In this document: one piece after another, positions 1 to 35,676 of the stretch
How the letters are laid out: every line of letters starts with the position of its first letter
Position numbering within the stretch: the first letter of the stretch is position 1
Origin: a virus
IMG/VR virus record: IMGVR_UViG_3300032236_000554
Coordinates: 1 to 35,676 of that record
DNA length: 35,676 bases
Reading direction: 5' to 3' (one strand)
Program-made: the position numbers and the translations under genes
Notes under the pieces: model-generated
The model's input: the letters and a program-made list of their open reading frames with translations, nothing else
What the model was told of the DNA's origin: nothing
The model's database searches: none

Positions 1-33
1 CTCTACGATGGCTTCGTGTGCGGTTTTGGTCAT
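1..33 (-). CDS. 5' end of a gene cut by the left edge, possibly the lysin
   Basis: An ATG at position 33 is preceded by a good ribosome binding site (GGAAAG, about 6 nt upstream). It opens 11 codons reading MTKTAHEAIVE before the window ends. The upstream gene stops one base before this ATG, as expected for tightly packed phage genes. The right edge of the window begins inside a CHAP lysin that lacks its own start, so these 11 codons may be its N-terminus in a circular or circularly permuted genome. The junction is not exact: joining base 1 directly to base 35676 puts the two parts out of frame, so some bases would have to be missing or wrong. The open frame is seen; its identity is inferred. 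Confidence 0.5.
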   Translation of the reverse strand, partial: MTKTAHEAIVE

Positions 34-34
34 G

Positions 35-346
35 TTACTTTCCTGTCATTCGGTAAACGATTTCTGTGATGAACACGATGACCGACAGGCCGCCGTATGC
101 CATCCACAACTTCTTTTCGGTGTCGCGTAGACGCTTGTCCATTGTATCAAGTCGTTCGATAACGGTGGCCAGGCTTTGAAGCATTGCTTCGTTCTGACGG
201 ATGCGCTTTTCGTGGTCGTCGGCCACCTTCTTCTGGTCGGTCAAACCCTTTTCAGTTGCGTCGATGTGGTTCGGCAACCGTTCGTTCAAGATGGTGACCT
301 GGCGGGTTAGTTCGACCGCCCAACCAGGAATGTTTTCGTCAGGCAT
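35..346 (-). CDS. Coiled-coil protein with C-terminal membrane anchor
   Basis: A 103-residue protein. The first 80 residues are charged and heptad-like (IDATEKGLTDQKKVADDHEK and onward), predicting a coiled coil. A single hydrophobic segment near the C-terminus (GGLSVIVFITEIVY) follows, then a short basic tail. This layout resembles XhlA-type lysis accessory proteins that sit beside lysins, and the next gene downstream may be the lysin. The start chosen is ATG 346, which shares its A with the stop codon of the tail-fibre gene (TAATG); a TTG three codons upstream is less likely. A role in lysis is inference from architecture and position. Confidence 0.7.
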   Translation of the reverse strand: MPDENIPGWAVELTRQVTILNERLPNHIDATEKGLTDQKKVADDHEKRIRQNEAMLQSLATVIERLDTMDKRLRDTEKKLWMAYGGLSVIVFITEIVYRMTGK

Positions 347-1560
347 TACGCCCACGCGCCAATGACTTGCGCGGTAGTTTGGTTGATTGGGGTCATCTTG
401 ACGAAACTGTTGGCGAGTAGGGTCGCGGTCGTGTTGCTACTAACTTGGCTTTGTATGTTGAAAGTGCCGGCGGTGCTGAAACGAACGAAACCTTTGACGA
501 TGATTTTTGTGAACACCGAAACACCTGGCGACGCCGACGATACGGTGGCCAGGGTAGTCGCCGCCGTCGTGTTGATTGCGAAACTGTTCATCGTTGCCGT
601 TGTGTTCAATGCGTTGCTTGCCGAAGCGTAGTCGACTTGGTAAGAGATGCTAGTGATGGTTGCCGTGCCATTGTGACCAATGTTTAGTGTTCCCGAACCC
701 GCGGAGTTCACAACCTGGTAAAGCATGTGTGCGTCGAACTCATAGTTCGTATTGGCTTGAACGGTTAGTCGAACACCGAACGCCGCTTCGCCCGGTGTCG
801 TTATGGTGCTGGCGCGGTCAGCGTTTAGAACATAGAAGTGCGTAGCCGGCAGAAGCGCGCGGCCGCCGTTGGTCGTGTTGGTTGCGGTGCTGGCCGGGGT
901 GAAGAACGCGGTCGAACCGTTGTATTCAATCGCGCCACCAACAGAAGTTCCAAGGTTTGTTCCCGCGGTCAAGTTGACCGGGGCGACAGAAGAAGTTCCC
1001 GCGGTGGTCGTCAAGTTTGGGGTGGTAATCGAACCAGAGAATGTTCCACCGGCTGGCGTCATAAAGGCGTTAGAAGTTGCGACGACGCGAGTGTCGGTAA
1101 TGTTGCCCGAAACGATTGTCGTGGCGGCGGCGGCGACCGCAATCGTGGCCAGGCTGATGCTGTTCGCCGGGGTGTTCGGGGCGGTCGGTGACGCGGCCGG
1201 TGTGCCGGCAACCACCGTAAAAGTCACATTGTTAGTCAACCCTGAGTAGTAAGCGTCGTTCACCGTCATCACAACGCGGTCAATGCGCGGGTTCGTGGCG
1301 TCAGCGGTCGACACGGCGATGTTCGTGGTCGCGTCGTTGTAACCGACATACACGCCCATGTTGGTCTGGGTCGTGCCAACGATGGCCGCCCAACCCGAAG
1401 CGATGTTCACATTCATGGCCGGCGTCGCGTTAGCGGTCACGGCCAACGAAGATGAACCAATGATGCCTGTCGTCGCATACGCGGCCTGTGCCGTCAAGCG
1501 GTCGTTCTCAGCGGTGTGCGAACCCTGTTGTAGCCATGATGGCGGTGTGCGTAGAGCCAT
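346..1560 (-). CDS. Tail fibre / receptor-binding protein candidate
   Basis: A 404-residue protein very rich in Thr, Ala, Ser and Asn with almost no Cys, typical of beta-rich phage fibres. The N-terminus (MALRTPPSWLQQGSHTAEND) and the following segment, up to an IDRVVMTVND motif, resemble baseplate-attachment regions of actinophage minor tail proteins. A glycine/threonine-rich linker follows, and then a C-terminal beta domain (about residues 240-404). It lies directly after the distal tail gene and before the lysis-type genes, the usual place for a receptor-binding protein. Structural role is likely; receptor binding is inferred from position and composition. Confidence 0.65.
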   Translation of the reverse strand: MALRTPPSWLQQGSHTAENDRLTAQAAYATTGIIGSSSLAVTANATPAMNVNIASGWAAIVGTTQTNMGVYVGYNDATTNIAVSTADATNPRIDRVVMTVNDAYYSGLTNNVTFTVVAGTPAASPTAPNTPANSISLATIAVAAAATTIVSGNITDTRVVATSNAFMTPAGGTFSGSITTPNLTTTAGTSSVAPVNLTAGTNLGTSVGGAIEYNGSTAFFTPASTATNTTNGGRALLPATHFYVLNADRASTITTPGEAAFGVRLTVQANTNYEFDAHMLYQVVNSAGSGTLNIGHNGTATITSISYQVDYASASNALNTTATMNSFAINTTAATTLATVSSASPGVSVFTKIIVKGFVRFSTAGTFNIQSQVSSNTTATLLANSFVKMTPINQTTAQVIGAWA

Positions 1561-1571
1561 GGGGGTTTCTC

Positions 1572-2657
1572 CTAGATGTATGCCGAACGATAAACGACTG
1601 ACGCTGTGGTCAATCCTACCGTAGTGTTTGTGCCGGTGAAGTAGAAGTTGCTAGTGCCAGGCGGCACGGCGAACCAGGTCGAAGTTCCGGCCACCAAGTT
1701 GCGGGCTGACACACCGTTCAAGGTGACCAGTTTGTTGTCTAAGTCAATGACCAGGCTGTCGGTGTTTGTCAACGAAGTCAGAATGGTCATGTATTGGTTT
1801 GTTGTGATGTTGCCAACGGTCGGGTTCGTGACCGGACCGACTATTGTGATGACCGGGTTTGTGGTCGCCCAACCCTGGTTCGTGATGGCCGTCGACTGTG
1901 ACAACGAACCCTGACCGTAAACCAGGTTGTAAGTGCGGTTATAGGTTCGACCCTGGGGGGCTGACACCGACAGGGTGGCCGTGGTCGCTGTGTCTGAATA
2001 GTAGCGCGGGTCTGGCGCGAAGAAGGTGAACTGTGACCTGATGTAACCGTAAGTGTATTCAGGGTCGATTAGGGTCTTGCGTGACCTGACGCGGGCGTTG
2101 ATGCGGTTCTGTTGGTCGCTCGCCGACAACAAGAACTGTATCGGTGTCGTGCCGGTCTGTTGTGGCAGAAGCGCGCTTTGAAGATAGTTGAAGTTTTGGT
2201 GCGCCGTGTTGCCGCCGCCGCCGAAGGTGTGAACCGTCATAACCAGGGTTCGACCGGCCAAGAAGTCGCGACCGCTGAACATGCCGTCGTTGTAGCCACG
2301 GTTGTCGTCTTGGGTTCGAAGGTCTGGCAAACTTTCCAGGCCGTCGATGTCAATGATTTGGTAAGGCGAGTTAGTGCCACCGAAACGGAAGCCCGTTGTC
2401 GCTGTGCCTGTGCCTGACGAAACACCGACCGTCGTGTTGTTGACGGTGAACGAAGTCGATGACGCGCTGGCCACGGTCACGAAGGTCAAGTTCAACGAAG
2501 AACCCGAACCGACGCCCAGGCCGGTGATGCTGACAATCGCGCCGACGGTGAAACTGTTGGCCGCCGTGTAAGTCACAACCGTGCCTGACCCGCTGGCCGC
2601 CGTGACGGTTGCGGTTAGTTGCTCGCCGAAACTGAACTGGTAGTTGTTTAGGGTCAT
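1572..2657 (-). CDS. Distal tail protein (Dit-like) with inserted beta domain
   Basis: A 361-residue protein. The core pattern FGGTNSPYQIIDIDGLESLP followed by RGYNDGMFSGRDFLAGRTL is characteristic of the siphovirus distal tail protein that joins the tail tube to the baseplate. The N-terminal strand (NNYQFSFGEQL) is separated from this core by about 75 residues of Gly/Ser/Thr/Val-rich sequence that reads as an Ig-like or similar beta domain inserted into the fold. The ATG overlaps the stop of the tape-measure gene by 4 nt (ATGA). The order tape measure, Dit, fibre is standard. Confidence 0.8.
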   Translation of the reverse strand: MTLNNYQFSFGEQLTATVTAASGSGTVVTYTAANSFTVGAIVSITGLGVGSGSSLNLTFVTVASASSTSFTVNNTTVGVSSGTGTATTGFRFGGTNSPYQIIDIDGLESLPDLRTQDDNRGYNDGMFSGRDFLAGRTLVMTVHTFGGGGNTAHQNFNYLQSALLPQQTGTTPIQFLLSASDQQNRINARVRSRKTLIDPEYTYGYIRSQFTFFAPDPRYYSDTATTATLSVSAPQGRTYNRTYNLVYGQGSLSQSTAITNQGWATTNPVITIVGPVTNPTVGNITTNQYMTILTSLTNTDSLVIDLDNKLVTLNGVSARNLVAGTSTWFAVPPGTSNFYFTGTNTTVGLTTASVVYRSAYI

Positions 2658-4747
2658 CCTGTCGCCCCTGACGCGGTGATTGGCAAACCGAACTTGATGC
2701 TGTTGATTGTGGCCTGAGCAATCGAAGCCGCGGTCGCGTTGGTGTTGTTGTTGTTAGTCACATTTATGACTTGCTGGTTCGCGGTTGCTTCGGCTGTCTT
2801 CAACGCGCCCTTGACCTTGGTGACATCGGTGGCCGCTGAACCCAGGTTGCCCTTCATGCCCTTGACCTTTGTGGCCAGGTGTTTGTCTAGGCCGCTTAGG
2901 GTGTCCTTCAACATTTGGGCGGCCTTAGTCAACGCGTCGCCTAGTGCCTTGGTTGACACGGTGAACTGGTCTGTCATCGAAGTGGCCAGGCCGTCAACAC
3001 CATGCGTCGATGCTTCGTTCGCCTGTTGGAACATGTCTTGGATTTGTTTCGCCTGGTCAGGGGTCGAAGCCAGAAGCGACTGTGCCATCTGGTCACCCAT
3101 GACAGGACCTTGCGCCATGACCTGTTTGATGAACTCCGCTGAGTAACCCGCGCTTGCCAGTTTGCCGGCGTCAGCGGCGAAGTTCTTGGTCTGGTTCATC
3201 TTGTCTTTTAGGGCGTTCAGCATGGCGTCGGCCGACTGGTAACCCTGGCTGAATAGGTCGCCGGCGTTCACGGCGGTCGCTGATGCGAACGCGGCCTTGA
3301 AGTCGTCAACCTTCTTTTGAACATCGTCTTTGTATTGTTGCGTTGCTTTGACGACGGCGTCTTGATACTTCTTTTGGGCGGCGAGAAGTTTGTCTTGGGT
3401 TGCCTGAGCGTATGCGACCATTGGGTTCGTCTTAGCCCCAGAACCGCCGGCCGCGCCGCTTGCGCCGCCGCTTGCGGGGGTCAGCCCGGCAACATCGCCG
3501 GCCGCTAGGGCATCGGCTGAACCTTCCTTCTTGACCTTGACCTTGACTTCGGGTTCGACCTTCAAACCAAGAAGCGACATCAGGCCATCCAACATTGGTT
3601 TGATGACGCCATCCCAGATTGGTTTCAAGAACTCGCCAAGTTTTTGGAATGCGAAGGTCACGCCGTCAATGATTGGGGCAAGAATGTCACCCAACACTTC
3701 GGCCAACTTGCTGACATAAGGGATTACATAGTCGGTCAAGATGCTGGCAAACCACATAAGGATTGGTAACAGAACCTTGTCCAACAACCTAATCAGCGGG
3801 GGCAGAAGTTTGTCGACAAGTTTCATAATCGGCGGCAACAACTTTTCAAACACAGGCCACAGAACATTCAAGACCTTGATGACGGGCGGCAAGATTTTCA
3901 TCAAGATGCCACCTAACCATTGGGCAAGTTTGCCGACCAGGCCGATGATTTTCGCAACGATTGGCATCAACGGTTGTAACACTTTGCCCAACTGTTCGAA
4001 CACGATTTTGATGACCGGCGCAAGTTTTTGAAGAACCTGGCCAACTGTTTTGATAAGTGGCAAGAACGCCGCGCCCAGGGTCTTCTTCAACTGTTCGAAG
4101 ATGACGCTAAGTTTCTGGTATGGGTTTGTGTCGGCCGCCTTTTCAGCCGCGCCGGCGAATGTCTTTTGAAGGTATAACATCTGGTCTTTTGCGCCCTTTG
4201 TGCCAGGTATCATTTTTTGAAGCGCGGCGGTGTTACCTTCCATAGCCTTGGCCATTGCCTTCGAAACCGAACCGACATCTTTGCCGGTGGCGGCGGCGAC
4301 ATCCATGGCGACCTTGTTCAACGCCATGGCTTTCGTGCTGTTGTGGGTCACACGAACCAGGGTTTCGAACGACGGGCGAAGTTTGTCGATGCTGATGCCC
4401 GACGCCAGTTCCATGCTGTCCATCTGTTCGTTGATGGCCTTGGATTGTTCAGCGGTTGCGCCCGTCGACACCTTCAACTGACGGGCAAGTTCGGCTTGTT
4501 GTTGCGCTTCTTGACCGGCCAGTTTTGTGCTTTCCCCGATGACCTTGACCAGTTCAACCGCGCCAACTGCCAAACCGATTTTGCCCAAGAACTTGTGCGC
4601 CTTTTCGCCCAGTTCTTTGAACTTGCCTTCTTGGCTTTTGACGGTTTCACCCAGGTGTTTGAACTGCCCTTCAAGGGCTTCCATCTGGGTTTTGACCTGG
4701 GCAAGTTCTAGTTCGACCTTGACGGATAGCGGTGGGATGTCAGACAT
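2654..4747 (-). CDS. Tail tape measure protein
   Basis: A 697-residue protein from the preferred start, and the longest in the window, fitting its role of setting tail length and spanning the tail lumen. The N-terminal 100 residues are Lys/Glu coiled coil. Residues of about 220-380 form a long hydrophobic tract with repeats of the type LPPVIKVL and LPPIMKLV, as in membrane-active tape measure segments. The C-terminal half is Ala/Lys/Gln-rich coiled coil ending in an Asn/Thr-rich stretch. Start ATG 4747 shares a base with the upstream stop (TGATG); an ATG at 4759, adding MEAL, is also possible. Confidence 0.9.
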   Translation of the reverse strand: MSDIPPLSVKVELELAQVKTQMEALEGQFKHLGETVKSQEGKFKELGEKAHKFLGKIGLAVGAVELVKVIGESTKLAGQEAQQQAELARQLKVSTGATAEQSKAINEQMDSMELASGISIDKLRPSFETLVRVTHNSTKAMALNKVAMDVAAATGKDVGSVSKAMAKAMEGNTAALQKMIPGTKGAKDQMLYLQKTFAGAAEKAADTNPYQKLSVIFEQLKKTLGAAFLPLIKTVGQVLQKLAPVIKIVFEQLGKVLQPLMPIVAKIIGLVGKLAQWLGGILMKILPPVIKVLNVLWPVFEKLLPPIMKLVDKLLPPLIRLLDKVLLPILMWFASILTDYVIPYVSKLAEVLGDILAPIIDGVTFAFQKLGEFLKPIWDGVIKPMLDGLMSLLGLKVEPEVKVKVKKEGSADALAAGDVAGLTPASGGASGAAGGSGAKTNPMVAYAQATQDKLLAAQKKYQDAVVKATQQYKDDVQKKVDDFKAAFASATAVNAGDLFSQGYQSADAMLNALKDKMNQTKNFAADAGKLASAGYSAEFIKQVMAQGPVMGDQMAQSLLASTPDQAKQIQDMFQQANEASTHGVDGLATSMTDQFTVSTKALGDALTKAAQMLKDTLSGLDKHLATKVKGMKGNLGSAATDVTKVKGALKTAEATANQQVINVTNNNNTNATAASIAQATINSIKFGLPITASGATG

Positions 4748-5175
4748 CAGGGCTTCCATTTCTTCAAGAACGCCGCTGTGAATATGCGCTGGGCGTCTGG
4801 CCGAACCCTATCAACCGTAGGGCGTAGATAAGGATAGTTTAGTCCAACTTCCAACCGCCTAGCGTAAACCATTGTTGGGAACACCGTCGCTTCGTAAGTG
4901 CCAAACCCTTCACGAACTTCGGTATGAACCGACGATTGAAGATTGCCGCTTCGACGGTTGGGCGGTGTTCCTGCCCCGCCAATGTGGCCAGGGGGCGACC
5001 ACGACAACCCGACGCGGCGGTGCGGATTGTTGTTCAGCGTGATTTTGGTTTCGCGTTCAATAGTCAAACCTAGTTGGCCGATGGCGAAGATTGCCGCCTT
5101 TTCAATCTGGTCGCGTTTGTGACTGAGCGCGGTAATCGTGGCTGACAAGTTGGTGATTTCAACCTTTGCGGTCAC
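4747..5175 (-). CDS. HK97 gp10-like tail completion / neck protein
   Basis: A 142-residue protein. The central pattern RRVGLSWSPPGHIGGAGTPP with RRSGNLQSSV, and the C-terminal YPYLRPTVDRVRPDAQRIF, match the HK97 gp10-type family of neck or tail-completion proteins. Start is GTG 5175, overlapping the stop of the frameshifted chaperone (GTGA). Its position between the tail chaperone and the tape measure is unusual, because members of this family normally sit between the connector and major tail genes. Confidence 0.65.
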   Translation of the reverse strand: MTAKVEITNLSATITALSHKRDQIEKAAIFAIGQLGLTIERETKITLNNNPHRRVGLSWSPPGHIGGAGTPPNRRSGNLQSSVHTEVREGFGTYEATVFPTMVYARRLEVGLNYPYLRPTVDRVRPDAQRIFTAAFLKKWKP

Positions 5176-5716
5176 TTGTTCATCAACTCCGTCTTCACTT
5201 CTTCGTTCACGGCGGTAATCGCCACTAACCAGTCTAGTAACGCCCCAGGCTGTTCATCGACCTGGGTCGGTGTCCAACCGAAACGGTCAGCGAAGAAGAA
5301 GTAACGCCATTCGACTTCCGGGTAGACGAAGTCGTCATGTCGTTCGTTGCCACGAAGAACCCAACGAAGTCGTTCTAACTGGCGGTAGGGGCTTTTGGGT
5401 CGGCTTCCGTTTCGGTGGTCTGTGCCAACTTAGGCCACAACACCGGCATGGCCGCTTCGGCTTCTTCAAGCAACGCGTCGTAGTCAGCGATTTCAAGTTC
5501 GCCCAGGCTGTCGATTTTGACGGCCGGCGGCACAAGGTCGAACGACCAGTCTTCAACCAGGATTGCGATTAGTTTCGACATGATGTTCATGCCAGTCTTG
5601 ACCGTTGCCTGGCCGTCAGCGTCGTCGTAAAGTTTCGCGCGGTCTTTCTGTTTCAAGGTGCGCGGGTCGCGCATGGTGACGGTTGCGCCTGATGGCAGGG
5701 TGATTTCTTTTGACAT
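5172..5716 (-). CDS. Tail assembly chaperone G-T fusion made by -1 frameshift
   Basis: Predicted long product of about 181 residues. Translation starts at ATG 5716, reads 108 codons in the gpG frame, slips back one base at C-CCA-AAA (5399-5393) and continues in the -1 frame to TGA 5174-5172. The new frame reads KSPYRQLERLRWVLRGNERH, then EWRYFFFADRFGWTP and DEQPGALLDWLVAI, which looks like the T domain of siphovirus chaperones. That open frame has no convincing start of its own. In lambda-like phages the G and GT products bind the tape measure and recruit tail-tube subunits. The frameshift is inferred from the canonical heptamer, the overlapping frames and the position before the tape measure. 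Confidence 0.85.
5375..5716 (-). CDS. Tail assembly chaperone G (unshifted product)
   Basis: A 113-residue product ending at TAG in the zero frame. The N-terminus (MSKEITLPSGATVTMRDPR) and the acidic, Leu/Ala-rich C-terminus are typical of actinophage tail assembly chaperones. A strong ribosome binding site (AAGGAAGGTAAC) sits just before the ATG. It follows the major tail protein and precedes the tape measure, the canonical location. Confidence 0.85.
   Translation of the reverse strand: MSKEITLPSGATVTMRDPRTLKQKDRAKLYDDADGQATVKTGMNIMSKLIAILVEDWSFDLVPPAVKIDSLGELEIADYDALLEEAEAAMPVLWPKLAQTTETEADPKAPTAS
5393..5399 (-). other. Slippery heptamer CCCAAAA for -1 frameshifting
   Basis: On the minus strand the zero-frame codons GAC CCA AAA GCC contain C-CCA-AAA, a perfect X-XXY-YYZ heptamer. 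It lies six codons before the zero-frame stop, and the -1 frame is open for 73 codons downstream. Both features are diagnostic of programmed frameshifting in tail chaperones. Confidence 0.85.
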
Positions 5717-5787
5717 TAGTTACCTTCCTTTTGGGTTGCCTTCCAAGTGTAAGCGACGGGGCAGGTAAGGGGAAGGCATTCCTAGAA

Positions 5788-5816
5788 TAACCCGCCCCGC
5801 CGCGGTTCTGGGGTTA
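5788..5816 (-). terminator. Hairpin after the major tail gene, possible weak terminator
   Basis: On the minus strand TAACCC, which contains the TAA stop of the major tail gene, can pair with GGGTTA, enclosing a GC-rich interior. It is followed by ATTCT rather than a strong T-tract. Such a hairpin could reduce read-through into the chaperone genes. Confidence 0.4.
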
Positions 5817-6800
5817 CTGGTAAGTGCCGCTAGCGATGGCGTTCTGGAAGACCCATTTAGCCGGTGCGTAGCCGCCAGTTGAACCGGCGTCGGTCGTGTT
5901 GCTTAGGCCGGTGATGTCGACGGTGATTTCGACGAAGTCCTTGCCGCGCTCTACAACGGCCGCGTGGTATGCGCCCTTTGACAAGGTGACCTGAACCTGG
6001 GTTGCGGTTGCGCCTGAGCCGTTAGACCAGTTCACAACAATCGAAGGCTGAGTGTTGGATAGGAAGCGGGTGAGTTCGGTGTCCGCTTCCATGACGAACT
6101 TGAACTGGCCTTTGGTTTCTAGTGCGCCGACGAAGTTAGCGAACGGGTTCTGGGTGTTGCTGATGCCGTAGATGCTGGTCAGCGAACGGGTCATGGTGAC
6201 CGAACCTTCGACCGCGTTGGCGACCTGTGAACCGGCGATGGTGACGGTTGCTTGCCAAACAGGGGTTGGCAGAACGGTGCTGAACGACGGGGTCGGTGCG
6301 CTGGTTGTGGCCGATGCGAAGCCGGTGGCTTTACAGTCGTATTCAAGAAGGCCTTCGGCTGAGAAGGTCAGGCCGACTTCGCTAACCTGAACGCCGGCGA
6401 ACTGGCGAACATTGGTTGCGTAGAAGTCGGTGATGGTGAACGCGGTCGGCTGGGTGTCGCCGGCAATCGCCACGCTGTTCTTCAACGATACGGTGTGAGT
6501 GAACGGGGCTGATGCGCCGGTTGTGGCGACCGAACCTAGAAGACCCGCAACTGCCCATGGGAAGGTGTCAGGGAAGACCGGACCACCCCATTCAACAGTC
6601 GAACGGGTGCGACCCTGGATGTAGTTGTAATCTTTGACGATTGAACCGCGAAGGCCTTCATCCATCAACGGGTCGATGATGTCGACCGTCTTGAACTTGC
6701 CAATGGCCACCGGAATGAACGCGGTCGCGGCGACGGCTGTTCCCTTGGTGGTTTCCTTGGCGATGCCTAGGTAACTTCTGACGCTGTTTTGTGCGGTCAT
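5814..6800 (-). CDS. Major tail protein (tail tube subunit)
   Basis: A 328-residue protein. The N-terminus (SVRSYLGIAKETTKGTAVA) is the conserved opening of siphovirus tube proteins, followed by FIPVAIGKF and a long Thr/Val/Ala-rich beta body, including TMTRSLTSIYGISNTQNP. It lies immediately upstream of the tail chaperones and is the expected highly expressed tube gene. There is no C-terminal Ig-type extension beyond the tube fold that I can see. Confidence 0.85.
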   Translation of the reverse strand: MTAQNSVRSYLGIAKETTKGTAVAATAFIPVAIGKFKTVDIIDPLMDEGLRGSIVKDYNYIQGRTRSTVEWGGPVFPDTFPWAVAGLLGSVATTGASAPFTHTVSLKNSVAIAGDTQPTAFTITDFYATNVRQFAGVQVSEVGLTFSAEGLLEYDCKATGFASATTSAPTPSFSTVLPTPVWQATVTIAGSQVANAVEGSVTMTRSLTSIYGISNTQNPFANFVGALETKGQFKFVMEADTELTRFLSNTQPSIVVNWSNGSGATATQVQVTLSKGAYHAAVVERGKDFVEITVDITGLSNTTDAGSTGGYAPAKWVFQNAIASGTYQ

Positions 6801-6823
6801 GTCAACTCCTGATTTCTATGGTT

Positions 6824-7093
6824 TTAGCGTGGTAGGTCTGGGTGTGCTTCTGTTGCGTCGATAACTTCGAACACGATGGCCGTGGCCAGGTCAACAACGC
6901 CCGCGATGTTTGCGCCATTTTCTTCGATGTTTTCATCAACCGAAGCCGGGGTGGCGTTCTGAGTTGCGGTTTCGACAGGCGCGTCGTCAACGGGCGTTGG
7001 TTCGTTCGACAGGTCAACAGGCGTAACAGGTGCGTCAATGGCGTCAGAAGCCGGCACAGGGCTGTTCTGGGGTGTATCTGACTTCTTGGCCAT
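6824..7093 (-). CDS. Small Pro/Asp/Thr-rich protein in the neck region
   Basis: An 89-residue acidic protein rich in Pro, Asp, Val and Thr (for example SDTPQNSPVPASDAIDAPV), probably disordered in its first 60 residues, with a short hydrophobic C-terminal helix (VVDLATAIVFEVIDA). A ribosome binding site (TAAGGA) precedes ATG 7093. It lies between connector genes and the major tail gene; function unknown. The composition could suit a flexible decoration or assembly factor, but that is not shown. Confidence 0.6.
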   Translation of the reverse strand: MAKKSDTPQNSPVPASDAIDAPVTPVDLSNEPTPVDDAPVETATQNATPASVDENIEENGANIAGVVDLATAIVFEVIDATEAHPDLPR

Positions 7094-7101
7094 CGTGTTC
7101 C

Positions 7102-7350
7102 TTAGACGGTTGGGTCGGTTGGGGCTGGGTCAGCGATGTCTTCGGCCGGGGCTGGGTCAACCGCTGGGGTGTCTTCGACAACCGGGGCAGACTTTGAAGC
7201 CTTGCCGCTGGCGACGCTGATACCGTTTCCAACAATACCATCAGGGGCGTCAAACTTGTCGCCCTGGTTCACGACCAGAACCGCGCCATTTGCGTCGAAT
7301 AGAGAAGGGAAGACCAGGGTGTCAGCCCCGTCGTATTTGTAAGTTGCCAT
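7102..7350 (-). CDS. Small neck-region protein with acidic Pro-rich tail
   Basis: An 82-residue protein. The first 50 residues look folded and beta-rich (YKYDGADTLVFPSLF, then NQGDKFDAPDGI), like small head-tail junction proteins. The last 30 are Pro/Asp/Ala-rich. The neighbouring gene just downstream has a similar tail composition. Function not identified; probably virion-associated from its position. Confidence 0.6.
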   Translation of the reverse strand: MATYKYDGADTLVFPSLFDANGAVLVVNQGDKFDAPDGIVGNGISVASGKASKSAPVVEDTPAVDPAPAEDIADPAPTDPTV

Positions 7351-7359
7351 GTCTATATC

Positions 7360-7848
7360 CTAACTGTTCAACATCTGAGTAACGGTGAAACGAACGGCCG
7401 CCCAGATTTCGGTCGCGCCGCCGTCATTAGTTTTCGGTTCGCCATAGGTCACCGTAATCATTGGTTCAGCGGCTTGCCAGATGACCGTGCCATCGGTCTG
7501 TCCTAGTCTATGCCCGCCGCCCCGCAACTGGTTCTTCACGGCGTCAACGATTGCGTCAAAGTCATCCATGGCGTCTTGCGAGTATTGGCGAACGCTGTGC
7601 GTGAAGATTTGAAACTCAACATCGTAGTCAATGCGTTTCATGCCGTTCGATGCGCCACCAACGGCCAGGCGTTCTTCGGTTTCGCCGGCGATGAACACCA
7701 TGCCGGCCGCGCGGGTCATCTGCCCGGCGGTCGCGTTCGCTTCGAAGTTGATGCGCTTCGGGTGGCTTGTGAAGATTTGGTTCAAGTTCGTGATGTTCGC
7801 CTGGGCAATCCACGACCCAACGGCGGTTCGAACTTCGCTTCGCGACAT
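7360..7848 (-). CDS. Tail terminator / head-tail joining protein candidate
   Basis: A 162-residue protein that follows the connector directly; the last base of the connector's stop codon is the first base of this start. The pattern is alternating beta strands with a central MKRIDYDVEFQIFTHS and a C-terminal AVRFTVTQMLNS. Size, order and beta content suit a tail terminator that caps the tube before joining to the head. I recognise no specific family motif. Confidence 0.6.
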   Translation of the reverse strand: MSRSEVRTAVGSWIAQANITNLNQIFTSHPKRINFEANATAGQMTRAAGMVFIAGETEERLAVGGASNGMKRIDYDVEFQIFTHSVRQYSQDAMDDFDAIVDAVKNQLRGGGHRLGQTDGTVIWQAAEPMITVTYGEPKTNDGGATEIWAAVRFTVTQMLNS

Positions 7849-8741
7849 TAGCGCATACGCCTGAACGGTAGAAGAAGTTGCTGTGCCAGGGCGATGTCTG
7901 AACCAACCTTCTGTGACCCGTCAATCGACTGGCCTGGGTTGGTTGTGACGGCCAGGGTGAGCGAAGCATCGCCGCGGATTTTCAGCGCGGCCGAAGTGTA
8001 AAGAATGGCGGCTTGTTTCACGGCGGCCGGCAACGCCGACACCGAAACACCAACGCCGTGAGCATAGGCCAGGGCGGCCATCAACGGCACGGTGGCAGAC
8101 CCGAACGCATAGTTCGAAGCAACAGTCACGCGTTCAGTCGAAGCCCCGTCAAACACGGTCAGCATCTGACCCGGCACGACGCCCAGGCCGTCTTCAAGGA
8201 TTAGGGTTGTTGCGCCCGCGCTCGCGGCGGTGGCGACCAGGGTGTTCGTGTAGCCGTTGACATACGAATACTTGACATAGGTTTCAGCGCGCGACGAAGC
8301 CGGGAAGCCGAAACCCAACGCGCCCTGTGAACTCATGTTCTGAGCCAATGCCGCGTAAGGATAGATGATTTCCTGTTCTTCAAGCCAGGCCTGTGAACAG
8401 TCAGGAACTTGCGTCAACTGGTTCGGCGTGTAGCCGTAGTTGAAGTCGGTCAATGCGACCACAGGGAAGAACTTCGGGTGAACCCTGATTGTGCCGTCAG
8501 GGCGAACACGGGTTCGTTGCTGTTCGGTTTCAAGGGTTGCGCCAATGACTTGGTTACAGTATTGGTCGATGGCTGATGAAGCGCGAGTGATGGCGTTGGT
8601 GAGTTCGGCGTCTTGCGCGGCCTGGTTGCCGCCCTGGACTAAGTTGCCATAGTCAAGCGCGGTTGGTGCGTTCTTGAACTCAGCCAACGACAAGTAAGGC
8701 CGGCTGTATTGGCGGGTGATTGGGCTAATCGCGGAAGTCAT
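7848..8741 (-). CDS. Head-tail connector (adaptor) protein
   Basis: A 297-residue protein. The N-terminal half has helices typical of gp6/gp15-like adaptors (AQDAELTNAITRASSAIDQY) followed by a beta segment (RVRPDGTIRVHPKFFPVVAL). A beta-rich insert runs from about residue 165 to 225 (TTLILEDGLGVVPGQMLTVF). It overlaps the upstream zinc-ribbon gene by 17 nt. Position between capsid and tail genes supports the call. Confidence 0.7.
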   Translation of the reverse strand: MTSAISPITRQYSRPYLSLAEFKNAPTALDYGNLVQGGNQAAQDAELTNAITRASSAIDQYCNQVIGATLETEQQRTRVRPDGTIRVHPKFFPVVALTDFNYGYTPNQLTQVPDCSQAWLEEQEIIYPYAALAQNMSSQGALGFGFPASSRAETYVKYSYVNGYTNTLVATAASAGATTLILEDGLGVVPGQMLTVFDGASTERVTVASNYAFGSATVPLMAALAYAHGVGVSVSALPAAVKQAAILYTSAALKIRGDASLTLAVTTNPGQSIDGSQKVGSDIALAQQLLLPFRRMR

Positions 8742-8997
8742 TTTCTACCTTACATTTAGGGCAAGTGAACTTGCGGAAGACCGAACTGAACCCGCAACCG
8801 ACACACTTGCCGCCTTCAACATTGAACCCAACGCTGGCGGTCGACGCCATCGTGAAGCCTTCATCCTTCAAGGCCTTGACCAGTTTCGGGTCTTCGACCT
8901 GGATGCGGCCGGTCTTGTCAGCCGACAGTTTCTTCGTGCCTTTGCTGGTCTTGATGTCGATGCCTTTGACACCATCCTGGCCACGCATTTCAGCCAT
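8725..8997 (-). CDS. Small zinc-ribbon protein next to the major capsid gene
   Basis: A 90-residue protein ending in CVGCGFSSVFRKFTCPKC, two CxxC pairs that form a likely zinc ribbon. The first 60 residues contain KGIDIKTSKGTKKLSADKTG, a small beta unit, and IQVEDPKLVKALKDEGF. A strong ribosome binding site (AGGAAGGTAGAAAC) precedes ATG 8997, just downstream of a terminator hairpin. Similar small proteins occur beside actinophage capsid genes; its role, decoration or head-tail joining, is unknown. Confidence 0.65.
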   Translation of the reverse strand: MAEMRGQDGVKGIDIKTSKGTKKLSADKTGRIQVEDPKLVKALKDEGFTMASTASVGFNVEGGKCVGCGFSSVFRKFTCPKCKVENDFRD

Positions 8998-9023
8998 GTT
9001 TCTACCTTCCTAGATTTGGTAAA

Positions 9024-9057
9024 GGCGGGGCAAGTTTTTACGCTCGCCCCGCCTTCC
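9024..9057 (-). terminator. Intrinsic terminator after the major capsid gene
   Basis: AAGGCGGGGC pairs perfectly over 10 bp with GCCCCGCCTT around a 14-nt loop, followed on the minus strand by TTTACC. It sits 16 bases past the capsid stop codon. It may lower expression of downstream connector genes relative to capsid. Confidence 0.7.
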
Positions 9058-9072
9058 CTTGTGGCTAGTCTA

Positions 9073-10716
9073 CTAAGCCGACTTGATACCGGTGACGATA
9101 CCGTTCCAGGCCGGTGCGTAACCGACCATCGTGCCGCGGAAGTAGGTGCTGAACTCATACGAGAACTGAGTTACTGGCCATTGAATACCCATGTAGTCCT
9201 GGACATTCACAACCGACCAAACATCCGACACTTCGGTGTCAGGGATTGGCAGGGTGTAGGACATTACTGGGGCAACTCCCTGTGGAAGCCATGGGTGAAC
9301 GGTCAGGTTGACCAGTTTGCCGGTGACTTCGTTGTGGAGTGCGCCAATAACTGCGCCGCCGACATAGTTGCCGGCGTCATCCTGGGTCAGGTTCAGACGG
9401 TAGTTCGCGGTTGAACCGTTCTTGATTGCGTCTGACAACTGCTTGCGGTCTGAACCGTTGATGAGGATTTCATCCGGGTCAGCCTTTACGCTGTCGTATA
9501 GACCCTGGAACACGGTCTGGAACTCAACGCCTGGGTTCGAAGTGCTGAACTGGCTGTTGATTTCGTTGACGAAACCACCGTTAGAGATAATCTGCGGGAT
9601 GATGCCGTCGTAACCAGTCGCGTATGCCGAAGTGTCAGCGGTCGGTGCGGTTGCGGTTGACGAAGTGCTGTAAACGATTGCGTCGTTCACGGTCAGACCA
9701 CCCGCGCCGTTGATGACGGCGGTTAGCGATGAGAAGCGACCCTGGTACTTAGCGTTGGCGTTACCGGTGGTTGTGCCGATGTAAACCTTGCTTCCAAGTG
9801 CGCCGACCACATTGTTGACGGTGACGGTCAGAACATTGCCCGAAGTAACTGCCAACGACTGAACAGTCGAAGACACGCTCTCGCCGAACGCGCCGGCATC
9901 GCTGGTTACATAGACATAGTAGGTCGTTGCCGACAGGGCAACTTCACCGTTTGCCGCGGCGCGCTGGCCAAGGGTCACGGTCGAAGGTGCGGCTAGTGCG
10001 CCCGATAGACCCGACGCTGTTCCGCGCGACATGAGCATCATGCGCTCTTCCATCAGCATGGTTGCGTATAGGGTGCTAGTCGATGACAACTGACGCAAGT
10101 CCTGGTAACCCATACCTGAGAAGTTGGCGTCGAATGATACGGCGTCGCTTAGTGAGTATGAGAAGTAAGGGAAGATGGCGTCTTCTGCTGAGTAAGCAAT
10201 CTTCGGACCACGCTGGAAGTTGACAGAACCGAACGCGTTGGTTGTGCTTTCGGTGATGCCTGGCCAGATTTGACCCTGACCGCCAGTTCCAGTTCCGGTG
10301 TAGCCGGTGATGCGCTTGATGCGGTGCGCCGTGCCGACGCCCTTCTTACGGGCAATCTTGTTACGGAGTGGGGTTGGGCGTGGGGTCAGCAACTTAGCCG
10401 GTGCTTCTAGGTCGAACGCGGCGAACGCGGTCGATAGTGGCGTGGTTAGGGTGATGTCCTTGATGATGTCAGCCTGTGCCTGACGCTGTGAAGCCAACGC
10501 GGTGTTCAGCGCGCCAATGGCGTCTGGGGCGAGTGACTTGTTTGCGATTAGACCTTCAAGTGCCTTGGTTGGGTCTACGGCTGGGGCTTCCATCGGGCTG
10601 GCCGATGGGTTGGCGAACGACTTGTTTAGTTCGCCTAGGTATGCTTCCTGTGCCTGTGCGGCCTTCTTTGGAGAAGATGCGTCGGCGAACAGGTCAGCGG
10701 CTTTTACTGCTTCCAT
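9073..10716 (-). CDS. Major capsid protein with inserted beta domain
   Basis: A 547-residue protein, HK97-fold candidate. The N-terminal 90 residues are helical and Ala/Lys-rich, like a scaffold segment that could be cleaved. The region with PRPTPLRNKIARKKG and AEDAIFPYFSYSLSDAVSF and the C-terminus (VWSVVNVQDYMGIQWPVTQF, STYFRGTMVGYAP) match actinophage capsid proteins. Residues of about 245-360 form a separate Thr/Val/Gly-rich beta domain, probably a surface insertion. It lies directly downstream of the protease/scaffold gene and is followed by a strong terminator. Confidence 0.85.
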   Translation of the reverse strand: MEAVKAADLFADASSPKKAAQAQEAYLGELNKSFANPSASPMEAPAVDPTKALEGLIANKSLAPDAIGALNTALASQRQAQADIIKDITLTTPLSTAFAAFDLEAPAKLLTPRPTPLRNKIARKKGVGTAHRIKRITGYTGTGTGGQGQIWPGITESTTNAFGSVNFQRGPKIAYSAEDAIFPYFSYSLSDAVSFDANFSGMGYQDLRQLSSTSTLYATMLMEERMMLMSRGTASGLSGALAAPSTVTLGQRAAANGEVALSATTYYVYVTSDAGAFGESVSSTVQSLAVTSGNVLTVTVNNVVGALGSKVYIGTTTGNANAKYQGRFSSLTAVINGAGGLTVNDAIVYSTSSTATAPTADTSAYATGYDGIIPQIISNGGFVNEINSQFSTSNPGVEFQTVFQGLYDSVKADPDEILINGSDRKQLSDAIKNGSTANYRLNLTQDDAGNYVGGAVIGALHNEVTGKLVNLTVHPWLPQGVAPVMSYTLPIPDTEVSDVWSVVNVQDYMGIQWPVTQFSYEFSTYFRGTMVGYAPAWNGIVTGIKSA

Positions 10717-10719
10717 GAT

Positions 10720-12516
10720 TTACTGCTTTCCGGCCTTGGCGGCCTTTTTGGTTAGGTCGGCGGCCAGGTCACGGTATCCCTTTGCGAGAACCGTGTCGAT
10801 GGTTGCGTCGGCCTTCTTGGTGTATTCGGCGGCCTTCACAAGAAGGTCGTCGATGCTTGCTGACTTCTTGGTGAGCGATGCCCGTTTCGGACCACCACTA
10901 ACCGCCTTAGTCAAGGCGACGGCCAAGTCGGCTTCGAACTGTTCGGCCTTCTGTTCAGCGGCTTGTGCGGCCGCCTTCAAGGCTTCGATTTCGTTCGCTA
11001 CGCTTTCCTTTGCGCTTGATACTGCCTTTTCAACGATGCCGGCCAACTGGTCGTCATCGAAGTTCACGGTGGCCAGGGTTGAACCCGCGGCCTTCATTGC
11101 GTCGTCGGCCTTGGCACACTTACAGGCCTTGCCGATTTCGCCACACTTGTCACACTTTTCGTCGTCGCCTAGGGCTGGCTTGTCGCCGGCTGGCTTCTCG
11201 CCGAACGCTGGCTTGTCTTCACCATCGGCGGCCATGAAGATTTCTTCGGCCGGAACATCGTCGTCGTCAGCGATGTTCGGGTTGACATCAGCGACTTCGC
11301 CTTCGTTGACTTCGCCCTGATACCAATGGAACAGGTGCTTGACCGCGCGAAGAAGTTCTTTGATGCTGTCGCGTTCGTCGTGGCCTTCCTTCATTTCGCC
11401 GGCTTCGACAACAATCAAGTCAGACAGGGCGGCGACGGCGTTGTCGTAGGTTGCCTGGTCAAACTTGTTTAGGGTGGCCAGAAGCGACTTCGACGCGTTG
11501 ACGATTTCGGCTTCTGGGGTGATGATGTCTTCGACATCTTTGACAACTTCGTCGATGATTGCTTCGGCGTCAGCGACAAGTTCTTCAACGGCCGGGGCTA
11601 GTGCTTCGACATCGGTGACGATTTCGTCAACCTTTGCTTCGACGGCTTCGACGATGTCTTCGATTGGGTTGCTCTTTGTGATGAAGCGGGCAACATCAGC
11701 CGGGCTTGGGCTGTTCTGTTCTACTGCCATGAGTGTTCCACCTTCCGCGGCCTTGGCCAACATTAGTTTCGCGTTTGGGTTCGCTGGCCGGTCGACCAAC
11801 GATACTTCGACAATCTGGCCGTCGATGATACGACCGTTTGCCGCTTTGTTATCTCTTACAACCCTAGGGGAACGGATACCAATACTGAAACCTTTTAGAA
11901 CGCCAGTTTCAACTTTCTTCACGCTGACCGGGTCAACGACCAGGGCGGTGATGTAGTGACCGTCTGCCTTCTTCTCATAGTCGGTTGCGACGCCGGCCGC
12001 GATGTTGCTGTGTTGCTCGCGAACATTGCCGCCAGTTGTGAACCAGTCAGGCATGGCCTGAGCCAACCATCCTTCATCACAGATTTGGTTGTCGATGTCT
12101 AGGCTGTCGTCGGTTGCCTTGCCGTAAACCTTCAATGTGCCGTCGGCTTGTTTCTCCGACTTGGTAATCGCGGCGTATGAGTGTGCGAGTTCCTGGGTCA
12201 TGGTTTTTTCCTTAGCGTTGTCTTCATTGTTTATTCTAGTAGCCCATGCCCGCCCGGCGTCGCCGCCCCATAGAAGCCAGGCGATGTAACCCGCGCTGTC
12301 TTTGCCCCAACCTTCGCCCTTCTTGTCAACTTCGTGCCTGGCGAAGTATGAAACCATTCGGCGAATGGTGTCGATTGGTAGTGACTTGCCGTTCGATAAG
12401 TCGCGGGCGCGGGCGACGCCGACTTCTGTGCCGCCCCGGTTGTATTTGTCACGAAGTTCAAGACCGCGTTTTGCGTTATCTCTGACGGGTTGCGGGGGGC
12501 TGAAACTGTCAGCCAT
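10720..12516 (-). CDS. Capsid maturation protease fused to scaffold
   Basis: A 598-residue protein. Residues 10-95 form a small alpha domain (RDNAKRGLELRDKYNRGG) seen at the start of related phage proteins. Residues 106-250 resemble a prohead protease: candidate catalytic His169 (VREQHSN) and Ser211 (GFSIGI), then VEVSLVDRPANPNAK. The rest is acidic coiled coil with a Cys cluster (CDKCGEIGKACKC, about residue 455) and an Ala/Lys-rich C-terminal helix that could be scaffold. An internal ATG at 12201 (codon 106, MTQELAHSYA) has AAGGA 11 nt upstream and could start a shorter protease product. The position before the capsid gene fits. Confidence 0.8.
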   Translation of the reverse strand: MADSFSPPQPVRDNAKRGLELRDKYNRGGTEVGVARARDLSNGKSLPIDTIRRMVSYFARHEVDKKGEGWGKDSAGYIAWLLWGGDAGRAWATRINNEDNAKEKTMTQELAHSYAAITKSEKQADGTLKVYGKATDDSLDIDNQICDEGWLAQAMPDWFTTGGNVREQHSNIAAGVATDYEKKADGHYITALVVDPVSVKKVETGVLKGFSIGIRSPRVVRDNKAANGRIIDGQIVEVSLVDRPANPNAKLMLAKAAEGGTLMAVEQNSPSPADVARFITKSNPIEDIVEAVEAKVDEIVTDVEALAPAVEELVADAEAIIDEVVKDVEDIITPEAEIVNASKSLLATLNKFDQATYDNAVAALSDLIVVEAGEMKEGHDERDSIKELLRAVKHLFHWYQGEVNEGEVADVNPNIADDDDVPAEEIFMAADGEDKPAFGEKPAGDKPALGDDEKCDKCGEIGKACKCAKADDAMKAAGSTLATVNFDDDQLAGIVEKAVSSAKESVANEIEALKAAAQAAEQKAEQFEADLAVALTKAVSGGPKRASLTKKSASIDDLLVKAAEYTKKADATIDTVLAKGYRDLAADLTKKAAKAGKQ

Positions 12517-12520
12517 GAAA

Positions 12521-12805
12521 CTAGACGCCTGGGATTAGAACTGTGACGACCGAAGTGGTTGCGCCTGATACAACGAACAGGGTGTCGCCGCCGAAGACTT
12601 CAAACTCCAAACGGTTTTGAACACCCGTTGCGGCCTGTGCCGTCAATGGGAAGCCATCTGACGATGTGATGGTTGCGTCGCCGATGTAGACCGTGTTGCT
12701 GGTCGAACGGTTTGCGATGTAGATTTTGCGGCGACCCGAACCTGGCACGGTGACCAAGATTTGCGGGGTGGTTGTCGCGGTGACGGTGTAATGCGCTAGT
12801 GCCAT
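12521..12805 (-). CDS. Small beta-rich structural protein, possible capsid decoration
   Basis: A 94-residue protein (MALAHYTVTATTTPQILVTV, later RKIYIANRSTSNTVYIGD). It is nearly all beta-prone, with the N-R-(S)-T-(S)-x-x-V-Y-I-G-D pattern common in small virion surface proteins. Start ATG 12805 shares its A with the stop of the upstream ParB-like gene; an in-frame upstream extension lies inside that gene and is discounted. Lies between MuF/ParB-like and protease genes, so a virion role is likely but unproven. Confidence 0.6.
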   Translation of the reverse strand: MALAHYTVTATTTPQILVTVPGSGRRKIYIANRSTSNTVYIGDATITSSDGFPLTAQAATGVQNRLEFEVFGGDTLFVVSGATTSVVTVLIPGV

Positions 12806-13398
12806 TAGTTTGAACCTTTCAGGGTTAGAACCCATGCGGCCGCGGTCGCTTGACCAAGAAGCCATTGTGACATTAGACGATGGTGTCCATCTATGATTGT
12901 ATACTCCCCGCCCCGAACAATCACCATTGCGTAGTGTCGGTGCGGGGTGAGTGCCTGACCCATTGCTTCGATGTGCTTCCTAACCTTCTTGCGGTTCAAG
13001 AACGGGTCGGTGGCAACCAGGTCTTCAAGGTTCACGGTTGCTAAGACGGCGTCATCCCAGGCGTTGGGGTCGATGGTGAATGTTGGCACGATAGTCCAGG
13101 GGCTTTCCACATACTTGGTTGGGTCTTCAAGTTGGGGGTCTGGCGGGTTGGGCAAGATTTCAAGACGCGACAGGGCGCGGGCAACTTCTAACCCTGACGG
13201 AACGCCATGACTGGCCGGCCGTTTCAGTTCGGGTCTGATGGCTTTGTCAGCCTGGCCACCGAAGCGTCGTTCATAAGCGGCCAGGGCGCGCTTGTCACCG
13301 AATGAGATGGCATCCAATAGCGTCATCTCAGGCATGGTGTCGAAGTCGGTTTGGCTCGCGACGATGTCGGTGTTTAGAACTTGGTCGTTCCCTGCCAT
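12805..13398 (-). CDS. ParB/sulfiredoxin-fold protein in the head module
   Basis: A 197-residue protein. The C-terminal half carries the ParB-like nuclease pattern: helix RKKVRKHIEAMGQAL, then VIVRGGEYTIIDGHHRLMSQ (DGHHRL at about residues 170-175). In the family this segment binds a nucleotide or metal; some members cut DNA, others hydrolyse ATP or CTP. It overlaps the end of the MuF gene by 25 nt and has AGGGTC upstream of ATG 13398. Such proteins occur beside MuF genes in actinophages. The job here is unknown; being packaged and delivered with the DNA is one possibility. Confidence 0.7.
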   Translation of the reverse strand: MAGNDQVLNTDIVASQTDFDTMPEMTLLDAISFGDKRALAAYERRFGGQADKAIRPELKRPASHGVPSGLEVARALSRLEILPNPPDPQLEDPTKYVESPWTIVPTFTIDPNAWDDAVLATVNLEDLVATDPFLNRKKVRKHIEAMGQALTPHRHYAMVIVRGGEYTIIDGHHRLMSQWLLGQATAAAWVLTLKGSN

Positions 13399-15185
13399 TG
13401 CTTGACCCTTCCATCTTGAACGGCCTGGTCGTATTCGGCCTTAGTCATGTTCCAACCATACTTGTCAGCCATGGCGGCGGCAAGTGGTTCGGTGCGGTTG
13501 CCCATTGCCCAGTCGGCGAAGATTTCGGCATACGCTTCGGCTGGGTCTTGCGCGCCATAGCGTGACAACAGGCCGGGGAACTTGCGTTTCAATGCGCCGC
13601 TGAACCGGCCACGAACCTGGCTGTTCGCATAAGTGTCGACTGTGTGGCCGAACTCATGCGCGAATGTGTAAGTCAACGGGTTGACCTGGCCGTATGCCGG
13701 CATGTGCCAATGGTTCGGGTCTGGCACAGGTGCGCCCAGGGCTTCTTCAAGCATGCGCGGGTTCACATAAATAGCATCCGCGCCGAACCAGGTGTAAGCG
13801 TTCGTTCGGGCTGACATTTCGCTGGTCTTTTCGAAGAACACGGCGTAACCCTTTTCGTTGCCCAGGGCGTCGTAGCGTCGCCATTCTGGCAGTTGTGCCA
13901 GGGCTTCGTGGAATGACTTCTGAGCGCGGGCAATCTGTTCAGGGGTGGCGGCGATGTCTTTGTGGAACGACATCGTATGCGGACCATCGGCGTGAATGTC
14001 GCGCAAGTTTGCGGCGATGACGCGTTTGTCGCGCGCGTATTTTGCGTATTGGGTTGTTGGGTCGAATGTGTTGCCGTTGGCTCTTGCTGATGCGGCCAGT
14101 TTGGCGTCAGCCAGGTCAGCGTATGCGGTCGCGTCGATGCGTTCGAAGTTGCCGGTCGATGCCATCAAACCTTCAACGGCGTCACTAATCGCGCCGCCTG
14201 TGAGTGCGTCAACACCGACCAGGGTGGCGGCAAGGTCATCAGCCGTAACTGTGGCGGCTTCTGACGGGGTTTCGTCAACGGTTGGGGTGTCTGTGAGTTC
14301 GCCGGCGTCTAGGCCTTCACCGTCGACCAGGTCGCCTTCACCGATTGCGTCGCCTTCGCCGGCCGGTGCGCTGTCGTCAATAACTGGCAGTATCGTACAC
14401 CGGCAGTTCGGGTGGACTGGGGGTTCGGTGTCGCCCGAAGGGAAGTCTTCGTCAATCGCGCGAACTTCGCCGTCGTTTTCTTCACAATCGTCACACGGTT
14501 CAAGTGCCAACCATTCGACCTTCTCAACACCGTATTCTTTGTAACTGTTCATTGCCGAAGTGTTCAAGGCTCGCGACATTTCAGTCACGGCAATCGTCTG
14601 GGCGCGTTGCGGGTCGTTGATGGTGTTCAGCATGTTGTCGCGTAGAAGCGTGTCAGCCAGGGTCGTGAACGCTGAACCCGTGTTTAGGGCGTCAGCCAGG
14701 TTTGTGCCAATGCGGTCAAGCGTCGTATCGTCGATGCCCTTGATGTCAGCCTGGCCACGGTCAAGAAGGTTTCGCAAACCACCCGGCGGTTCAACCAGTT
14801 CGGCCGCGCCACGGTTGCCAGGTGTCCAGTCATCCCAGTTCTGTGACAGGGCGGCGTTCAAGTCATCGACTGATGGGGCTTTGTTGCTGTTTCGAAGTTT
14901 CGCCTGAGCGTAACCGGCCGTCGCAACATCGCGGCCAAGAACCCAACCGTCAGCGCGAAGACGACGCAACACGGCGGCCAGGGTTTCGGTCTTGGGGTGA
15001 ATGTTCATTCTTGCCCAGGCACGGGCGTCAGCCGGCCTTATAGACCCGCCGGCGGGGTGTGCGTGATGCCATCGTTCAATGACATCGTCGACATCTATCG
15101 ACGCGGCAATCGCCTGGCGAACTTTGTCGGCGTGGTCGCTGGCGGTTCGAAGTAGAACACCGTCTACTTGTCGCCATAGTTTCAT
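13374..15185 (-). CDS. MuF-type head morphogenesis protein with C-terminal zincin domain
   Basis: A 603-residue protein. Residues 1-270 are MuF/SPP1 gp7-like, ending in the conserved C231-x2-C234 and HPNCRC (258-263). An acidic Pro/Thr/Asp linker follows (about 270-330). The last 250 residues hold a metallopeptidase-like domain with HEFGH (510-514) and a downstream AEAYAE that could supply the third zinc ligand. MuF proteins are carried in the capsid, and in other phages their C-termini can hold toxin or enzyme domains. Start ATG 15185 overlaps the portal stop (ATGA); an upstream in-frame start would lie inside portal. MuF is confident; the role of the zincin is inferred. Confidence 0.85.
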   Translation of the reverse strand: MKLWRQVDGVLLRTASDHADKVRQAIAASIDVDDVIERWHHAHPAGGSIRPADARAWARMNIHPKTETLAAVLRRLRADGWVLGRDVATAGYAQAKLRNSNKAPSVDDLNAALSQNWDDWTPGNRGAAELVEPPGGLRNLLDRGQADIKGIDDTTLDRIGTNLADALNTGSAFTTLADTLLRDNMLNTINDPQRAQTIAVTEMSRALNTSAMNSYKEYGVEKVEWLALEPCDDCEENDGEVRAIDEDFPSGDTEPPVHPNCRCTILPVIDDSAPAGEGDAIGEGDLVDGEGLDAGELTDTPTVDETPSEAATVTADDLAATLVGVDALTGGAISDAVEGLMASTGNFERIDATAYADLADAKLAASARANGNTFDPTTQYAKYARDKRVIAANLRDIHADGPHTMSFHKDIAATPEQIARAQKSFHEALAQLPEWRRYDALGNEKGYAVFFEKTSEMSARTNAYTWFGADAIYVNPRMLEEALGAPVPDPNHWHMPAYGQVNPLTYTFAHEFGHTVDTYANSQVRGRFSGALKRKFPGLLSRYGAQDPAEAYAEIFADWAMGNRTEPLAAAMADKYGWNMTKAEYDQAVQDGRVKQWQGTTKF

Positions 15186-17107
15186 GCTAGGTAGCGTTCC
15201 GCATACCAACGCGCGCCGTCATAATCATCGACGGCCACGAACTTGTTCAGCGTGTCACCAAACACGGTTGGCAAGTGTTGGAAGTCGAAGTCGCGTTTCG
15301 GTGACTTCTTCAACCAACGAATGAACGCCTTCACTTCGTCACGAACGGCCTTTGATGCCAGGGCGTCTTCGGTGTCGTCGGCTTCGTCAAGGCCATCTTC
15401 GTCGGTCGTGTCTTCGTCGGGTGCGCCTGGTTCGCTTGATGGGGTTTCGTCAGCCTGGTCGTCTGGCAGTTCGTCGCCGGTCGGTGCGACTTCGTTGGCG
15501 TCAACGGGGGCAGTCAGGTCGGCCGGGGCGTCAGGGTCAACGGTGGCTGATGTTGGGAACGGTTCAAGGCCTTCGTCGGTCACGAAGAAGTTGCCGCCTG
15601 GGGTGACAATCATCGGGCGGTCGGCGTATGGGCTTGACAGTAGTGGCAGACCCGCGGCTGAACGCGCTTCGTTGATGGCTAGTTGGCCGTTCTTGGTGTC
15701 GATGTCGCGGGCGCGTGAAGCGGCTTCGTTGTCGTTGCGCTTCGATGGCATGAACTTGAACTCCAACTCGCGCGGCATGCCTAGGTAGACATACGACAAC
15801 TGACTGAGCATTGCGCCAACCCATTCGGTCAACGGCATGGTCGCCAAGATTTCGCTGGTCGCCGCCTGGCCGGCCTGATGACCTGAGCCACCAAGACCAC
15901 CCTTCGGCGCGTAACCGATTTCGGTCGGCATGACACCGAAGTGGCCACAGATGCTCTCAATCAAGAACATGTCGATGTCGTTCTTGAAGCGTTCGCCGTA
16001 ACCATCCATCTGAACAGGGTGAAGCCCGGTCGGCAGAAGGCGGGCGCGTTTGCGCTGTTCGGTCTGCCCGGCCAGGTCGTCGTTGAAGATGTTTTCGTAT
16101 GCGCGCAACAGGTCGGGGTTGTTGCCGAAGTTGGCGTCGGTTTCGAAGAACATTTCAGGCATGACGCCGTCGGTGTATTCAGCGCGCAACCATTGTTGGC
16201 GTCGAAGGTAAAGGTCGGCCAGGGGCAGGGCGCGTTCGGTTGGGCTGTAACCGTAAACGGTCGTCGTGCGTCGGTTCTTCACCAAGTAACTAAGTTCGTC
16301 TGAACTGAACTCGCCGTCGGCTTCTTCGGTTTCTTCGGGTGCGCTGAACTCGCTTCGTGGGAAGCCGTAAAGGATTTGTTGGAACGCTGGGAACGGGGCT
16401 TCTGGGCGCATGCCACGGTCGTCGATTAGTGGCTTGATGGTTGACCCGTCAAGAACCTGTAAACCCTTCAAGTCGCCGCCGACGGTCTTCTGTGGCCAGA
16501 TTGCCCAGGCGTCAAGAACTAGAACATCTTCCAAGGCCATGTTCAGCCAGTCGTTGAAGATTAGGCCGTTCGAAACATCAGGCACAGACCAGAACTGTTT
16601 CAAGCGGTTGATGTCGTCGTTGAACTTTTCTTTTGCTAGTTCTTGCGCGCGCGTGTAAGTCTTTTCGCCGGTTTCGGCCATGACCTTTTCGGTGGCTGAT
16701 GGGGCTAAAACGATATCCCAGTCAAGCGAAGTTATCTTCGCTTTGGTGACTTCGATACAGCGACGCAAGATGTCAATCTGGTCAGCGGCCGCGCGAAGTG
16801 TCTTGAATGGCACAAGACGGGTTTCGGTGATGTTGATGTTTTGGGCGACCTGGTATTCATAGCGTCGCGGGTCTGGCCGGCCGTCTTCACGAACCCGGTT
16901 GATTGCGCCCGGAATGATTGGAACGCCCGCGCTGAATGGCACATTGCCGCCCAACGGGTTGCGGTCAAGGCCGACGCTAGTGCCGAATGACTGGGGGATT
17001 TGACCGCTGGCTTGTTGTATTTCGGTCTGGCTGTATGGGGTGGCGGTTGGTGCGGCCTTCGCGATTTGGTCGGCGACCCTTTTAGCGAAGTTGTCTAGTA
17101 TGCCCAT
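15182..17107 (-). CDS. Portal protein
   Basis: A 641-residue protein. Recognised by the actinophage portal pattern: RLVPFKTLRAAADQIDILRR, then the GYSPTERALPLADLYLRRQQ motif, and ESICGHFGVMPTEIGYAPKG near the C-terminal third. It forms the dodecameric ring through which DNA enters. The C-terminal 110 residues include a very acidic Asp/Glu/Pro/Thr tail, then a basic segment (FIRWLKKSPKRDFDF). ATG 17107 follows a terminator and a gap of about 50 nt, suggesting that the structural operon starts here. It overlaps the MuF gene by 4 nt. Confidence 0.9.
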   Translation of the reverse strand: MGILDNFAKRVADQIAKAAPTATPYSQTEIQQASGQIPQSFGTSVGLDRNPLGGNVPFSAGVPIIPGAINRVREDGRPDPRRYEYQVAQNINITETRLVPFKTLRAAADQIDILRRCIEVTKAKITSLDWDIVLAPSATEKVMAETGEKTYTRAQELAKEKFNDDINRLKQFWSVPDVSNGLIFNDWLNMALEDVLVLDAWAIWPQKTVGGDLKGLQVLDGSTIKPLIDDRGMRPEAPFPAFQQILYGFPRSEFSAPEETEEADGEFSSDELSYLVKNRRTTTVYGYSPTERALPLADLYLRRQQWLRAEYTDGVMPEMFFETDANFGNNPDLLRAYENIFNDDLAGQTEQRKRARLLPTGLHPVQMDGYGERFKNDIDMFLIESICGHFGVMPTEIGYAPKGGLGGSGHQAGQAATSEILATMPLTEWVGAMLSQLSYVYLGMPRELEFKFMPSKRNDNEAASRARDIDTKNGQLAINEARSAAGLPLLSSPYADRPMIVTPGGNFFVTDEGLEPFPTSATVDPDAPADLTAPVDANEVAPTGDELPDDQADETPSSEPGAPDEDTTDEDGLDEADDTEDALASKAVRDEVKAFIRWLKKSPKRDFDFQHLPTVFGDTLNKFVAVDDYDGARWYAERYLA

Positions 17108-17140
17108 AGGTTGTTCCTATCTCTGACGGCGAATGTTTCA

Positions 17141-17146
17141 AGTGTA
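17141..17146 (-). promoter_or_regulatory. Possible -10 element ahead of the portal operon
   Basis: TACACT lies 33 nt before the portal ATG in CGCTACACTTG. A near-identical CGCTTACACTTG occurs before the tail-chaperone gene at about 5744-5755. Only a badly spaced TTGACT is available as a -35, so this is a weak call. Confidence 0.3.
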
Positions 17147-17160
17147 GCGGATGAAACAGT

Positions 17161-17191
17161 CAACCCCGCCAATGGGGGTTTGGCGGGGTTG
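17161..17191 (-). terminator. Strong hairpin terminator upstream of portal
   Basis: CAACCCCGCC and GGCGGGGTTG form a perfect 10-bp stem with an 11-nt loop. The minus-strand sequence after it is ACTGTTTC, a poor T-tract. It separates the short operon at 18037-17229 from the structural genes. Confidence 0.65.
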
Positions 17192-17228
17192 CTGTGCCTG
17201 GCGTTGGGGGGTGGCCAGGCGGGTCGGG

Positions 17229-17837
17229 TTAGGCGGCCAGTTTGGGTTTGCGAACCTGGGTTTGGGCTTTGCCTTCGTATTCGCCGAAGCCGCTGACTTC
17301 GCCGGTGATGGTGATTGTTTCGTCGCGGTCAACATTGAACGCCCAGTTGGCGGCTGTGAACATCTTGACCATCTCGCGGTTCGGGGTTTCGATGACGACC
17401 AACATCTGAACGCCGTAGTTGCCGTCGATGCTGACGGCGGTCTTGACGATGCCCGAAACGGTCACAGGTTGGCCGATAAGGGCGTCTAGGTGGCGATAGG
17501 TGGCTAGGTCTGCCAAGCGGGCTTCTTCGGCCTGGGCGGCAACCAGGGCGGCGGCTTCGCGGTCGGCACGGCCGGCTTCGAACGCGGCGGCGGCTTCGGC
17601 GTCACGCTTCGCTTCGTGACGGGCGGCACGGGCGTCAAGGGCGGCTTCGTGTGCCTGGGCTTCGGCCAGGGTGTCGAAGGTCTTCTTCGACCGGGCGATG
17701 GTCTTGCGGCCTAGGCATTTGAAACAGACGCCGTCTGAACCGTTTCGCATCCAGACTTCTTGCCAACCCGCGCCGTAACACTTAGGGCATAGCGTCGCGA
17801 TGGTGAACTGGCCGGTTGCGGTCTTGAAGATTGACAT
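17229..17837 (-). CDS. Zinc-finger / OB-fold-like nucleic acid binding protein candidate
   Basis: A 202-residue protein. The N-terminal 50 residues carry CPKCYGAG and CFKCLGRK, a DnaJ-type CxxCxGxG-like zinc finger. A long Ala/Glu/Arg helix follows (about 60-120), then a beta domain (GQPVTVSGIVKTAVSIDGNY, ending TITGEVSGFGEYEGKAQT) that reads like an OB fold. Start ATG 17837 is four bases after the upstream stop; a longer in-frame extension runs through the previous gene and is rejected. Second gene of an operon driven by promoter module A. A role in nucleic-acid binding is inference. Confidence 0.65.
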   Translation of the reverse strand: MSIFKTATGQFTIATLCPKCYGAGWQEVWMRNGSDGVCFKCLGRKTIARSKKTFDTLAEAQAHEAALDARAARHEAKRDAEAAAAFEAGRADREAAALVAAQAEEARLADLATYRHLDALIGQPVTVSGIVKTAVSIDGNYGVQMLVVIETPNREMVKMFTAANWAFNVDRDETITITGEVSGFGEYEGKAQTQVRKPKLAA

Positions 17838-17839
17838 GA

Positions 17840-18037
17840 TTAGGCCACCGAAACTTCGGCGCGGCTGACAAGTTCGTCGAAGATTGCGGCCTGTTCGGTG
17901 CGGTATAGGTCGGCGAAGAACTGGCGGTCTTTGGCTGACATGTTGCGGTTGTGCCATTGGGTCAATGAGCGAATGTTGCGGGTTAGTTCGTTGTCGCGGG
18001 CTTCTAGTGCTTCGGTGGTTGCGGTGTTGATGTTCAT
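17840..18037 (-). CDS. Small helical protein, first gene behind promoter module A
   Basis: A 65-residue protein (MNINTATTEALEARDNELTR and onward), predicted all-helical and charged. The start is fixed by a strong ribosome binding site (ACGGAAGGCACACC) before ATG 18037; a longer in-frame extension would run through the operator. I do not recognise the family. Being first behind a conserved promoter suggests early or regulated expression. Confidence 0.65.
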   Translation of the reverse strand: MNINTATTEALEARDNELTRNIRSLTQWHNRNMSAKDRQFFADLYRTEQAAIFDELVSRAEVSVA

Positions 18038-18151
18038 GGTGTGCCTTCCGTTTGTGAACTGAACCATTTGGTTCATGAGTCAATCTAAACACGGCCAGGT
18101 CAACCCGGTCTACATTTTCACGGAAGTTTTTTCATAACAGTTTGATAACGG
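18038..18151 (-). promoter_or_regulatory. Promoter/operator module A
   Basis: One of three related intergenic regions. From the start codon upstream it contains the ribosome binding site, a perfect palindrome TGAACC-ATTT-GGTTCA (18060-18075), a -10-like TAGATT (minus strand), a degenerate half-site (GGTCTACA) 36 bp from the palindrome, and paired GTTAT boxes (18131-18149, plus-strand TTCATAACAG then TTTGATAAC). Spacing between the TGTAG box and the palindrome is 39 bp, as in modules B and C. The palindrome is probably bound by a phage or host regulator. Confidence 0.75.
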
Positions 18152-19498
18152 TCAAACACCCAAACCGTGACCACAAGACGGGCAGACCAGGGCAGACTTC
18201 GGGGCGGGCATGCGACACGACGGGCAGAACTTCGCCAGGGCGGCCAGACCCATGATTGACGACTGGCCGGCCATCAAGTCAGTCATCGCCCAAACCATCG
18301 CATCCATGCGGTCAGGGCTGTCGCCGCTGTCAGGTGTCCAGTTCGTCATCTGGTCTTCAAGTTCAGGGAACGCCCCAACATGATGCGCCCGGTGTTGCTC
18401 ATAAAGGGCGGCCACAGGTTCAGCCCTGATTAGTTTGCCGCGGGTCGCCGTCACCTTCGTGTAAGCAATCGACGGGTCAACCTGGCGCAAGACCAGTTCA
18501 ATCATGTCGCCGCCGTTGTTGGTTTCGCCGACGATGCGGTCAGCCTGATGCCGGTGGTATGCGTCAACGGCCGCCCTAGCCCATGCCTGGGGGCTGGCGC
18601 GAAGCGTCAAGTCTTCAAGCACATAGTAATGACCATCGTTCGCAACACCGGCCACAACGATGCCGGTCATGTCGCTGTCGCCGCCTGATGTGACGGCCGG
18701 GTCAATGGCGACCACGATGCGAGTGAGTGGCGGGGCTTCGTCGACCCTGGCCGCTTCGACCATGTCACGCGACCACAACGCGCCTTCAACATCGTCGATA
18801 ATCTCGCCATACAGTTCTTGACGACCCAGGCGTGTGCCTTCGTAACGCAACCGCATTTCGGCGAGTGCGCTCTCTGACAGGTTGGCGGCGTTGTCGAAGG
18901 TTGAACCACGAACCACGACGGTGTCGTCGCGTTTGTTTAGTTCTTTGATTTGCTTCGTCGGCCGGGGTGTTGTTGTGATGATGGTTTGCGGGTGTTCGCC
19001 CAGGCGAAGGCCGAACTTGTATTGGTCGAATGTGTCGGTGTATTTGAACGACGCCAGTTCATCAAACCAACCACCATGAAACTGTGGACCACGAAGGCGG
19101 TTCGGTTCTTCACCTGAGAACAGTTTGATGCGTGACCCGTTGGTCAACACGATTTCACCGATGCTTCGGTTGTAGTCCTTCAACGCCTGGTATTCCCGCA
19201 AGATGTTGACCACGCCTGACACGCCTTCGGCACAGGTGTCGCGGGCGTCAGCGAAGGTCGGGGCAACAATCGCCCAACGGGTGTTTGGGTTGCGTGACGC
19301 TTGCCAGGCCAACCATTCGGCGGCGGTTCGGGTCTTGCCCCAACCACGGCCGGCCAACACTAACCAGGTGTTCCAGTCGTGGCTGTCAGTCGGTATCTGG
19401 TCAGGCCGGGCTAGTTGATGTGTCCACCGGGTTCGCCTGGCCGCTAGCCAATAAAGCGGCGAGTTCGGCGACGGCGGTGTCAATGCTGTTTCTGTCAT
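18152..19498 (-). CDS. terL: Terminase large subunit with C-terminal zinc ribbon
   Basis: A 448-residue DNA-packaging motor and nuclease. Walker A GRGWGKT (50-56), Walker B WFDE (acidic pair 146-147), coupling motif TTTPRPT (176-182). The RNase H-like nuclease has candidate acidic residues D266 (VVAIDPAVTSGG), E325 (ETNNGGD) and D396/D399 (SPDRMDAM). After the nuclease comes an added zinc ribbon, C425-x2-C428 and C439-x2-C442, not part of the minimal TerL fold. The ATG overlaps the small terminase gene by 98 nt. It is the last gene before module A. Confidence 0.93.
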   Translation of the reverse strand: MTETALTPPSPNSPLYWLAARRTRWTHQLARPDQIPTDSHDWNTWLVLAGRGWGKTRTAAEWLAWQASRNPNTRWAIVAPTFADARDTCAEGVSGVVNILREYQALKDYNRSIGEIVLTNGSRIKLFSGEEPNRLRGPQFHGGWFDELASFKYTDTFDQYKFGLRLGEHPQTIITTTPRPTKQIKELNKRDDTVVVRGSTFDNAANLSESALAEMRLRYEGTRLGRQELYGEIIDDVEGALWSRDMVEAARVDEAPPLTRIVVAIDPAVTSGGDSDMTGIVVAGVANDGHYYVLEDLTLRASPQAWARAAVDAYHRHQADRIVGETNNGGDMIELVLRQVDPSIAYTKVTATRGKLIRAEPVAALYEQHRAHHVGAFPELEDQMTNWTPDSGDSPDRMDAMVWAMTDLMAGQSSIMGLAALAKFCPSCRMPAPKSALVCPSCGHGLGV

Positions 19499-19856
19499 AA
19501 GTTTCGACCTGTGCCTTCACATTTAGGTTTGTTGGGGCGTCTAAGCCCAGAAGCCTGGCGCGGGCGGCTATGACCCGCAACACGGCGTCAACGGCGCGTG
19601 TGTCGCCGCTGATGGCCTTCTGCCACAGGCCGGCCTGTAATCGGTCTAACCGTTCTAGTTCAATGTCACGGTGTTCTTCAAGGTTTGGGCGAACCATGCG
19701 TTCAGCCGCCCGTTGATAAGCGCGGTAAGCCCCGCTTGCGTTGGCGTAGCCGGTTTGTTTGGCGATGCCTTCCCAGGTGATGCCGGCCTTGCGAAGTTCG
19801 ACGACGCGCGCTTCGGTTTCAAGTAACGCCGGTTCTGGGGCTTTTTTGCTTGTCAT
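19401..19856 (-). CDS. terS: Terminase small subunit
   Basis: A 151-residue protein. The N-terminal helix-turn-helix (VVELRKAGITWEGIAKQTGY) would bind the packaging site. A middle helical region (LDRLQAGLWQKAISGD, then VLRVIAARARLLGLDAP) matches actinophage small terminases. The C-terminal 32 residues are encoded in the 98-nt overlap with terL. It lies directly upstream of terL and after the kinase gene. Confidence 0.8.
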   Translation of the reverse strand: MTSKKAPEPALLETEARVVELRKAGITWEGIAKQTGYANASGAYRAYQRAAERMVRPNLEEHRDIELERLDRLQAGLWQKAISGDTRAVDAVLRVIAARARLLGLDAPTNLNVKAQVETYDRNSIDTAVAELAALLASGQANPVDTSTSPA

Positions 19857-19870
19857 GGTTTTACTCTATC

Positions 19871-20401
19871 TCAGGCAAACACGGTAGCCAAGATGAAGTT
19901 GGCGGCCTGGTCGGGGGTTAGGTTGCCGGGGATTGTGATGGCTTCGTGGCGTTCTGCCAGGTTGCGGTGTTTAGTGACACGGCCGGCGACCCAGGTCGGG
20001 TTCTGTTGTTTGGTCTTCGCCTGGTCGGCTCGCAACTGTCGGCGGTCTGTTGCCACGGCCGGGTTGGTGTCTAGGTAAAACAGCCACAGGTCGCCACAGG
20101 CTTCGGCTAGTTCCATGAAGCGGTTGTTGGCCAGGCGGTCGCCTTCACCGATGACGATGTCGGCGTCGATGTCGGGCAACCAGTTTTCGATGGTTTCGAT
20201 GACCGTGTAAGGGAGTGTGTCTGTGCCGCTGAATGGGGGTTTGTGCCAACCCAGGGCGATGATGTCGTTGGTGTTGTCGCTGAACCGGCGGTGTTTGACT
20301 GGGTGCGGTTCGTCGCCTAGGTGTCGCCAACGGTTTGTTAGTGCCTGGCTGACGGTTGTTTTGCCCGCGCCGGGTGCGCCAATGATGTAGATGGTCAGCA
20401 T
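19871..20401 (-). CDS. P-loop kinase, candidate DNA-base or nucleotide kinase
   Basis: A 176-residue protein. Walker A GAPGAGKTT (8-16) at the extreme N-terminus; an acidic Walker-B-like segment DADIVIGEGDR (79-89); a later basic segment with DRRQLRADQAKTKQQ. Small kinases of this class lie beside TET/JBP and ParB-like genes in phages and are proposed to phosphorylate hydroxymethylated pyrimidines in DNA (related enzymes act on 5-hydroxymethyluracil). Here it is three genes downstream of the TET-like gene and next to terminase. A kinase for free deoxynucleotides is the main alternative. Kinase fold is clear; substrate is inferred. Confidence 0.75.
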   Translation of the reverse strand: MLTIYIIGAPGAGKTTVSQALTNRWRHLGDEPHPVKHRRFSDNTNDIIALGWHKPPFSGTDTLPYTVIETIENWLPDIDADIVIGEGDRLANNRFMELAEACGDLWLFYLDTNPAVATDRRQLRADQAKTKQQNPTWVAGRVTKHRNLAERHEAITIPGNLTPDQAANFILATVFA

Positions 20402-20402
20402 G

Positions 20403-20642
20403 TTATTCGCGCGGGGTGTGGATTTTGGTGATGGCGTATTGCCAGGCGGTCACTTCTGACGCGGTGGCTGTTGGTTCTTTGGCCAGGGTTTCAAGGGTTT
20501 CTATGATTTCGGCTTCGCGAAGGTCGCGACCCATTTCGATGGCGAACCCTAGTTGTTGGGCGACCATGTTGTAAGCGGAGTTTGCTTCGGCTAGTTGCTC
20601 AGGTGTTGGTGGTATAAGTTCGGCCTGGGTGTCGTCGGTCAT
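20403..20642 (-). CDS. Small acidic helical protein in the modification cluster
   Basis: A 79-residue protein (AELIPPTPEQLAEANSAYNM and onward), predicted helical and acidic. The ATG overlaps the stop of the upstream 55-residue gene (ATGA), and its own stop is one base from the kinase start, so all are co-translated. Family not recognised. Its place between TET-like and kinase genes suggests an accessory function, but the sequence does not reveal one. Confidence 0.6.
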   Translation of the reverse strand: MTDDTQAELIPPTPEQLAEANSAYNMVAQQLGFAIEMGRDLREAEIIETLETLAKEPTATASEVTAWQYAITKIHTPRE

Positions 20643-20806
20643 TCTGTTCCTTTGTTGATTAGGCGGCGAAGGTCGCTGAGTGCGATGTCGCCACGCATGG
20701 GCGGGTTCGTTGCTAGGTCGTTCAATAGTTTGATGATGCGTTCGCGTTCGGCGATGATGCCAGTCTGGAAGGCGATGCTTGTCAGGCTGGCGGGTTGGCC
20801 GGTCAT
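20639..20806 (-). CDS. Small 55-residue protein between TET-like and acidic-protein genes
   Basis: The sequence reads MTGQPASLTSIAFQTGII, then AERERIIKLLNDLATNPP and MRGDIALSDLRRLINKGTE. The start overlaps the TET-like stop (ATGA) and the stop overlaps the next start (ATGA), so it is embedded in a translationally coupled chain. Predicted to be two helices. The ERERIIKLLNDL segment resembles the helical tail of many small actinophage proteins of unknown function. Confidence 0.65.
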   Translation of the reverse strand: MTGQPASLTSIAFQTGIIAERERIIKLLNDLATNPPMRGDIALSDLRRLINKGTE

Positions 20807-21690
20807 GGTTTGGCCTTCTTCGGTTTGATTTTGGTTTCGGCTTCGCCGGTCAACACTTGTTTCATGTGGTCTTCGCGTTCGGTTCTGATGGTTTTGCCGC
20901 GGGCGGTTTCAACGGCAAAGGTGAAGCAATCCTTCATACCGCGCAACGCATAGTAAACGACGCTGTAACGGTATGCGCCTTCGGCACGGGCTTCCATGGG
21001 GGTGACGCCGTGAACGAACTTGTAACCAGGGAAGAACAGAACCCAACCGTCGCGACAGGCGATTGTTGCGTTGTATTCAGGGAAGTTCAGATAACCGCCG
21101 TTCATGTTCTTGCGTATAACCGGCATTGCTGACCAGGTTTGAAAGTTGAACGCGTCGCGGTGGTATGGCAACTGGCTGGATTTGTTGATGACGCCCGAAG
21201 TCCATAAAGCGTCGTCTGTCATTCGCCATTCGTCGGTGATGCCTGACCCGGCCATGGTTTCGACATCGGCTTCGAATAGGTGCGGCGCGAACTCTTTGAA
21301 CATGTTGGCGAACTTGGTGGCGAAGGCAATCAGAACGCCGTGTTCTTCGGGCTGTTCGCGGGCTAGGGTTGTGGGCTTACAGGCGTCACGGCCACGCATT
21401 GCGGCGCGGGGTGACATTCCGAAGGTGCGCGACAGGTTGGTGATGCGTGACGCGCTTCGGGTGATGTTTGCCCCATACTTGACAGACAGAACCGACCGGC
21501 GCAACAAGGCGACTTCGTCTTCCATGGGGAAGTATGCCAAGAACGGTTCATCGGTTTCGGCGTCGACATAGATGCCGGCCTGGTTGATGTTCGCGTCGAT
21601 GACTGGCACGGTGTCGCCAACCATGGCTGTGGCTTCGTCTGGGGTTATCACCCTGGCCACTTTGATGATGGGCAGGTCGCTCAGTTTCAT
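20803..21690 (-). CDS. TET/JBP-like 2-oxoglutarate/Fe(II) dioxygenase
   Basis: A 295-residue protein. The double-stranded beta-helix core shows the iron-binding H177-x-D179 (QLPYHRDAFNFQTWSAM), a distal H227 (GYKFVHGVTPM) and R241 for 2-oxoglutarate (YRYSVVYY), with GGYLNFPEYNATIACRDGW between them. Upstream, SRTFGMSPRAAMRGRDACKP is the N-terminal signature of the phage branch of this superfamily. Phage TET-like enzymes are known to oxidise 5-methylcytosine in DNA to 5-hydroxymethylcytosine. It overlaps the ParB-like gene (ATGA) and precedes the kinase and terminase. A C5-cytosine methyltransferase elsewhere in the window could supply the substrate. Confidence 0.88.
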   Translation of the reverse strand: MKLSDLPIIKVARVITPDEATAMVGDTVPVIDANINQAGIYVDAETDEPFLAYFPMEDEVALLRRSVLSVKYGANITRSASRITNLSRTFGMSPRAAMRGRDACKPTTLAREQPEEHGVLIAFATKFANMFKEFAPHLFEADVETMAGSGITDEWRMTDDALWTSGVINKSSQLPYHRDAFNFQTWSAMPVIRKNMNGGYLNFPEYNATIACRDGWVLFFPGYKFVHGVTPMEARAEGAYRYSVVYYALRGMKDCFTFAVETARGKTIRTEREDHMKQVLTGEAETKIKPKKAKP

Positions 21691-22352
21691 GCGTGGGGTG
21701 CGCTTTCCTTGAAGAAGATTTCCATCAGGTTGACGATGGCGTCGGCGTTGGTTTCAAGGTTCGCGGTCTTGCGATGTTCGGCCAGTTTGTCGATTACCCA
21801 GACATAGGTGTCGTTTGGGTAATCAAGTATGACCATTCGGGTCGCCTTGTCGTTGTATCGTTCGGTGTATTCAGCGAGTGATGGCCGGCGTTCGACATTG
21901 TTTTCGTTCGGCACGGTTTCGGCCTGGGTGTTGATGACGGTGTCGATGTTGATTTGTGGCACGGTTGCTTCTTGAATACCGGCGATTAGGTCGTCGATGT
22001 CGTCGTCGCTGTAACCTGTGCCATCAAGGTCGGCCAGGCCGGCCAATAAGTCGGCCAGGGCGGTGTCGTCATAACTGCCCAGGTCGGCGATGCGGTTGTC
22101 GAACGCGACGATTTTGGCGGCGGTGTCGTCATCAACATCAACGAACACGACGGAGATGTGCGGCCATCTAAGGGCTTGGGCGGCCATAAAGGTGTGATTA
22201 CCCGCCAAGATGGTGTTTCCCCGTCTGTTGACCGTCAGCGGCTTGTATTGGCCGTATCTGGTCAAACTGTCGGCAATCGCTTCGATGTTGCCTTTGCGCG
22301 GGTTGCCTGGATAGGTGGTTAGGTCGCCCAGGGCGACTTCTTCGATTTCCAT
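21687..22352 (-). CDS. ParB-like nuclease-domain protein
   Basis: A 221-residue protein. The ParB N-domain is clear: VALGDLTTYPGNPRKGNIEA, then IADSLTRYGQYKPLTV, the G-N-H-T box (51-54), and an AAKIVAFDNRIADLGSYDD segment. A second conserved region (TRMVILDYPNDTYVWVIDKL, about 172-191) follows an acidic linker. Proteins of this type sit next to methyltransferases, TET/JBP and terminase genes in phages and are thought to handle or nick modified DNA. Start ATG 22352 has AGGATT upstream; a 19-residue in-frame extension runs into the previous gene and is rejected. Confidence 0.82.
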   Translation of the reverse strand: MEIEEVALGDLTTYPGNPRKGNIEAIADSLTRYGQYKPLTVNRRGNTILAGNHTFMAAQALRWPHISVVFVDVDDDTAAKIVAFDNRIADLGSYDDTALADLLAGLADLDGTGYSDDDIDDLIAGIQEATVPQINIDTVINTQAETVPNENNVERRPSLAEYTERYNDKATRMVILDYPNDTYVWVIDKLAEHRKTANLETNADAIVNLMEIFFKESAPHA

Positions 22353-22362
22353 GTGTCCAATC

Positions 22363-22665
22363 CTAGGCTTCGACGCTGGGGTTGCCAAGAACCAGGGCGC
22401 GGAACTCACCTTCGTATAGTTCTGTGACCGCTTCTTTGATTTTGTAGTGGGCGATGTTGTAAGCGTTGCCGCCTTCGAATAGGGCGTTGTATTGGTTGAA
22501 CGCTTTGTTGAACGCCTGTTCAGCGATTGGGGCGAGATGGTTGCCGTTGACTTCTAGGCCTTTCCACATGATGAACGCGCGGGCGGCGGCGTCGACACGG
22601 TTGGCGCGTTCGGCTTCGATTAGTTCGTGCGGGTCTGGGTTGTTTTCGTCAGTTAGGTAAGTCAT
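22363..22665 (-). CDS. Helical protein of unknown function
   Basis: A 100-residue protein, mostly helical (HELIEAERANRVDAAARAFI, then AEQAFNKAFNQYNALFEGG). Strong ribosome binding site (CCGGAAGGACAAACC) before ATG 22665, which lies inside the end of the preceding nuclease-like gene. Family not recognised. It precedes the ParB-like gene by 10 nt and is probably co-transcribed with the modification cluster. Confidence 0.6.
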   Translation of the reverse strand: MTYLTDENNPDPHELIEAERANRVDAAARAFIMWKGLEVNGNHLAPIAEQAFNKAFNQYNALFEGGNAYNIAHYKIKEAVTELYEGEFRALVLGNPSVEA

Positions 22666-23077
22666 TGGTTTGTCCTTCCGGGTTGGGTTTGAAGACGGCG
22701 CGAACGATGTCGGTCACTTTGACCAGTCGGCCGGCCGTCGGGTTGGTGTCGTTTTGCGGTGATGTGAACTTGATGGGTGGCGCGGTTTCGGCCAGGCGTT
22801 TCAGCGTTTCGGTGTCGATGGTGATGAACCCGTTGCCGCAACCGCCGGCGAATGAATAGAACTTCGCTTCTGATGTGTTGATGCCTGACTTCTTCCAGAC
22901 GCCTTTCCAGTTCAGTTGATGGGTTTCGACATACAGGTTGCCGGTTTCATTGGCACGGTAGTCGGTCTTTACTTCGATGGTGGCGTCGGCCAGGGCGTCA
23001 ACGAACGACCCGACTAACCGTTCGCCGATTTGTCCGCGGCGGTTGTCGATGTCGAACCGTTCGTTACGCTTGTCCAT
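22649..23077 (-). CDS. PD-(D/E)XK-like nuclease candidate
   Basis: A 142-residue protein. RRGQIGERLVGSFVDALADA is a typical first helix, followed by the beta strand ATIEVKTDYR with the E-x-K catalytic motif, then YVETHQLNWKG and a G-rich turn. This suits a small DNA endonuclease or junction resolvase. Start ATG 23077 lies four bases after the SSB stop; the longer frame upstream overlaps SSB and is rejected. It lies in the recombination cluster with SSB, RusA and the Cas4-like nuclease. Moderate confidence in fold, low in substrate. Confidence 0.55.
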   Translation of the reverse strand: MDKRNERFDIDNRRGQIGERLVGSFVDALADATIEVKTDYRANETGNLYVETHQLNWKGVWKKSGINTSEAKFYSFAGGCGNGFITIDTETLKRLAETAPPIKFTSPQNDTNPTAGRLVKVTDIVRAVFKPNPEGQTNDLPN

Positions 23078-23081
23078 GGGG

Positions 23082-23438
23082 TCAGAACGGCATGTCGTCA
23101 ATCGGGATTGGGGTCGCCGATGGGGCTGGGGCTTGGTAGCCTGTCGCTTCGAACTGTGCGCCGTTGATGCTGGTCTTGACGCTTCGCCCTGGCTTGCCTT
23201 CACGGTTCAGTTTTGGTTGGCCGGTTTCGCGGTCAATCCAGTCGTCGATGGTGGTCGACAATAGGCCGGTGAAGATGCCGGTCGCGCCTTCGCGGAAGTT
23301 GACCGGGGCTTCGAACCATGCCGTGTATTTGCGTTGTGCCTGTTCGCCGTCGCGGGTTTTGAAGAACTCCGTGACTTCGACGCCGCGGTCTTCGAAGAAG
23401 ATGCGGGTGACTGTGCCTTCTACTGTGATTTTAGCCAT
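23082..23438 (-). CDS. ssb: Single-stranded DNA-binding protein
   Basis: A 118-residue protein. The N-terminal part is an OB-like beta barrel (KITVEGTVTRIFFEDRGVEV, later KYTAWFEAPVNFREGATGIF). After a Pro/Ala linker the protein ends in IDDMPF, matching the acidic C-terminal tip (DDxPF) by which SSBs recruit partner enzymes. It lies among recombination genes and overlaps the upstream gene by 8 nt. Confidence 0.75.
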   Translation of the reverse strand: MAKITVEGTVTRIFFEDRGVEVTEFFKTRDGEQAQRKYTAWFEAPVNFREGATGIFTGLLSTTIDDWIDRETGQPKLNREGKPGRSVKTSINGAQFEATGYQAPAPSATPIPIDDMPF

Positions 23439-23655
23439 GTTGTGTTTGTCCTTTGTTTGTTATGGCGGTGAAGACTTCCGCGAGTGCGGCCGCGTCTTCG
23501 ACGGTGATTTCGATGTTGTGTTCGGGTTCATACAACGCGTTCAAGAATGTGACGCTGACGACGGCCAGGTCTGTGAAGTGTTCGGCCTTGAAGTATTGGC
23601 CGTCTTTGACGATTGTTTCGTAGGTCGTTGAATGAACGACGCTTGTGTTTTTCAT
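23431..23655 (-). CDS. Small protein of unknown function downstream of whiB
   Basis: A 74-residue protein (VVHSTTYETIVKDGQYFKAE and onward), with alternating beta then a C-terminal helix (VEDAAALAEVFTAITNK). A strong ribosome binding site (ACGGAAGGCACAACC) lies at the end of the WhiB gene, and the ATG overlaps its stop (ATGA). Not recognised. Confidence 0.6.
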   Translation of the reverse strand: MKNTSVVHSTTYETIVKDGQYFKAEHFTDLAVVSVTFLNALYEPEHNIEITVEDAAALAEVFTAITNKGQTQHG

Positions 23656-23909
23656 GGTTGTGCCTTCCGTTGATTAGATTGTAGCGACTTCTTGAAGTTT
23701 GCGCGTTGTAGTGGCGTCGTGCCACCCCAAACACCATCCACGATTTTGTTTTCGATTGCGTAAGCCGCGCATTGCTGAATGATTGGGCAGTTGCGGCACA
23801 CTTCGATGGCTTCGTCTTCGGCTTCTTTGTTGAAGAACATTTCGGGGTCGGTGGTTTGACAGATGGCGTCTAGCCACAGGTTCGCGTCACCGATTAGGTC
23901 AAGCGTCAT
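23652..23909 (-). CDS. whiB: WhiB-family iron-sulfur transcription factor
   Basis: An 85-residue protein. The four cluster-binding cysteines are C17, C38, C41 and C47 (ICQ, then VCRNCPIIQQC), followed by the family turn GVWGG (59-63) and a short basic C-terminus for DNA. WhiB proteins are confined to actinobacteria and their phages. The phage TM4 homologue alters host division and excludes superinfection. It overlaps the RusA gene by 11 nt. It is one candidate regulator of the shared promoter modules in this window, but nothing in the sequence links them directly. Confidence 0.92.
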   Translation of the reverse strand: MTLDLIGDANLWLDAICQTTDPEMFFNKEAEDEAIEVCRNCPIIQQCAAYAIENKIVDGVWGGTTPLQRANFKKSLQSNQRKAQP

Positions 23910-24315
23910 AAGACACCACCAAGTTGGTTTGGTCTAACCGGCCGTAGATTTTAGTCGCCTTGATTTCGACCACCTGGTTGTCGTCGATGATGACATTGCC
24001 GGCTTGAACCAGGGCGTCAAGCGCATACCTGACCAGTTTGTCCAGGTCGGGTTTGACGGTGTTGAACATGCGGGTGACGGCTGACTTCGGCCGACGGAAC
24101 ACGAACACGGCCTGAACGATGATTGGCGTATCCGCTGGCGGCATTATCCACTTGTCTTCGTATGCGGTTCTGTGAATGGTTGCTGACGCGGCCAGGCGGG
24201 CAGTCTTCAAACCTTTGTTGGCTTCGACTAGAACCGCGCGGCCGCCGCGAACATACGCGGTCTTTGAACCCTGGGGTCGGGCTTTGCCTTCAATCACGAA
24301 GTAGATGTCAGGCAT
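23899..24315 (-). CDS. rusA: RusA-family Holliday junction resolvase
   Basis: A 138-residue protein. The start has GKARPQGSKTAYVRGG. The catalytic core is KPDLDKLVRYALDAL (D90, D92) and NVIIDDNQVVEIKATK (D111/D112 and K119). RusA enzymes cut four-way DNA junctions made during replication and recombination, and can debranch DNA before packaging. It overlaps the upstream gene by 8 nt. Confidence 0.88.
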   Translation of the reverse strand: MPDIYFVIEGKARPQGSKTAYVRGGRAVLVEANKGLKTARLAASATIHRTAYEDKWIMPPADTPIIVQAVFVFRRPKSAVTRMFNTVKPDLDKLVRYALDALVQAGNVIIDDNQVVEIKATKIYGRLDQTNLVVSYDA

Positions 24316-24580
24316 GTTTCCGCGCCGCCTTTGCTTCGTCGACTTTGATTTGGAACGCGGCGTGTGCGACTGGGTCGACGCGTTTCAAGGTGTCCATGAT
24401 TTGGTCACCGATGACCGGGTGGAATGGGGCGAACATGGCGAAGTCGAACATCAACATGTCGACAATCTTTTGTCGTTCGTCGATGCGGCCTTTGTAGTAG
24501 CCCTGGGTGTATTCGGTTTGGTTCGGTTGTGGTTCGAACCAGGCCGGGTTGTAACCGATGTTTGGGTCGATGTCGGCCAT
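24308..24580 (-). CDS. Small protein of unknown function in the recombination operon
   Basis: A 90-residue protein. The N-terminus is Pro/Asn/Tyr-rich (DIDPNIGYNPAWFEPQPNQT), then helical (YYKGRIDERQKIVDMLMFDF). ATG 24580 shares its A with the stop of the Cas4-like gene. Family not recognised; its place between two nucleases suggests a DNA-metabolism accessory role. Confidence 0.6.
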   Translation of the reverse strand: MADIDPNIGYNPAWFEPQPNQTEYTQGYYKGRIDERQKIVDMLMFDFAMFAPFHPVIGDQIMDTLKRVDPVAHAAFQIKVDEAKAARKHA

Positions 24581-25476
24581 TACTTCACCGTCAATCGCAT
24601 AGACGGCGCGCCTTGTTTCATCGGAACATCGCCCAGGGCGGCTTTGATGGCGTCTTGGTCAGGGGTTGACCGGCCGGCAATCGAAGACCAACCGACCTTG
24701 ATGCCGTCGATGGTGATGCCTGAAACACCTTCCAGGGCGGCCTTGGTGGCATCCTTTTCAGCGGCCAGGGTCTTTTCTTCCGACAAGATTTCGGTGTAAC
24801 GCTTGGCGGCTGTGGTTACGGTTTCGTCAACGATGGGTTCGCCGCTGATGTCTTTGCCGATGCCCTGGCACAACTGGCCGTAGAACGGGCAGTATTTGGC
24901 ACAGAACGAAACGGGTTCGCGCTCAGGGGCGGGGGCTTCGATGGCGGCTTCGATTTCCTTCAACCAGGCGAACGCTTCAAGCGCGACCGCCGGGTCGTAT
25001 GGTTCGCTGTGAACGATGATGTCGTCTTCTGTGCCGTCGCGTGGAATGCCGACCAGGGTGACCGTGTGAACTTCGACGCCGGTCTGTGCCATCAAGAAGC
25101 CGTAGGTCTGAACCTGCCAACGCTTTTGTTTCGTCACGAAGTAATCGCGGCCTGACATTTTGATGGTCTTCCAGTCGACGACTTCGCCGTCTTTGAAGTA
25201 GTCAATCGTTGCCGGTGGATAGCCTTCGACTTCGACGCGGTGTTCAATCAGCGCGCCGTCATCAGTTGGCAGAACGGTTTCGATGTGGCTGTGGATTGCT
25301 GTGCCAAGAATGGCGGCCAGTTTCGAAGTTGGGTTTGTGCCTTCGTGGCCTTGTAGTTTGTGCCAGACCTGGCGGCGGCAACCGCCTAGGCTTGAAACAC
25401 CGATGGCGGTCTGTTGTGACCGGGCGCGGCTGTTGTCGTGGTCGGTCAGAAGTTTGACCAGGGTTTGGGCATCCAT
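24580..25476 (-). CDS. Cas4/RecB-like PD-(D/E)XK exonuclease with Fe-S cysteines
   Basis: A 298-residue protein. Conserved parts are SSLGGCRRQVW with C33, LGTAIHSHIE (H62), IDYFKDGEVVDWKTIK (D92; D101-x-K103) and QVQTYGF (121-127). Three further cysteines follow in FCAKYCPFYGQLC (C192, C196, C203), so a 4Fe-4S cluster is likely, as in Cas4 and AddB-type nucleases. In phages these act as 5'-3' exonucleases for recombination. The C-terminal 80 residues are a Lys/Ala-rich region ending in a small beta unit. Confidence 0.85.
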   Translation of the reverse strand: MDAQTLVKLLTDHDNSRARSQQTAIGVSSLGGCRRQVWHKLQGHEGTNPTSKLAAILGTAIHSHIETVLPTDDGALIEHRVEVEGYPPATIDYFKDGEVVDWKTIKMSGRDYFVTKQKRWQVQTYGFLMAQTGVEVHTVTLVGIPRDGTEDDIIVHSEPYDPAVALEAFAWLKEIEAAIEAPAPEREPVSFCAKYCPFYGQLCQGIGKDISGEPIVDETVTTAAKRYTEILSEEKTLAAEKDATKAALEGVSGITIDGIKVGWSSIAGRSTPDQDAIKAALGDVPMKQGAPSMRLTVK

Positions 25477-25682
25477 TAGAAGACCTTCTTCGCGAAATAG
25501 GCGGCCAGGGTTTCAACCATGGCCGGGGATAGTGTCACTTCGTCAATCTGAGTTGACTTTGACGAAGCGGGTTCGTTGATGTTGACGCTGACGGTTAGGC
25601 CGCCAGGGTTTGCGGTTTCGTCGACGATGATGGTGTATTGGTTGACGCCTTTGATGACGGTCTGGGTGAATGGGTGGTTCAT
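25476..25682 (-). CDS. Small protein of unknown function, beta-rich
   Basis: A 68-residue protein from ATG 25682, fixed by a strong ribosome binding site (ACGGAAGGCAAAACC); the in-frame upstream extension overlaps the previous gene. The middle is beta-prone (GVNQYTIIVDETANPGGLTV) and the end helical (AMVETLAAYFAKKVF). Its stop shares a base with the Cas4-like start. Not recognised. Confidence 0.6.
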   Translation of the reverse strand: MNHPFTQTVIKGVNQYTIIVDETANPGGLTVSVNINEPASSKSTQIDEVTLSPAMVETLAAYFAKKVF

Positions 25683-25707
25683 GGTTTTGCCTTCCGTTGT
25701 TGTTGGG

Positions 25708-25926
25708 TTAGTTGGTGCGCTGTTCGAATACATGTTCGGTCTGGTATTTGAACCAGTCTTCGAACTTGCGAAGGTGTTGGCCTAGTTCGGTCGTGAACTT
25801 GGTGTCAGGGATTTGGTGAAACACGAAGATGACGCCGGCGTGAACTTTGCGAACGCTGAACTTGATGCCGGGGTAGTTGAACGCCAGGTCTTGGCGAATG
25901 AGTTTTGCGGTTTCGACGGTGGTCAT
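25708..25926 (-). CDS. LPD29-like small protein
   Basis: A 72-residue protein. The N-terminal ETAKLIRQDLAFNYPGIKFS followed by VRK resembles the start of the LPD29 domain (large polyvalent protein-associated), found in mobile-element and phage proteins as a standalone or fused unit of unknown biochemical role. The C-terminal half is aromatic-rich (FEDWFKYQTEHVF). Second gene after promoter module B. Confidence 0.55.
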   Translation of the reverse strand: MTTVETAKLIRQDLAFNYPGIKFSVRKVHAGVIFVFHQIPDTKFTTELGQHLRKFEDWFKYQTEHVFEQRTN

Positions 25927-25928
25927 GA

Positions 25929-26180
25929 TTATGCGCCTACCTTTGCGGTCAAAATACCAACGATGTTCGCAAACGAAACGATTTTGCTGAACCCGTGAAA
26001 CTCGATGAATGAATGATGACGAACAGACTTGCCTTCAAAGGTTGCTTCGATGCCGACGCCGCGGCCTTCGTTGTCGGTGATGATGTTCAAGATGATGCCA
26101 CCGTTGTAAGTGCGAGTAACTGATTTCAAACCAGCCTGGTCGGCTAGGGTTTTGAGTTGCTCAATCTTTGTCGTGGTCAT
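25929..26180 (-). CDS. Small protein of unknown function, first gene behind module B
   Basis: An 83-residue protein (MTTTKIEQLKTLADQAGLKS and onward) with a beta centre (YNGGIILNIITDNEGRGVGI) and a hydrophobic C-terminus. Strong ribosome binding site (ACGGAAGGCAAACCA) before ATG 26180. It shares the MTT N-terminus and general layout with the next gene, so the two may be distant relatives. Being first in the operon suggests early expression. Confidence 0.6.
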   Translation of the reverse strand: MTTTKIEQLKTLADQAGLKSVTRTYNGGIILNIITDNEGRGVGIEATFEGKSVRHHSFIEFHGFSKIVSFANIVGILTAKVGA

Positions 26181-26296
26181 TGGTTTGCCTTCCGTTAGTG
26201 TTCTGAACCGTCTGGTTCATGATGTAAGTCTGACACAAACCACCGACACGGTTCTACATTTCAAACATGTTTTTTCATAACAGTTCGATAACAACC
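26181..26296 (-). promoter_or_regulatory. Promoter/operator module B
   Basis: Second copy of the shared module. It has the ribosome binding site, a palindrome TGAACC-GTCT-GGTTCA (26204-26219) with perfect 6-bp arms, a half-site GGTTCTACA 36 bp away (left arm degenerate), and the paired GTTAT boxes at 26274-26292 (plus strand TTCATAACAG then TTCGATAAC). The TGTAG-to-palindrome distance is again 39 bp; the GTTAT-to-TGTAG distance is 34 bp, against 35 in A and C. It probably drives the 26180-18152 operon. Confidence 0.75.
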
Positions 26297-26676
26297 TAAG
26301 CAAACCAAACCGACCCGGCGGGCTTCCGATGGGTAGAGAATGGCTTATTCAGCCACGCTCTAAACACCCGACCCGTTTGGGTTCGTCAGGGATTTGGTCA
26401 CGGGGTCAAGCCACTACAACTTGACCGATTGCGCCGTGTGAATGAAGACCCGCTGATGCGGTGATGATGGCCAGGCAATCCGTTTTGACCATCGTCGTCA
26501 TTCGCTTACTGTTCTCTACAACACAGTTTGTCGCCCGATGCCAACCAAACCAGGCGCGTCAAACCCGCCACGCTCTAACCGCCGGTAACCGCCCTGGTCA
26601 GGGGTCGGGAAGTTGACTTAGCGACGGCCTAACGAACGCAATGTTCTCCGTCGACCTGGCGAACACGCCGACCATC

Positions 26677-26685
26677 TGATACGAT
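26677..26685 (+). promoter_or_regulatory. Extended -10 promoter element on the plus strand
   Basis: TGATACGAT matches the extended -10 pattern TGnTAnnnT. The -35 region, TGGCGA at 17-bp spacing, is weak. A start near 26692 would place a strong plus-strand terminator about 50 nt downstream. Confidence 0.45.
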
Positions 26686-26691
26686 GGACTT

Positions 26692-26745
26692 GCTCATTCG
26701 TGTTCACTAGGAAGCCCCTGGCCATTCGGTCGGGGGTTTTCTTTT
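26692..26745 (+). ncRNA. Possible short plus-strand RNA
   Basis: The stretch lies between an extended -10 element and a strong intrinsic terminator, both on the plus strand in a region with no plus-strand gene. The predicted transcript is about 54 nt and mostly consists of the terminator hairpin plus a 20-nt 5' segment. All coding genes run the other way, so this would be the only plus-directed transcription unit. The end positions are inferred. Confidence 0.4.
26712..26745 (+). terminator. Strong intrinsic terminator oriented to the plus strand
   Basis: AAGCCCC-T-GGCC-ATTC-GGTC-GGGG can fold into a stem of about 11 pairs with a 4-nt loop and one bulge, followed by TTTTCTTTT on the plus strand. 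The minus-strand side has no matching T-tract, so it would work poorly for the HNH-like operon that ends at 26774. Confidence 0.7.
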
Positions 26746-26773
26746 GGGTTTATTCAGTTGTGATTGTAGAAGA

Positions 26774-27148
26774 CTACGCCGTTGGTTCGAACCCGTCAAG
26801 CGGATGCCCCAGAACGGCCACAGGCGACCGCGTGAAGTCATCAGCCAGGGCGAACCAAGTCTGTGTCGTGTAATCAAACACGGGGGCGTCAGCGGGCGTT
26901 TGCCATGAAGACAACTTCCACCCGTTCAGCCTGGCCGCTTCGGCGAACCTGGCGTCGGCTTCGACCTGACCATTGGCCAGGGAACAGAACACGATGATGT
27001 TGGCCGGGCTGTCAGCCTTCACCCGGTTGCCGTTGCCCATGCCGCGGCCAAGACGATGCTGTGGCACAAGCGTCGCGTCAGTTGTGCCGCAATGCCAACA
27101 ACGACCTAGGTCGCGGTCAAGATACTTTTGAAACTGTTTCGGCGTCAT
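26774..27148 (-). CDS. HNH-like zinc protein
   Basis: A 124-residue protein from ATG 27148. CWHCGTTDATLVPQHRLGRG is followed by SPANIIVFCSLANGQVEADA. The C-x2-C, H, N and C spacing resembles HNH-type nucleases found in actinophages. The C-terminal part reads GWKLSSWQTPADAPVFDY. The start overlaps the upstream stop (ATGA); an ATG four codons earlier (27160) is less likely. It is the last gene of the module C operon. Nuclease activity is inferred from the motif. Confidence 0.6.
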   Translation of the reverse strand: MTPKQFQKYLDRDLGRCWHCGTTDATLVPQHRLGRGMGNGNRVKADSPANIIVFCSLANGQVEADARFAEAARLNGWKLSSWQTPADAPVFDYTTQTWFALADDFTRSPVAVLGHPLDGFEPTA

Positions 27149-27489
27149 GCGTGTTTCCATTGAAGTTCAACCTGGCGGGCGATGACGCTGACCGCCACCT
27201 GTGCGCTGTCGATGCTTTTCAGTTTCGCCTTCACACGGTTCAGTTCGGCCTTCGCAATGTCTAGTTGTAACTTCGCTTCAAGCGCGCCCAGTTTCGCCCT
27301 GGCGGCCTTTTCGGGGGCTGTGCCAGGTTCAGCGTTCAGCAACCCAACGGCTAGGGTTCGTTCGTGTTCGCCATCAAGAACGGCGACCTTCACTTCGGCT
27401 TCGTAAAGGGCGTTGATGCCCTTCTGGCTCTCGCCCATTAGCCGGTTCAGTTCAGCGATGACTTGGGGCGGCGTCGTGATGTCAGTCAT
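27145..27489 (-). CDS. Coiled-coil protein of unknown function
   Basis: A 114-residue protein (ITTPPQVIAELNRLMGESQK and onward), Ala/Lys/Glu/Leu-rich and predicted to be one long coiled coil. Members of this conserved small actinophage family often lie near replication or nuclease genes. ATG 27489 is preferred over an in-frame TTG at 27498. The upstream 60 nt are AT-rich and could hold a promoter (TTGACT on the minus strand), but no good -10 is seen. Confidence 0.65.
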   Translation of the reverse strand: MTDITTPPQVIAELNRLMGESQKGINALYEAEVKVAVLDGEHERTLAVGLLNAEPGTAPEKAARAKLGALEAKLQLDIAKAELNRVKAKLKSIDSAQVAVSVIARQVELQWKHA

Positions 27490-27550
27490 GCTAACCAACC
27501 CCAGACAGAACTGAATGAAACATCAAAAGTCAAAACCTTTATCTTCATAA

Positions 27551-28222
27551 TCAAAACAACCCATCTAACAGTTCGCGTAACGCCGCTTCTGCCTGTTGTG
27601 GCACAACGCCGTTACCACAGGCTTTTAGTTCTTGTTTGCGGGTCAACCCGATGTCTGTGACCCATCCGTCAGGCAAACCCATCAAAAACTCCGTGAACTT
27701 CGATGACAACCTGCGCGCGCCATTTTTACCGTCTGGTTTGGTTGGTTCTGGCGATGACCGCCCTAGGATGCTTTCCCATCTTGCGATGGCTGGCGCAAAC
27801 TTTCCCCAGTTCGTTGAGCGTTCAGTTTCCCAAACCTCGCTTGCCAAAGTTGTGCGGCGGCCTTGGTTGTGACCTGTGTTTTTGCTGTCATCGACCTGCG
27901 GCGTTGGCAACAGTTCATTGACGAACACGGCGCGCGACAATGTATCGGTTTGCGTCACGCCGTTGCGACGATGTTCTTTGTTACCGTCTTTATAGTCGCG
28001 CGCCGTTGGGGTAGGCAACGATGAAGACGCGTTCGCGTCGATGTGGCGCGCCGGCGTCGGAAGCGCGAAAAGTTGTCCACCGACAGTCATACCCGAGTTC
28101 GGCCATACTTCCCGCCACGGCTCCCAATGCTCGCAGATTAGGTTTATCAGGGGGGCTTCCCATACACCAAGAACACGGTTCCAGGTCGCTATGGGCATTT
28201 GCGCTGAGTATTCCACGGACAT
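27551..28222 (-). CDS. C5-cytosine methyltransferase, C-terminal part (TRD, motifs IX-X)
   Basis: About 223 residues. Three LPTP units (LPTPARHI, LPTPTARDYKDG, LPTPQVDD) mark the target-recognition region. Near the end are the motif-IX-like RRLSSKFTEFLMGLPDGW and motif X (ACGNGVVPQQAEAAL). It lacks motifs I-VIII, which lie in the upstream overlapping frame, so the two products together make one methyltransferase, as in the two-subunit M.AquI. Start is uncertain: TTG 28228, ATG 28222 (SD-like GGTGG upstream) or ATG 28198. VWPNSGMTVGGQLFALPTP, encoded inside the overlap, matches related proteins, so an upstream start is favoured. Confidence 0.8.
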   Translation of the reverse strand: MSVEYSAQMPIATWNRVLGVWEAPLINLICEHWEPWREVWPNSGMTVGGQLFALPTPARHIDANASSSLPTPTARDYKDGNKEHRRNGVTQTDTLSRAVFVNELLPTPQVDDSKNTGHNQGRRTTLASEVWETERSTNWGKFAPAIARWESILGRSSPEPTKPDGKNGARRLSSKFTEFLMGLPDGWVTDIGLTRKQELKACGNGVVPQQAEAALRELLDGLF

Positions 28223-28595
28223 TTTCAATTACCACCAATCTAGGTCGGATTGTTTCGATAGCGCGGGCAAACTCCGACCATAACCCGCTTCGTGTTCCAT
28301 CTTTTAGACCGGCGCGTTTGCCGGCCAATGACAGGTCTTGACATGGAAAACCACCTGTCAGAATGTCGACCTGTTCGACCTGTGTGAAGTCGACCTTTGT
28401 TACATCGCGATAGTTCGGCACACCTGGGAAGTTTTTTTCTAGTATTTTGCTTGGCGCGTCATCGTATTCGCAATGCCAAATAACTTTGCCACCCGTGACA
28501 GCGGCGACCGCTAGGTCAAGACCACCGTAACCACTAAATAAAGACCCGATTGTCATTTGTGAACCATTTGATTGAACGGTAACAACATTTTTCAT
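27990..28595 (-). CDS. C5-cytosine methyltransferase, N-terminal part (motifs I-VIII)
   Basis: A 201-residue protein. Motif I FSGYGGLD (20-27), motif IV GGFPCQDLS with the catalytic C85, motif VI ENVRG (124-128) and motif VIII HRRERVFIVA (185-194) are all intact. The protein stops seven residues after motif VIII, before any target-recognition domain. The ATG overlaps the zinc-ribbon stop (ATGA); an internal ATG (MTIGSLF) lacks a ribosome binding site. The product would transfer methyl groups to cytosine C5 in DNA once paired with the downstream part. This region is visibly more AT-rich than its neighbours, suggesting later acquisition. Confidence 0.88.
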   Translation of the reverse strand: MKNVVTVQSNGSQMTIGSLFSGYGGLDLAVAAVTGGKVIWHCEYDDAPSKILEKNFPGVPNYRDVTKVDFTQVEQVDILTGGFPCQDLSLAGKRAGLKDGTRSGLWSEFARAIETIRPRLVVIENVRGILSANAHSDLEPCSWCMGSPPDKPNLRALGAVAGSMAELGYDCRWTTFRASDAGAPHRRERVFIVAYPNGARL

Positions 28596-28768
28596 CGGGC
28601 TTCACGACCCCATCCTGTGCCGTTGAATGTGACGGCCGGGGCTTCCCAGACACGGGTCGCGGTCATGCCGCATTGGTCACACTTGACGGCCTGATGAATG
28701 TCTTCGGTTATCGGTTGCGTGACAACCGTTTCGTGTTGCTCAGGGCAACGGTATACATAACTAGCCAC
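28592..28768 (-). CDS. FmdB-like small zinc ribbon protein
   Basis: A 58-residue protein from GTG 28768. ASYVYRCPEQHETVV is followed by VKCDQCGMTATRVWEAPAV and ends TFNGTGWGREAR. The cysteine spacing and the closing V-x-F-x-G-x-G-W are the FmdB-type zinc ribbon pattern often seen in phages. AGGAAGG lies about 8 nt upstream of the GTG, inside the end of the previous gene. Possible regulatory or nucleic-acid binding role, not shown. Confidence 0.75.
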   Translation of the reverse strand: MASYVYRCPEQHETVVTQPITEDIHQAVKCDQCGMTATRVWEAPAVTFNGTGWGREAR

Positions 28769-29141
28769 GGGGCGGCCTTCCTATTCGTTCGCGTTCTAGG
28801 TTATCCAAGATTTCTTCGGGCGTCAGTTTGACCCCGGTGATGTATGAACGGTCAAGTGCTTCGAACATGACCGGGTCAACGATGTGCGACCGTTCGACAC
28901 AATCGCGTTTTCGACACAGGCGAACACCTGGCCGGTAAAGTTTGCCGTCATCAGTCAACGGGTTTTCGTCGGCGTCGAACTCGCCGTGCCAGGGTCGACA
29001 GACGCCGTATTCTGTGACCACCGACCGCATGGGTTTGGCCAGGCATGAAGAACACAACCCAGGGCGGCCGCGTTCGATACGCTTCGCCAGTTGATTGTTT
29101 TCATCAGCAACGCCACAACGGTCACAGAATACGGCGGTCAT
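28761..29141 (-). CDS. Multi-cysteine zinc-binding protein
   Basis: A 126-residue protein. An N-terminal CDRCG and CSSCL pair forms one likely zinc site. A second region, GVCRPWHGEFDADENPLTDD, then LCRKRDCVERSHI, carries further Cys/His and resembles a conserved actinophage motif. The C-terminus is helical (LTPEEILDNLERERIG). Function unknown; zinc binding is likely from the motifs. Confidence 0.65.
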   Translation of the reverse strand: MTAVFCDRCGVADENNQLAKRIERGRPGLCSSCLAKPMRSVVTEYGVCRPWHGEFDADENPLTDDGKLYRPGVRLCRKRDCVERSHIVDPVMFEALDRSYITGVKLTPEEILDNLERERIGRPPRG

Positions 29142-29144
29142 GTT

Positions 29145-29270
29145 TCAGTCGTCGATTAGATGGTCGTCGTCGTCAGACAGACCGGCCACGAAGGCGGTCA
29201 ACCAGAACAGGGCGGCCAACATGATGCCGATGAAACCGAAGACGCCGACGATGATGATGATGATGTTCAT
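29145..29270 (-). CDS. 41-residue single-TM peptide
   Basis: MNIIIIIVGVFGFIGIMLAA continues into LFWLTAFVAGL and ends in the acidic SDDDDHLIDD. One transmembrane helix is expected. The start overlaps the previous stop (ATGA) and has GAAAGGA upstream. The run of five isoleucines corresponds to an (ATC)5 repeat in the DNA, a possible length-variable site. A longer in-frame extension upstream is rejected. Confidence 0.65.
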   Translation of the reverse strand: MNIIIIIVGVFGFIGIMLAALFWLTAFVAGLSDDDDHLIDD

Positions 29271-29854
29271 GGGCGAAGTCCTTTCAACGGGTTGATTACA
29301 AGATACCCGTCTTTGTGCTGACCCGCAATGAACAGGTAATCGCCTTCGAACCAAACCCCGCTGTCACCGGGGCGGCTGTCTTCACCGGCGCGCCAGATGA
29401 CGCCTTCTTCAATCAACAGGTCGAACAGTCGTTCATGTTCGGCTTCGCGGCCGGCCTTGAAGACATCAACAATCGCCCGCCGGAACACATGCCCCGGCAC
29501 AGACCAGTCGATTACTTCTTGGTCGTCGTCAGGTCTAGCGTCAACGCTTCCAGTTCGGTGATTAGCCTGGTCAGTTGTGAACCAGGTCTTGGCGTCTTTG
29601 CCACCTGGGCGCGGATTGCCTTCAACATCGCCAACTGGCCTTGAAGATGACCGTTCCTTCTTGCGGCTTCTGTAAGCGCGCGAAGGTCGTCGTGAATGGG
29701 TGTTTCTCTCATTGGTTGTTGCCTTCCTTAGTTGTGATTTGTCGATGTTTGTTTTGTCGACGAACGCCCTGACCATGGCCAGGGCTTCGTCAATCGTTTC
29801 GGCTTCAATGAAACCCAGGTCGCCGTCGACCGTCTGGTAGATGAACAGGTTCAT
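29267..29854 (-). CDS. 195-codon open frame containing a nested gene, coding in part
   Basis: The frame is open from ATG 29854 to TGA 29267. Its first 47 codons (MNLFIYQTVDGDLGFIEAET) and its last 77 (VPGHVFRRAIVDVFKAGREA) look like genuine protein. The middle (THSRRPSRAYRSRKKERSSS) is low-complexity and lies exactly over another gene (29512-29712) in a different frame with a strong ribosome binding site. It may be one fused protein with an internal overlapping gene, or two genes; the second could start at GTG 29500. The ATG shares a base with the upstream stop. Confidence 0.5.
   Translation of the reverse strand: MNLFIYQTVDGDLGFIEAETIDEALAMVRAFVDKTNIDKSQLRKATTNERNTHSRRPSRAYRSRKKERSSSRPVGDVEGNPRPGGKDAKTWFTTDQANHRTGSVDARPDDDQEVIDWSVPGHVFRRAIVDVFKAGREAEHERLFDLLIEEGVIWRAGEDSRPGDSGVWFEGDYLFIAGQHKDGYLVINPLKGLRP
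29512..29712 (-). CDS. 66-residue helical protein, nested in another frame
   Basis: MRETPIHDDLRALTEAARRN continues into QLAMLKAIRAQVAKTPR and a Leu/Thr-rich end. It has one of the best ribosome binding sites in the window (TAAGGAAGGCAACAACCA before ATG 29712), and its composition is far more protein-like than that of the overlapping frame. Family not recognised. Confidence 0.65.
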   Translation of the reverse strand: MRETPIHDDLRALTEAARRNGHLQGQLAMLKAIRAQVAKTPRPGSQLTRLITELEALTLDLTTTKK

Positions 29855-30045
29855 CAGTTGCCAGTCCGTTCGTCTTCCATGGCGTCACACCGACAACCGT
29901 TGTCGGTTCGGCAACTGTCACATGAACGGTCGTGTTCGGCACAGACACATTCGTCGGCACATTCGTCACATTCGTCACAGTCAGGCGCGTCGACATCAGG
30001 CGGCGTCAAGTATGCGTCTAGGCTCACCTTGTCCACCCCGCCCAT
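29854..30045 (-). CDS. Cysteine-rich acidic protein
   Basis: At most 63 residues, with about ten Cys, many in CxxC or CxC form (DCDECDECADECVCAE, SCDSCRTDNGCRC). Several metal ions or disulfides are possible. ATG 30045 overlaps the upstream gene by 22 nt; GTG 30027, overlapping that stop as GTGA, is an equally good start and gives 57 residues. Function unknown. Confidence 0.55.
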   Translation of the reverse strand: MGGVDKVSLDAYLTPPDVDAPDCDECDECADECVCAEHDRSCDSCRTDNGCRCDAMEDERTGN

Positions 30046-30362
30046 GCGTCACGACCGGCCAGGGTGATGCGCCAAACAATCGCCTGGCGGCCGCTGGCGG
30101 TCTTCTCGCGGTCGCCTGTGTCTTCGACCAACCCTTCGGCCACCAAGGCGGCACGGCGGCTTCTGATGCCCGAAGGCGAAGCGTTAGGGGCTAGGCCGGC
30201 ATGAACCGCCGTGTAATAGCGGTCAACCAGTTCTTCATCAGCCAACCGTCTGAACAGAAGGCCAAGGATTGCGTGTTGTGTCGCCGTGATGCGGCTGTCG
30301 CTGATAGAAGCGGCGGCGGCGTGGCTAGTCGACGGGTCAGTCGCGCGGGCTAGGGCGGTCAT
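30024..30362 (-). CDS. Winged-helix-like DNA-binding protein
   Basis: A 112-residue protein. The opening ATDPSTSHAAAASISDSRIT, then ITATQHAILGLLFRRLADEE, SPSGIRSRRAALVAEGLVED and GRQAIVWRITLAG follow the layout of small actinophage winged-helix proteins: helix, recognition helix, beta wing. It is a candidate regulator for the palindromic operators, but so is WhiB. ATG 30362 shares a base with the upstream stop. Confidence 0.7.
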   Translation of the reverse strand: MTALARATDPSTSHAAAASISDSRITATQHAILGLLFRRLADEELVDRYYTAVHAGLAPNASPSGIRSRRAALVAEGLVEDTGDREKTASGRQAIVWRITLAGRDAWAGWTR

Positions 30363-30613
30363 TAGTTGTCACCCTTCGCGCTCGCGGCTTTCTTCGCGTT
30401 GGCCTTGTTGAACGCCTTGATGTCACCCTTGGCGATTAGGTCGGCCGCGCTGATGATGGCGATGGCCTGACCCAGAAGGTCAACGCTCGCGTCGACAATC
30501 TTAGCCAGGGTCTTGATGCGGGTCGCCTGACGGTCGACCTGAACCTTCAACATGATGGTCGTGGTTGCCCAGGCCACGGTTACGACTGCTAGGGCGATTA
30601 GTTCGGTGTTCAT
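30362..30613 (-). CDS. Small protein with N-terminal membrane helix
   Basis: An 83-residue protein. NTELIALAVVTVAWATTTIM is a transmembrane segment or signal anchor. A helical region (RIKTLAKIVDASVDLLGQAI) and a Lys/Ala-rich tail follow. Strong ribosome binding site (AAGGAAGGCAACAA) before ATG 30613, which overlaps the upstream stop. Membrane role likely; function unknown. Confidence 0.6.
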   Translation of the reverse strand: MNTELIALAVVTVAWATTTIMLKVQVDRQATRIKTLAKIVDASVDLLGQAIAIISAADLIAKGDIKAFNKANAKKAASAKGDN

Positions 30614-30786
30614 TTGTTGCCTTCCTTCTTGTGATTTTCGTCGGCCAGGATTAGGCCGGCGACGATTGCGATGATGGTGACGCCGCCCGCCCAACCAGGG
30701 TGAACCCTGGCGAAGTCACACAGGCCGATGTAAGTCATCACGCTGATGAAGATGTAGAAGCCGTAACGGGCGATTATCTTGACCAT
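30610..30786 (-). CDS. Small two-TM membrane protein
   Basis: A 58-residue protein, MVKIIARYGFYIFISVMTYI then GLCDFARVHPGWAGG and VTIIAIVAGLILADENHKK. Two hydrophobic segments flank a short loop. The stop overlaps the next ATG (ATGA), and the two neighbouring membrane genes may act together. Phage early membrane peptides of this kind sometimes change host envelope or exclusion, but nothing here shows that. Confidence 0.6.
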   Translation of the reverse strand: MVKIIARYGFYIFISVMTYIGLCDFARVHPGWAGGVTIIAIVAGLILADENHKKEGNK

Positions 30787-30789
30787 GGG

Positions 30790-31353
30790 TTACGCCGCCA
30801 GTTCTGATTGCTTGACCATGATTAGCGTCTTCAATGAAACCGTTTCGCCCAGGCTGTTCGACCAGGTGATGTTCAACAGTTCAGCGTTGGCCGCCCATAG
30901 GTCACGAAGCGACTGTTTGGTCGTTGCGCTGGCAATCGCGTGAACGATGGCGTCGCGTTCTTCGTCGGTCATGTTCGCCGGCTTCGGGGCTGGCGGGGTG
31001 ACGCCGCGTTCGGCTTTTGCCATTTCTTCACGGGTGGTTCGTTTAGAACCTGAGTAGCCCGCGTTGGCCAGGCCGCGGCCGATTGCGCTGGTTTCACAGG
31101 TTTCAAGGGCGGCCGTCTTCTGTGCCATGCCCGCGCCGTCGATTTCGAAGGCCAGGCCGGTGGCCTTAGCCAAACCTTGCGCCTGGTCGATTGCCGACAG
31201 GTAGATGGTTGCTTCGACGACCCAGGTTGACACCTGACGGTCTTGGATGGTTGTCAGGTTGCGGGTGATGATGCGACCGTCTGGGTTGTCGACATAGAAC
31301 CGCGCGATGCGTTCTTCGACTGTTTCGTAGTTTTCAAGGTTGAAGTTTGCCAT
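30790..31353 (-). CDS. Conserved actinophage protein, possible recombination or DNA-binding accessory
   Basis: A 187-residue protein. Recognisable parts are NYETVEERIARFYVDNPDGR, a beta region (VSTWVVEATIYLSA), and ETCETSAIGRGLANAGYSGS, a T-S-A-I-G-R motif conserved among phage proteins often found near annealing or nuclease genes. The C-terminal half is helical (ATTKQSLRDLWAANAELLN). Strong ribosome binding site (ACGGAAGGCAAAAC). An ERF-like single-strand annealing role is possible, but I cannot confirm it. Confidence 0.55.
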   Translation of the reverse strand: MANFNLENYETVEERIARFYVDNPDGRIITRNLTTIQDRQVSTWVVEATIYLSAIDQAQGLAKATGLAFEIDGAGMAQKTAALETCETSAIGRGLANAGYSGSKRTTREEMAKAERGVTPPAPKPANMTDEERDAIVHAIASATTKQSLRDLWAANAELLNITWSNSLGETVSLKTLIMVKQSELAA

Positions 31354-31380
31354 GATGTTTTGCCTTCCGTTGGGTTTGGG

Positions 31381-31620
31381 TTAGTTGGTTGGTGCGTGGT
31401 CAGGGATTAGTTCGATGAACCAACCGATGCCGGCTTCGTGGCAGGGCATCCAAGTTGCCGCCGCGATTGCGTGACGGTTGAACTTGTTGGCCTGACGCTG
31501 GGCTGACGAACGGTTGGCGTAGGTCTTGATGATGACCTGGCCGTCGGGGCTGACCGATGCGTATCGGGTTGGTGCGGTGTTTGCGAACGCGATGTCGAAC
31601 GCGGTGTTGGTGTTGCTCAT
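31381..31620 (-). CDS. Small protein of unknown function
   Basis: A 79-residue protein from ATG 31620, fixed by AAGGAAGGCAACAAA; the frame extends upstream into the previous gene but without a start signal. MSNTNTAFDIAFANTAPTRY, a basic Arg/Gln/Asn helix and a C-terminal GIGWFIELIPDHAP. Not recognised. Confidence 0.6.
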   Translation of the reverse strand: MSNTNTAFDIAFANTAPTRYASVSPDGQVIIKTYANRSSAQRQANKFNRHAIAAATWMPCHEAGIGWFIELIPDHAPTN

Positions 31621-31648
31621 TTTGTTGCCTTCCTTGTTGGGGTTTGGG

Positions 31649-32002
31649 TTATGCGGTGCGGGTGACGATGGCCGACTTGCCAAGAAGGGCGACGATGCTG
31701 TCCTTCTGGTCTTGGGTTAGGTTCTCCATGCTCACGGTGAAGCGAAGGCCTTCTGGCTTGACTGGGTAACGGTGTTCAATCATCGCGCGGGTCATGTTGA
31801 CACAGTCTTCGTAACCGTTTTCGTCGATTGACCAAACGGTGAAACCCGTGTGGTTGTAGCCGCGGCCGTCAGGCCATGATGCGCGCTTGCCGATGGTGAT
31901 GGTCTTCTTGCCGTTGCGGTTGGTGAAGATTGCGCCGGTCTGGATGTCTGACCAGTCGTAGTTTGGCTTGGTGATTGCTTGGGTCTTAGTTGCGTTGCTC
32001 AT
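31649..32002 (-). CDS. Protein of unknown function, first gene behind module C
   Basis: A 117-residue protein. The centre is beta-rich (DIQTGAIFTNRNGKKTITIG, then GRGYNHTGFTVWSIDENGY) and the C-terminus helical (NLTQDQKDSIVALLGKS). Strong ribosome binding site (ACGGAAGGCAAACCA) before ATG 32002. Not recognised; expected to be expressed from promoter module C. Confidence 0.6.
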   Translation of the reverse strand: MSNATKTQAITKPNYDWSDIQTGAIFTNRNGKKTITIGKRASWPDGRGYNHTGFTVWSIDENGYEDCVNMTRAMIEHRYPVKPEGLRFTVSMENLTQDQKDSIVALLGKSAIVTRTA

Positions 32003-32125
32003 TGGTTTGCCTTCCGTTGTTTGACCGAACCGTTTGGTTCATGTATCTACTATGGCATACATGAACCGATTGGTTCTACACATTCACGAAACTATTTTGA
32101 TAACAGTTTCATAACGGTCAAACTA
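32003..32125 (-). promoter_or_regulatory. Promoter/operator module C, with two full operators
   Basis: Third copy, and the most complete. Palindrome 1 is CGAACC-GTTT-GGTTCA (32026-32041). Palindrome 2 is TGAACC-GATT-GGTTCT (32062-32077), 36 bp away. The paired GTTAT boxes lie at 32097-32115 (plus strand TTGATAACAG then TTTCATAAC). In modules A and B the second operator is degenerate. Spacing is 39 bp TGTAG-to-palindrome and 35 bp GTTAT-to-TGTAG. It probably drives the 32002-26774 operon. Confidence 0.78.
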
Positions 32126-32163
32126 GCGGCAACCACCGACATCGTGCTACTCTGGGCATGCGC

Positions 32164-32237
32164 CCCGTCGGCGACGGGCAACGACAACCGCGCCCCCGCA
32201 ACCGTCGTTAGCAGATACCGCCGGCGGGGCTTCTAAC
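32164..32237 (-). terminator. Cluster of hairpins downstream of the metallophosphoesterase gene
   Basis: Three inverted repeats follow each other: GTTAG/CTAAC (32207-32211 with 32233-32237) enclosing the palindrome CCGCCGGCGG (32218-32227); AACGAC/GTCGTT (32080-type arms at 32180-32185 and 32204-32209); and CCCGTC-GGC-GACGGG (32164-32178). None has a clear T-tract. The first two share bases, so they exclude each other, as in an attenuator. It probably ends the upstream transcript or shapes the module C leader. Confidence 0.45.
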
Positions 32238-32239
32238 TT

Positions 32240-33265
32240 CTAAGCGTCTAACCAAACCTTGTAACCGGCCGTCACGCGACCCTTGACCGGGTCAATGAAG
32301 TGAAGACGCTGTGACGGTGTCGCGCTCGCGGCCAACATGACCCCGGCGTAACGGTTGTCGCTCTCAGTCGACCCGGTTTGATAAACCGAACCCAGGCCGT
32401 TAGGTAACGCCCATTCGTTATGAGTGTGGAAGTGGCCAATGTAAACATCACGGAACTGCCACGGGTATGCGCCCGATTGCCAACGCGCGATGTGCTGAAC
32501 GATTGCGCCAGGCGACGCGAAACCGTTGCGACCGATTTCATCACCGTGAAGAACCAGGGCGCGGTAGTTGCCGATTTCAAGACGCTGAACATCTTCGGGC
32601 GACGGTGGGAACTCCAACCGCTTTTCGCCGGCCAGAAGTTGACGCGCCAGTTCGTAACACATTCGGTCGAAGTTGTCAGACCTTGGCACATTGTCACGCT
32701 TCGAACCAATGCGGCCATGGTTGCCCCATTCGGCGACGACCTTGACCGTTTCGTAGTTGGCCAGGGCGACCCTGATGACATCAACAATCAGACGCGAAAC
32801 ATTCACATACTGTTCGAAGATGGTCGCGTCGATTTCGTGCGCCTGGCTTGGGAAGTTGAACAGGCCTTCCACCATGTCGCCGCCGAACGCGATGACGCAA
32901 TCTTTGACCGGGTGGTCTGCCCGCTGTATGTCTGTAATCGCGACGGCCTTTTGTGTGAACCGAAGAACGCGTTCGCGCATGACTTCGCTGTTGTATGACG
33001 CCGTCTTCTTTGCGCCTTGCCAGTCGGTCATGTGCCACAGGGCAACTTCGCCGCCTTTGCGTTTGTCTTTGTTTGGGGTTGGCACAGGTGGCACACGACC
33101 CATTGACAACATGGCATCGAACGCGGCCGACTGGGTCACTTCGACCAGGTGTTCGGTTCGGTCTTTTGCTTTTAGTAAGTCACGCTGTGCGTGGCGCAAC
33201 GCCTTCCGCAATAGTTGAACATCTTCCGCTTCGGGTTCTGGCGGGGTCATTAGGTCGTCAAGCAT
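32240..33265 (-). CDS. Metallophosphoesterase (calcineurin-like / SbcD-like)
   Basis: A 341-residue protein. The metal-binding motifs of the family are all present: WHMTDWQ (H78, D81), FGGDMVEG (D130), EWGNHGR (N182, H183), VLHGDE (H240) and IGHFHTH (H278, H280). The N-terminal 60 residues are a coiled coil. In actinophages such proteins are predicted DNA phosphoesterases or exonucleases. It overlaps the small HTH-like gene by 8 nt. Catalytic competence is well supported; the substrate is not known. Confidence 0.82.
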   Translation of the reverse strand: MLDDLMTPPEPEAEDVQLLRKALRHAQRDLLKAKDRTEHLVEVTQSAAFDAMLSMGRVPPVPTPNKDKRKGGEVALWHMTDWQGAKKTASYNSEVMRERVLRFTQKAVAITDIQRADHPVKDCVIAFGGDMVEGLFNFPSQAHEIDATIFEQYVNVSRLIVDVIRVALANYETVKVVAEWGNHGRIGSKRDNVPRSDNFDRMCYELARQLLAGEKRLEFPPSPEDVQRLEIGNYRALVLHGDEIGRNGFASPGAIVQHIARWQSGAYPWQFRDVYIGHFHTHNEWALPNGLGSVYQTGSTESDNRYAGVMLAASATPSQRLHFIDPVKGRVTAGYKVWLDA

Positions 33266-33500
33266 CGTTGGCCATTCTCGCGCATGAACACAACTTCGCG
33301 CGGTGTTGTTTGATTGCGAACCGGCTCAGGTTGATGCCCTTCGCCGACAGGGCGGCTTCTAAGCCTGTGAACGACCAGGCTGGGTTCATAACCGCTTCGA
33401 CCAAGATGGTGGCGTCAGCGGGGTCAAGGGTGGACGCTATGGTGCGAACCAGACACGGGTGGACAATCTTCTTTGGTTTTAGGTCGTCAAGTAAACCCAT
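33258..33500 (-). CDS. Small HTH-like protein upstream of the metallophosphoesterase
   Basis: An 80-residue protein. GLLDDLKPKKIVHPCLVRTI, then DPADATILVEAVMNPAWSFT and GLEAALSAKGINLSRFAIKQ, ending HRAKLCSCAR. The second half reads like a helix-turn-helix and matches a small family that often precedes phosphoesterase or RuvC-type genes in actinophages. Strong ribosome binding site (ACGGAAGGCTAAAAA). DNA binding is inferred. Confidence 0.65.
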   Translation of the reverse strand: MGLLDDLKPKKIVHPCLVRTIASTLDPADATILVEAVMNPAWSFTGLEAALSAKGINLSRFAIKQHRAKLCSCARMANDA

Positions 33501-33562
33501 TTTTTAGCCTTCCGTTTTATGCCGGCGTATGTCGACAGTTTTACGCTACACGAACCTGGCCG

Positions 33563-33799
33563 CTACGACCAAGTGATTGTCTTCAAGGTGTTGGTGTTAT
33601 CCATGGCGCGAAGCGTGTTTGTGGTCGTGTTCAGCCAGATGTCGCCAGGCCGGAACGCGCCCGCATTGAACGCCGCCGTTTCTTCGGTGGTCGTCATCAA
33701 CGCGGCCGTGAACCGTTTCGAAGTTTCAAGTTTCAACACGCGCATGTCTAGGGCGTTGAATAATGATTGAAGACTGGCTGGCAGATTTACGAATGGCAT
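33563..33799 (-). CDS. Small tail-associated protein
   Basis: A 78-residue protein. The middle FRPGDIWLNTTTNTLRAMDN is the GDIW...TTNTLR pattern found in short domains on phage tail fibres and minor tail proteins. The N-terminus is helical (LPASLQSLFNALDMRVLKLE). Good ribosome binding site (AGGAGTGAC) before ATG 33799. It follows the minor tail gene and closes the tail/lysis group. Confidence 0.6.
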   Translation of the reverse strand: MPFVNLPASLQSLFNALDMRVLKLETSKRFTAALMTTTEETAAFNAGAFRPGDIWLNTTTNTLRAMDNTNTLKTITWS

Positions 33800-33806
33800 G
33801 TCACTC

Positions 33807-34892
33807 CTAAGTTGTTGGCAGGGTCAAGGTCAGGGTCACGCGTTCCGCGCTGTTTTCACCCGGCGTCACATTCAACGCAACCAGGCGGTAGACCTGGTCA
33901 AGCCCGCCAGGGAAGAAGTCGTCAGTAATGCGAACACGCATGTCGTCACCAACCTGGTATGAACCGAACACCGGGTCAACATAAGGCGGGGCGACAATCG
34001 TCAGCGTCGTCGGTGGATAAGACACGGCCGCCAACTGACCCGCGGCCAGGTTGCTCAGAAGTGTGTTGTCGATGATGTCGCCGAAGTTTGCGCTGTCTTC
34101 AAGTTTTGGCCAACCCGCCGTCAACTTTGCCGTGTCGGTCGACAACTTGGGGCTGTTCTGGTTATACGCGCCGGTCACGAACAGGCTGTTCGCCGCGATT
34201 GAACCGTCTTCTGGGTATTGGTATTCGACGATGTTGCCCGAAGGGAACTCCCAAACTGGGGCGGCCGGGTTCGTCGCTGAATAGCGTGTGCCGGCTTTTG
34301 GTGACGCCATGTTCAAGGTCTTCGCCGGGTTGCCCGCGCCGTCATAAGCGACGCTGATGTTGAAGTCGAACCCGTTCGTGGCGCGCGAGATGTCAAGCAA
34401 CGCCTGGTAAACGGTTTTCAGTTCATAGTTGAAGAAGGTTCGGTTCAGGGTAACGCCCGAAGTTACCGACGGGGTGATGACGCCGATGTTGCCATTCGTC
34501 GCGCCTTGGGCGTCGTTGATTAGCGTGTTCGCGATTGTGAACTGGTCGACGCCGGTGAAGACCTGGGTCTTAGTAATGCGTCGCCGTTCGAAGTAACTCT
34601 CAAACTCACGACCGGCCAGGCTGATGTGTTGGTCGGCTGAGTTGTAAGACCGCGACCACAGAACCCCGCCCCAAACTAGCGACCCGTTTCGGTCGATGTA
34701 GATGGCCGTTCGCCCTGGAATGGTGGCCGCTTGAACATTGAAGCCCGCGGCGTTCGCGCCCGATAGAAGGATTGACCCGCTGAACGAACCGGCCGCGTTT
34801 AGTTGCTGAGTGAAGTTGACGCCGGTGACTGGCAGTTCGGCCAGAATGTTGTTCGTCAATAGGTCAGCGAACAGGTAGCGGTAAGTAGTCAT
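33807..34892 (-). CDS. Minor tail protein (ReqiPepy6 gp37-like hub candidate)
   Basis: A 361-residue protein. The opening YRYLFADLLTNNILAELPVT, then GRTAIYIDRNGSLVWGGVLW and AGREFESYFERRRI, is the signature of actinophage baseplate or hub proteins. The C-terminus ends YRLVALNVTPGENSAERVTL. It probably forms part of the tail tip. It is separated from the main tail genes by the lysis genes, or by the window edge if the genome is circular. Little ribosome-binding sequence is visible before ATG 34892. Confidence 0.75.
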   Translation of the reverse strand: MTTYRYLFADLLTNNILAELPVTGVNFTQQLNAAGSFSGSILLSGANAAGFNVQAATIPGRTAIYIDRNGSLVWGGVLWSRSYNSADQHISLAGREFESYFERRRITKTQVFTGVDQFTIANTLINDAQGATNGNIGVITPSVTSGVTLNRTFFNYELKTVYQALLDISRATNGFDFNISVAYDGAGNPAKTLNMASPKAGTRYSATNPAAPVWEFPSGNIVEYQYPEDGSIAANSLFVTGAYNQNSPKLSTDTAKLTAGWPKLEDSANFGDIIDNTLLSNLAAGQLAAVSYPPTTLTIVAPPYVDPVFGSYQVGDDMRVRITDDFFPGGLDQVYRLVALNVTPGENSAERVTLTLTLPTT

Positions 34893-34913
34893 AAGACTAG
34901 GGTATCGGGTTCG

Positions 34914-35195
34914 TTACGCCTTGTCGCGTTCTTCTTGAACCTTCTGAACGGCATCGTTGACGGCCGCCGAAACGGTGTCGGTTGATGCCTGGCCGGTGGT
35001 TGCGATTGCGTAACCGATTGCGCCGATGATACCGACCATAAGTGTTCCCCAGGCAATCAAGATACCCATGAACGGGTTGCCGGTGGCTAGTGCGCCAACA
35101 CCGGCTGAACCGCCAAGAATGAACAGGAACAGACCGAAGCCGCGCCAAACCAATGAACCGAACACGGCCAACACTTCTTTGATGCGCGCCTTCAT
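34914..35195 (-). CDS. Holin candidate, two-TM membrane protein
   Basis: A 93-residue protein. Two hydrophobic segments: about 10-36 (WRGFGLFLFILGGSAGVGAL) and 42-66 (MGILIAWGTLMVGIIGAIGY). A charged C-terminal tail follows (DAVQKVQEERDKA). Immediately after the lysin gene, with TGATG overlap. Size, topology and location fit a holin that makes the membrane holes releasing the lysin; this is inference. Confidence 0.7.
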   Translation of the reverse strand: MKARIKEVLAVFGSLVWRGFGLFLFILGGSAGVGALATGNPFMGILIAWGTLMVGIIGAIGYAIATTGQASTDTVSAAVNDAVQKVQEERDKA

Positions 35196-35676
35196 CAGAC
35201 GGCCACCGATGCGGGGGCTGGGGCGGCGTGTGCGGCCGCTTGCTCAGGGTGAACGACTGGCACAACCGAAACTGGGGCGGCGAAGGTCACAGGGCGACCG
35301 AAGCCGGTTATCCACTTTGCGCCGACGGTGTTTAGGGTCACGATGCCAGGGATGACTTTGCCGGTGTCAGCCGACACATAGGTGACAGTCTTAGCCTTCG
35401 GGTCGACGCTGATGACCATGCCAATGTGGTCGGTGTTGGTGTTCTTACCGATGCCTTTGCCGCTTTCCCAGTCGAAGATGACGGCGTCGCCAGGCTGAAC
35501 GCCAACGAAGTCGGTGTGCCAAGTTTTGTTGTGAAGACACAGGTCACGAACGACATGACATGAAACTTGAACGGGTCGAAGACCGCTGATGTAAGAATAA
35601 GCCAACGCGCAATCGTAGAAGCCTTTGATGCGGTTCGGGAAGCCGGCAGTCTTGCCGTTTAGCCAAGGCAGTTCAG
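35195..35676 (-). CDS. CHAP-domain lysin, 5' end cut by the right edge
   Basis: The frame is open to the window edge (ELPWLNGKTAGFPNRIKGFY, then DCALAYSYISG), so the gene starts outside; a TTG at 35605 is only an internal leucine. The CHAP core shows a probable catalytic Cys in FYDCALAYS, then GDAVIFDWESGKG and the catalytic His in NTDHIGMVIS. CHAP enzymes cut peptidoglycan peptide bonds. The C-terminus is Ala/Pro/Val-rich. It overlaps the holin candidate by one base. The 11 codons at the left edge may be its N-terminus. Confidence 0.8.
   Translation of the reverse strand, partial: ELPWLNGKTAGFPNRIKGFYDCALAYSYISGLRPVQVSCHVVRDLCLHNKTWHTDFVGVQPGDAVIFDWESGKGIGKNTNTDHIGMVISVDPKAKTVTYVSADTGKVIPGIVTLNTVGAKWITGFGRPVTFAAPVSVVPVVHPEQAAAHAAPAPASVAV

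Follow-up and report, generated by a model that had tools for sequence, protein, structure and literature searches.

The locus raises the question of why three places in one viral genome carry the same series of short elements at nearly fixed distances, and what could act on them. The window, i.e., the whole 35,676-nt stretch of DNA analyzed, covers positions 1 to 35,676 of the IMG/VR record IMGVR_UViG_3300032236_000554, and the original prediction had placed within it three promoter/operator modules made of paired GTTAT boxes, a TGTAG half-operator, a TGAACC-n4-GGTTCA palindrome and a ribosome-binding site. All three were found where they had been predicted, at 18038-18151 (P1), 26181-26296 (P2), and 32003-32125 (P3), on the minus strand and in the same orientation as the genes downstream, with GTTAT-to-TGTAG distances of 35, 34, and 35, and TGTAG-to-TGAACC distances of 39, 39, and 39. 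The window contains three occurrences of GTTAT-N6-GTTAT, where 300 second-order Markov simulations predict 0.013, and four of GAACC-N4-GGTTC, where 0.41 are expected; every occurrence lies inside the modules. When up to three mismatches to TGAACC-N4-GGTTCA were allowed, 20 sites were found and 17.5 were expected by chance; since this frequency is no higher than chance, the palindrome alone is unusable as a genome-wide motif.

The start codon after P1, an ATG at 18037, opens a 65-aa gene (17840-18037) that is followed by the portal, head, and tail genes. From the ATG at 26180, the P2 operon runs to 18152 and includes genes for a RecE/Cas4-like exonuclease, a RusA-like resolvase, WhiB, a ParB-like protein, and the large terminase, and the P3 operon, from the ATG at 32002 to 26774, carries accessory and DNA-modification genes. 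The ribosome-binding site ACGGAAGGCA was present ahead of each of these start codons on the minus strand (18042-18051, 26186-26195, and 32008-32017), as claimed, but it is not exclusive to the modules, because it was also found before palindrome-less genes (25688, 23661, and 31361). Beside P2, a candidate structured non-coding RNA of about 340 nt (26316-26656, minus strand) with strong covariation and no Rfam match ends just upstream of the P2 box, outside the module.

The GTTAT pair, predicted to repeat with a phasing of one DNA turn, was indeed an 11-bp tandem direct repeat (cGTTAYc-n4). In P1, its two units CGTTATCAAACTGTTATGAAAA occupy 18129-18150 (minus strand), corresponding to predicted positions -74 to -53; the P2 and P3 boxes are TGTTATCGAACTGTTATGAAAA (26272-26293, minus strand) and CGTTATGAAACTGTTATCAAAA (32095-32116, minus strand). 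A 22-nt profile trained on 12 distant relatives, with the window and its closest relative, L004, excluded, ranked P1, P3, and P2 first to third in the 35.7 kb (33.1, 29.4, and 25.7 bits); the next match scored 7.8 bits, and the best among 200 simulated windows 17.3 bits. The box together with the ribosome-binding site gave 30 matches in 20 of 35 contigs, while 20 column-permuted profiles applied to the 35 contigs as a control gave a mean of 0.35 matches and a maximum of 2. Across 31 boxes, T at position 1 and A at positions 3, 7, and 14 were invariant, and both half-sites kept the same register. Judged from these sequence comparisons, the module is built around the paired GTTAT boxes, which are also the strongest candidate for the binding site of a common regulator.

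Next, we analyzed the region between the box and the genes, whose promoter coordinates were predicted by eye and with simple scoring. The second GTTAT was followed, after 25-26 nt, by a predicted -35 in each module, on the minus strand: TAGACC in P1 (18107-18112), TAGAAC in P2 (26251-26256), and TAGAAC in P3 (32073-32078). Each was separated by an 18-bp spacer from a predicted extended -10, preceded by TGn and lying 7 nt before TGAACC, i.e., TGT-TTAGAT in P1 (18083-18088), TGT-CAGACT in P2 (26227-26232), and TGC-CATAGT in P3 (32049-32054), all on the minus strand; automatic scoring chose another -10 in P1, TAGATT, with a 19-bp spacer. At the equivalent position, the orthologous promoter of L004 has TTGAAC-18-CATACT, and in most relatives the distance from the box start to a -10-like hexamer varied little (58-63 nt). 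The L004 promoter keeps the box, the -35 and -10 slots, and the hairpin discussed below but has no TGTAG, so the proposed reading of TGTAG (18110-18114 in P1) as a half-operator is not supported; it probably forms the edge of a -35, and its constant 39-bp distance follows from the fixed -35 position, 18-bp spacer, and 7-nt discriminator. A promoter with GTTATG as its -35 and TGTAG as its -10 was also rejected, because L004 lacks TGTAG and -10-like hexamers lie elsewhere at a near-constant distance. The modules look like promoters, one per operon, with constrained spacing and a plausible common regulator, as originally proposed.

The palindrome was complete in P1 (TGAACC-AAAT-GGTTCA, 18060-18075, minus strand) and P2 (TGAACC-AGAC-GGTTCA, 26204-26219, minus strand), but not, as predicted, in all three modules, the outer pair in P3 being T.G (TGAACC-AAAC-GGTTCG, 32026-32041, minus strand). 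It begins at the predicted +1/+2, 7 nt past the -10, and could form a 5'-terminal RNA hairpin. Its sequence was common to L004 only, and in distant relatives the same slot holds hairpins of unrelated sequence. Of the 31 box promoters, 26 had a stem of 5 bp or more before the ribosome-binding site, compared with 18% of 598 other gene starts, and shuffled controls gave a mean of 4.7 of 31; because the promoters belong to about ten groups of related sequences, the counts are not independent. The stems mostly began 70-76 nt from the box start, with about 19 different sequences by hand count and loops of 3-12 nt; in the window the loop is constantly 4 nt, and in contig G008 it measures 4 nt at one promoter and 5 nt at another. 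On the sense strand, A outnumbered T in 23 loops and T outnumbered A in none, while the control loops contained A and T at 244:131. Unrelated stems, variable loop lengths, and A-rich sense-strand loops point to an RNA element, and a role of the palindrome as the common operator is not supported. By eye, apparently compensatory changes were seen between L109 and L116 (G-C to C-G), between the two promoters of G027 (C-G to G-C), and between L131 and G041 (A-U to G-C), but L116 had broken outer pairs; the RNA fold z-scores of four leaders were modest, from -0.5 to -2.1.

The alternative that TGAACC-n4-GGTTCA is a DNA operator, bound by a phage-encoded regulator of all three operons, together with another operator overlapping the -35, has to be weighed against these data. 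The arms are identical in the four palindromes of the window although loops and spacers differ, the stem is repeated at three of three modules, a sharing that base pairing alone does not demand, and other phages likewise repeat one stem at their own promoters. Moreover, P3 contains a second full palindrome, O1 (GAACC-AATC-GGTTC, 32063-32076, minus strand), which had no separate entry in the original prediction; it overlaps the -35 exactly 36 bp from the other palindrome, the same distance as in L004, and a transcript starting at +1 cannot explain this extra copy in either phage. However, the upstream copy is not conserved in P1 and is represented by a single arm in P2. Loop length differs among homologous slots, even between promoters of the same phage, a variation that would be incompatible with binding by a fixed dimer, and the loops are enriched in A on one strand, the sense strand, alone. 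The arrangement recalls the repressor operators of temperate phages, where one palindrome stands at several promoters of a genome and differs in other phages, but those systems contrast with the variable loop lengths and strand-biased loops observed here, and neither integrase nor cI-like repressor was detected: Phage_integrase was found in 0 of 26 contigs, and HTH_3 had no match in the window, a contig that may be incomplete, and none above the cut-off in the 26 contigs. We consider the operator doubtful, and a 5'-terminal mRNA hairpin fits better. Such a hairpin would resemble the 5' stem-loops of the ompA/papA type in being short and placed at the predicted transcript start, before the ribosome-binding site, and 5' structures of this kind stabilize mRNA and hinder RppH and RNase E (review PMC3997798). 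It differs from them in being tied to a conserved promoter layout at several operons, with a phage-specific stem, and its effect on half-life is putative. In contig G005, a palindrome at 469 apparently lies within coding sequence.

As to the host, WhiB, described as an actinophage indicator (PMC10202952), scored above the cut-off in 40 of 50 contigs and is encoded in the window at 23652-23909, which points to an actinobacterial host. Megablast of bases 1-25000 found no near relative among sequenced phages. The best named relative, for one gene of the P3 operon, was Pontimonas phage phiPsal1 (50%), in which no convincing box was found, and the terminase had relatives in genome contigs only at 43-53%, from unrelated phyla. 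In most of the more distant relatives, the gene after the terminase follows directly, with no promoter between. The phages sharing the cassette mostly encode WhiB, are apparently lytic, and are presumably aquatic.

We then compared the box with published sites of OmpR-family regulators, among which MtrA of Actinobacteria appears to fit best. MtrA sites in M. tuberculosis and C. glutamicum share with it a tandem repeat of 11-bp units with a G-T-n-A-C/T core, described as a direct repeat of c-G-T/A-n-A-C/T-c whose copies are separated by 4 nt (PMC6265350) or as an 8-bp repeat with a 3-bp linker, upstream of the -35 when activating (PMC3353115); the site whiI-a spans -69 to -53 (PMC5650626). The phage box, at predicted -74 to -53, likewise lies upstream of the predicted -35. 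At c, G, T/A, A, C/T, and c, the first half-sites of the 31 boxes matched in fractions of 0.71, 0.87, 1, 1, 1, and 0.84, and the second in 0.42, 0.87, 1, 1, 1, and 0.45, values that are partly circular because the boxes were chosen with GTTA-based patterns and a profile. The phage boxes differ from MtrA sites in their greater uniformity and A/T content (cGTTAYc-AAAN) and in the frequent replacement of C by T in the second half. In the literature searched, we found no description of a phage site for MtrA binding.

The box might instead be bound by a phage-encoded factor, and the window does encode, besides WhiB, a winged-helix-like protein (30024-30362, phrog_1123). We regard this as unlikely, since phrog_1123 was undetected in the long box-bearing contigs G012, G015, G016, G017, and G027, which are possibly incomplete, and we know of no binding of WhiB alone to tandem 11-bp repeats. 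Less probable still is a mere A/T-rich UP element touching the polymerase alpha subunit, with no activator: its location upstream of the -35 and the A-tracts after the second GTTAT in P1 and P2 would suit it, but the invariant positions and common register of the half-sites would not, and UP elements are not known to consist of a defined word in direct repetition. A recent duplication, with the modules retained by descent and their spacing unconstrained, is highly improbable, because, although the three belong to a single genome and have their ribosome-binding site in common, their spacers and leaders have diverged and the layout recurs in distant phages.

Other known elements were also compared. 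The palindrome was rejected as a LexA box, for actinobacterial LexA boxes are GAAC-N4-GTTC and the spacing here is N6, and a GlnR box was rejected on the second half-site, which would be GAAAC. The first P1 unit fits the IHF-type site WATCAANNNNTTR by chance, but the A-tract is on the opposite side and, as far as we know, Actinobacteria have no classical IHF. A scan of viral contigs for two palindromes 20-24 nt apart found only L004 among the relatives, the remaining matches lying in unrelated contexts, so the double palindrome is not a widespread element; a scan for the box-TGTAG-palindrome pattern gave one match, of unrelated layout. The ESAS of cluster K mycobacteriophages are repeated inverted repeats with variable spacers near the translation starts of many genes and in this resemble the palindromes, but in the part of their description considered here (PMC3203893) they are 17-bp imperfect repeats tied to the 13-bp SAS word, both absent from the modules by inspection, and a tandem GTTAT box was not seen in that part. 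By inspection, the SAS word GGGATAGGAGCCC is absent by the start codons of P1-P3, where ACGGAAGGCA stands instead.

Collectively, comparison at the sequence level showed a recurrent layout of an 11-bp tandem repeat, a sigma-A-like promoter slot at a fixed distance, a predicted start hairpin, and a strong ribosome-binding site. Our preferred reading, to which we give a probability of about 0.55, is that the three modules are copies of a standard promoter cassette with MtrA-type activation and an mRNA-stabilizing 5' hairpin. The protein binding the tandem repeat would be a host response regulator of the OmpR family, with MtrA the most likely one, and from its place upstream of the -35 it would activate transcription. 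The transcript would open with the hairpin, which may shield its 5' end from RppH-, RNase E-, or RNase J-type decay and so keep the long operon mRNA stable. Three copies would create three co-regulated units, for accessory and DNA-modification functions (P3), recombination, WhiB, and terminase (P2), and portal, head, and tail (P1).

Only tentatively would we extend this to a wide range of aquatic actinophages that are apparently lytic. The conserved box might place their main operons under the control of MtrA, an essential regulator of the host cell cycle, tying phage transcription to the state of host MtrAB, and each operon transcript might carry a phage-specific 5' hairpin; in this phage and L004, the palindrome might also act at the DNA level on the -35. 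If true, this would explain how three operons could be coordinated in phages in which we saw neither a sigma factor nor an RNA polymerase of their own. It would also make promoters predictable in a large group of actinophages, most of them uncultured, by a signature that already separates promoters from chance in some twenty contigs, and it would mean that lytic phages monitor the state of an essential response regulator that controls actinobacterial replication and division.

The window is a 35,676-base virus record in which every called gene lies on the minus strand. It codes for tailed-phage proteins (portal, MuF-like and head proteins, tape measure and terminase), along with a RecE/Cas4-like exonuclease, RusA, a ParB-like protein, a DNA methyltransferase and WhiB. 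The C5-type DNA methyltransferase is seemingly split over overlapping frames (27551-28228 and 27990-28595), possibly by a frameshift or an assembly error. Three minus-strand promoter modules, P1 (18038-18151), P2 (26181-26296) and P3 (32003-32125), stand at the head of the structural genes from 18037 down, of an operon at 26180-18152 and of an operon at 32002-26774, respectively. Judging from gene order, a circularly permuted genome would have the P1 unit run on into the tail and lysin-like genes at 35605-32240. The modules are present exactly as originally predicted, with GTTAT-to-TGTAG distances of 35, 34 and 35 and a TGTAG-to-TGAACC distance of 39 in all three. The GTTAT-N6-GTTAT tandem occurred three times in the window against 0.013 expected from simulations, and GAACC-N4-GGTTC four times against 0.41; a looser palindrome with three mismatches allowed showed no enrichment in the window.

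Relatives were collected by protein searches of virus contigs with the terminase (80), the gene at 30790-31353 (64) and the exonuclease (4). GTTAY-N6-GTTAY boxes were also found by pattern search ahead of promoters in many distant relatives. A 22-position profile was built from 12 of the relatives' boxes, excluding the window and its closest relative, L004, and upon scanning the window the three modules took ranks 1-3 with 33.1, 29.4 and 25.7 bits; the next match had 7.8, and the best of 200 simulated windows reached 17.3, below all three. A refined profile combined with a downstream ribosome-binding site matched at 30 sites, spread over 20 of 35 contigs (the window, L004 and the Pontimonas phage phiPsal1 included), while 20 column-permuted profiles gave 0 to 2. 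No other result argues as strongly for the module being a conserved functional unit; a few weaker matches among the 30, in or near coding sequence, may be chance. A reverse-orientation tandem box (minus-strand matches) was also seen in L104, L105, L107, L125, L147, L148 and L149, at the 3' end of an apparent opposite-strand gene, possibly a lysin, whose stop codon it overlaps in the frame read by eye.

In L004, whose terminase is 92% identical, the promoter orthologous to P1 has kept the tandem box, the ribosome-binding site and the palindrome. TGTAG, originally proposed as a half-operator, is absent from this promoter, which does not support that role; it is probably the edge of a predicted -35. 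This hexamer is TAGACC in P1 and TAGAAC in P2 and P3, starts 26, 25 and 26 nt past the start of the second GTTAT, and is followed after 18 bp by predicted -10 hexamers TTAGAT (P1), CAGACT (P2) and CATAGT (P3), each with TGn. The automatic search for P1 favoured TAGATT with a 19-bp spacer; TTAGAT was taken because TGn and the 18-bp spacer are then as in P2 and P3. At the same place L004 has TTGAAC-18-CATACT, and promoters of other relatives have TTGACA-18-TATCCT or TAATCT (G013/G014) and TTGCGC-18-CATAAT (G052). The predicted -35 position, spacer and discriminator would explain the fixed 39-bp distance.

The palindrome, TGAACC-n4-GGTTCA, starts 7 nt past each predicted -10, at predicted +1 or +2. 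Its GAACC form was not found in relatives other than L004, except for single matches judged unrelated, of which that in G005 appears inside coding sequence. In P1 it contains an ATG that shares the reading frame of the 18037 start codon (18037-18076), so that the ORF caller lengthens the first gene into the leader, which does not happen at P2. Of 31 box promoters, 26 carry a perfectly paired stem of 5 bp or more directly before the ribosome-binding site; the figure is 18% for 598 other gene starts and a mean of 4.7 of 31 when leaders are shuffled. The stems are of about 19 kinds, with loops of 3 to 12 nt that are unequal even within one phage (two promoters of G008). The loops are A-rich on the sense strand (A>T in 23, A<T in 0); control loops are A-biased too (244:131), indicating that part of this bias is general. 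Three compensatory changes between alignable stems were noted by eye (L109/L116, two G027 promoters and L131/G041), and the outer pairs of the L116 stem are broken. A scan of 26 contigs gave no Phage_integrase and no HTH_3 above cut-off. Sequence comparison establishes the box, the layout and the hairpin slot; taken together, the observations on stems, loops and undetected protein families speak for a putative 5'-terminal RNA hairpin rather than a repressor operator. Since RppH and RNase E need single-stranded 5' ends, 5' structures stabilise mRNA (PMC3997798), a function that we infer for the hairpin. An operator function for the palindrome, whether by itself or besides the hairpin, is unlikely though not remote; two features count against the hairpin reading: the arms are identical in all palindromes of the window phage, and the extra palindrome on the -35 of P3 and L004 (in the latter, a second full copy 36 bp upstream, matching P3) would not be transcribed. 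In the upstream regions of L124, L126-L128, L139 and L142, several GCTAA-type half-sites lie between box and -10 and others inside the hairpin, making a sequence-specific DNA reader conceivable in that group. The original prediction stands as to a real, conserved and functional-looking module; we read it as a promoter cassette and not as a set of operators.

The gap just upstream of P2 (26316-26656, minus strand) holds a candidate non-coding RNA of ~340 nt suggested by strong covariation. Alignable gaps exist in at least 13 further contigs (L021, L022, L020, L153, L154, L155, L156, L090, L105, L107, L108, L125 and L185), where it lies just upstream of the exonuclease operon. The consensus fold from a 13-sequence alignment has 52 pairs, 44 of them changed on both sides; pairing covers 89.9% of its cells, compared with 67.8% after shuffling and 36-44% when the structure is slid, and the covariation score is 0.650 against 0.249, a large margin in a comparison tilted towards the fold, which was predicted from the same alignment. 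Rfam gave no family at gathering and none credible at E up to 1, and blastn found nothing similar in the phage collection. Between this RNA and the exonuclease operon, L022, L023, L159 and L161 carry reverse-orientation box-like repeats and have no evident forward P2 box. A plus-strand GC-rich inverted repeat with a T run behind it, at 26680-26745, resembles an intrinsic terminator that would act on transcription opposing the gene direction.

As for the binder of the box, phrog_1123, the winged-helix protein of the window, was not detected in several box-bearing contigs, which counts against it. The window encodes WhiB, which has been described as an actinophage indicator (PMC10202952); 40 of 50 relatives also had it above cut-off. 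The candidate regulator is MtrA, an OmpR-family response regulator of Actinobacteria. No description of phage promoters with MtrA boxes was found in the literature searched, whose scope left out most subscription journals. MtrA sites of M. tuberculosis are direct repeats of c-G-T/A-n-A-C/T-c with four bases between (PMC6265350), and those of C. glutamicum are 8-bp repeats with a 3-bp linker, located upstream of the -35 at promoters activated by MtrA (PMC3353115); both descriptions give the 11-bp register of the two-unit, 22-nt phage box. The S. coelicolor repeats are described as spaced by 5 bp; there whiI-a occupies -69 to -53 (PMC5650626), compared with about -74 to -53, from the predicted starts, for the phage box. 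Among 31 phage boxes, which were gathered with related patterns, neither half deviates at the T/A, A and C/T positions, and G occurs in 87%. By this analogy, MtrA may bind the phage box.

Follow-up and report, generated by a model that had tools for sequence, protein, structure and literature searches.

Which base does a phage alter when it carries a TET/JBP-like dioxygenase a few genes ahead of its terminase, and what is then attached to that base? We addressed this question for the whole of a 35,676-base IMG/VR virus record (hereafter, the window). A first-pass annotation had interpreted this locus as a pathway by which cytosines in the phage DNA are methylated, oxidized, and phosphorylated. 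Comparison with related loci points instead to thymine as the more likely oxidized base, and reveals a slot behind the dioxygenase gene at which the downstream enzymes are exchanged between phages. We read the virus as an actinobacterial phage from freshwater, the habitat being an interpretation of the source and not a computed result. Its relatives come from metagenomes and one Actinomycetota MAG, and a megablast search of the window against phages returned 0 matches. The 80 nearest IMG/VR loci are referred to below as the freshwater group, a habitat label which is likewise an interpretation of the source. The record has its genes on the minus strand and also encodes WhiB, RusA, and a Cas4-like gene.

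A tightly packed gene chain leads to the terminase

The first-pass annotation had described a chain of coupled genes (a ParB-like gene, a TET/JBP dioxygenase, two tiny genes, and a P-loop kinase) running up to the terminase, and this chain is present. It lies entirely on the minus strand, tightly packed in the order ParB, TET, tiny gene 1, tiny gene 2, kinase, small terminase subunit (TerS), and large terminase subunit (TerL), with 4-base overlaps between consecutive cassette genes except for tiny gene 2, which stops 1 base short of the kinase. TerL (18152-19498) was identified by PF03237 and PF17289. The small-terminase-like gene (TerS, 151 aa, 19401-19856) has homologs in 67 loci, in the same place before TerL; in the window, the two share 98 bases (19401-19498), read in different frames.

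The cassette opens with a 221-aa ParB-like protein (21687-22352) whose ATG start at 22352 agrees with the 220-225 aa lengths of its relatives. Profile searches, which had been proposed as a way to confirm the assignments, placed the dioxygenase and the kinase above their Pfam cut-offs and identified ParB through PHROG (phrog_723, E 8e-47; phrog_6392, 1e-44), while the Pfam ParB_N score of 21 bits fell under the cut-off of 26.3. A ParB match was obtained in 93 of the 95 searched loci, window included, and ParB partners the TET gene in nearly all relatives. Since preQ0/DpdA 7-deazaguanine modules also begin with ParB (L211:1-4198, L212:1-4917), this protein is common to two chemically unrelated DNA-modification modules.

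The tiny genes encode 55 aa (tiny gene 1, 20639-20806, overlapping each neighbour by 4 bases) and 79 aa (tiny gene 2, 20403-20642, a coupled small ORF before the kinase). Beyond the window itself, phmmer found no match to either at E ≤ 1e-3 in the 95 loci, which makes a role as enzymes of the pathway improbable for both.

A conserved TET/JBP dioxygenase

The 295-aa dioxygenase (20803-21690, minus strand) matches phrog_6059 with 274 bits and Pfam Tet_JBP (PF12851) with 35.4 bits, barely above the cut-off of 34.9; the same profile gives 32 and 24 bits for two relatives. The iron ligands H177, D179, and H227 and the 2-oxoglutarate-binding arginine R241 are invariant across 54 relatives. A PDB profile search with the TET family matched NgTET1 and TET2, and the HRD motif and His/Arg pair of TET2 align with the family profile. 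The earlier reading hung on whether H177, D179, and H227 align with the TET/JBP profile, and they do: all four residues align with TET2, and the C-terminal part also with NgTET1. The AlphaFold model (pLDDT 83) has CcTET, NgTET1, and TET2 as its top folds (E 1e-11 to 1e-9), and the protein presents the HxD...H ligands, 2-oxoglutarate arginine, and double-stranded beta-helix fold by which TET/JBP enzymes are recognized. Its TET/JBP identity is backed by sequence, residues, and predicted fold, which lends good support to the "oxidise" step of the original proposal, base oxidation being the predicted activity.

PHROG and GenBank frequently label this family "queuine tRNA-ribosyltransferase", a name in conflict with both sequence and fold. 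In sister phages, preQ0/DpdA modules follow ParB at the position that the TET holds here, a probable source of the wrong name.

A PF18751 kinase beside the terminase

The 176-aa P-loop kinase (19871-20401, minus strand) belongs to PF18751 (Ploopntkinase3; 91.5 bits, cut-off 27). Its Walker A motif (GAPGAGKT), including an invariant lysine, is conserved together with G51, F57, G59-T60-D61, E86-G87, R121, R124, and Q133. Its structural model (pLDDT 94.7) has adenylate, gluconate, shikimate, and UMP/CMP kinases as its nearest folds, and PHROG 800 labels the family as a terminase small subunit. In kinase-only lineages, the gene is under purifying selection (dN/dS 0.21-0.28).

Two distributions bear on the role of this kinase. 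Among freshwater-group loci with the terminase in view, it accompanies all 36 cassettes encoding an amino acid:DNA transferase (ADDT), 6 of the 6 with neither decorator, and none of the 25 "GT-type" cassettes, counts that come from related loci and not from independent events, with the GT-type class comprising TAGT-like genes plus unassigned genes judged glycosyltransferase-like by eye only. The second is the spread of kinase homologs over 389 phage records (362 from mycobacteriophages), against 94 for the window-type TET. The kinase adjoins the terminase in UncleHowie (L208), where PF12851 detects no TET, and in Saguaro (L211) and Funsized (L212), which carry a preQ0 module and no TET. Its catalytic residues are intact in all three phages, so there it must have another role or be a terminase-linked protein; public annotations of these genes read adenylate kinase or terminase small subunit. 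The "phosphorylate" step is therefore plausible from the company the kinase keeps in freshwater relatives, and weakened by its homologs in TET-less phages. On balance, we consider it somewhat more likely than not that the window kinase phosphorylates a base.

A split C5-methyltransferase, most likely independent of the cassette

The earlier proposal drew its 5-methylcytosine from a C5-cytosine methyltransferase at 27551-28595. This activity is encoded, with motifs I-X all present, though by two overlapping ORFs in different frames and not by one gene. The N-terminal half (27990-28595, minus strand; PF00145, 145 bits, profile positions 1-164) carries motifs I-VIII, and the C-terminal half (27551-28222/8, minus strand; phrog_1008, 3e-56) carries the target recognition region and motifs IX-X. 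Because an identical overlapping split is kept in two related loci, with a frame overlap of ~200-230 bases in each case (window 27551-28595; L040:7344-8901; L059:7337-8909), a sequencing error or pseudogene was excluded. The arrangement is similar to that of enzymes made of two polypeptides, for example M.EcoHK31I.

The dioxygenase is not generally accompanied by a methyltransferase. Of 50 TET records searched (11 complete isolates, 38 contigs no shorter than 18 kb, and the window itself), 5 contained a PF00145 C5-methyltransferase; none of the 11 isolates did. Homologs of its N half in 1587 phage records and of its C half in 572, widespread in actinophages, mark the split methyltransferase as a gene common among phages. 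In the window, it sits ~5 kb upstream of ParB. Most likely, it is an independent, common anti-restriction gene outside the cassette. L040 and L059 encode the split methyltransferase one gene upstream of ParB-TET, so a link may be conceivable in those two phages. Control TET clades (P12024L, MED4-184, DLP_6, C48C1) gave similarly low counts, with a C5-methyltransferase in 2/36 and 0/4, and no methyltransferase-coupled TET clade was found among the phage clades tested as potential positive controls.

Partner enzymes point to a thymidine route

The genes that do accompany the window-type TET are the PF18751 kinase (31/50 records) and ADDT (28/50), with some cassettes adding an FAD oxidase or a PLP enzyme. 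A genome-contig scan yielded only 3 loci, each with ParB, a kinase, and an ADDT-type gene. The comparison set comprised ViI, M6, and PhiW-14, phages carrying hypermodified thymidine (PMC6449724). All three encode ADDT, a TS-like dUMP hydroxymethylase, and the HMUDK_hel kinase (PF18723), and none encodes PF18751. The TS-like hydroxymethylase and HMUDK_hel were each absent from all 38 TET records examined, and the hydroxymethylase from the window. From these complementary patterns, TET and PF18751 appear to stand in for the TS-like enzyme and 5-HMUDK ahead of a shared ADDT. Most simply read, TET and the PF18751 kinase would together supply activated 5-hydroxymethyluracil (5hmU) to ADDT, in agreement with a published guess, in the annotation of Rhodococcus phage Tonitrus, that its system hypermodifies thymidine (PMC11955845). 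Because ADDT partners and a lack of TS-like enzymes characterize the TET records, thymine is the likelier base in the clade that includes the window. With a methyltransferase in so few TET records and partners that belong to the thymidine route, we find no support for the "methylate" step.

Some relatives carry other decorating enzymes behind the same TET. L006 (5480-7593) and its relatives encode ADDT, a PLP-dependent (PALP-like, phrog_3650) enzyme, and the kinase, for which a different aminoacyl-type end product is possible. Acadian (L088:1707-3025, by Pfam) and Prairie (L092:6912-8242, by BLAST grouping and annotated as a glycosyltransferase) encode a TET-associated glycosyltransferase (TAGT), accompanied by a PIG-L-type or annotated glucosaminyl deacetylase and by no C5-methyltransferase; here an amino sugar on the hydroxymethylated base is possible. 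Acadian additionally has the kinase. The TAGT family is linked to 5hmC, and its presence in these relatives may keep cytosine as a possible base.

A swap slot between the TET and terminase genes

Across ~85 loci, ParB and TET are constant and the content downstream is variable up to TerS, which forms the right border of the slot. This content can be the kinase only; ADDT with or without an oxidase, plus the kinase; a second ADDT type with the PLP enzyme and the kinase; a TAGT-like gene; unassigned genes of 304-336 aa and 148 aa; or genes of 315-326 aa. The 304-336 aa gene was seen in L012 (10472-11841) and 14 other loci, mostly with the 148-aa gene and never with the kinase. Neither the 304-336 aa nor the 315-326 aa genes had a Pfam, PHROG, or credible PDB match, their glycosyltransferase-like character being judged by eye only.

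Pairs of close relatives delimit the slot precisely. L007 and L008 are 89.5-89.9% identical on both sides of it, along 1.3 kb of upstream and 4.5 kb of downstream sequence. Between these flanks lies a clean exchange (L007:5599-6566 vs. L008:1307-1883), one phage having a 326-aa gene where the other has the kinase. The two sequences part within the last few bases of TET and come together again within the last few bases of the gene that follows. Similarly, Hangman and Nigel (87-89% identical) differ cleanly by ADDT, present in the former and absent in the latter. The TET clade containing the window (seven rows) displays five different decorations. At this one position, close relatives carry enzymes of a sugar or amino-acid type for the presumed second step. 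The window is one among several kinase-only versions, a state that is also seen in complete isolates, KayaCho and Ottawa among them, and that requires no fewer than 8 changes on the TET tree.

Proposed mechanism and alternatives

We give a slightly better than even chance to the cassette being a phage DNA base-modification module that combines TET hydroxylation, a swappable second step, and ParB guidance. In this model, the TET/JBP enzyme would hydroxylate the 5-methyl group of a pyrimidine in the phage's own DNA, with thymine, the likelier base, converted to 5hmU on DNA and not in the nucleotide pool. A swappable gene between TET and terminase would supply the second step, here the PF18751 kinase, with the newly formed hydroxymethyl group as its most likely target for phosphorylation, and ParB would probably guide or license the enzymes on DNA. 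Because no ADDT, glycosyltransferase, or other known decorator was found in the 35.7-kb record, which may be incomplete and in which most small genes lack an assignment, the predicted end product is a phosphorylated base or a mixture with 5hmU; the first-pass annotation had likewise seen neither a glycosyltransferase nor a thymidylate-synthase-like hydroxymethylase. Such a phosphate alone would protect, since SP8 DNA becomes resistant to many restriction enzymes through phosphorylation of 5hmdU alone (PMC7653180). The full reading, in which the finished base is phosphorylated 5hmU, made by TET/JBP and a kinase outside the 5hmdU-kinase family as one of several interchangeable end-steps at a fixed slot, is tentative, and we regard it as possible rather than probable. 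Several observations count against the mechanism: kinase homologs far outnumber TET (389 vs. 94 records) and are intact beside the terminase in TET-less phages, some relatives carry TAGT, and other phage TET clades also mostly lack a C5-methyltransferase (2/36, 0/4).

The choice of base and the role of the kinase are where other readings enter. None of the sequence features tested separates thymine from 5-methylcytosine as the TET substrate, and Burke et al. (2021) reportedly found phage TETs in viral metagenomes that oxidize 5-methylcytosine produced by methyltransferases co-occurring with them. A route from 5-methylcytosine to 5hmC and its phosphate, as originally proposed, would fit a window encoding all three activities and the proximity of the split methyltransferase to ParB-TET in L040 and L059. 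We nevertheless judge it decidedly improbable given the 5/50 and 0/11 methyltransferase counts, the 1587 records in which this gene is found, and partner enzymes belonging to the thymidine route; thymine is more likely than 5-methylcytosine on this comparative evidence.

If instead 5hmU (or 5hmC) were the final mark, the kinase would have nothing to do with the base and would serve packaging or nucleotide metabolism. The TET-less mycobacteriophages with an intact kinase beside the terminase, the small-molecule kinases among its nearest folds, and the PHROG 800 label all fit such a role, which we nonetheless find unlikely: the kinase tracks ADDT (36/36) and avoids GT-type cassettes (0/25) in the freshwater group, whose phages own a separate TerS. 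More doubtful still is that the window represents a decayed cassette, having lost its amino-acid transferase and retained the kinase as a leftover. ADDT is indeed present in most kinase cassettes, Nigel lacks the ADDT of its close relative Hangman, and the kinase-only state has required repeated changes on the TET tree, yet purifying selection on the kinase in these lineages and the recurrence of this state in complete isolates both argue against decay.

If the proposed module is correct, TET/JBP hydroxylation of thymine on DNA would be a shared first step among phages, with the second step exchanged as a plug-in (phosphate, amino acid, probably sugar), an economical way past restriction systems. 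A substrate would also be gained for the kinase family, which 389 sequenced phage records contain and which annotations call adenylate kinase or small terminase. The isolates KayaCho, Nigel, Hangman, Acadian, and UncleHowie grow on a laboratory host, M. smegmatis.

Comparison with known systems

The cassette is best placed by its similarities to four types of systems. Phage TETs with C5-methyltransferases (Burke et al. 2021) likewise combine a TET/JBP dioxygenase with neighbouring decorating genes, including TAGT in some relatives of the window, but the methyltransferase does not co-travel with the window-type TET (5/50). JBP, of the base J pathway, belongs to the same superfamily as the window TET, for which hydroxylation of thymine on DNA is likewise proposed, whereas the window lacks a glycosyltransferase. 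The thymidine hypermodification of ViI, M6, and PhiW-14 is reported to proceed from 5hmU through a kinase to ADDT (Lee 2018/2022). These phages obtain 5hmU with a TS-like enzyme and use the HMUDK_hel kinase (PF18723), where the window has TET and PF18751 and no ADDT; their ADDT family is also found in relatives of the window. Closest is Tonitrus, in which ParB, a TET of 47-49% identity, tiny genes, and the PF18751 kinase follow one another as they do in the window, also near the terminase; it differs by an ADDT (aGPT-Pplase2) and an extra 293-aa gene, both absent from the window.

Follow-up and report, generated by a model that had tools for sequence, protein, structure and literature searches.

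According to passages of PMC3404938, the two-subunit C5-cytosine methyltransferase M.AquI (CYCGRG) carries motifs I-VIII on its larger chain and motifs IX-X on its smaller one, and M.EcoHK31I (YGGCCR) consists of two polypeptides, one with motifs I-VIII and X and the other with motif IX (PMC3404938). For M.SssI, according to the same passages, fragment complementation works best if the C-terminal fragment begins in the region separating motif VIII from the recognition domain (PMC3404938). Hence, a division of the kind described below is a workable one. Out-of-frame coding has also been met within a phage methylase gene, since the ShiLan report describes an out-of-frame HNH insertion inside a mycobacteriophage methylase gene (PMC11855218). 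Three DNA methylases are listed in the pertinent passages on the Tweety genome, where an overlap goes unremarked (PMC2884959).

The locus analysed here lies in a window of 35,676 nucleotides, the whole stretch of viral DNA in IMG/VR record IMGVR_UViG_3300032236_000554. The window is most likely part of a tailed phage whose host is an actinobacterium, and its gene content includes terminase, portal and tail genes and WhiB. Two overlapping genes on the same strand, F1 and F2, are the subject of this study, and their features are collected in Table 1. A Pfam profile search matched F1 to PF00145 over model positions 1-164 of 324 with 145 bits, and TIGR00675 (dcm) matched it at 130 bits. F1 contains the PCQ and ENV of the catalytic half of C5-cytosine DNA methyltransferases (PF00145), both of which were invariant among 19 aligned F1 proteins. 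The sequence-only reading had placed motifs I-VIII in one frame between 28595 and 27990, which agrees with the open reading frame and with the PF00145 match.

The F2 frame opens, stop to stop, at 28228 (TTG) and ends with the stop at 27551. It starts with the overprinted N-terminal segment, which is followed by LPTP units and then by motifs IX-X, whose invariant columns were read from an alignment of 35 F2 proteins. The family's motifs IX-X are therefore found on F2, with its C-terminus matching PF00145 positions 269-322 at 19.9 bits, slightly below the gathering score of 22. As F1 covers positions 1-164 and F2 positions 269-322 of the same 324-position model, the two genes look like complementary halves. 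Moreover, F2 is by profile a member of phrog_1008 ("DNA methyltransferase") over most of its length: residues 8-221, counted from 28228, match positions 68-318 of 329 (3.4e-56). The family entry gives the name alone and is silent on an N-terminus overlapping another gene. The ORF and both profile matches also confirm the earlier placement of motifs IX-X, together with the putative recognition side, in a second frame, from 27551 to about 28222. The names and roles of motifs I, IV and VIII on F1 and of IX and X on F2 follow the usage for the family.

Table 1. Features of the F1/F2 locus and of selected neighbouring genes, in window coordinates
Feature	Positions	Strand	Details
F1, putative catalytic subunit, C5-cytosine methyltransferase motifs I-VIII	27990..28595	-	ATG 28595, TAA, 201 aa
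F1 motif I, GSLFSGYGG	28521..28547	-	from sequence
F1 motif IV, GGFPCQ, with catalytic cysteine	28338..28355	-	from sequence; P84, C85, Q86 invariant
F1 motif VI, E-N-V	28218..28226	-	likely F2 start (ATG 28222-28220) lies in its AAT-G bases
F1 motif VIII, HRRERVFI	28020..28043	-	from sequence
F2, putative second subunit, frame +1 of F1	27551..28222	-	likely ATG 28222, 223 aa
Dual-coding overlap, 233 nt	27990..28222	-	F1 motifs VI-VIII / F2 residues 1-77
GGTGGT, weak Shine-Dalgarno-like, inside F1 codons	28231..28236	-	8 nt 5' of F2 ATG
F2 predicted five-strand beta unit	28064..28192	-	residues 11-53, fully within overlap
F2 LPTP units 1 and 2, low-confidence linker	27809..28018	-	residues 69-138
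F2 motif IX region, RLSSKFTEFLMGLPDGW	27662..27712	-	invariant L172, E178, M181, G182, G186
F2 motif X, GNGVVPQQA	27590..27616	-	invariant G203, N204, Q209, Q210, A211
FmdB-like zinc-ribbon protein	28592-28768	-	4-nt overlap with F1 start
HNH endonuclease	26774-27160	-	downstream
Queuine tRNA-ribosyltransferase-like gene	20803-21690	-	phrog_6059, 4.9e-81
ParB-like gene	21687-22409		adjoins queuine tRNA-ribosyltransferase-like gene

The overlap measures 233 nt when counted from the F2 ATG and 239 nt from stop to stop. Taken by itself, the window shows nothing remarkable in a +1 frame that stays open for such a length (P = 0.067 when F1 codons are shuffled among synonyms), and the case for the use of both frames rests on relatives. 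We collected 251 loci from IMG/VR scans with F1 (of the window and two cultured phages) and with F2, from annotated phage records and from the window's own record; of these, 205 contained a near-complete F1 domain, and removal of near-duplicates left 154, the window included. In 91 of the 154, F1 stops past motif VIII and the C-terminal motifs lie in frame +1 (split), while 50 carry these motifs within F1's own ORF (fused). The other rows were nine without a found C-terminus, three split in frame +0 and one split in frame +2, the latter four being kept out of all test groups. All these counts come from related sequences and hence do not represent independent events. Coverage and 95% filters retained 201 loci of a further 416-locus alignment. 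Both overlapping ORFs are annotated in the finished mycobacteriophage genomes of Bruiser (78/77), Vorrps (6/5), Phanphagia (65/66) and Anthony (80/79), and the frame was verified as +1 for the Anthony and Phanphagia pairs.

The number of LPTP units before motif X ranged from 0 to 6 among the F2 proteins of the 91 split loci. A unit was also present past motif X in 27 of the 91, and certain unit types were found on both sides. This distribution suggests shuffling of the units.

The AlphaFold2 model of the window F2, built with 35 F2 proteins, had a mean pLDDT of 71. Residues 11-50, within the predicted beta unit, scored 94, 85, 87 and 84 in successive blocks of ten and most C-terminal helices were near 90, while the LPTP stretch was of low confidence. 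Against the PDB, the model gave no match at E < 0.001, and a profile search of PDB sequences returned nothing significant. Weak Foldseek and VIA-align matches (best Z 3.1) fell on the F2 C-terminus and pointed to C5 enzymes of the DNMT3/DRM group, with the beta unit barely probed. In a viral structure library, seven matches below 0.001 were obtained, of which three were unnamed and four named (two DNA methylases, one SAM-dependent methyltransferase and one uncharacterized protein). No known fold could be assigned to the beta unit. The overprinted domain has the look of a fold that arose de novo out of the catalytic gene and has persisted over great distances. A natural one-chain relative (L019), which falls in a supported group of four rows with the other three split, was predicted to form a full C5-methyltransferase (pTM 0.77), and its model aligned with M.HhaI over the full length (Z 25.2, rmsd 3.6, 266 residues aligned). 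Thus, F1 and the F2 C-terminus would be complementary parts of one enzyme fold.

We consider it highly probable that the locus encodes a two-subunit C5-methyltransferase whose recognition-side subunit, F2, is overprinted on the catalytic gene F1. F1 would be translated normally and would supply the SAM-binding and catalytic half with motifs I-VIII. A ribosome would start F2 independently inside F1 motif VI in frame +1, and F2 would contribute a small beta domain whose coding sequence is confined to the overlap, the variable LPTP string and motifs IX-X. The two chains would then assemble into one methyltransferase, with methylation presumably being carried out by the pair. Target recognition is most likely the task of F2, because F2 material stands between motifs VIII and IX and is retained even in relatives with a fused F1; the beta domain and the LPTP units would form the recognition part.

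Three arrangements were distinguished among the relatives. In type A, to which the window belongs, F2 consists of the N-terminal segment, LPTP units, motif IX and motif X. In type B, found in distant phages with about 45% F1 identity, motif X is on F1 and F2 ends in an IX-like stretch, for example LNPxWVEWLMG, in the loci inspected. In type C (the 50 fused loci), F1 has both IX and X; F2 retains the start, the overlap and the N-terminal segment, carries one or more LPTP units in 47 of 50 and lacks motif IX throughout. The F2 N-terminal segment in frame +1 of F1 is the constant of all three arrangements. In type C, the DNA from motif VIII to the F2 stop showed rates of.283/.079/.061 at the three F1 codon positions (123 pairs); hence this stretch evolves as F2 though annotated as F1, and the linker is F2 read out of frame. 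On the F1 tree, no fewer than 12 transitions from one state to the other, split or fused, are needed, seven of them forced by supported branches.

The distant set comprised 42 loci, 37 of which could be parsed; the set contains some actinophage-like loci whose C-terminus is part of F1. Frame +1 was open in 34 of the 37 against 13.2 expected, and the profile of the F2 N-terminal segment matched 36. For these numbers, it should be considered that the pattern match is misplaced in L168, that the scored region starts further upstream in L411, L413 and L418, and that in L414 a stop just inside motif VI falls ahead of the scored region. The apparent survival of F2 after motifs IX-X moved to F1, like the overlap in very distant phages, goes beyond what was first read from the window. 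In one distant relative (L161), a single stop interrupts F2 in the overlap, and this copy has perhaps decayed.

Scans with F2 located the N-terminal segment in 77 of the best 80 actinobacterial loci, overlapping F1 in frame +1 in 77/77. The best loci of a viral scan with F2 gave 77 new ones, 75 with the segment and 75/75 overlapping F1 in +1. With the segment alone as query, all 80 among the best 80 loci overlapped F1 in +1. A scan of plasmids with a distant F2 gave no match. C5 enzymes without an open +1 frame do exist, as in Matisse and phi1207.3. Among the best 80 loci per scan, one frame is accordingly old and widespread while the other is absent outside the overlap, as in an overprinted gene. 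That the segment was never met apart from F1 fits its birth by overprinting on an older, universal F1, with the qualification that this holds for the best 80 loci per scan and that the conserved F1 partly shapes the +1 reading.

These surveys also bear on the view that F2, though a protein of its own, is no enzyme subunit and acts, for example, as a DNA-binding regulator or an anti-restriction factor. Its retention in the 50 fused relatives, where it is devoid of IX-X, would suit such a role. However, in the 91 split relatives motifs IX-X are missing from F1 and present on F2, and the N-terminal segment accompanied F1 in every best locus with a match. A function outside the enzyme is therefore considered unlikely.

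A start signal for F2 was sought in the F1 codons around motif VI. Among the 50 genes of the GC-rich fused group, 38 use AGA or AGG for the Arg of ENVRG (background 10%), 42 use GGA or GGG for the following Gly (26%) and 41 use AGT for the Ser that comes three codons later (3%). These biased codons produce a purine-rich Shine-Dalgarno sequence, a 7-nt gap and a GTG in frame +1. Of the 91 split genes, 65 spell the Asn of ENV as AAT (background 34%), yielding ATG, which is the version found in the window. GTG or ATG occupied the motif VI spot in 50/50 fused and 82/91 split genes, and neither usual start position was present in nine of the 91 split relatives. GGTG at spacing 10 was the commonest word before the best-scoring start (25/91 split loci), in a Shine-Dalgarno scan that matched words loosely and allowed several alternative starts, and is weak evidence; the codon bias at fixed places carries the start argument. 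The GGTGGT of the window is partly imposed by the F1 residues LVV. F1 motif VI codons are thus bent towards a Shine-Dalgarno sequence and a GTG or ATG for F2.

As a fallback, the sequence-only reading had offered a +1 frameshift joining the two frames. Under programmed +1 ribosomal frameshifting, F1 and F2 would form one product and the F2 frame upstream of the shift would be untranslated, for which one may cite that F2 carries on where F1 ends and that natural one-chain relatives exist (L019, L071). Such a mechanism, however, has no need for F2 to be open and constrained for 200 nt upstream, nor for a Shine-Dalgarno sequence and a start there; a frame of that kind would lack a start of its own and selection upstream of the junction, and F2 has both. 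In addition, a fused F1 already has its own IX-X, and F2 is retained anyway. We therefore regard frameshifting as improbable, although a minor fused product may occur, and the remark that the locus is more than a simple frameshift is supported by the F2 start and the upstream selection.

Overprinting of F2 on F1 predicts that the overlap is constrained in both frames. Openness of frame +1 was scored from 12 columns past the motif VI start up to motif VIII. It was open in 91/91 split genes against 14.3 expected under synonymous shuffling, and in 50/50 fused genes against 22.4 expected. Over the region from LRALG to motif VIII, frame +2 was open in 9/91 split genes (9.2 expected) and frame +1 in 91 (18.5 expected). 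In the upstream control, the +1 frame 5' of motif VI was open in 1/91 (1.4 expected). At four-fold degenerate sites, the chance of two sequences sharing the third base rose from 0.32 upstream to 0.54 in the overlap for split genes and from 0.45 to 0.61 for fused genes. Along F1, third-base identity was flat at about 0.3 up to codon 122, reached 0.39 at codons 123-134 and 0.80 at codons 135-146, so the jump occurs just past the F2 start.

Substitution rates were compared in 186 close pairs. At F1 codon positions 1/2/3, they were.088/.044/.374 upstream,.131/.045/.204 within the overlap and.363/.093/.048 past the overlap, where F2 is coding. As F1 position 1 is the wobble base of F2, its rise from.088 to.131 is what a +1 frame predicts. 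In three groups of genes, the Gly of F1 LGYD is GGG in 115/119, 56/58 and 18/19, the respective background frequencies being 11, 18 and 16%. GGG is the sole codon that leaves a Gly in F2, and this F2 Gly was invariant in the 35 aligned proteins. Two further tests did not separate the frames: the amino-acid identity excess over shuffles within the overlap was 0.194 for +1 and 0.156 for +2, because constrained silent sites lift identity in any frame, and a BLOSUM test of silent changes gave 0.208 versus 0.174.

The raised +2 identity is one reason to consider that F1 silent sites are held for RNA structure or codon choice, with the F2-like reading of the overlap a by-product and F2 starting later. 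Conserved F1 residues likewise contribute, as LGYD and a Trp partly impose S-G-M and G in frame +1. Against this, openness is frame-specific (91/91 for +1, 9/91 for +2), the start signals sit at the upstream edge of the overlap, the position-1 rate rises as the +1 wobble predicts, the +1 frame continues downstream as the sole coding frame, and the overlap product has a confidently predicted beta fold. Such a constraint alone is thus very improbable as the explanation. A sequencing or assembly error or gene decay, for which nothing speaks except the broken frame itself, has a negligible chance and is ruled out by the identical +1 split in the 91 relatives and by the annotation of both ORFs in the four finished genomes.

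The shared DNA thus shows selection on both frames, as expected of an overprinted gene: the check proposed at the outset found F1 silent sites constrained from the F2 start onwards, and the overlap part of F2, whose lack of conservation among homologues had been named as a possible refutation, is conserved. The proposed split C5-methyltransferase with a dual-coding overlap has accordingly withstood comparison, given the common +1 layout, the openness, the silent-site constraint and the selected start. Dual use of this DNA has been kept across hundreds of related phages and prophages, in which it has attracted little comment.

Some individual loci showed further features. In Philonius (L086) and the 50 fused loci, VA(D)PxGxR-like linker repeats resemble LPTP units read out of frame. 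The Philonius F1 ORF (L086:1161-2819) also contains a cysteine-rich, zinc-ribbon-like CxxC ... CC ... C stretch, flanked by the out-of-frame linker on one side and by the LPTP units on the other. phiC2 (L411) and Streptococcus phage IPP18 (L412), both low-GC phages, have ordinary one-chain C5 enzymes with an open +1 frame (P 0.00 and 0.01) in which typical F2 words are absent. Among the Gordonia phage Ailee-like loci (L243, L248), F1 of L248 is broken past motif VI and its +1 ORF reads like a homing endonuclease (LAYVAGLIDGEGCVH); an HNH endonuclease is annotated at the same place in phage Ailee.

Phage queuine tRNA-ribosyltransferase-like genes can serve 7-deazaguanine DNA modification. As the window holds a phrog_6059-type gene in addition to the C5-methyltransferase, two kinds of DNA modification may be at work in this phage.

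We give roughly even chances to a broader proposal, in which the recognition subunit of a whole branch of phage C5-methyltransferases was born by overprinting within the catalytic gene, its N-terminal beta domain never left the overlap, and motifs IX and X wander between the chains. If this is true, the long "linker" reported for many one-chain phage methylases in annotation would be such a subunit read in the wrong frame, and the branch may already have a studied member in M.EcoHK31I. Many phage records give one of the two ORFs or call the second "hypothetical", and specificity predictions for such methylases would take the wrong frame where recognition likely lies. Laboratory mycobacteriophages would open protein birth by overprinting to experiment. 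To our knowledge, a long same-strand overlap seldom encodes two parts of one enzyme, and few bacterial or phage overlaps have a comparable depth of comparative proof. No account of F1/F2 dual coding was found in the open-access literature.

Compared with the described systems, ShiLan resembles this locus in having an out-of-frame gene with a GTG start within a phage methylase gene, but that gene is a mobile insertion coding for an HNH endonuclease and not the methylase's own subunit. The "DNA methylase" pairs of Bruiser, Vorrps, Anthony and Phanphagia are overlapping ORFs at the same place, annotated as such by their depositors. The division at motif VIII had been likened to M.AquI, which is a fair comparison as regards the distribution of motifs I-VIII and IX-X over two chains (PMC3404938). 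By the same passages, the larger M.AquI chain holds part of the variable region, whereas everything past motif VIII is on F2 in the window. The N-terminus of the window F2 is moreover overprinted on F1 motifs VI-VIII, M.AquI being compared by motif placing alone. The motif division of M.EcoHK31I, by its published layout in those passages, equals that of the distant type B relatives and differs from the window, where F2 has both IX and X. The ORFs of M.EcoHK31I are also reported to overlap out of frame. Two-chain C5 enzymes were already known, and it is the long, deeply conserved dual coding that is new.
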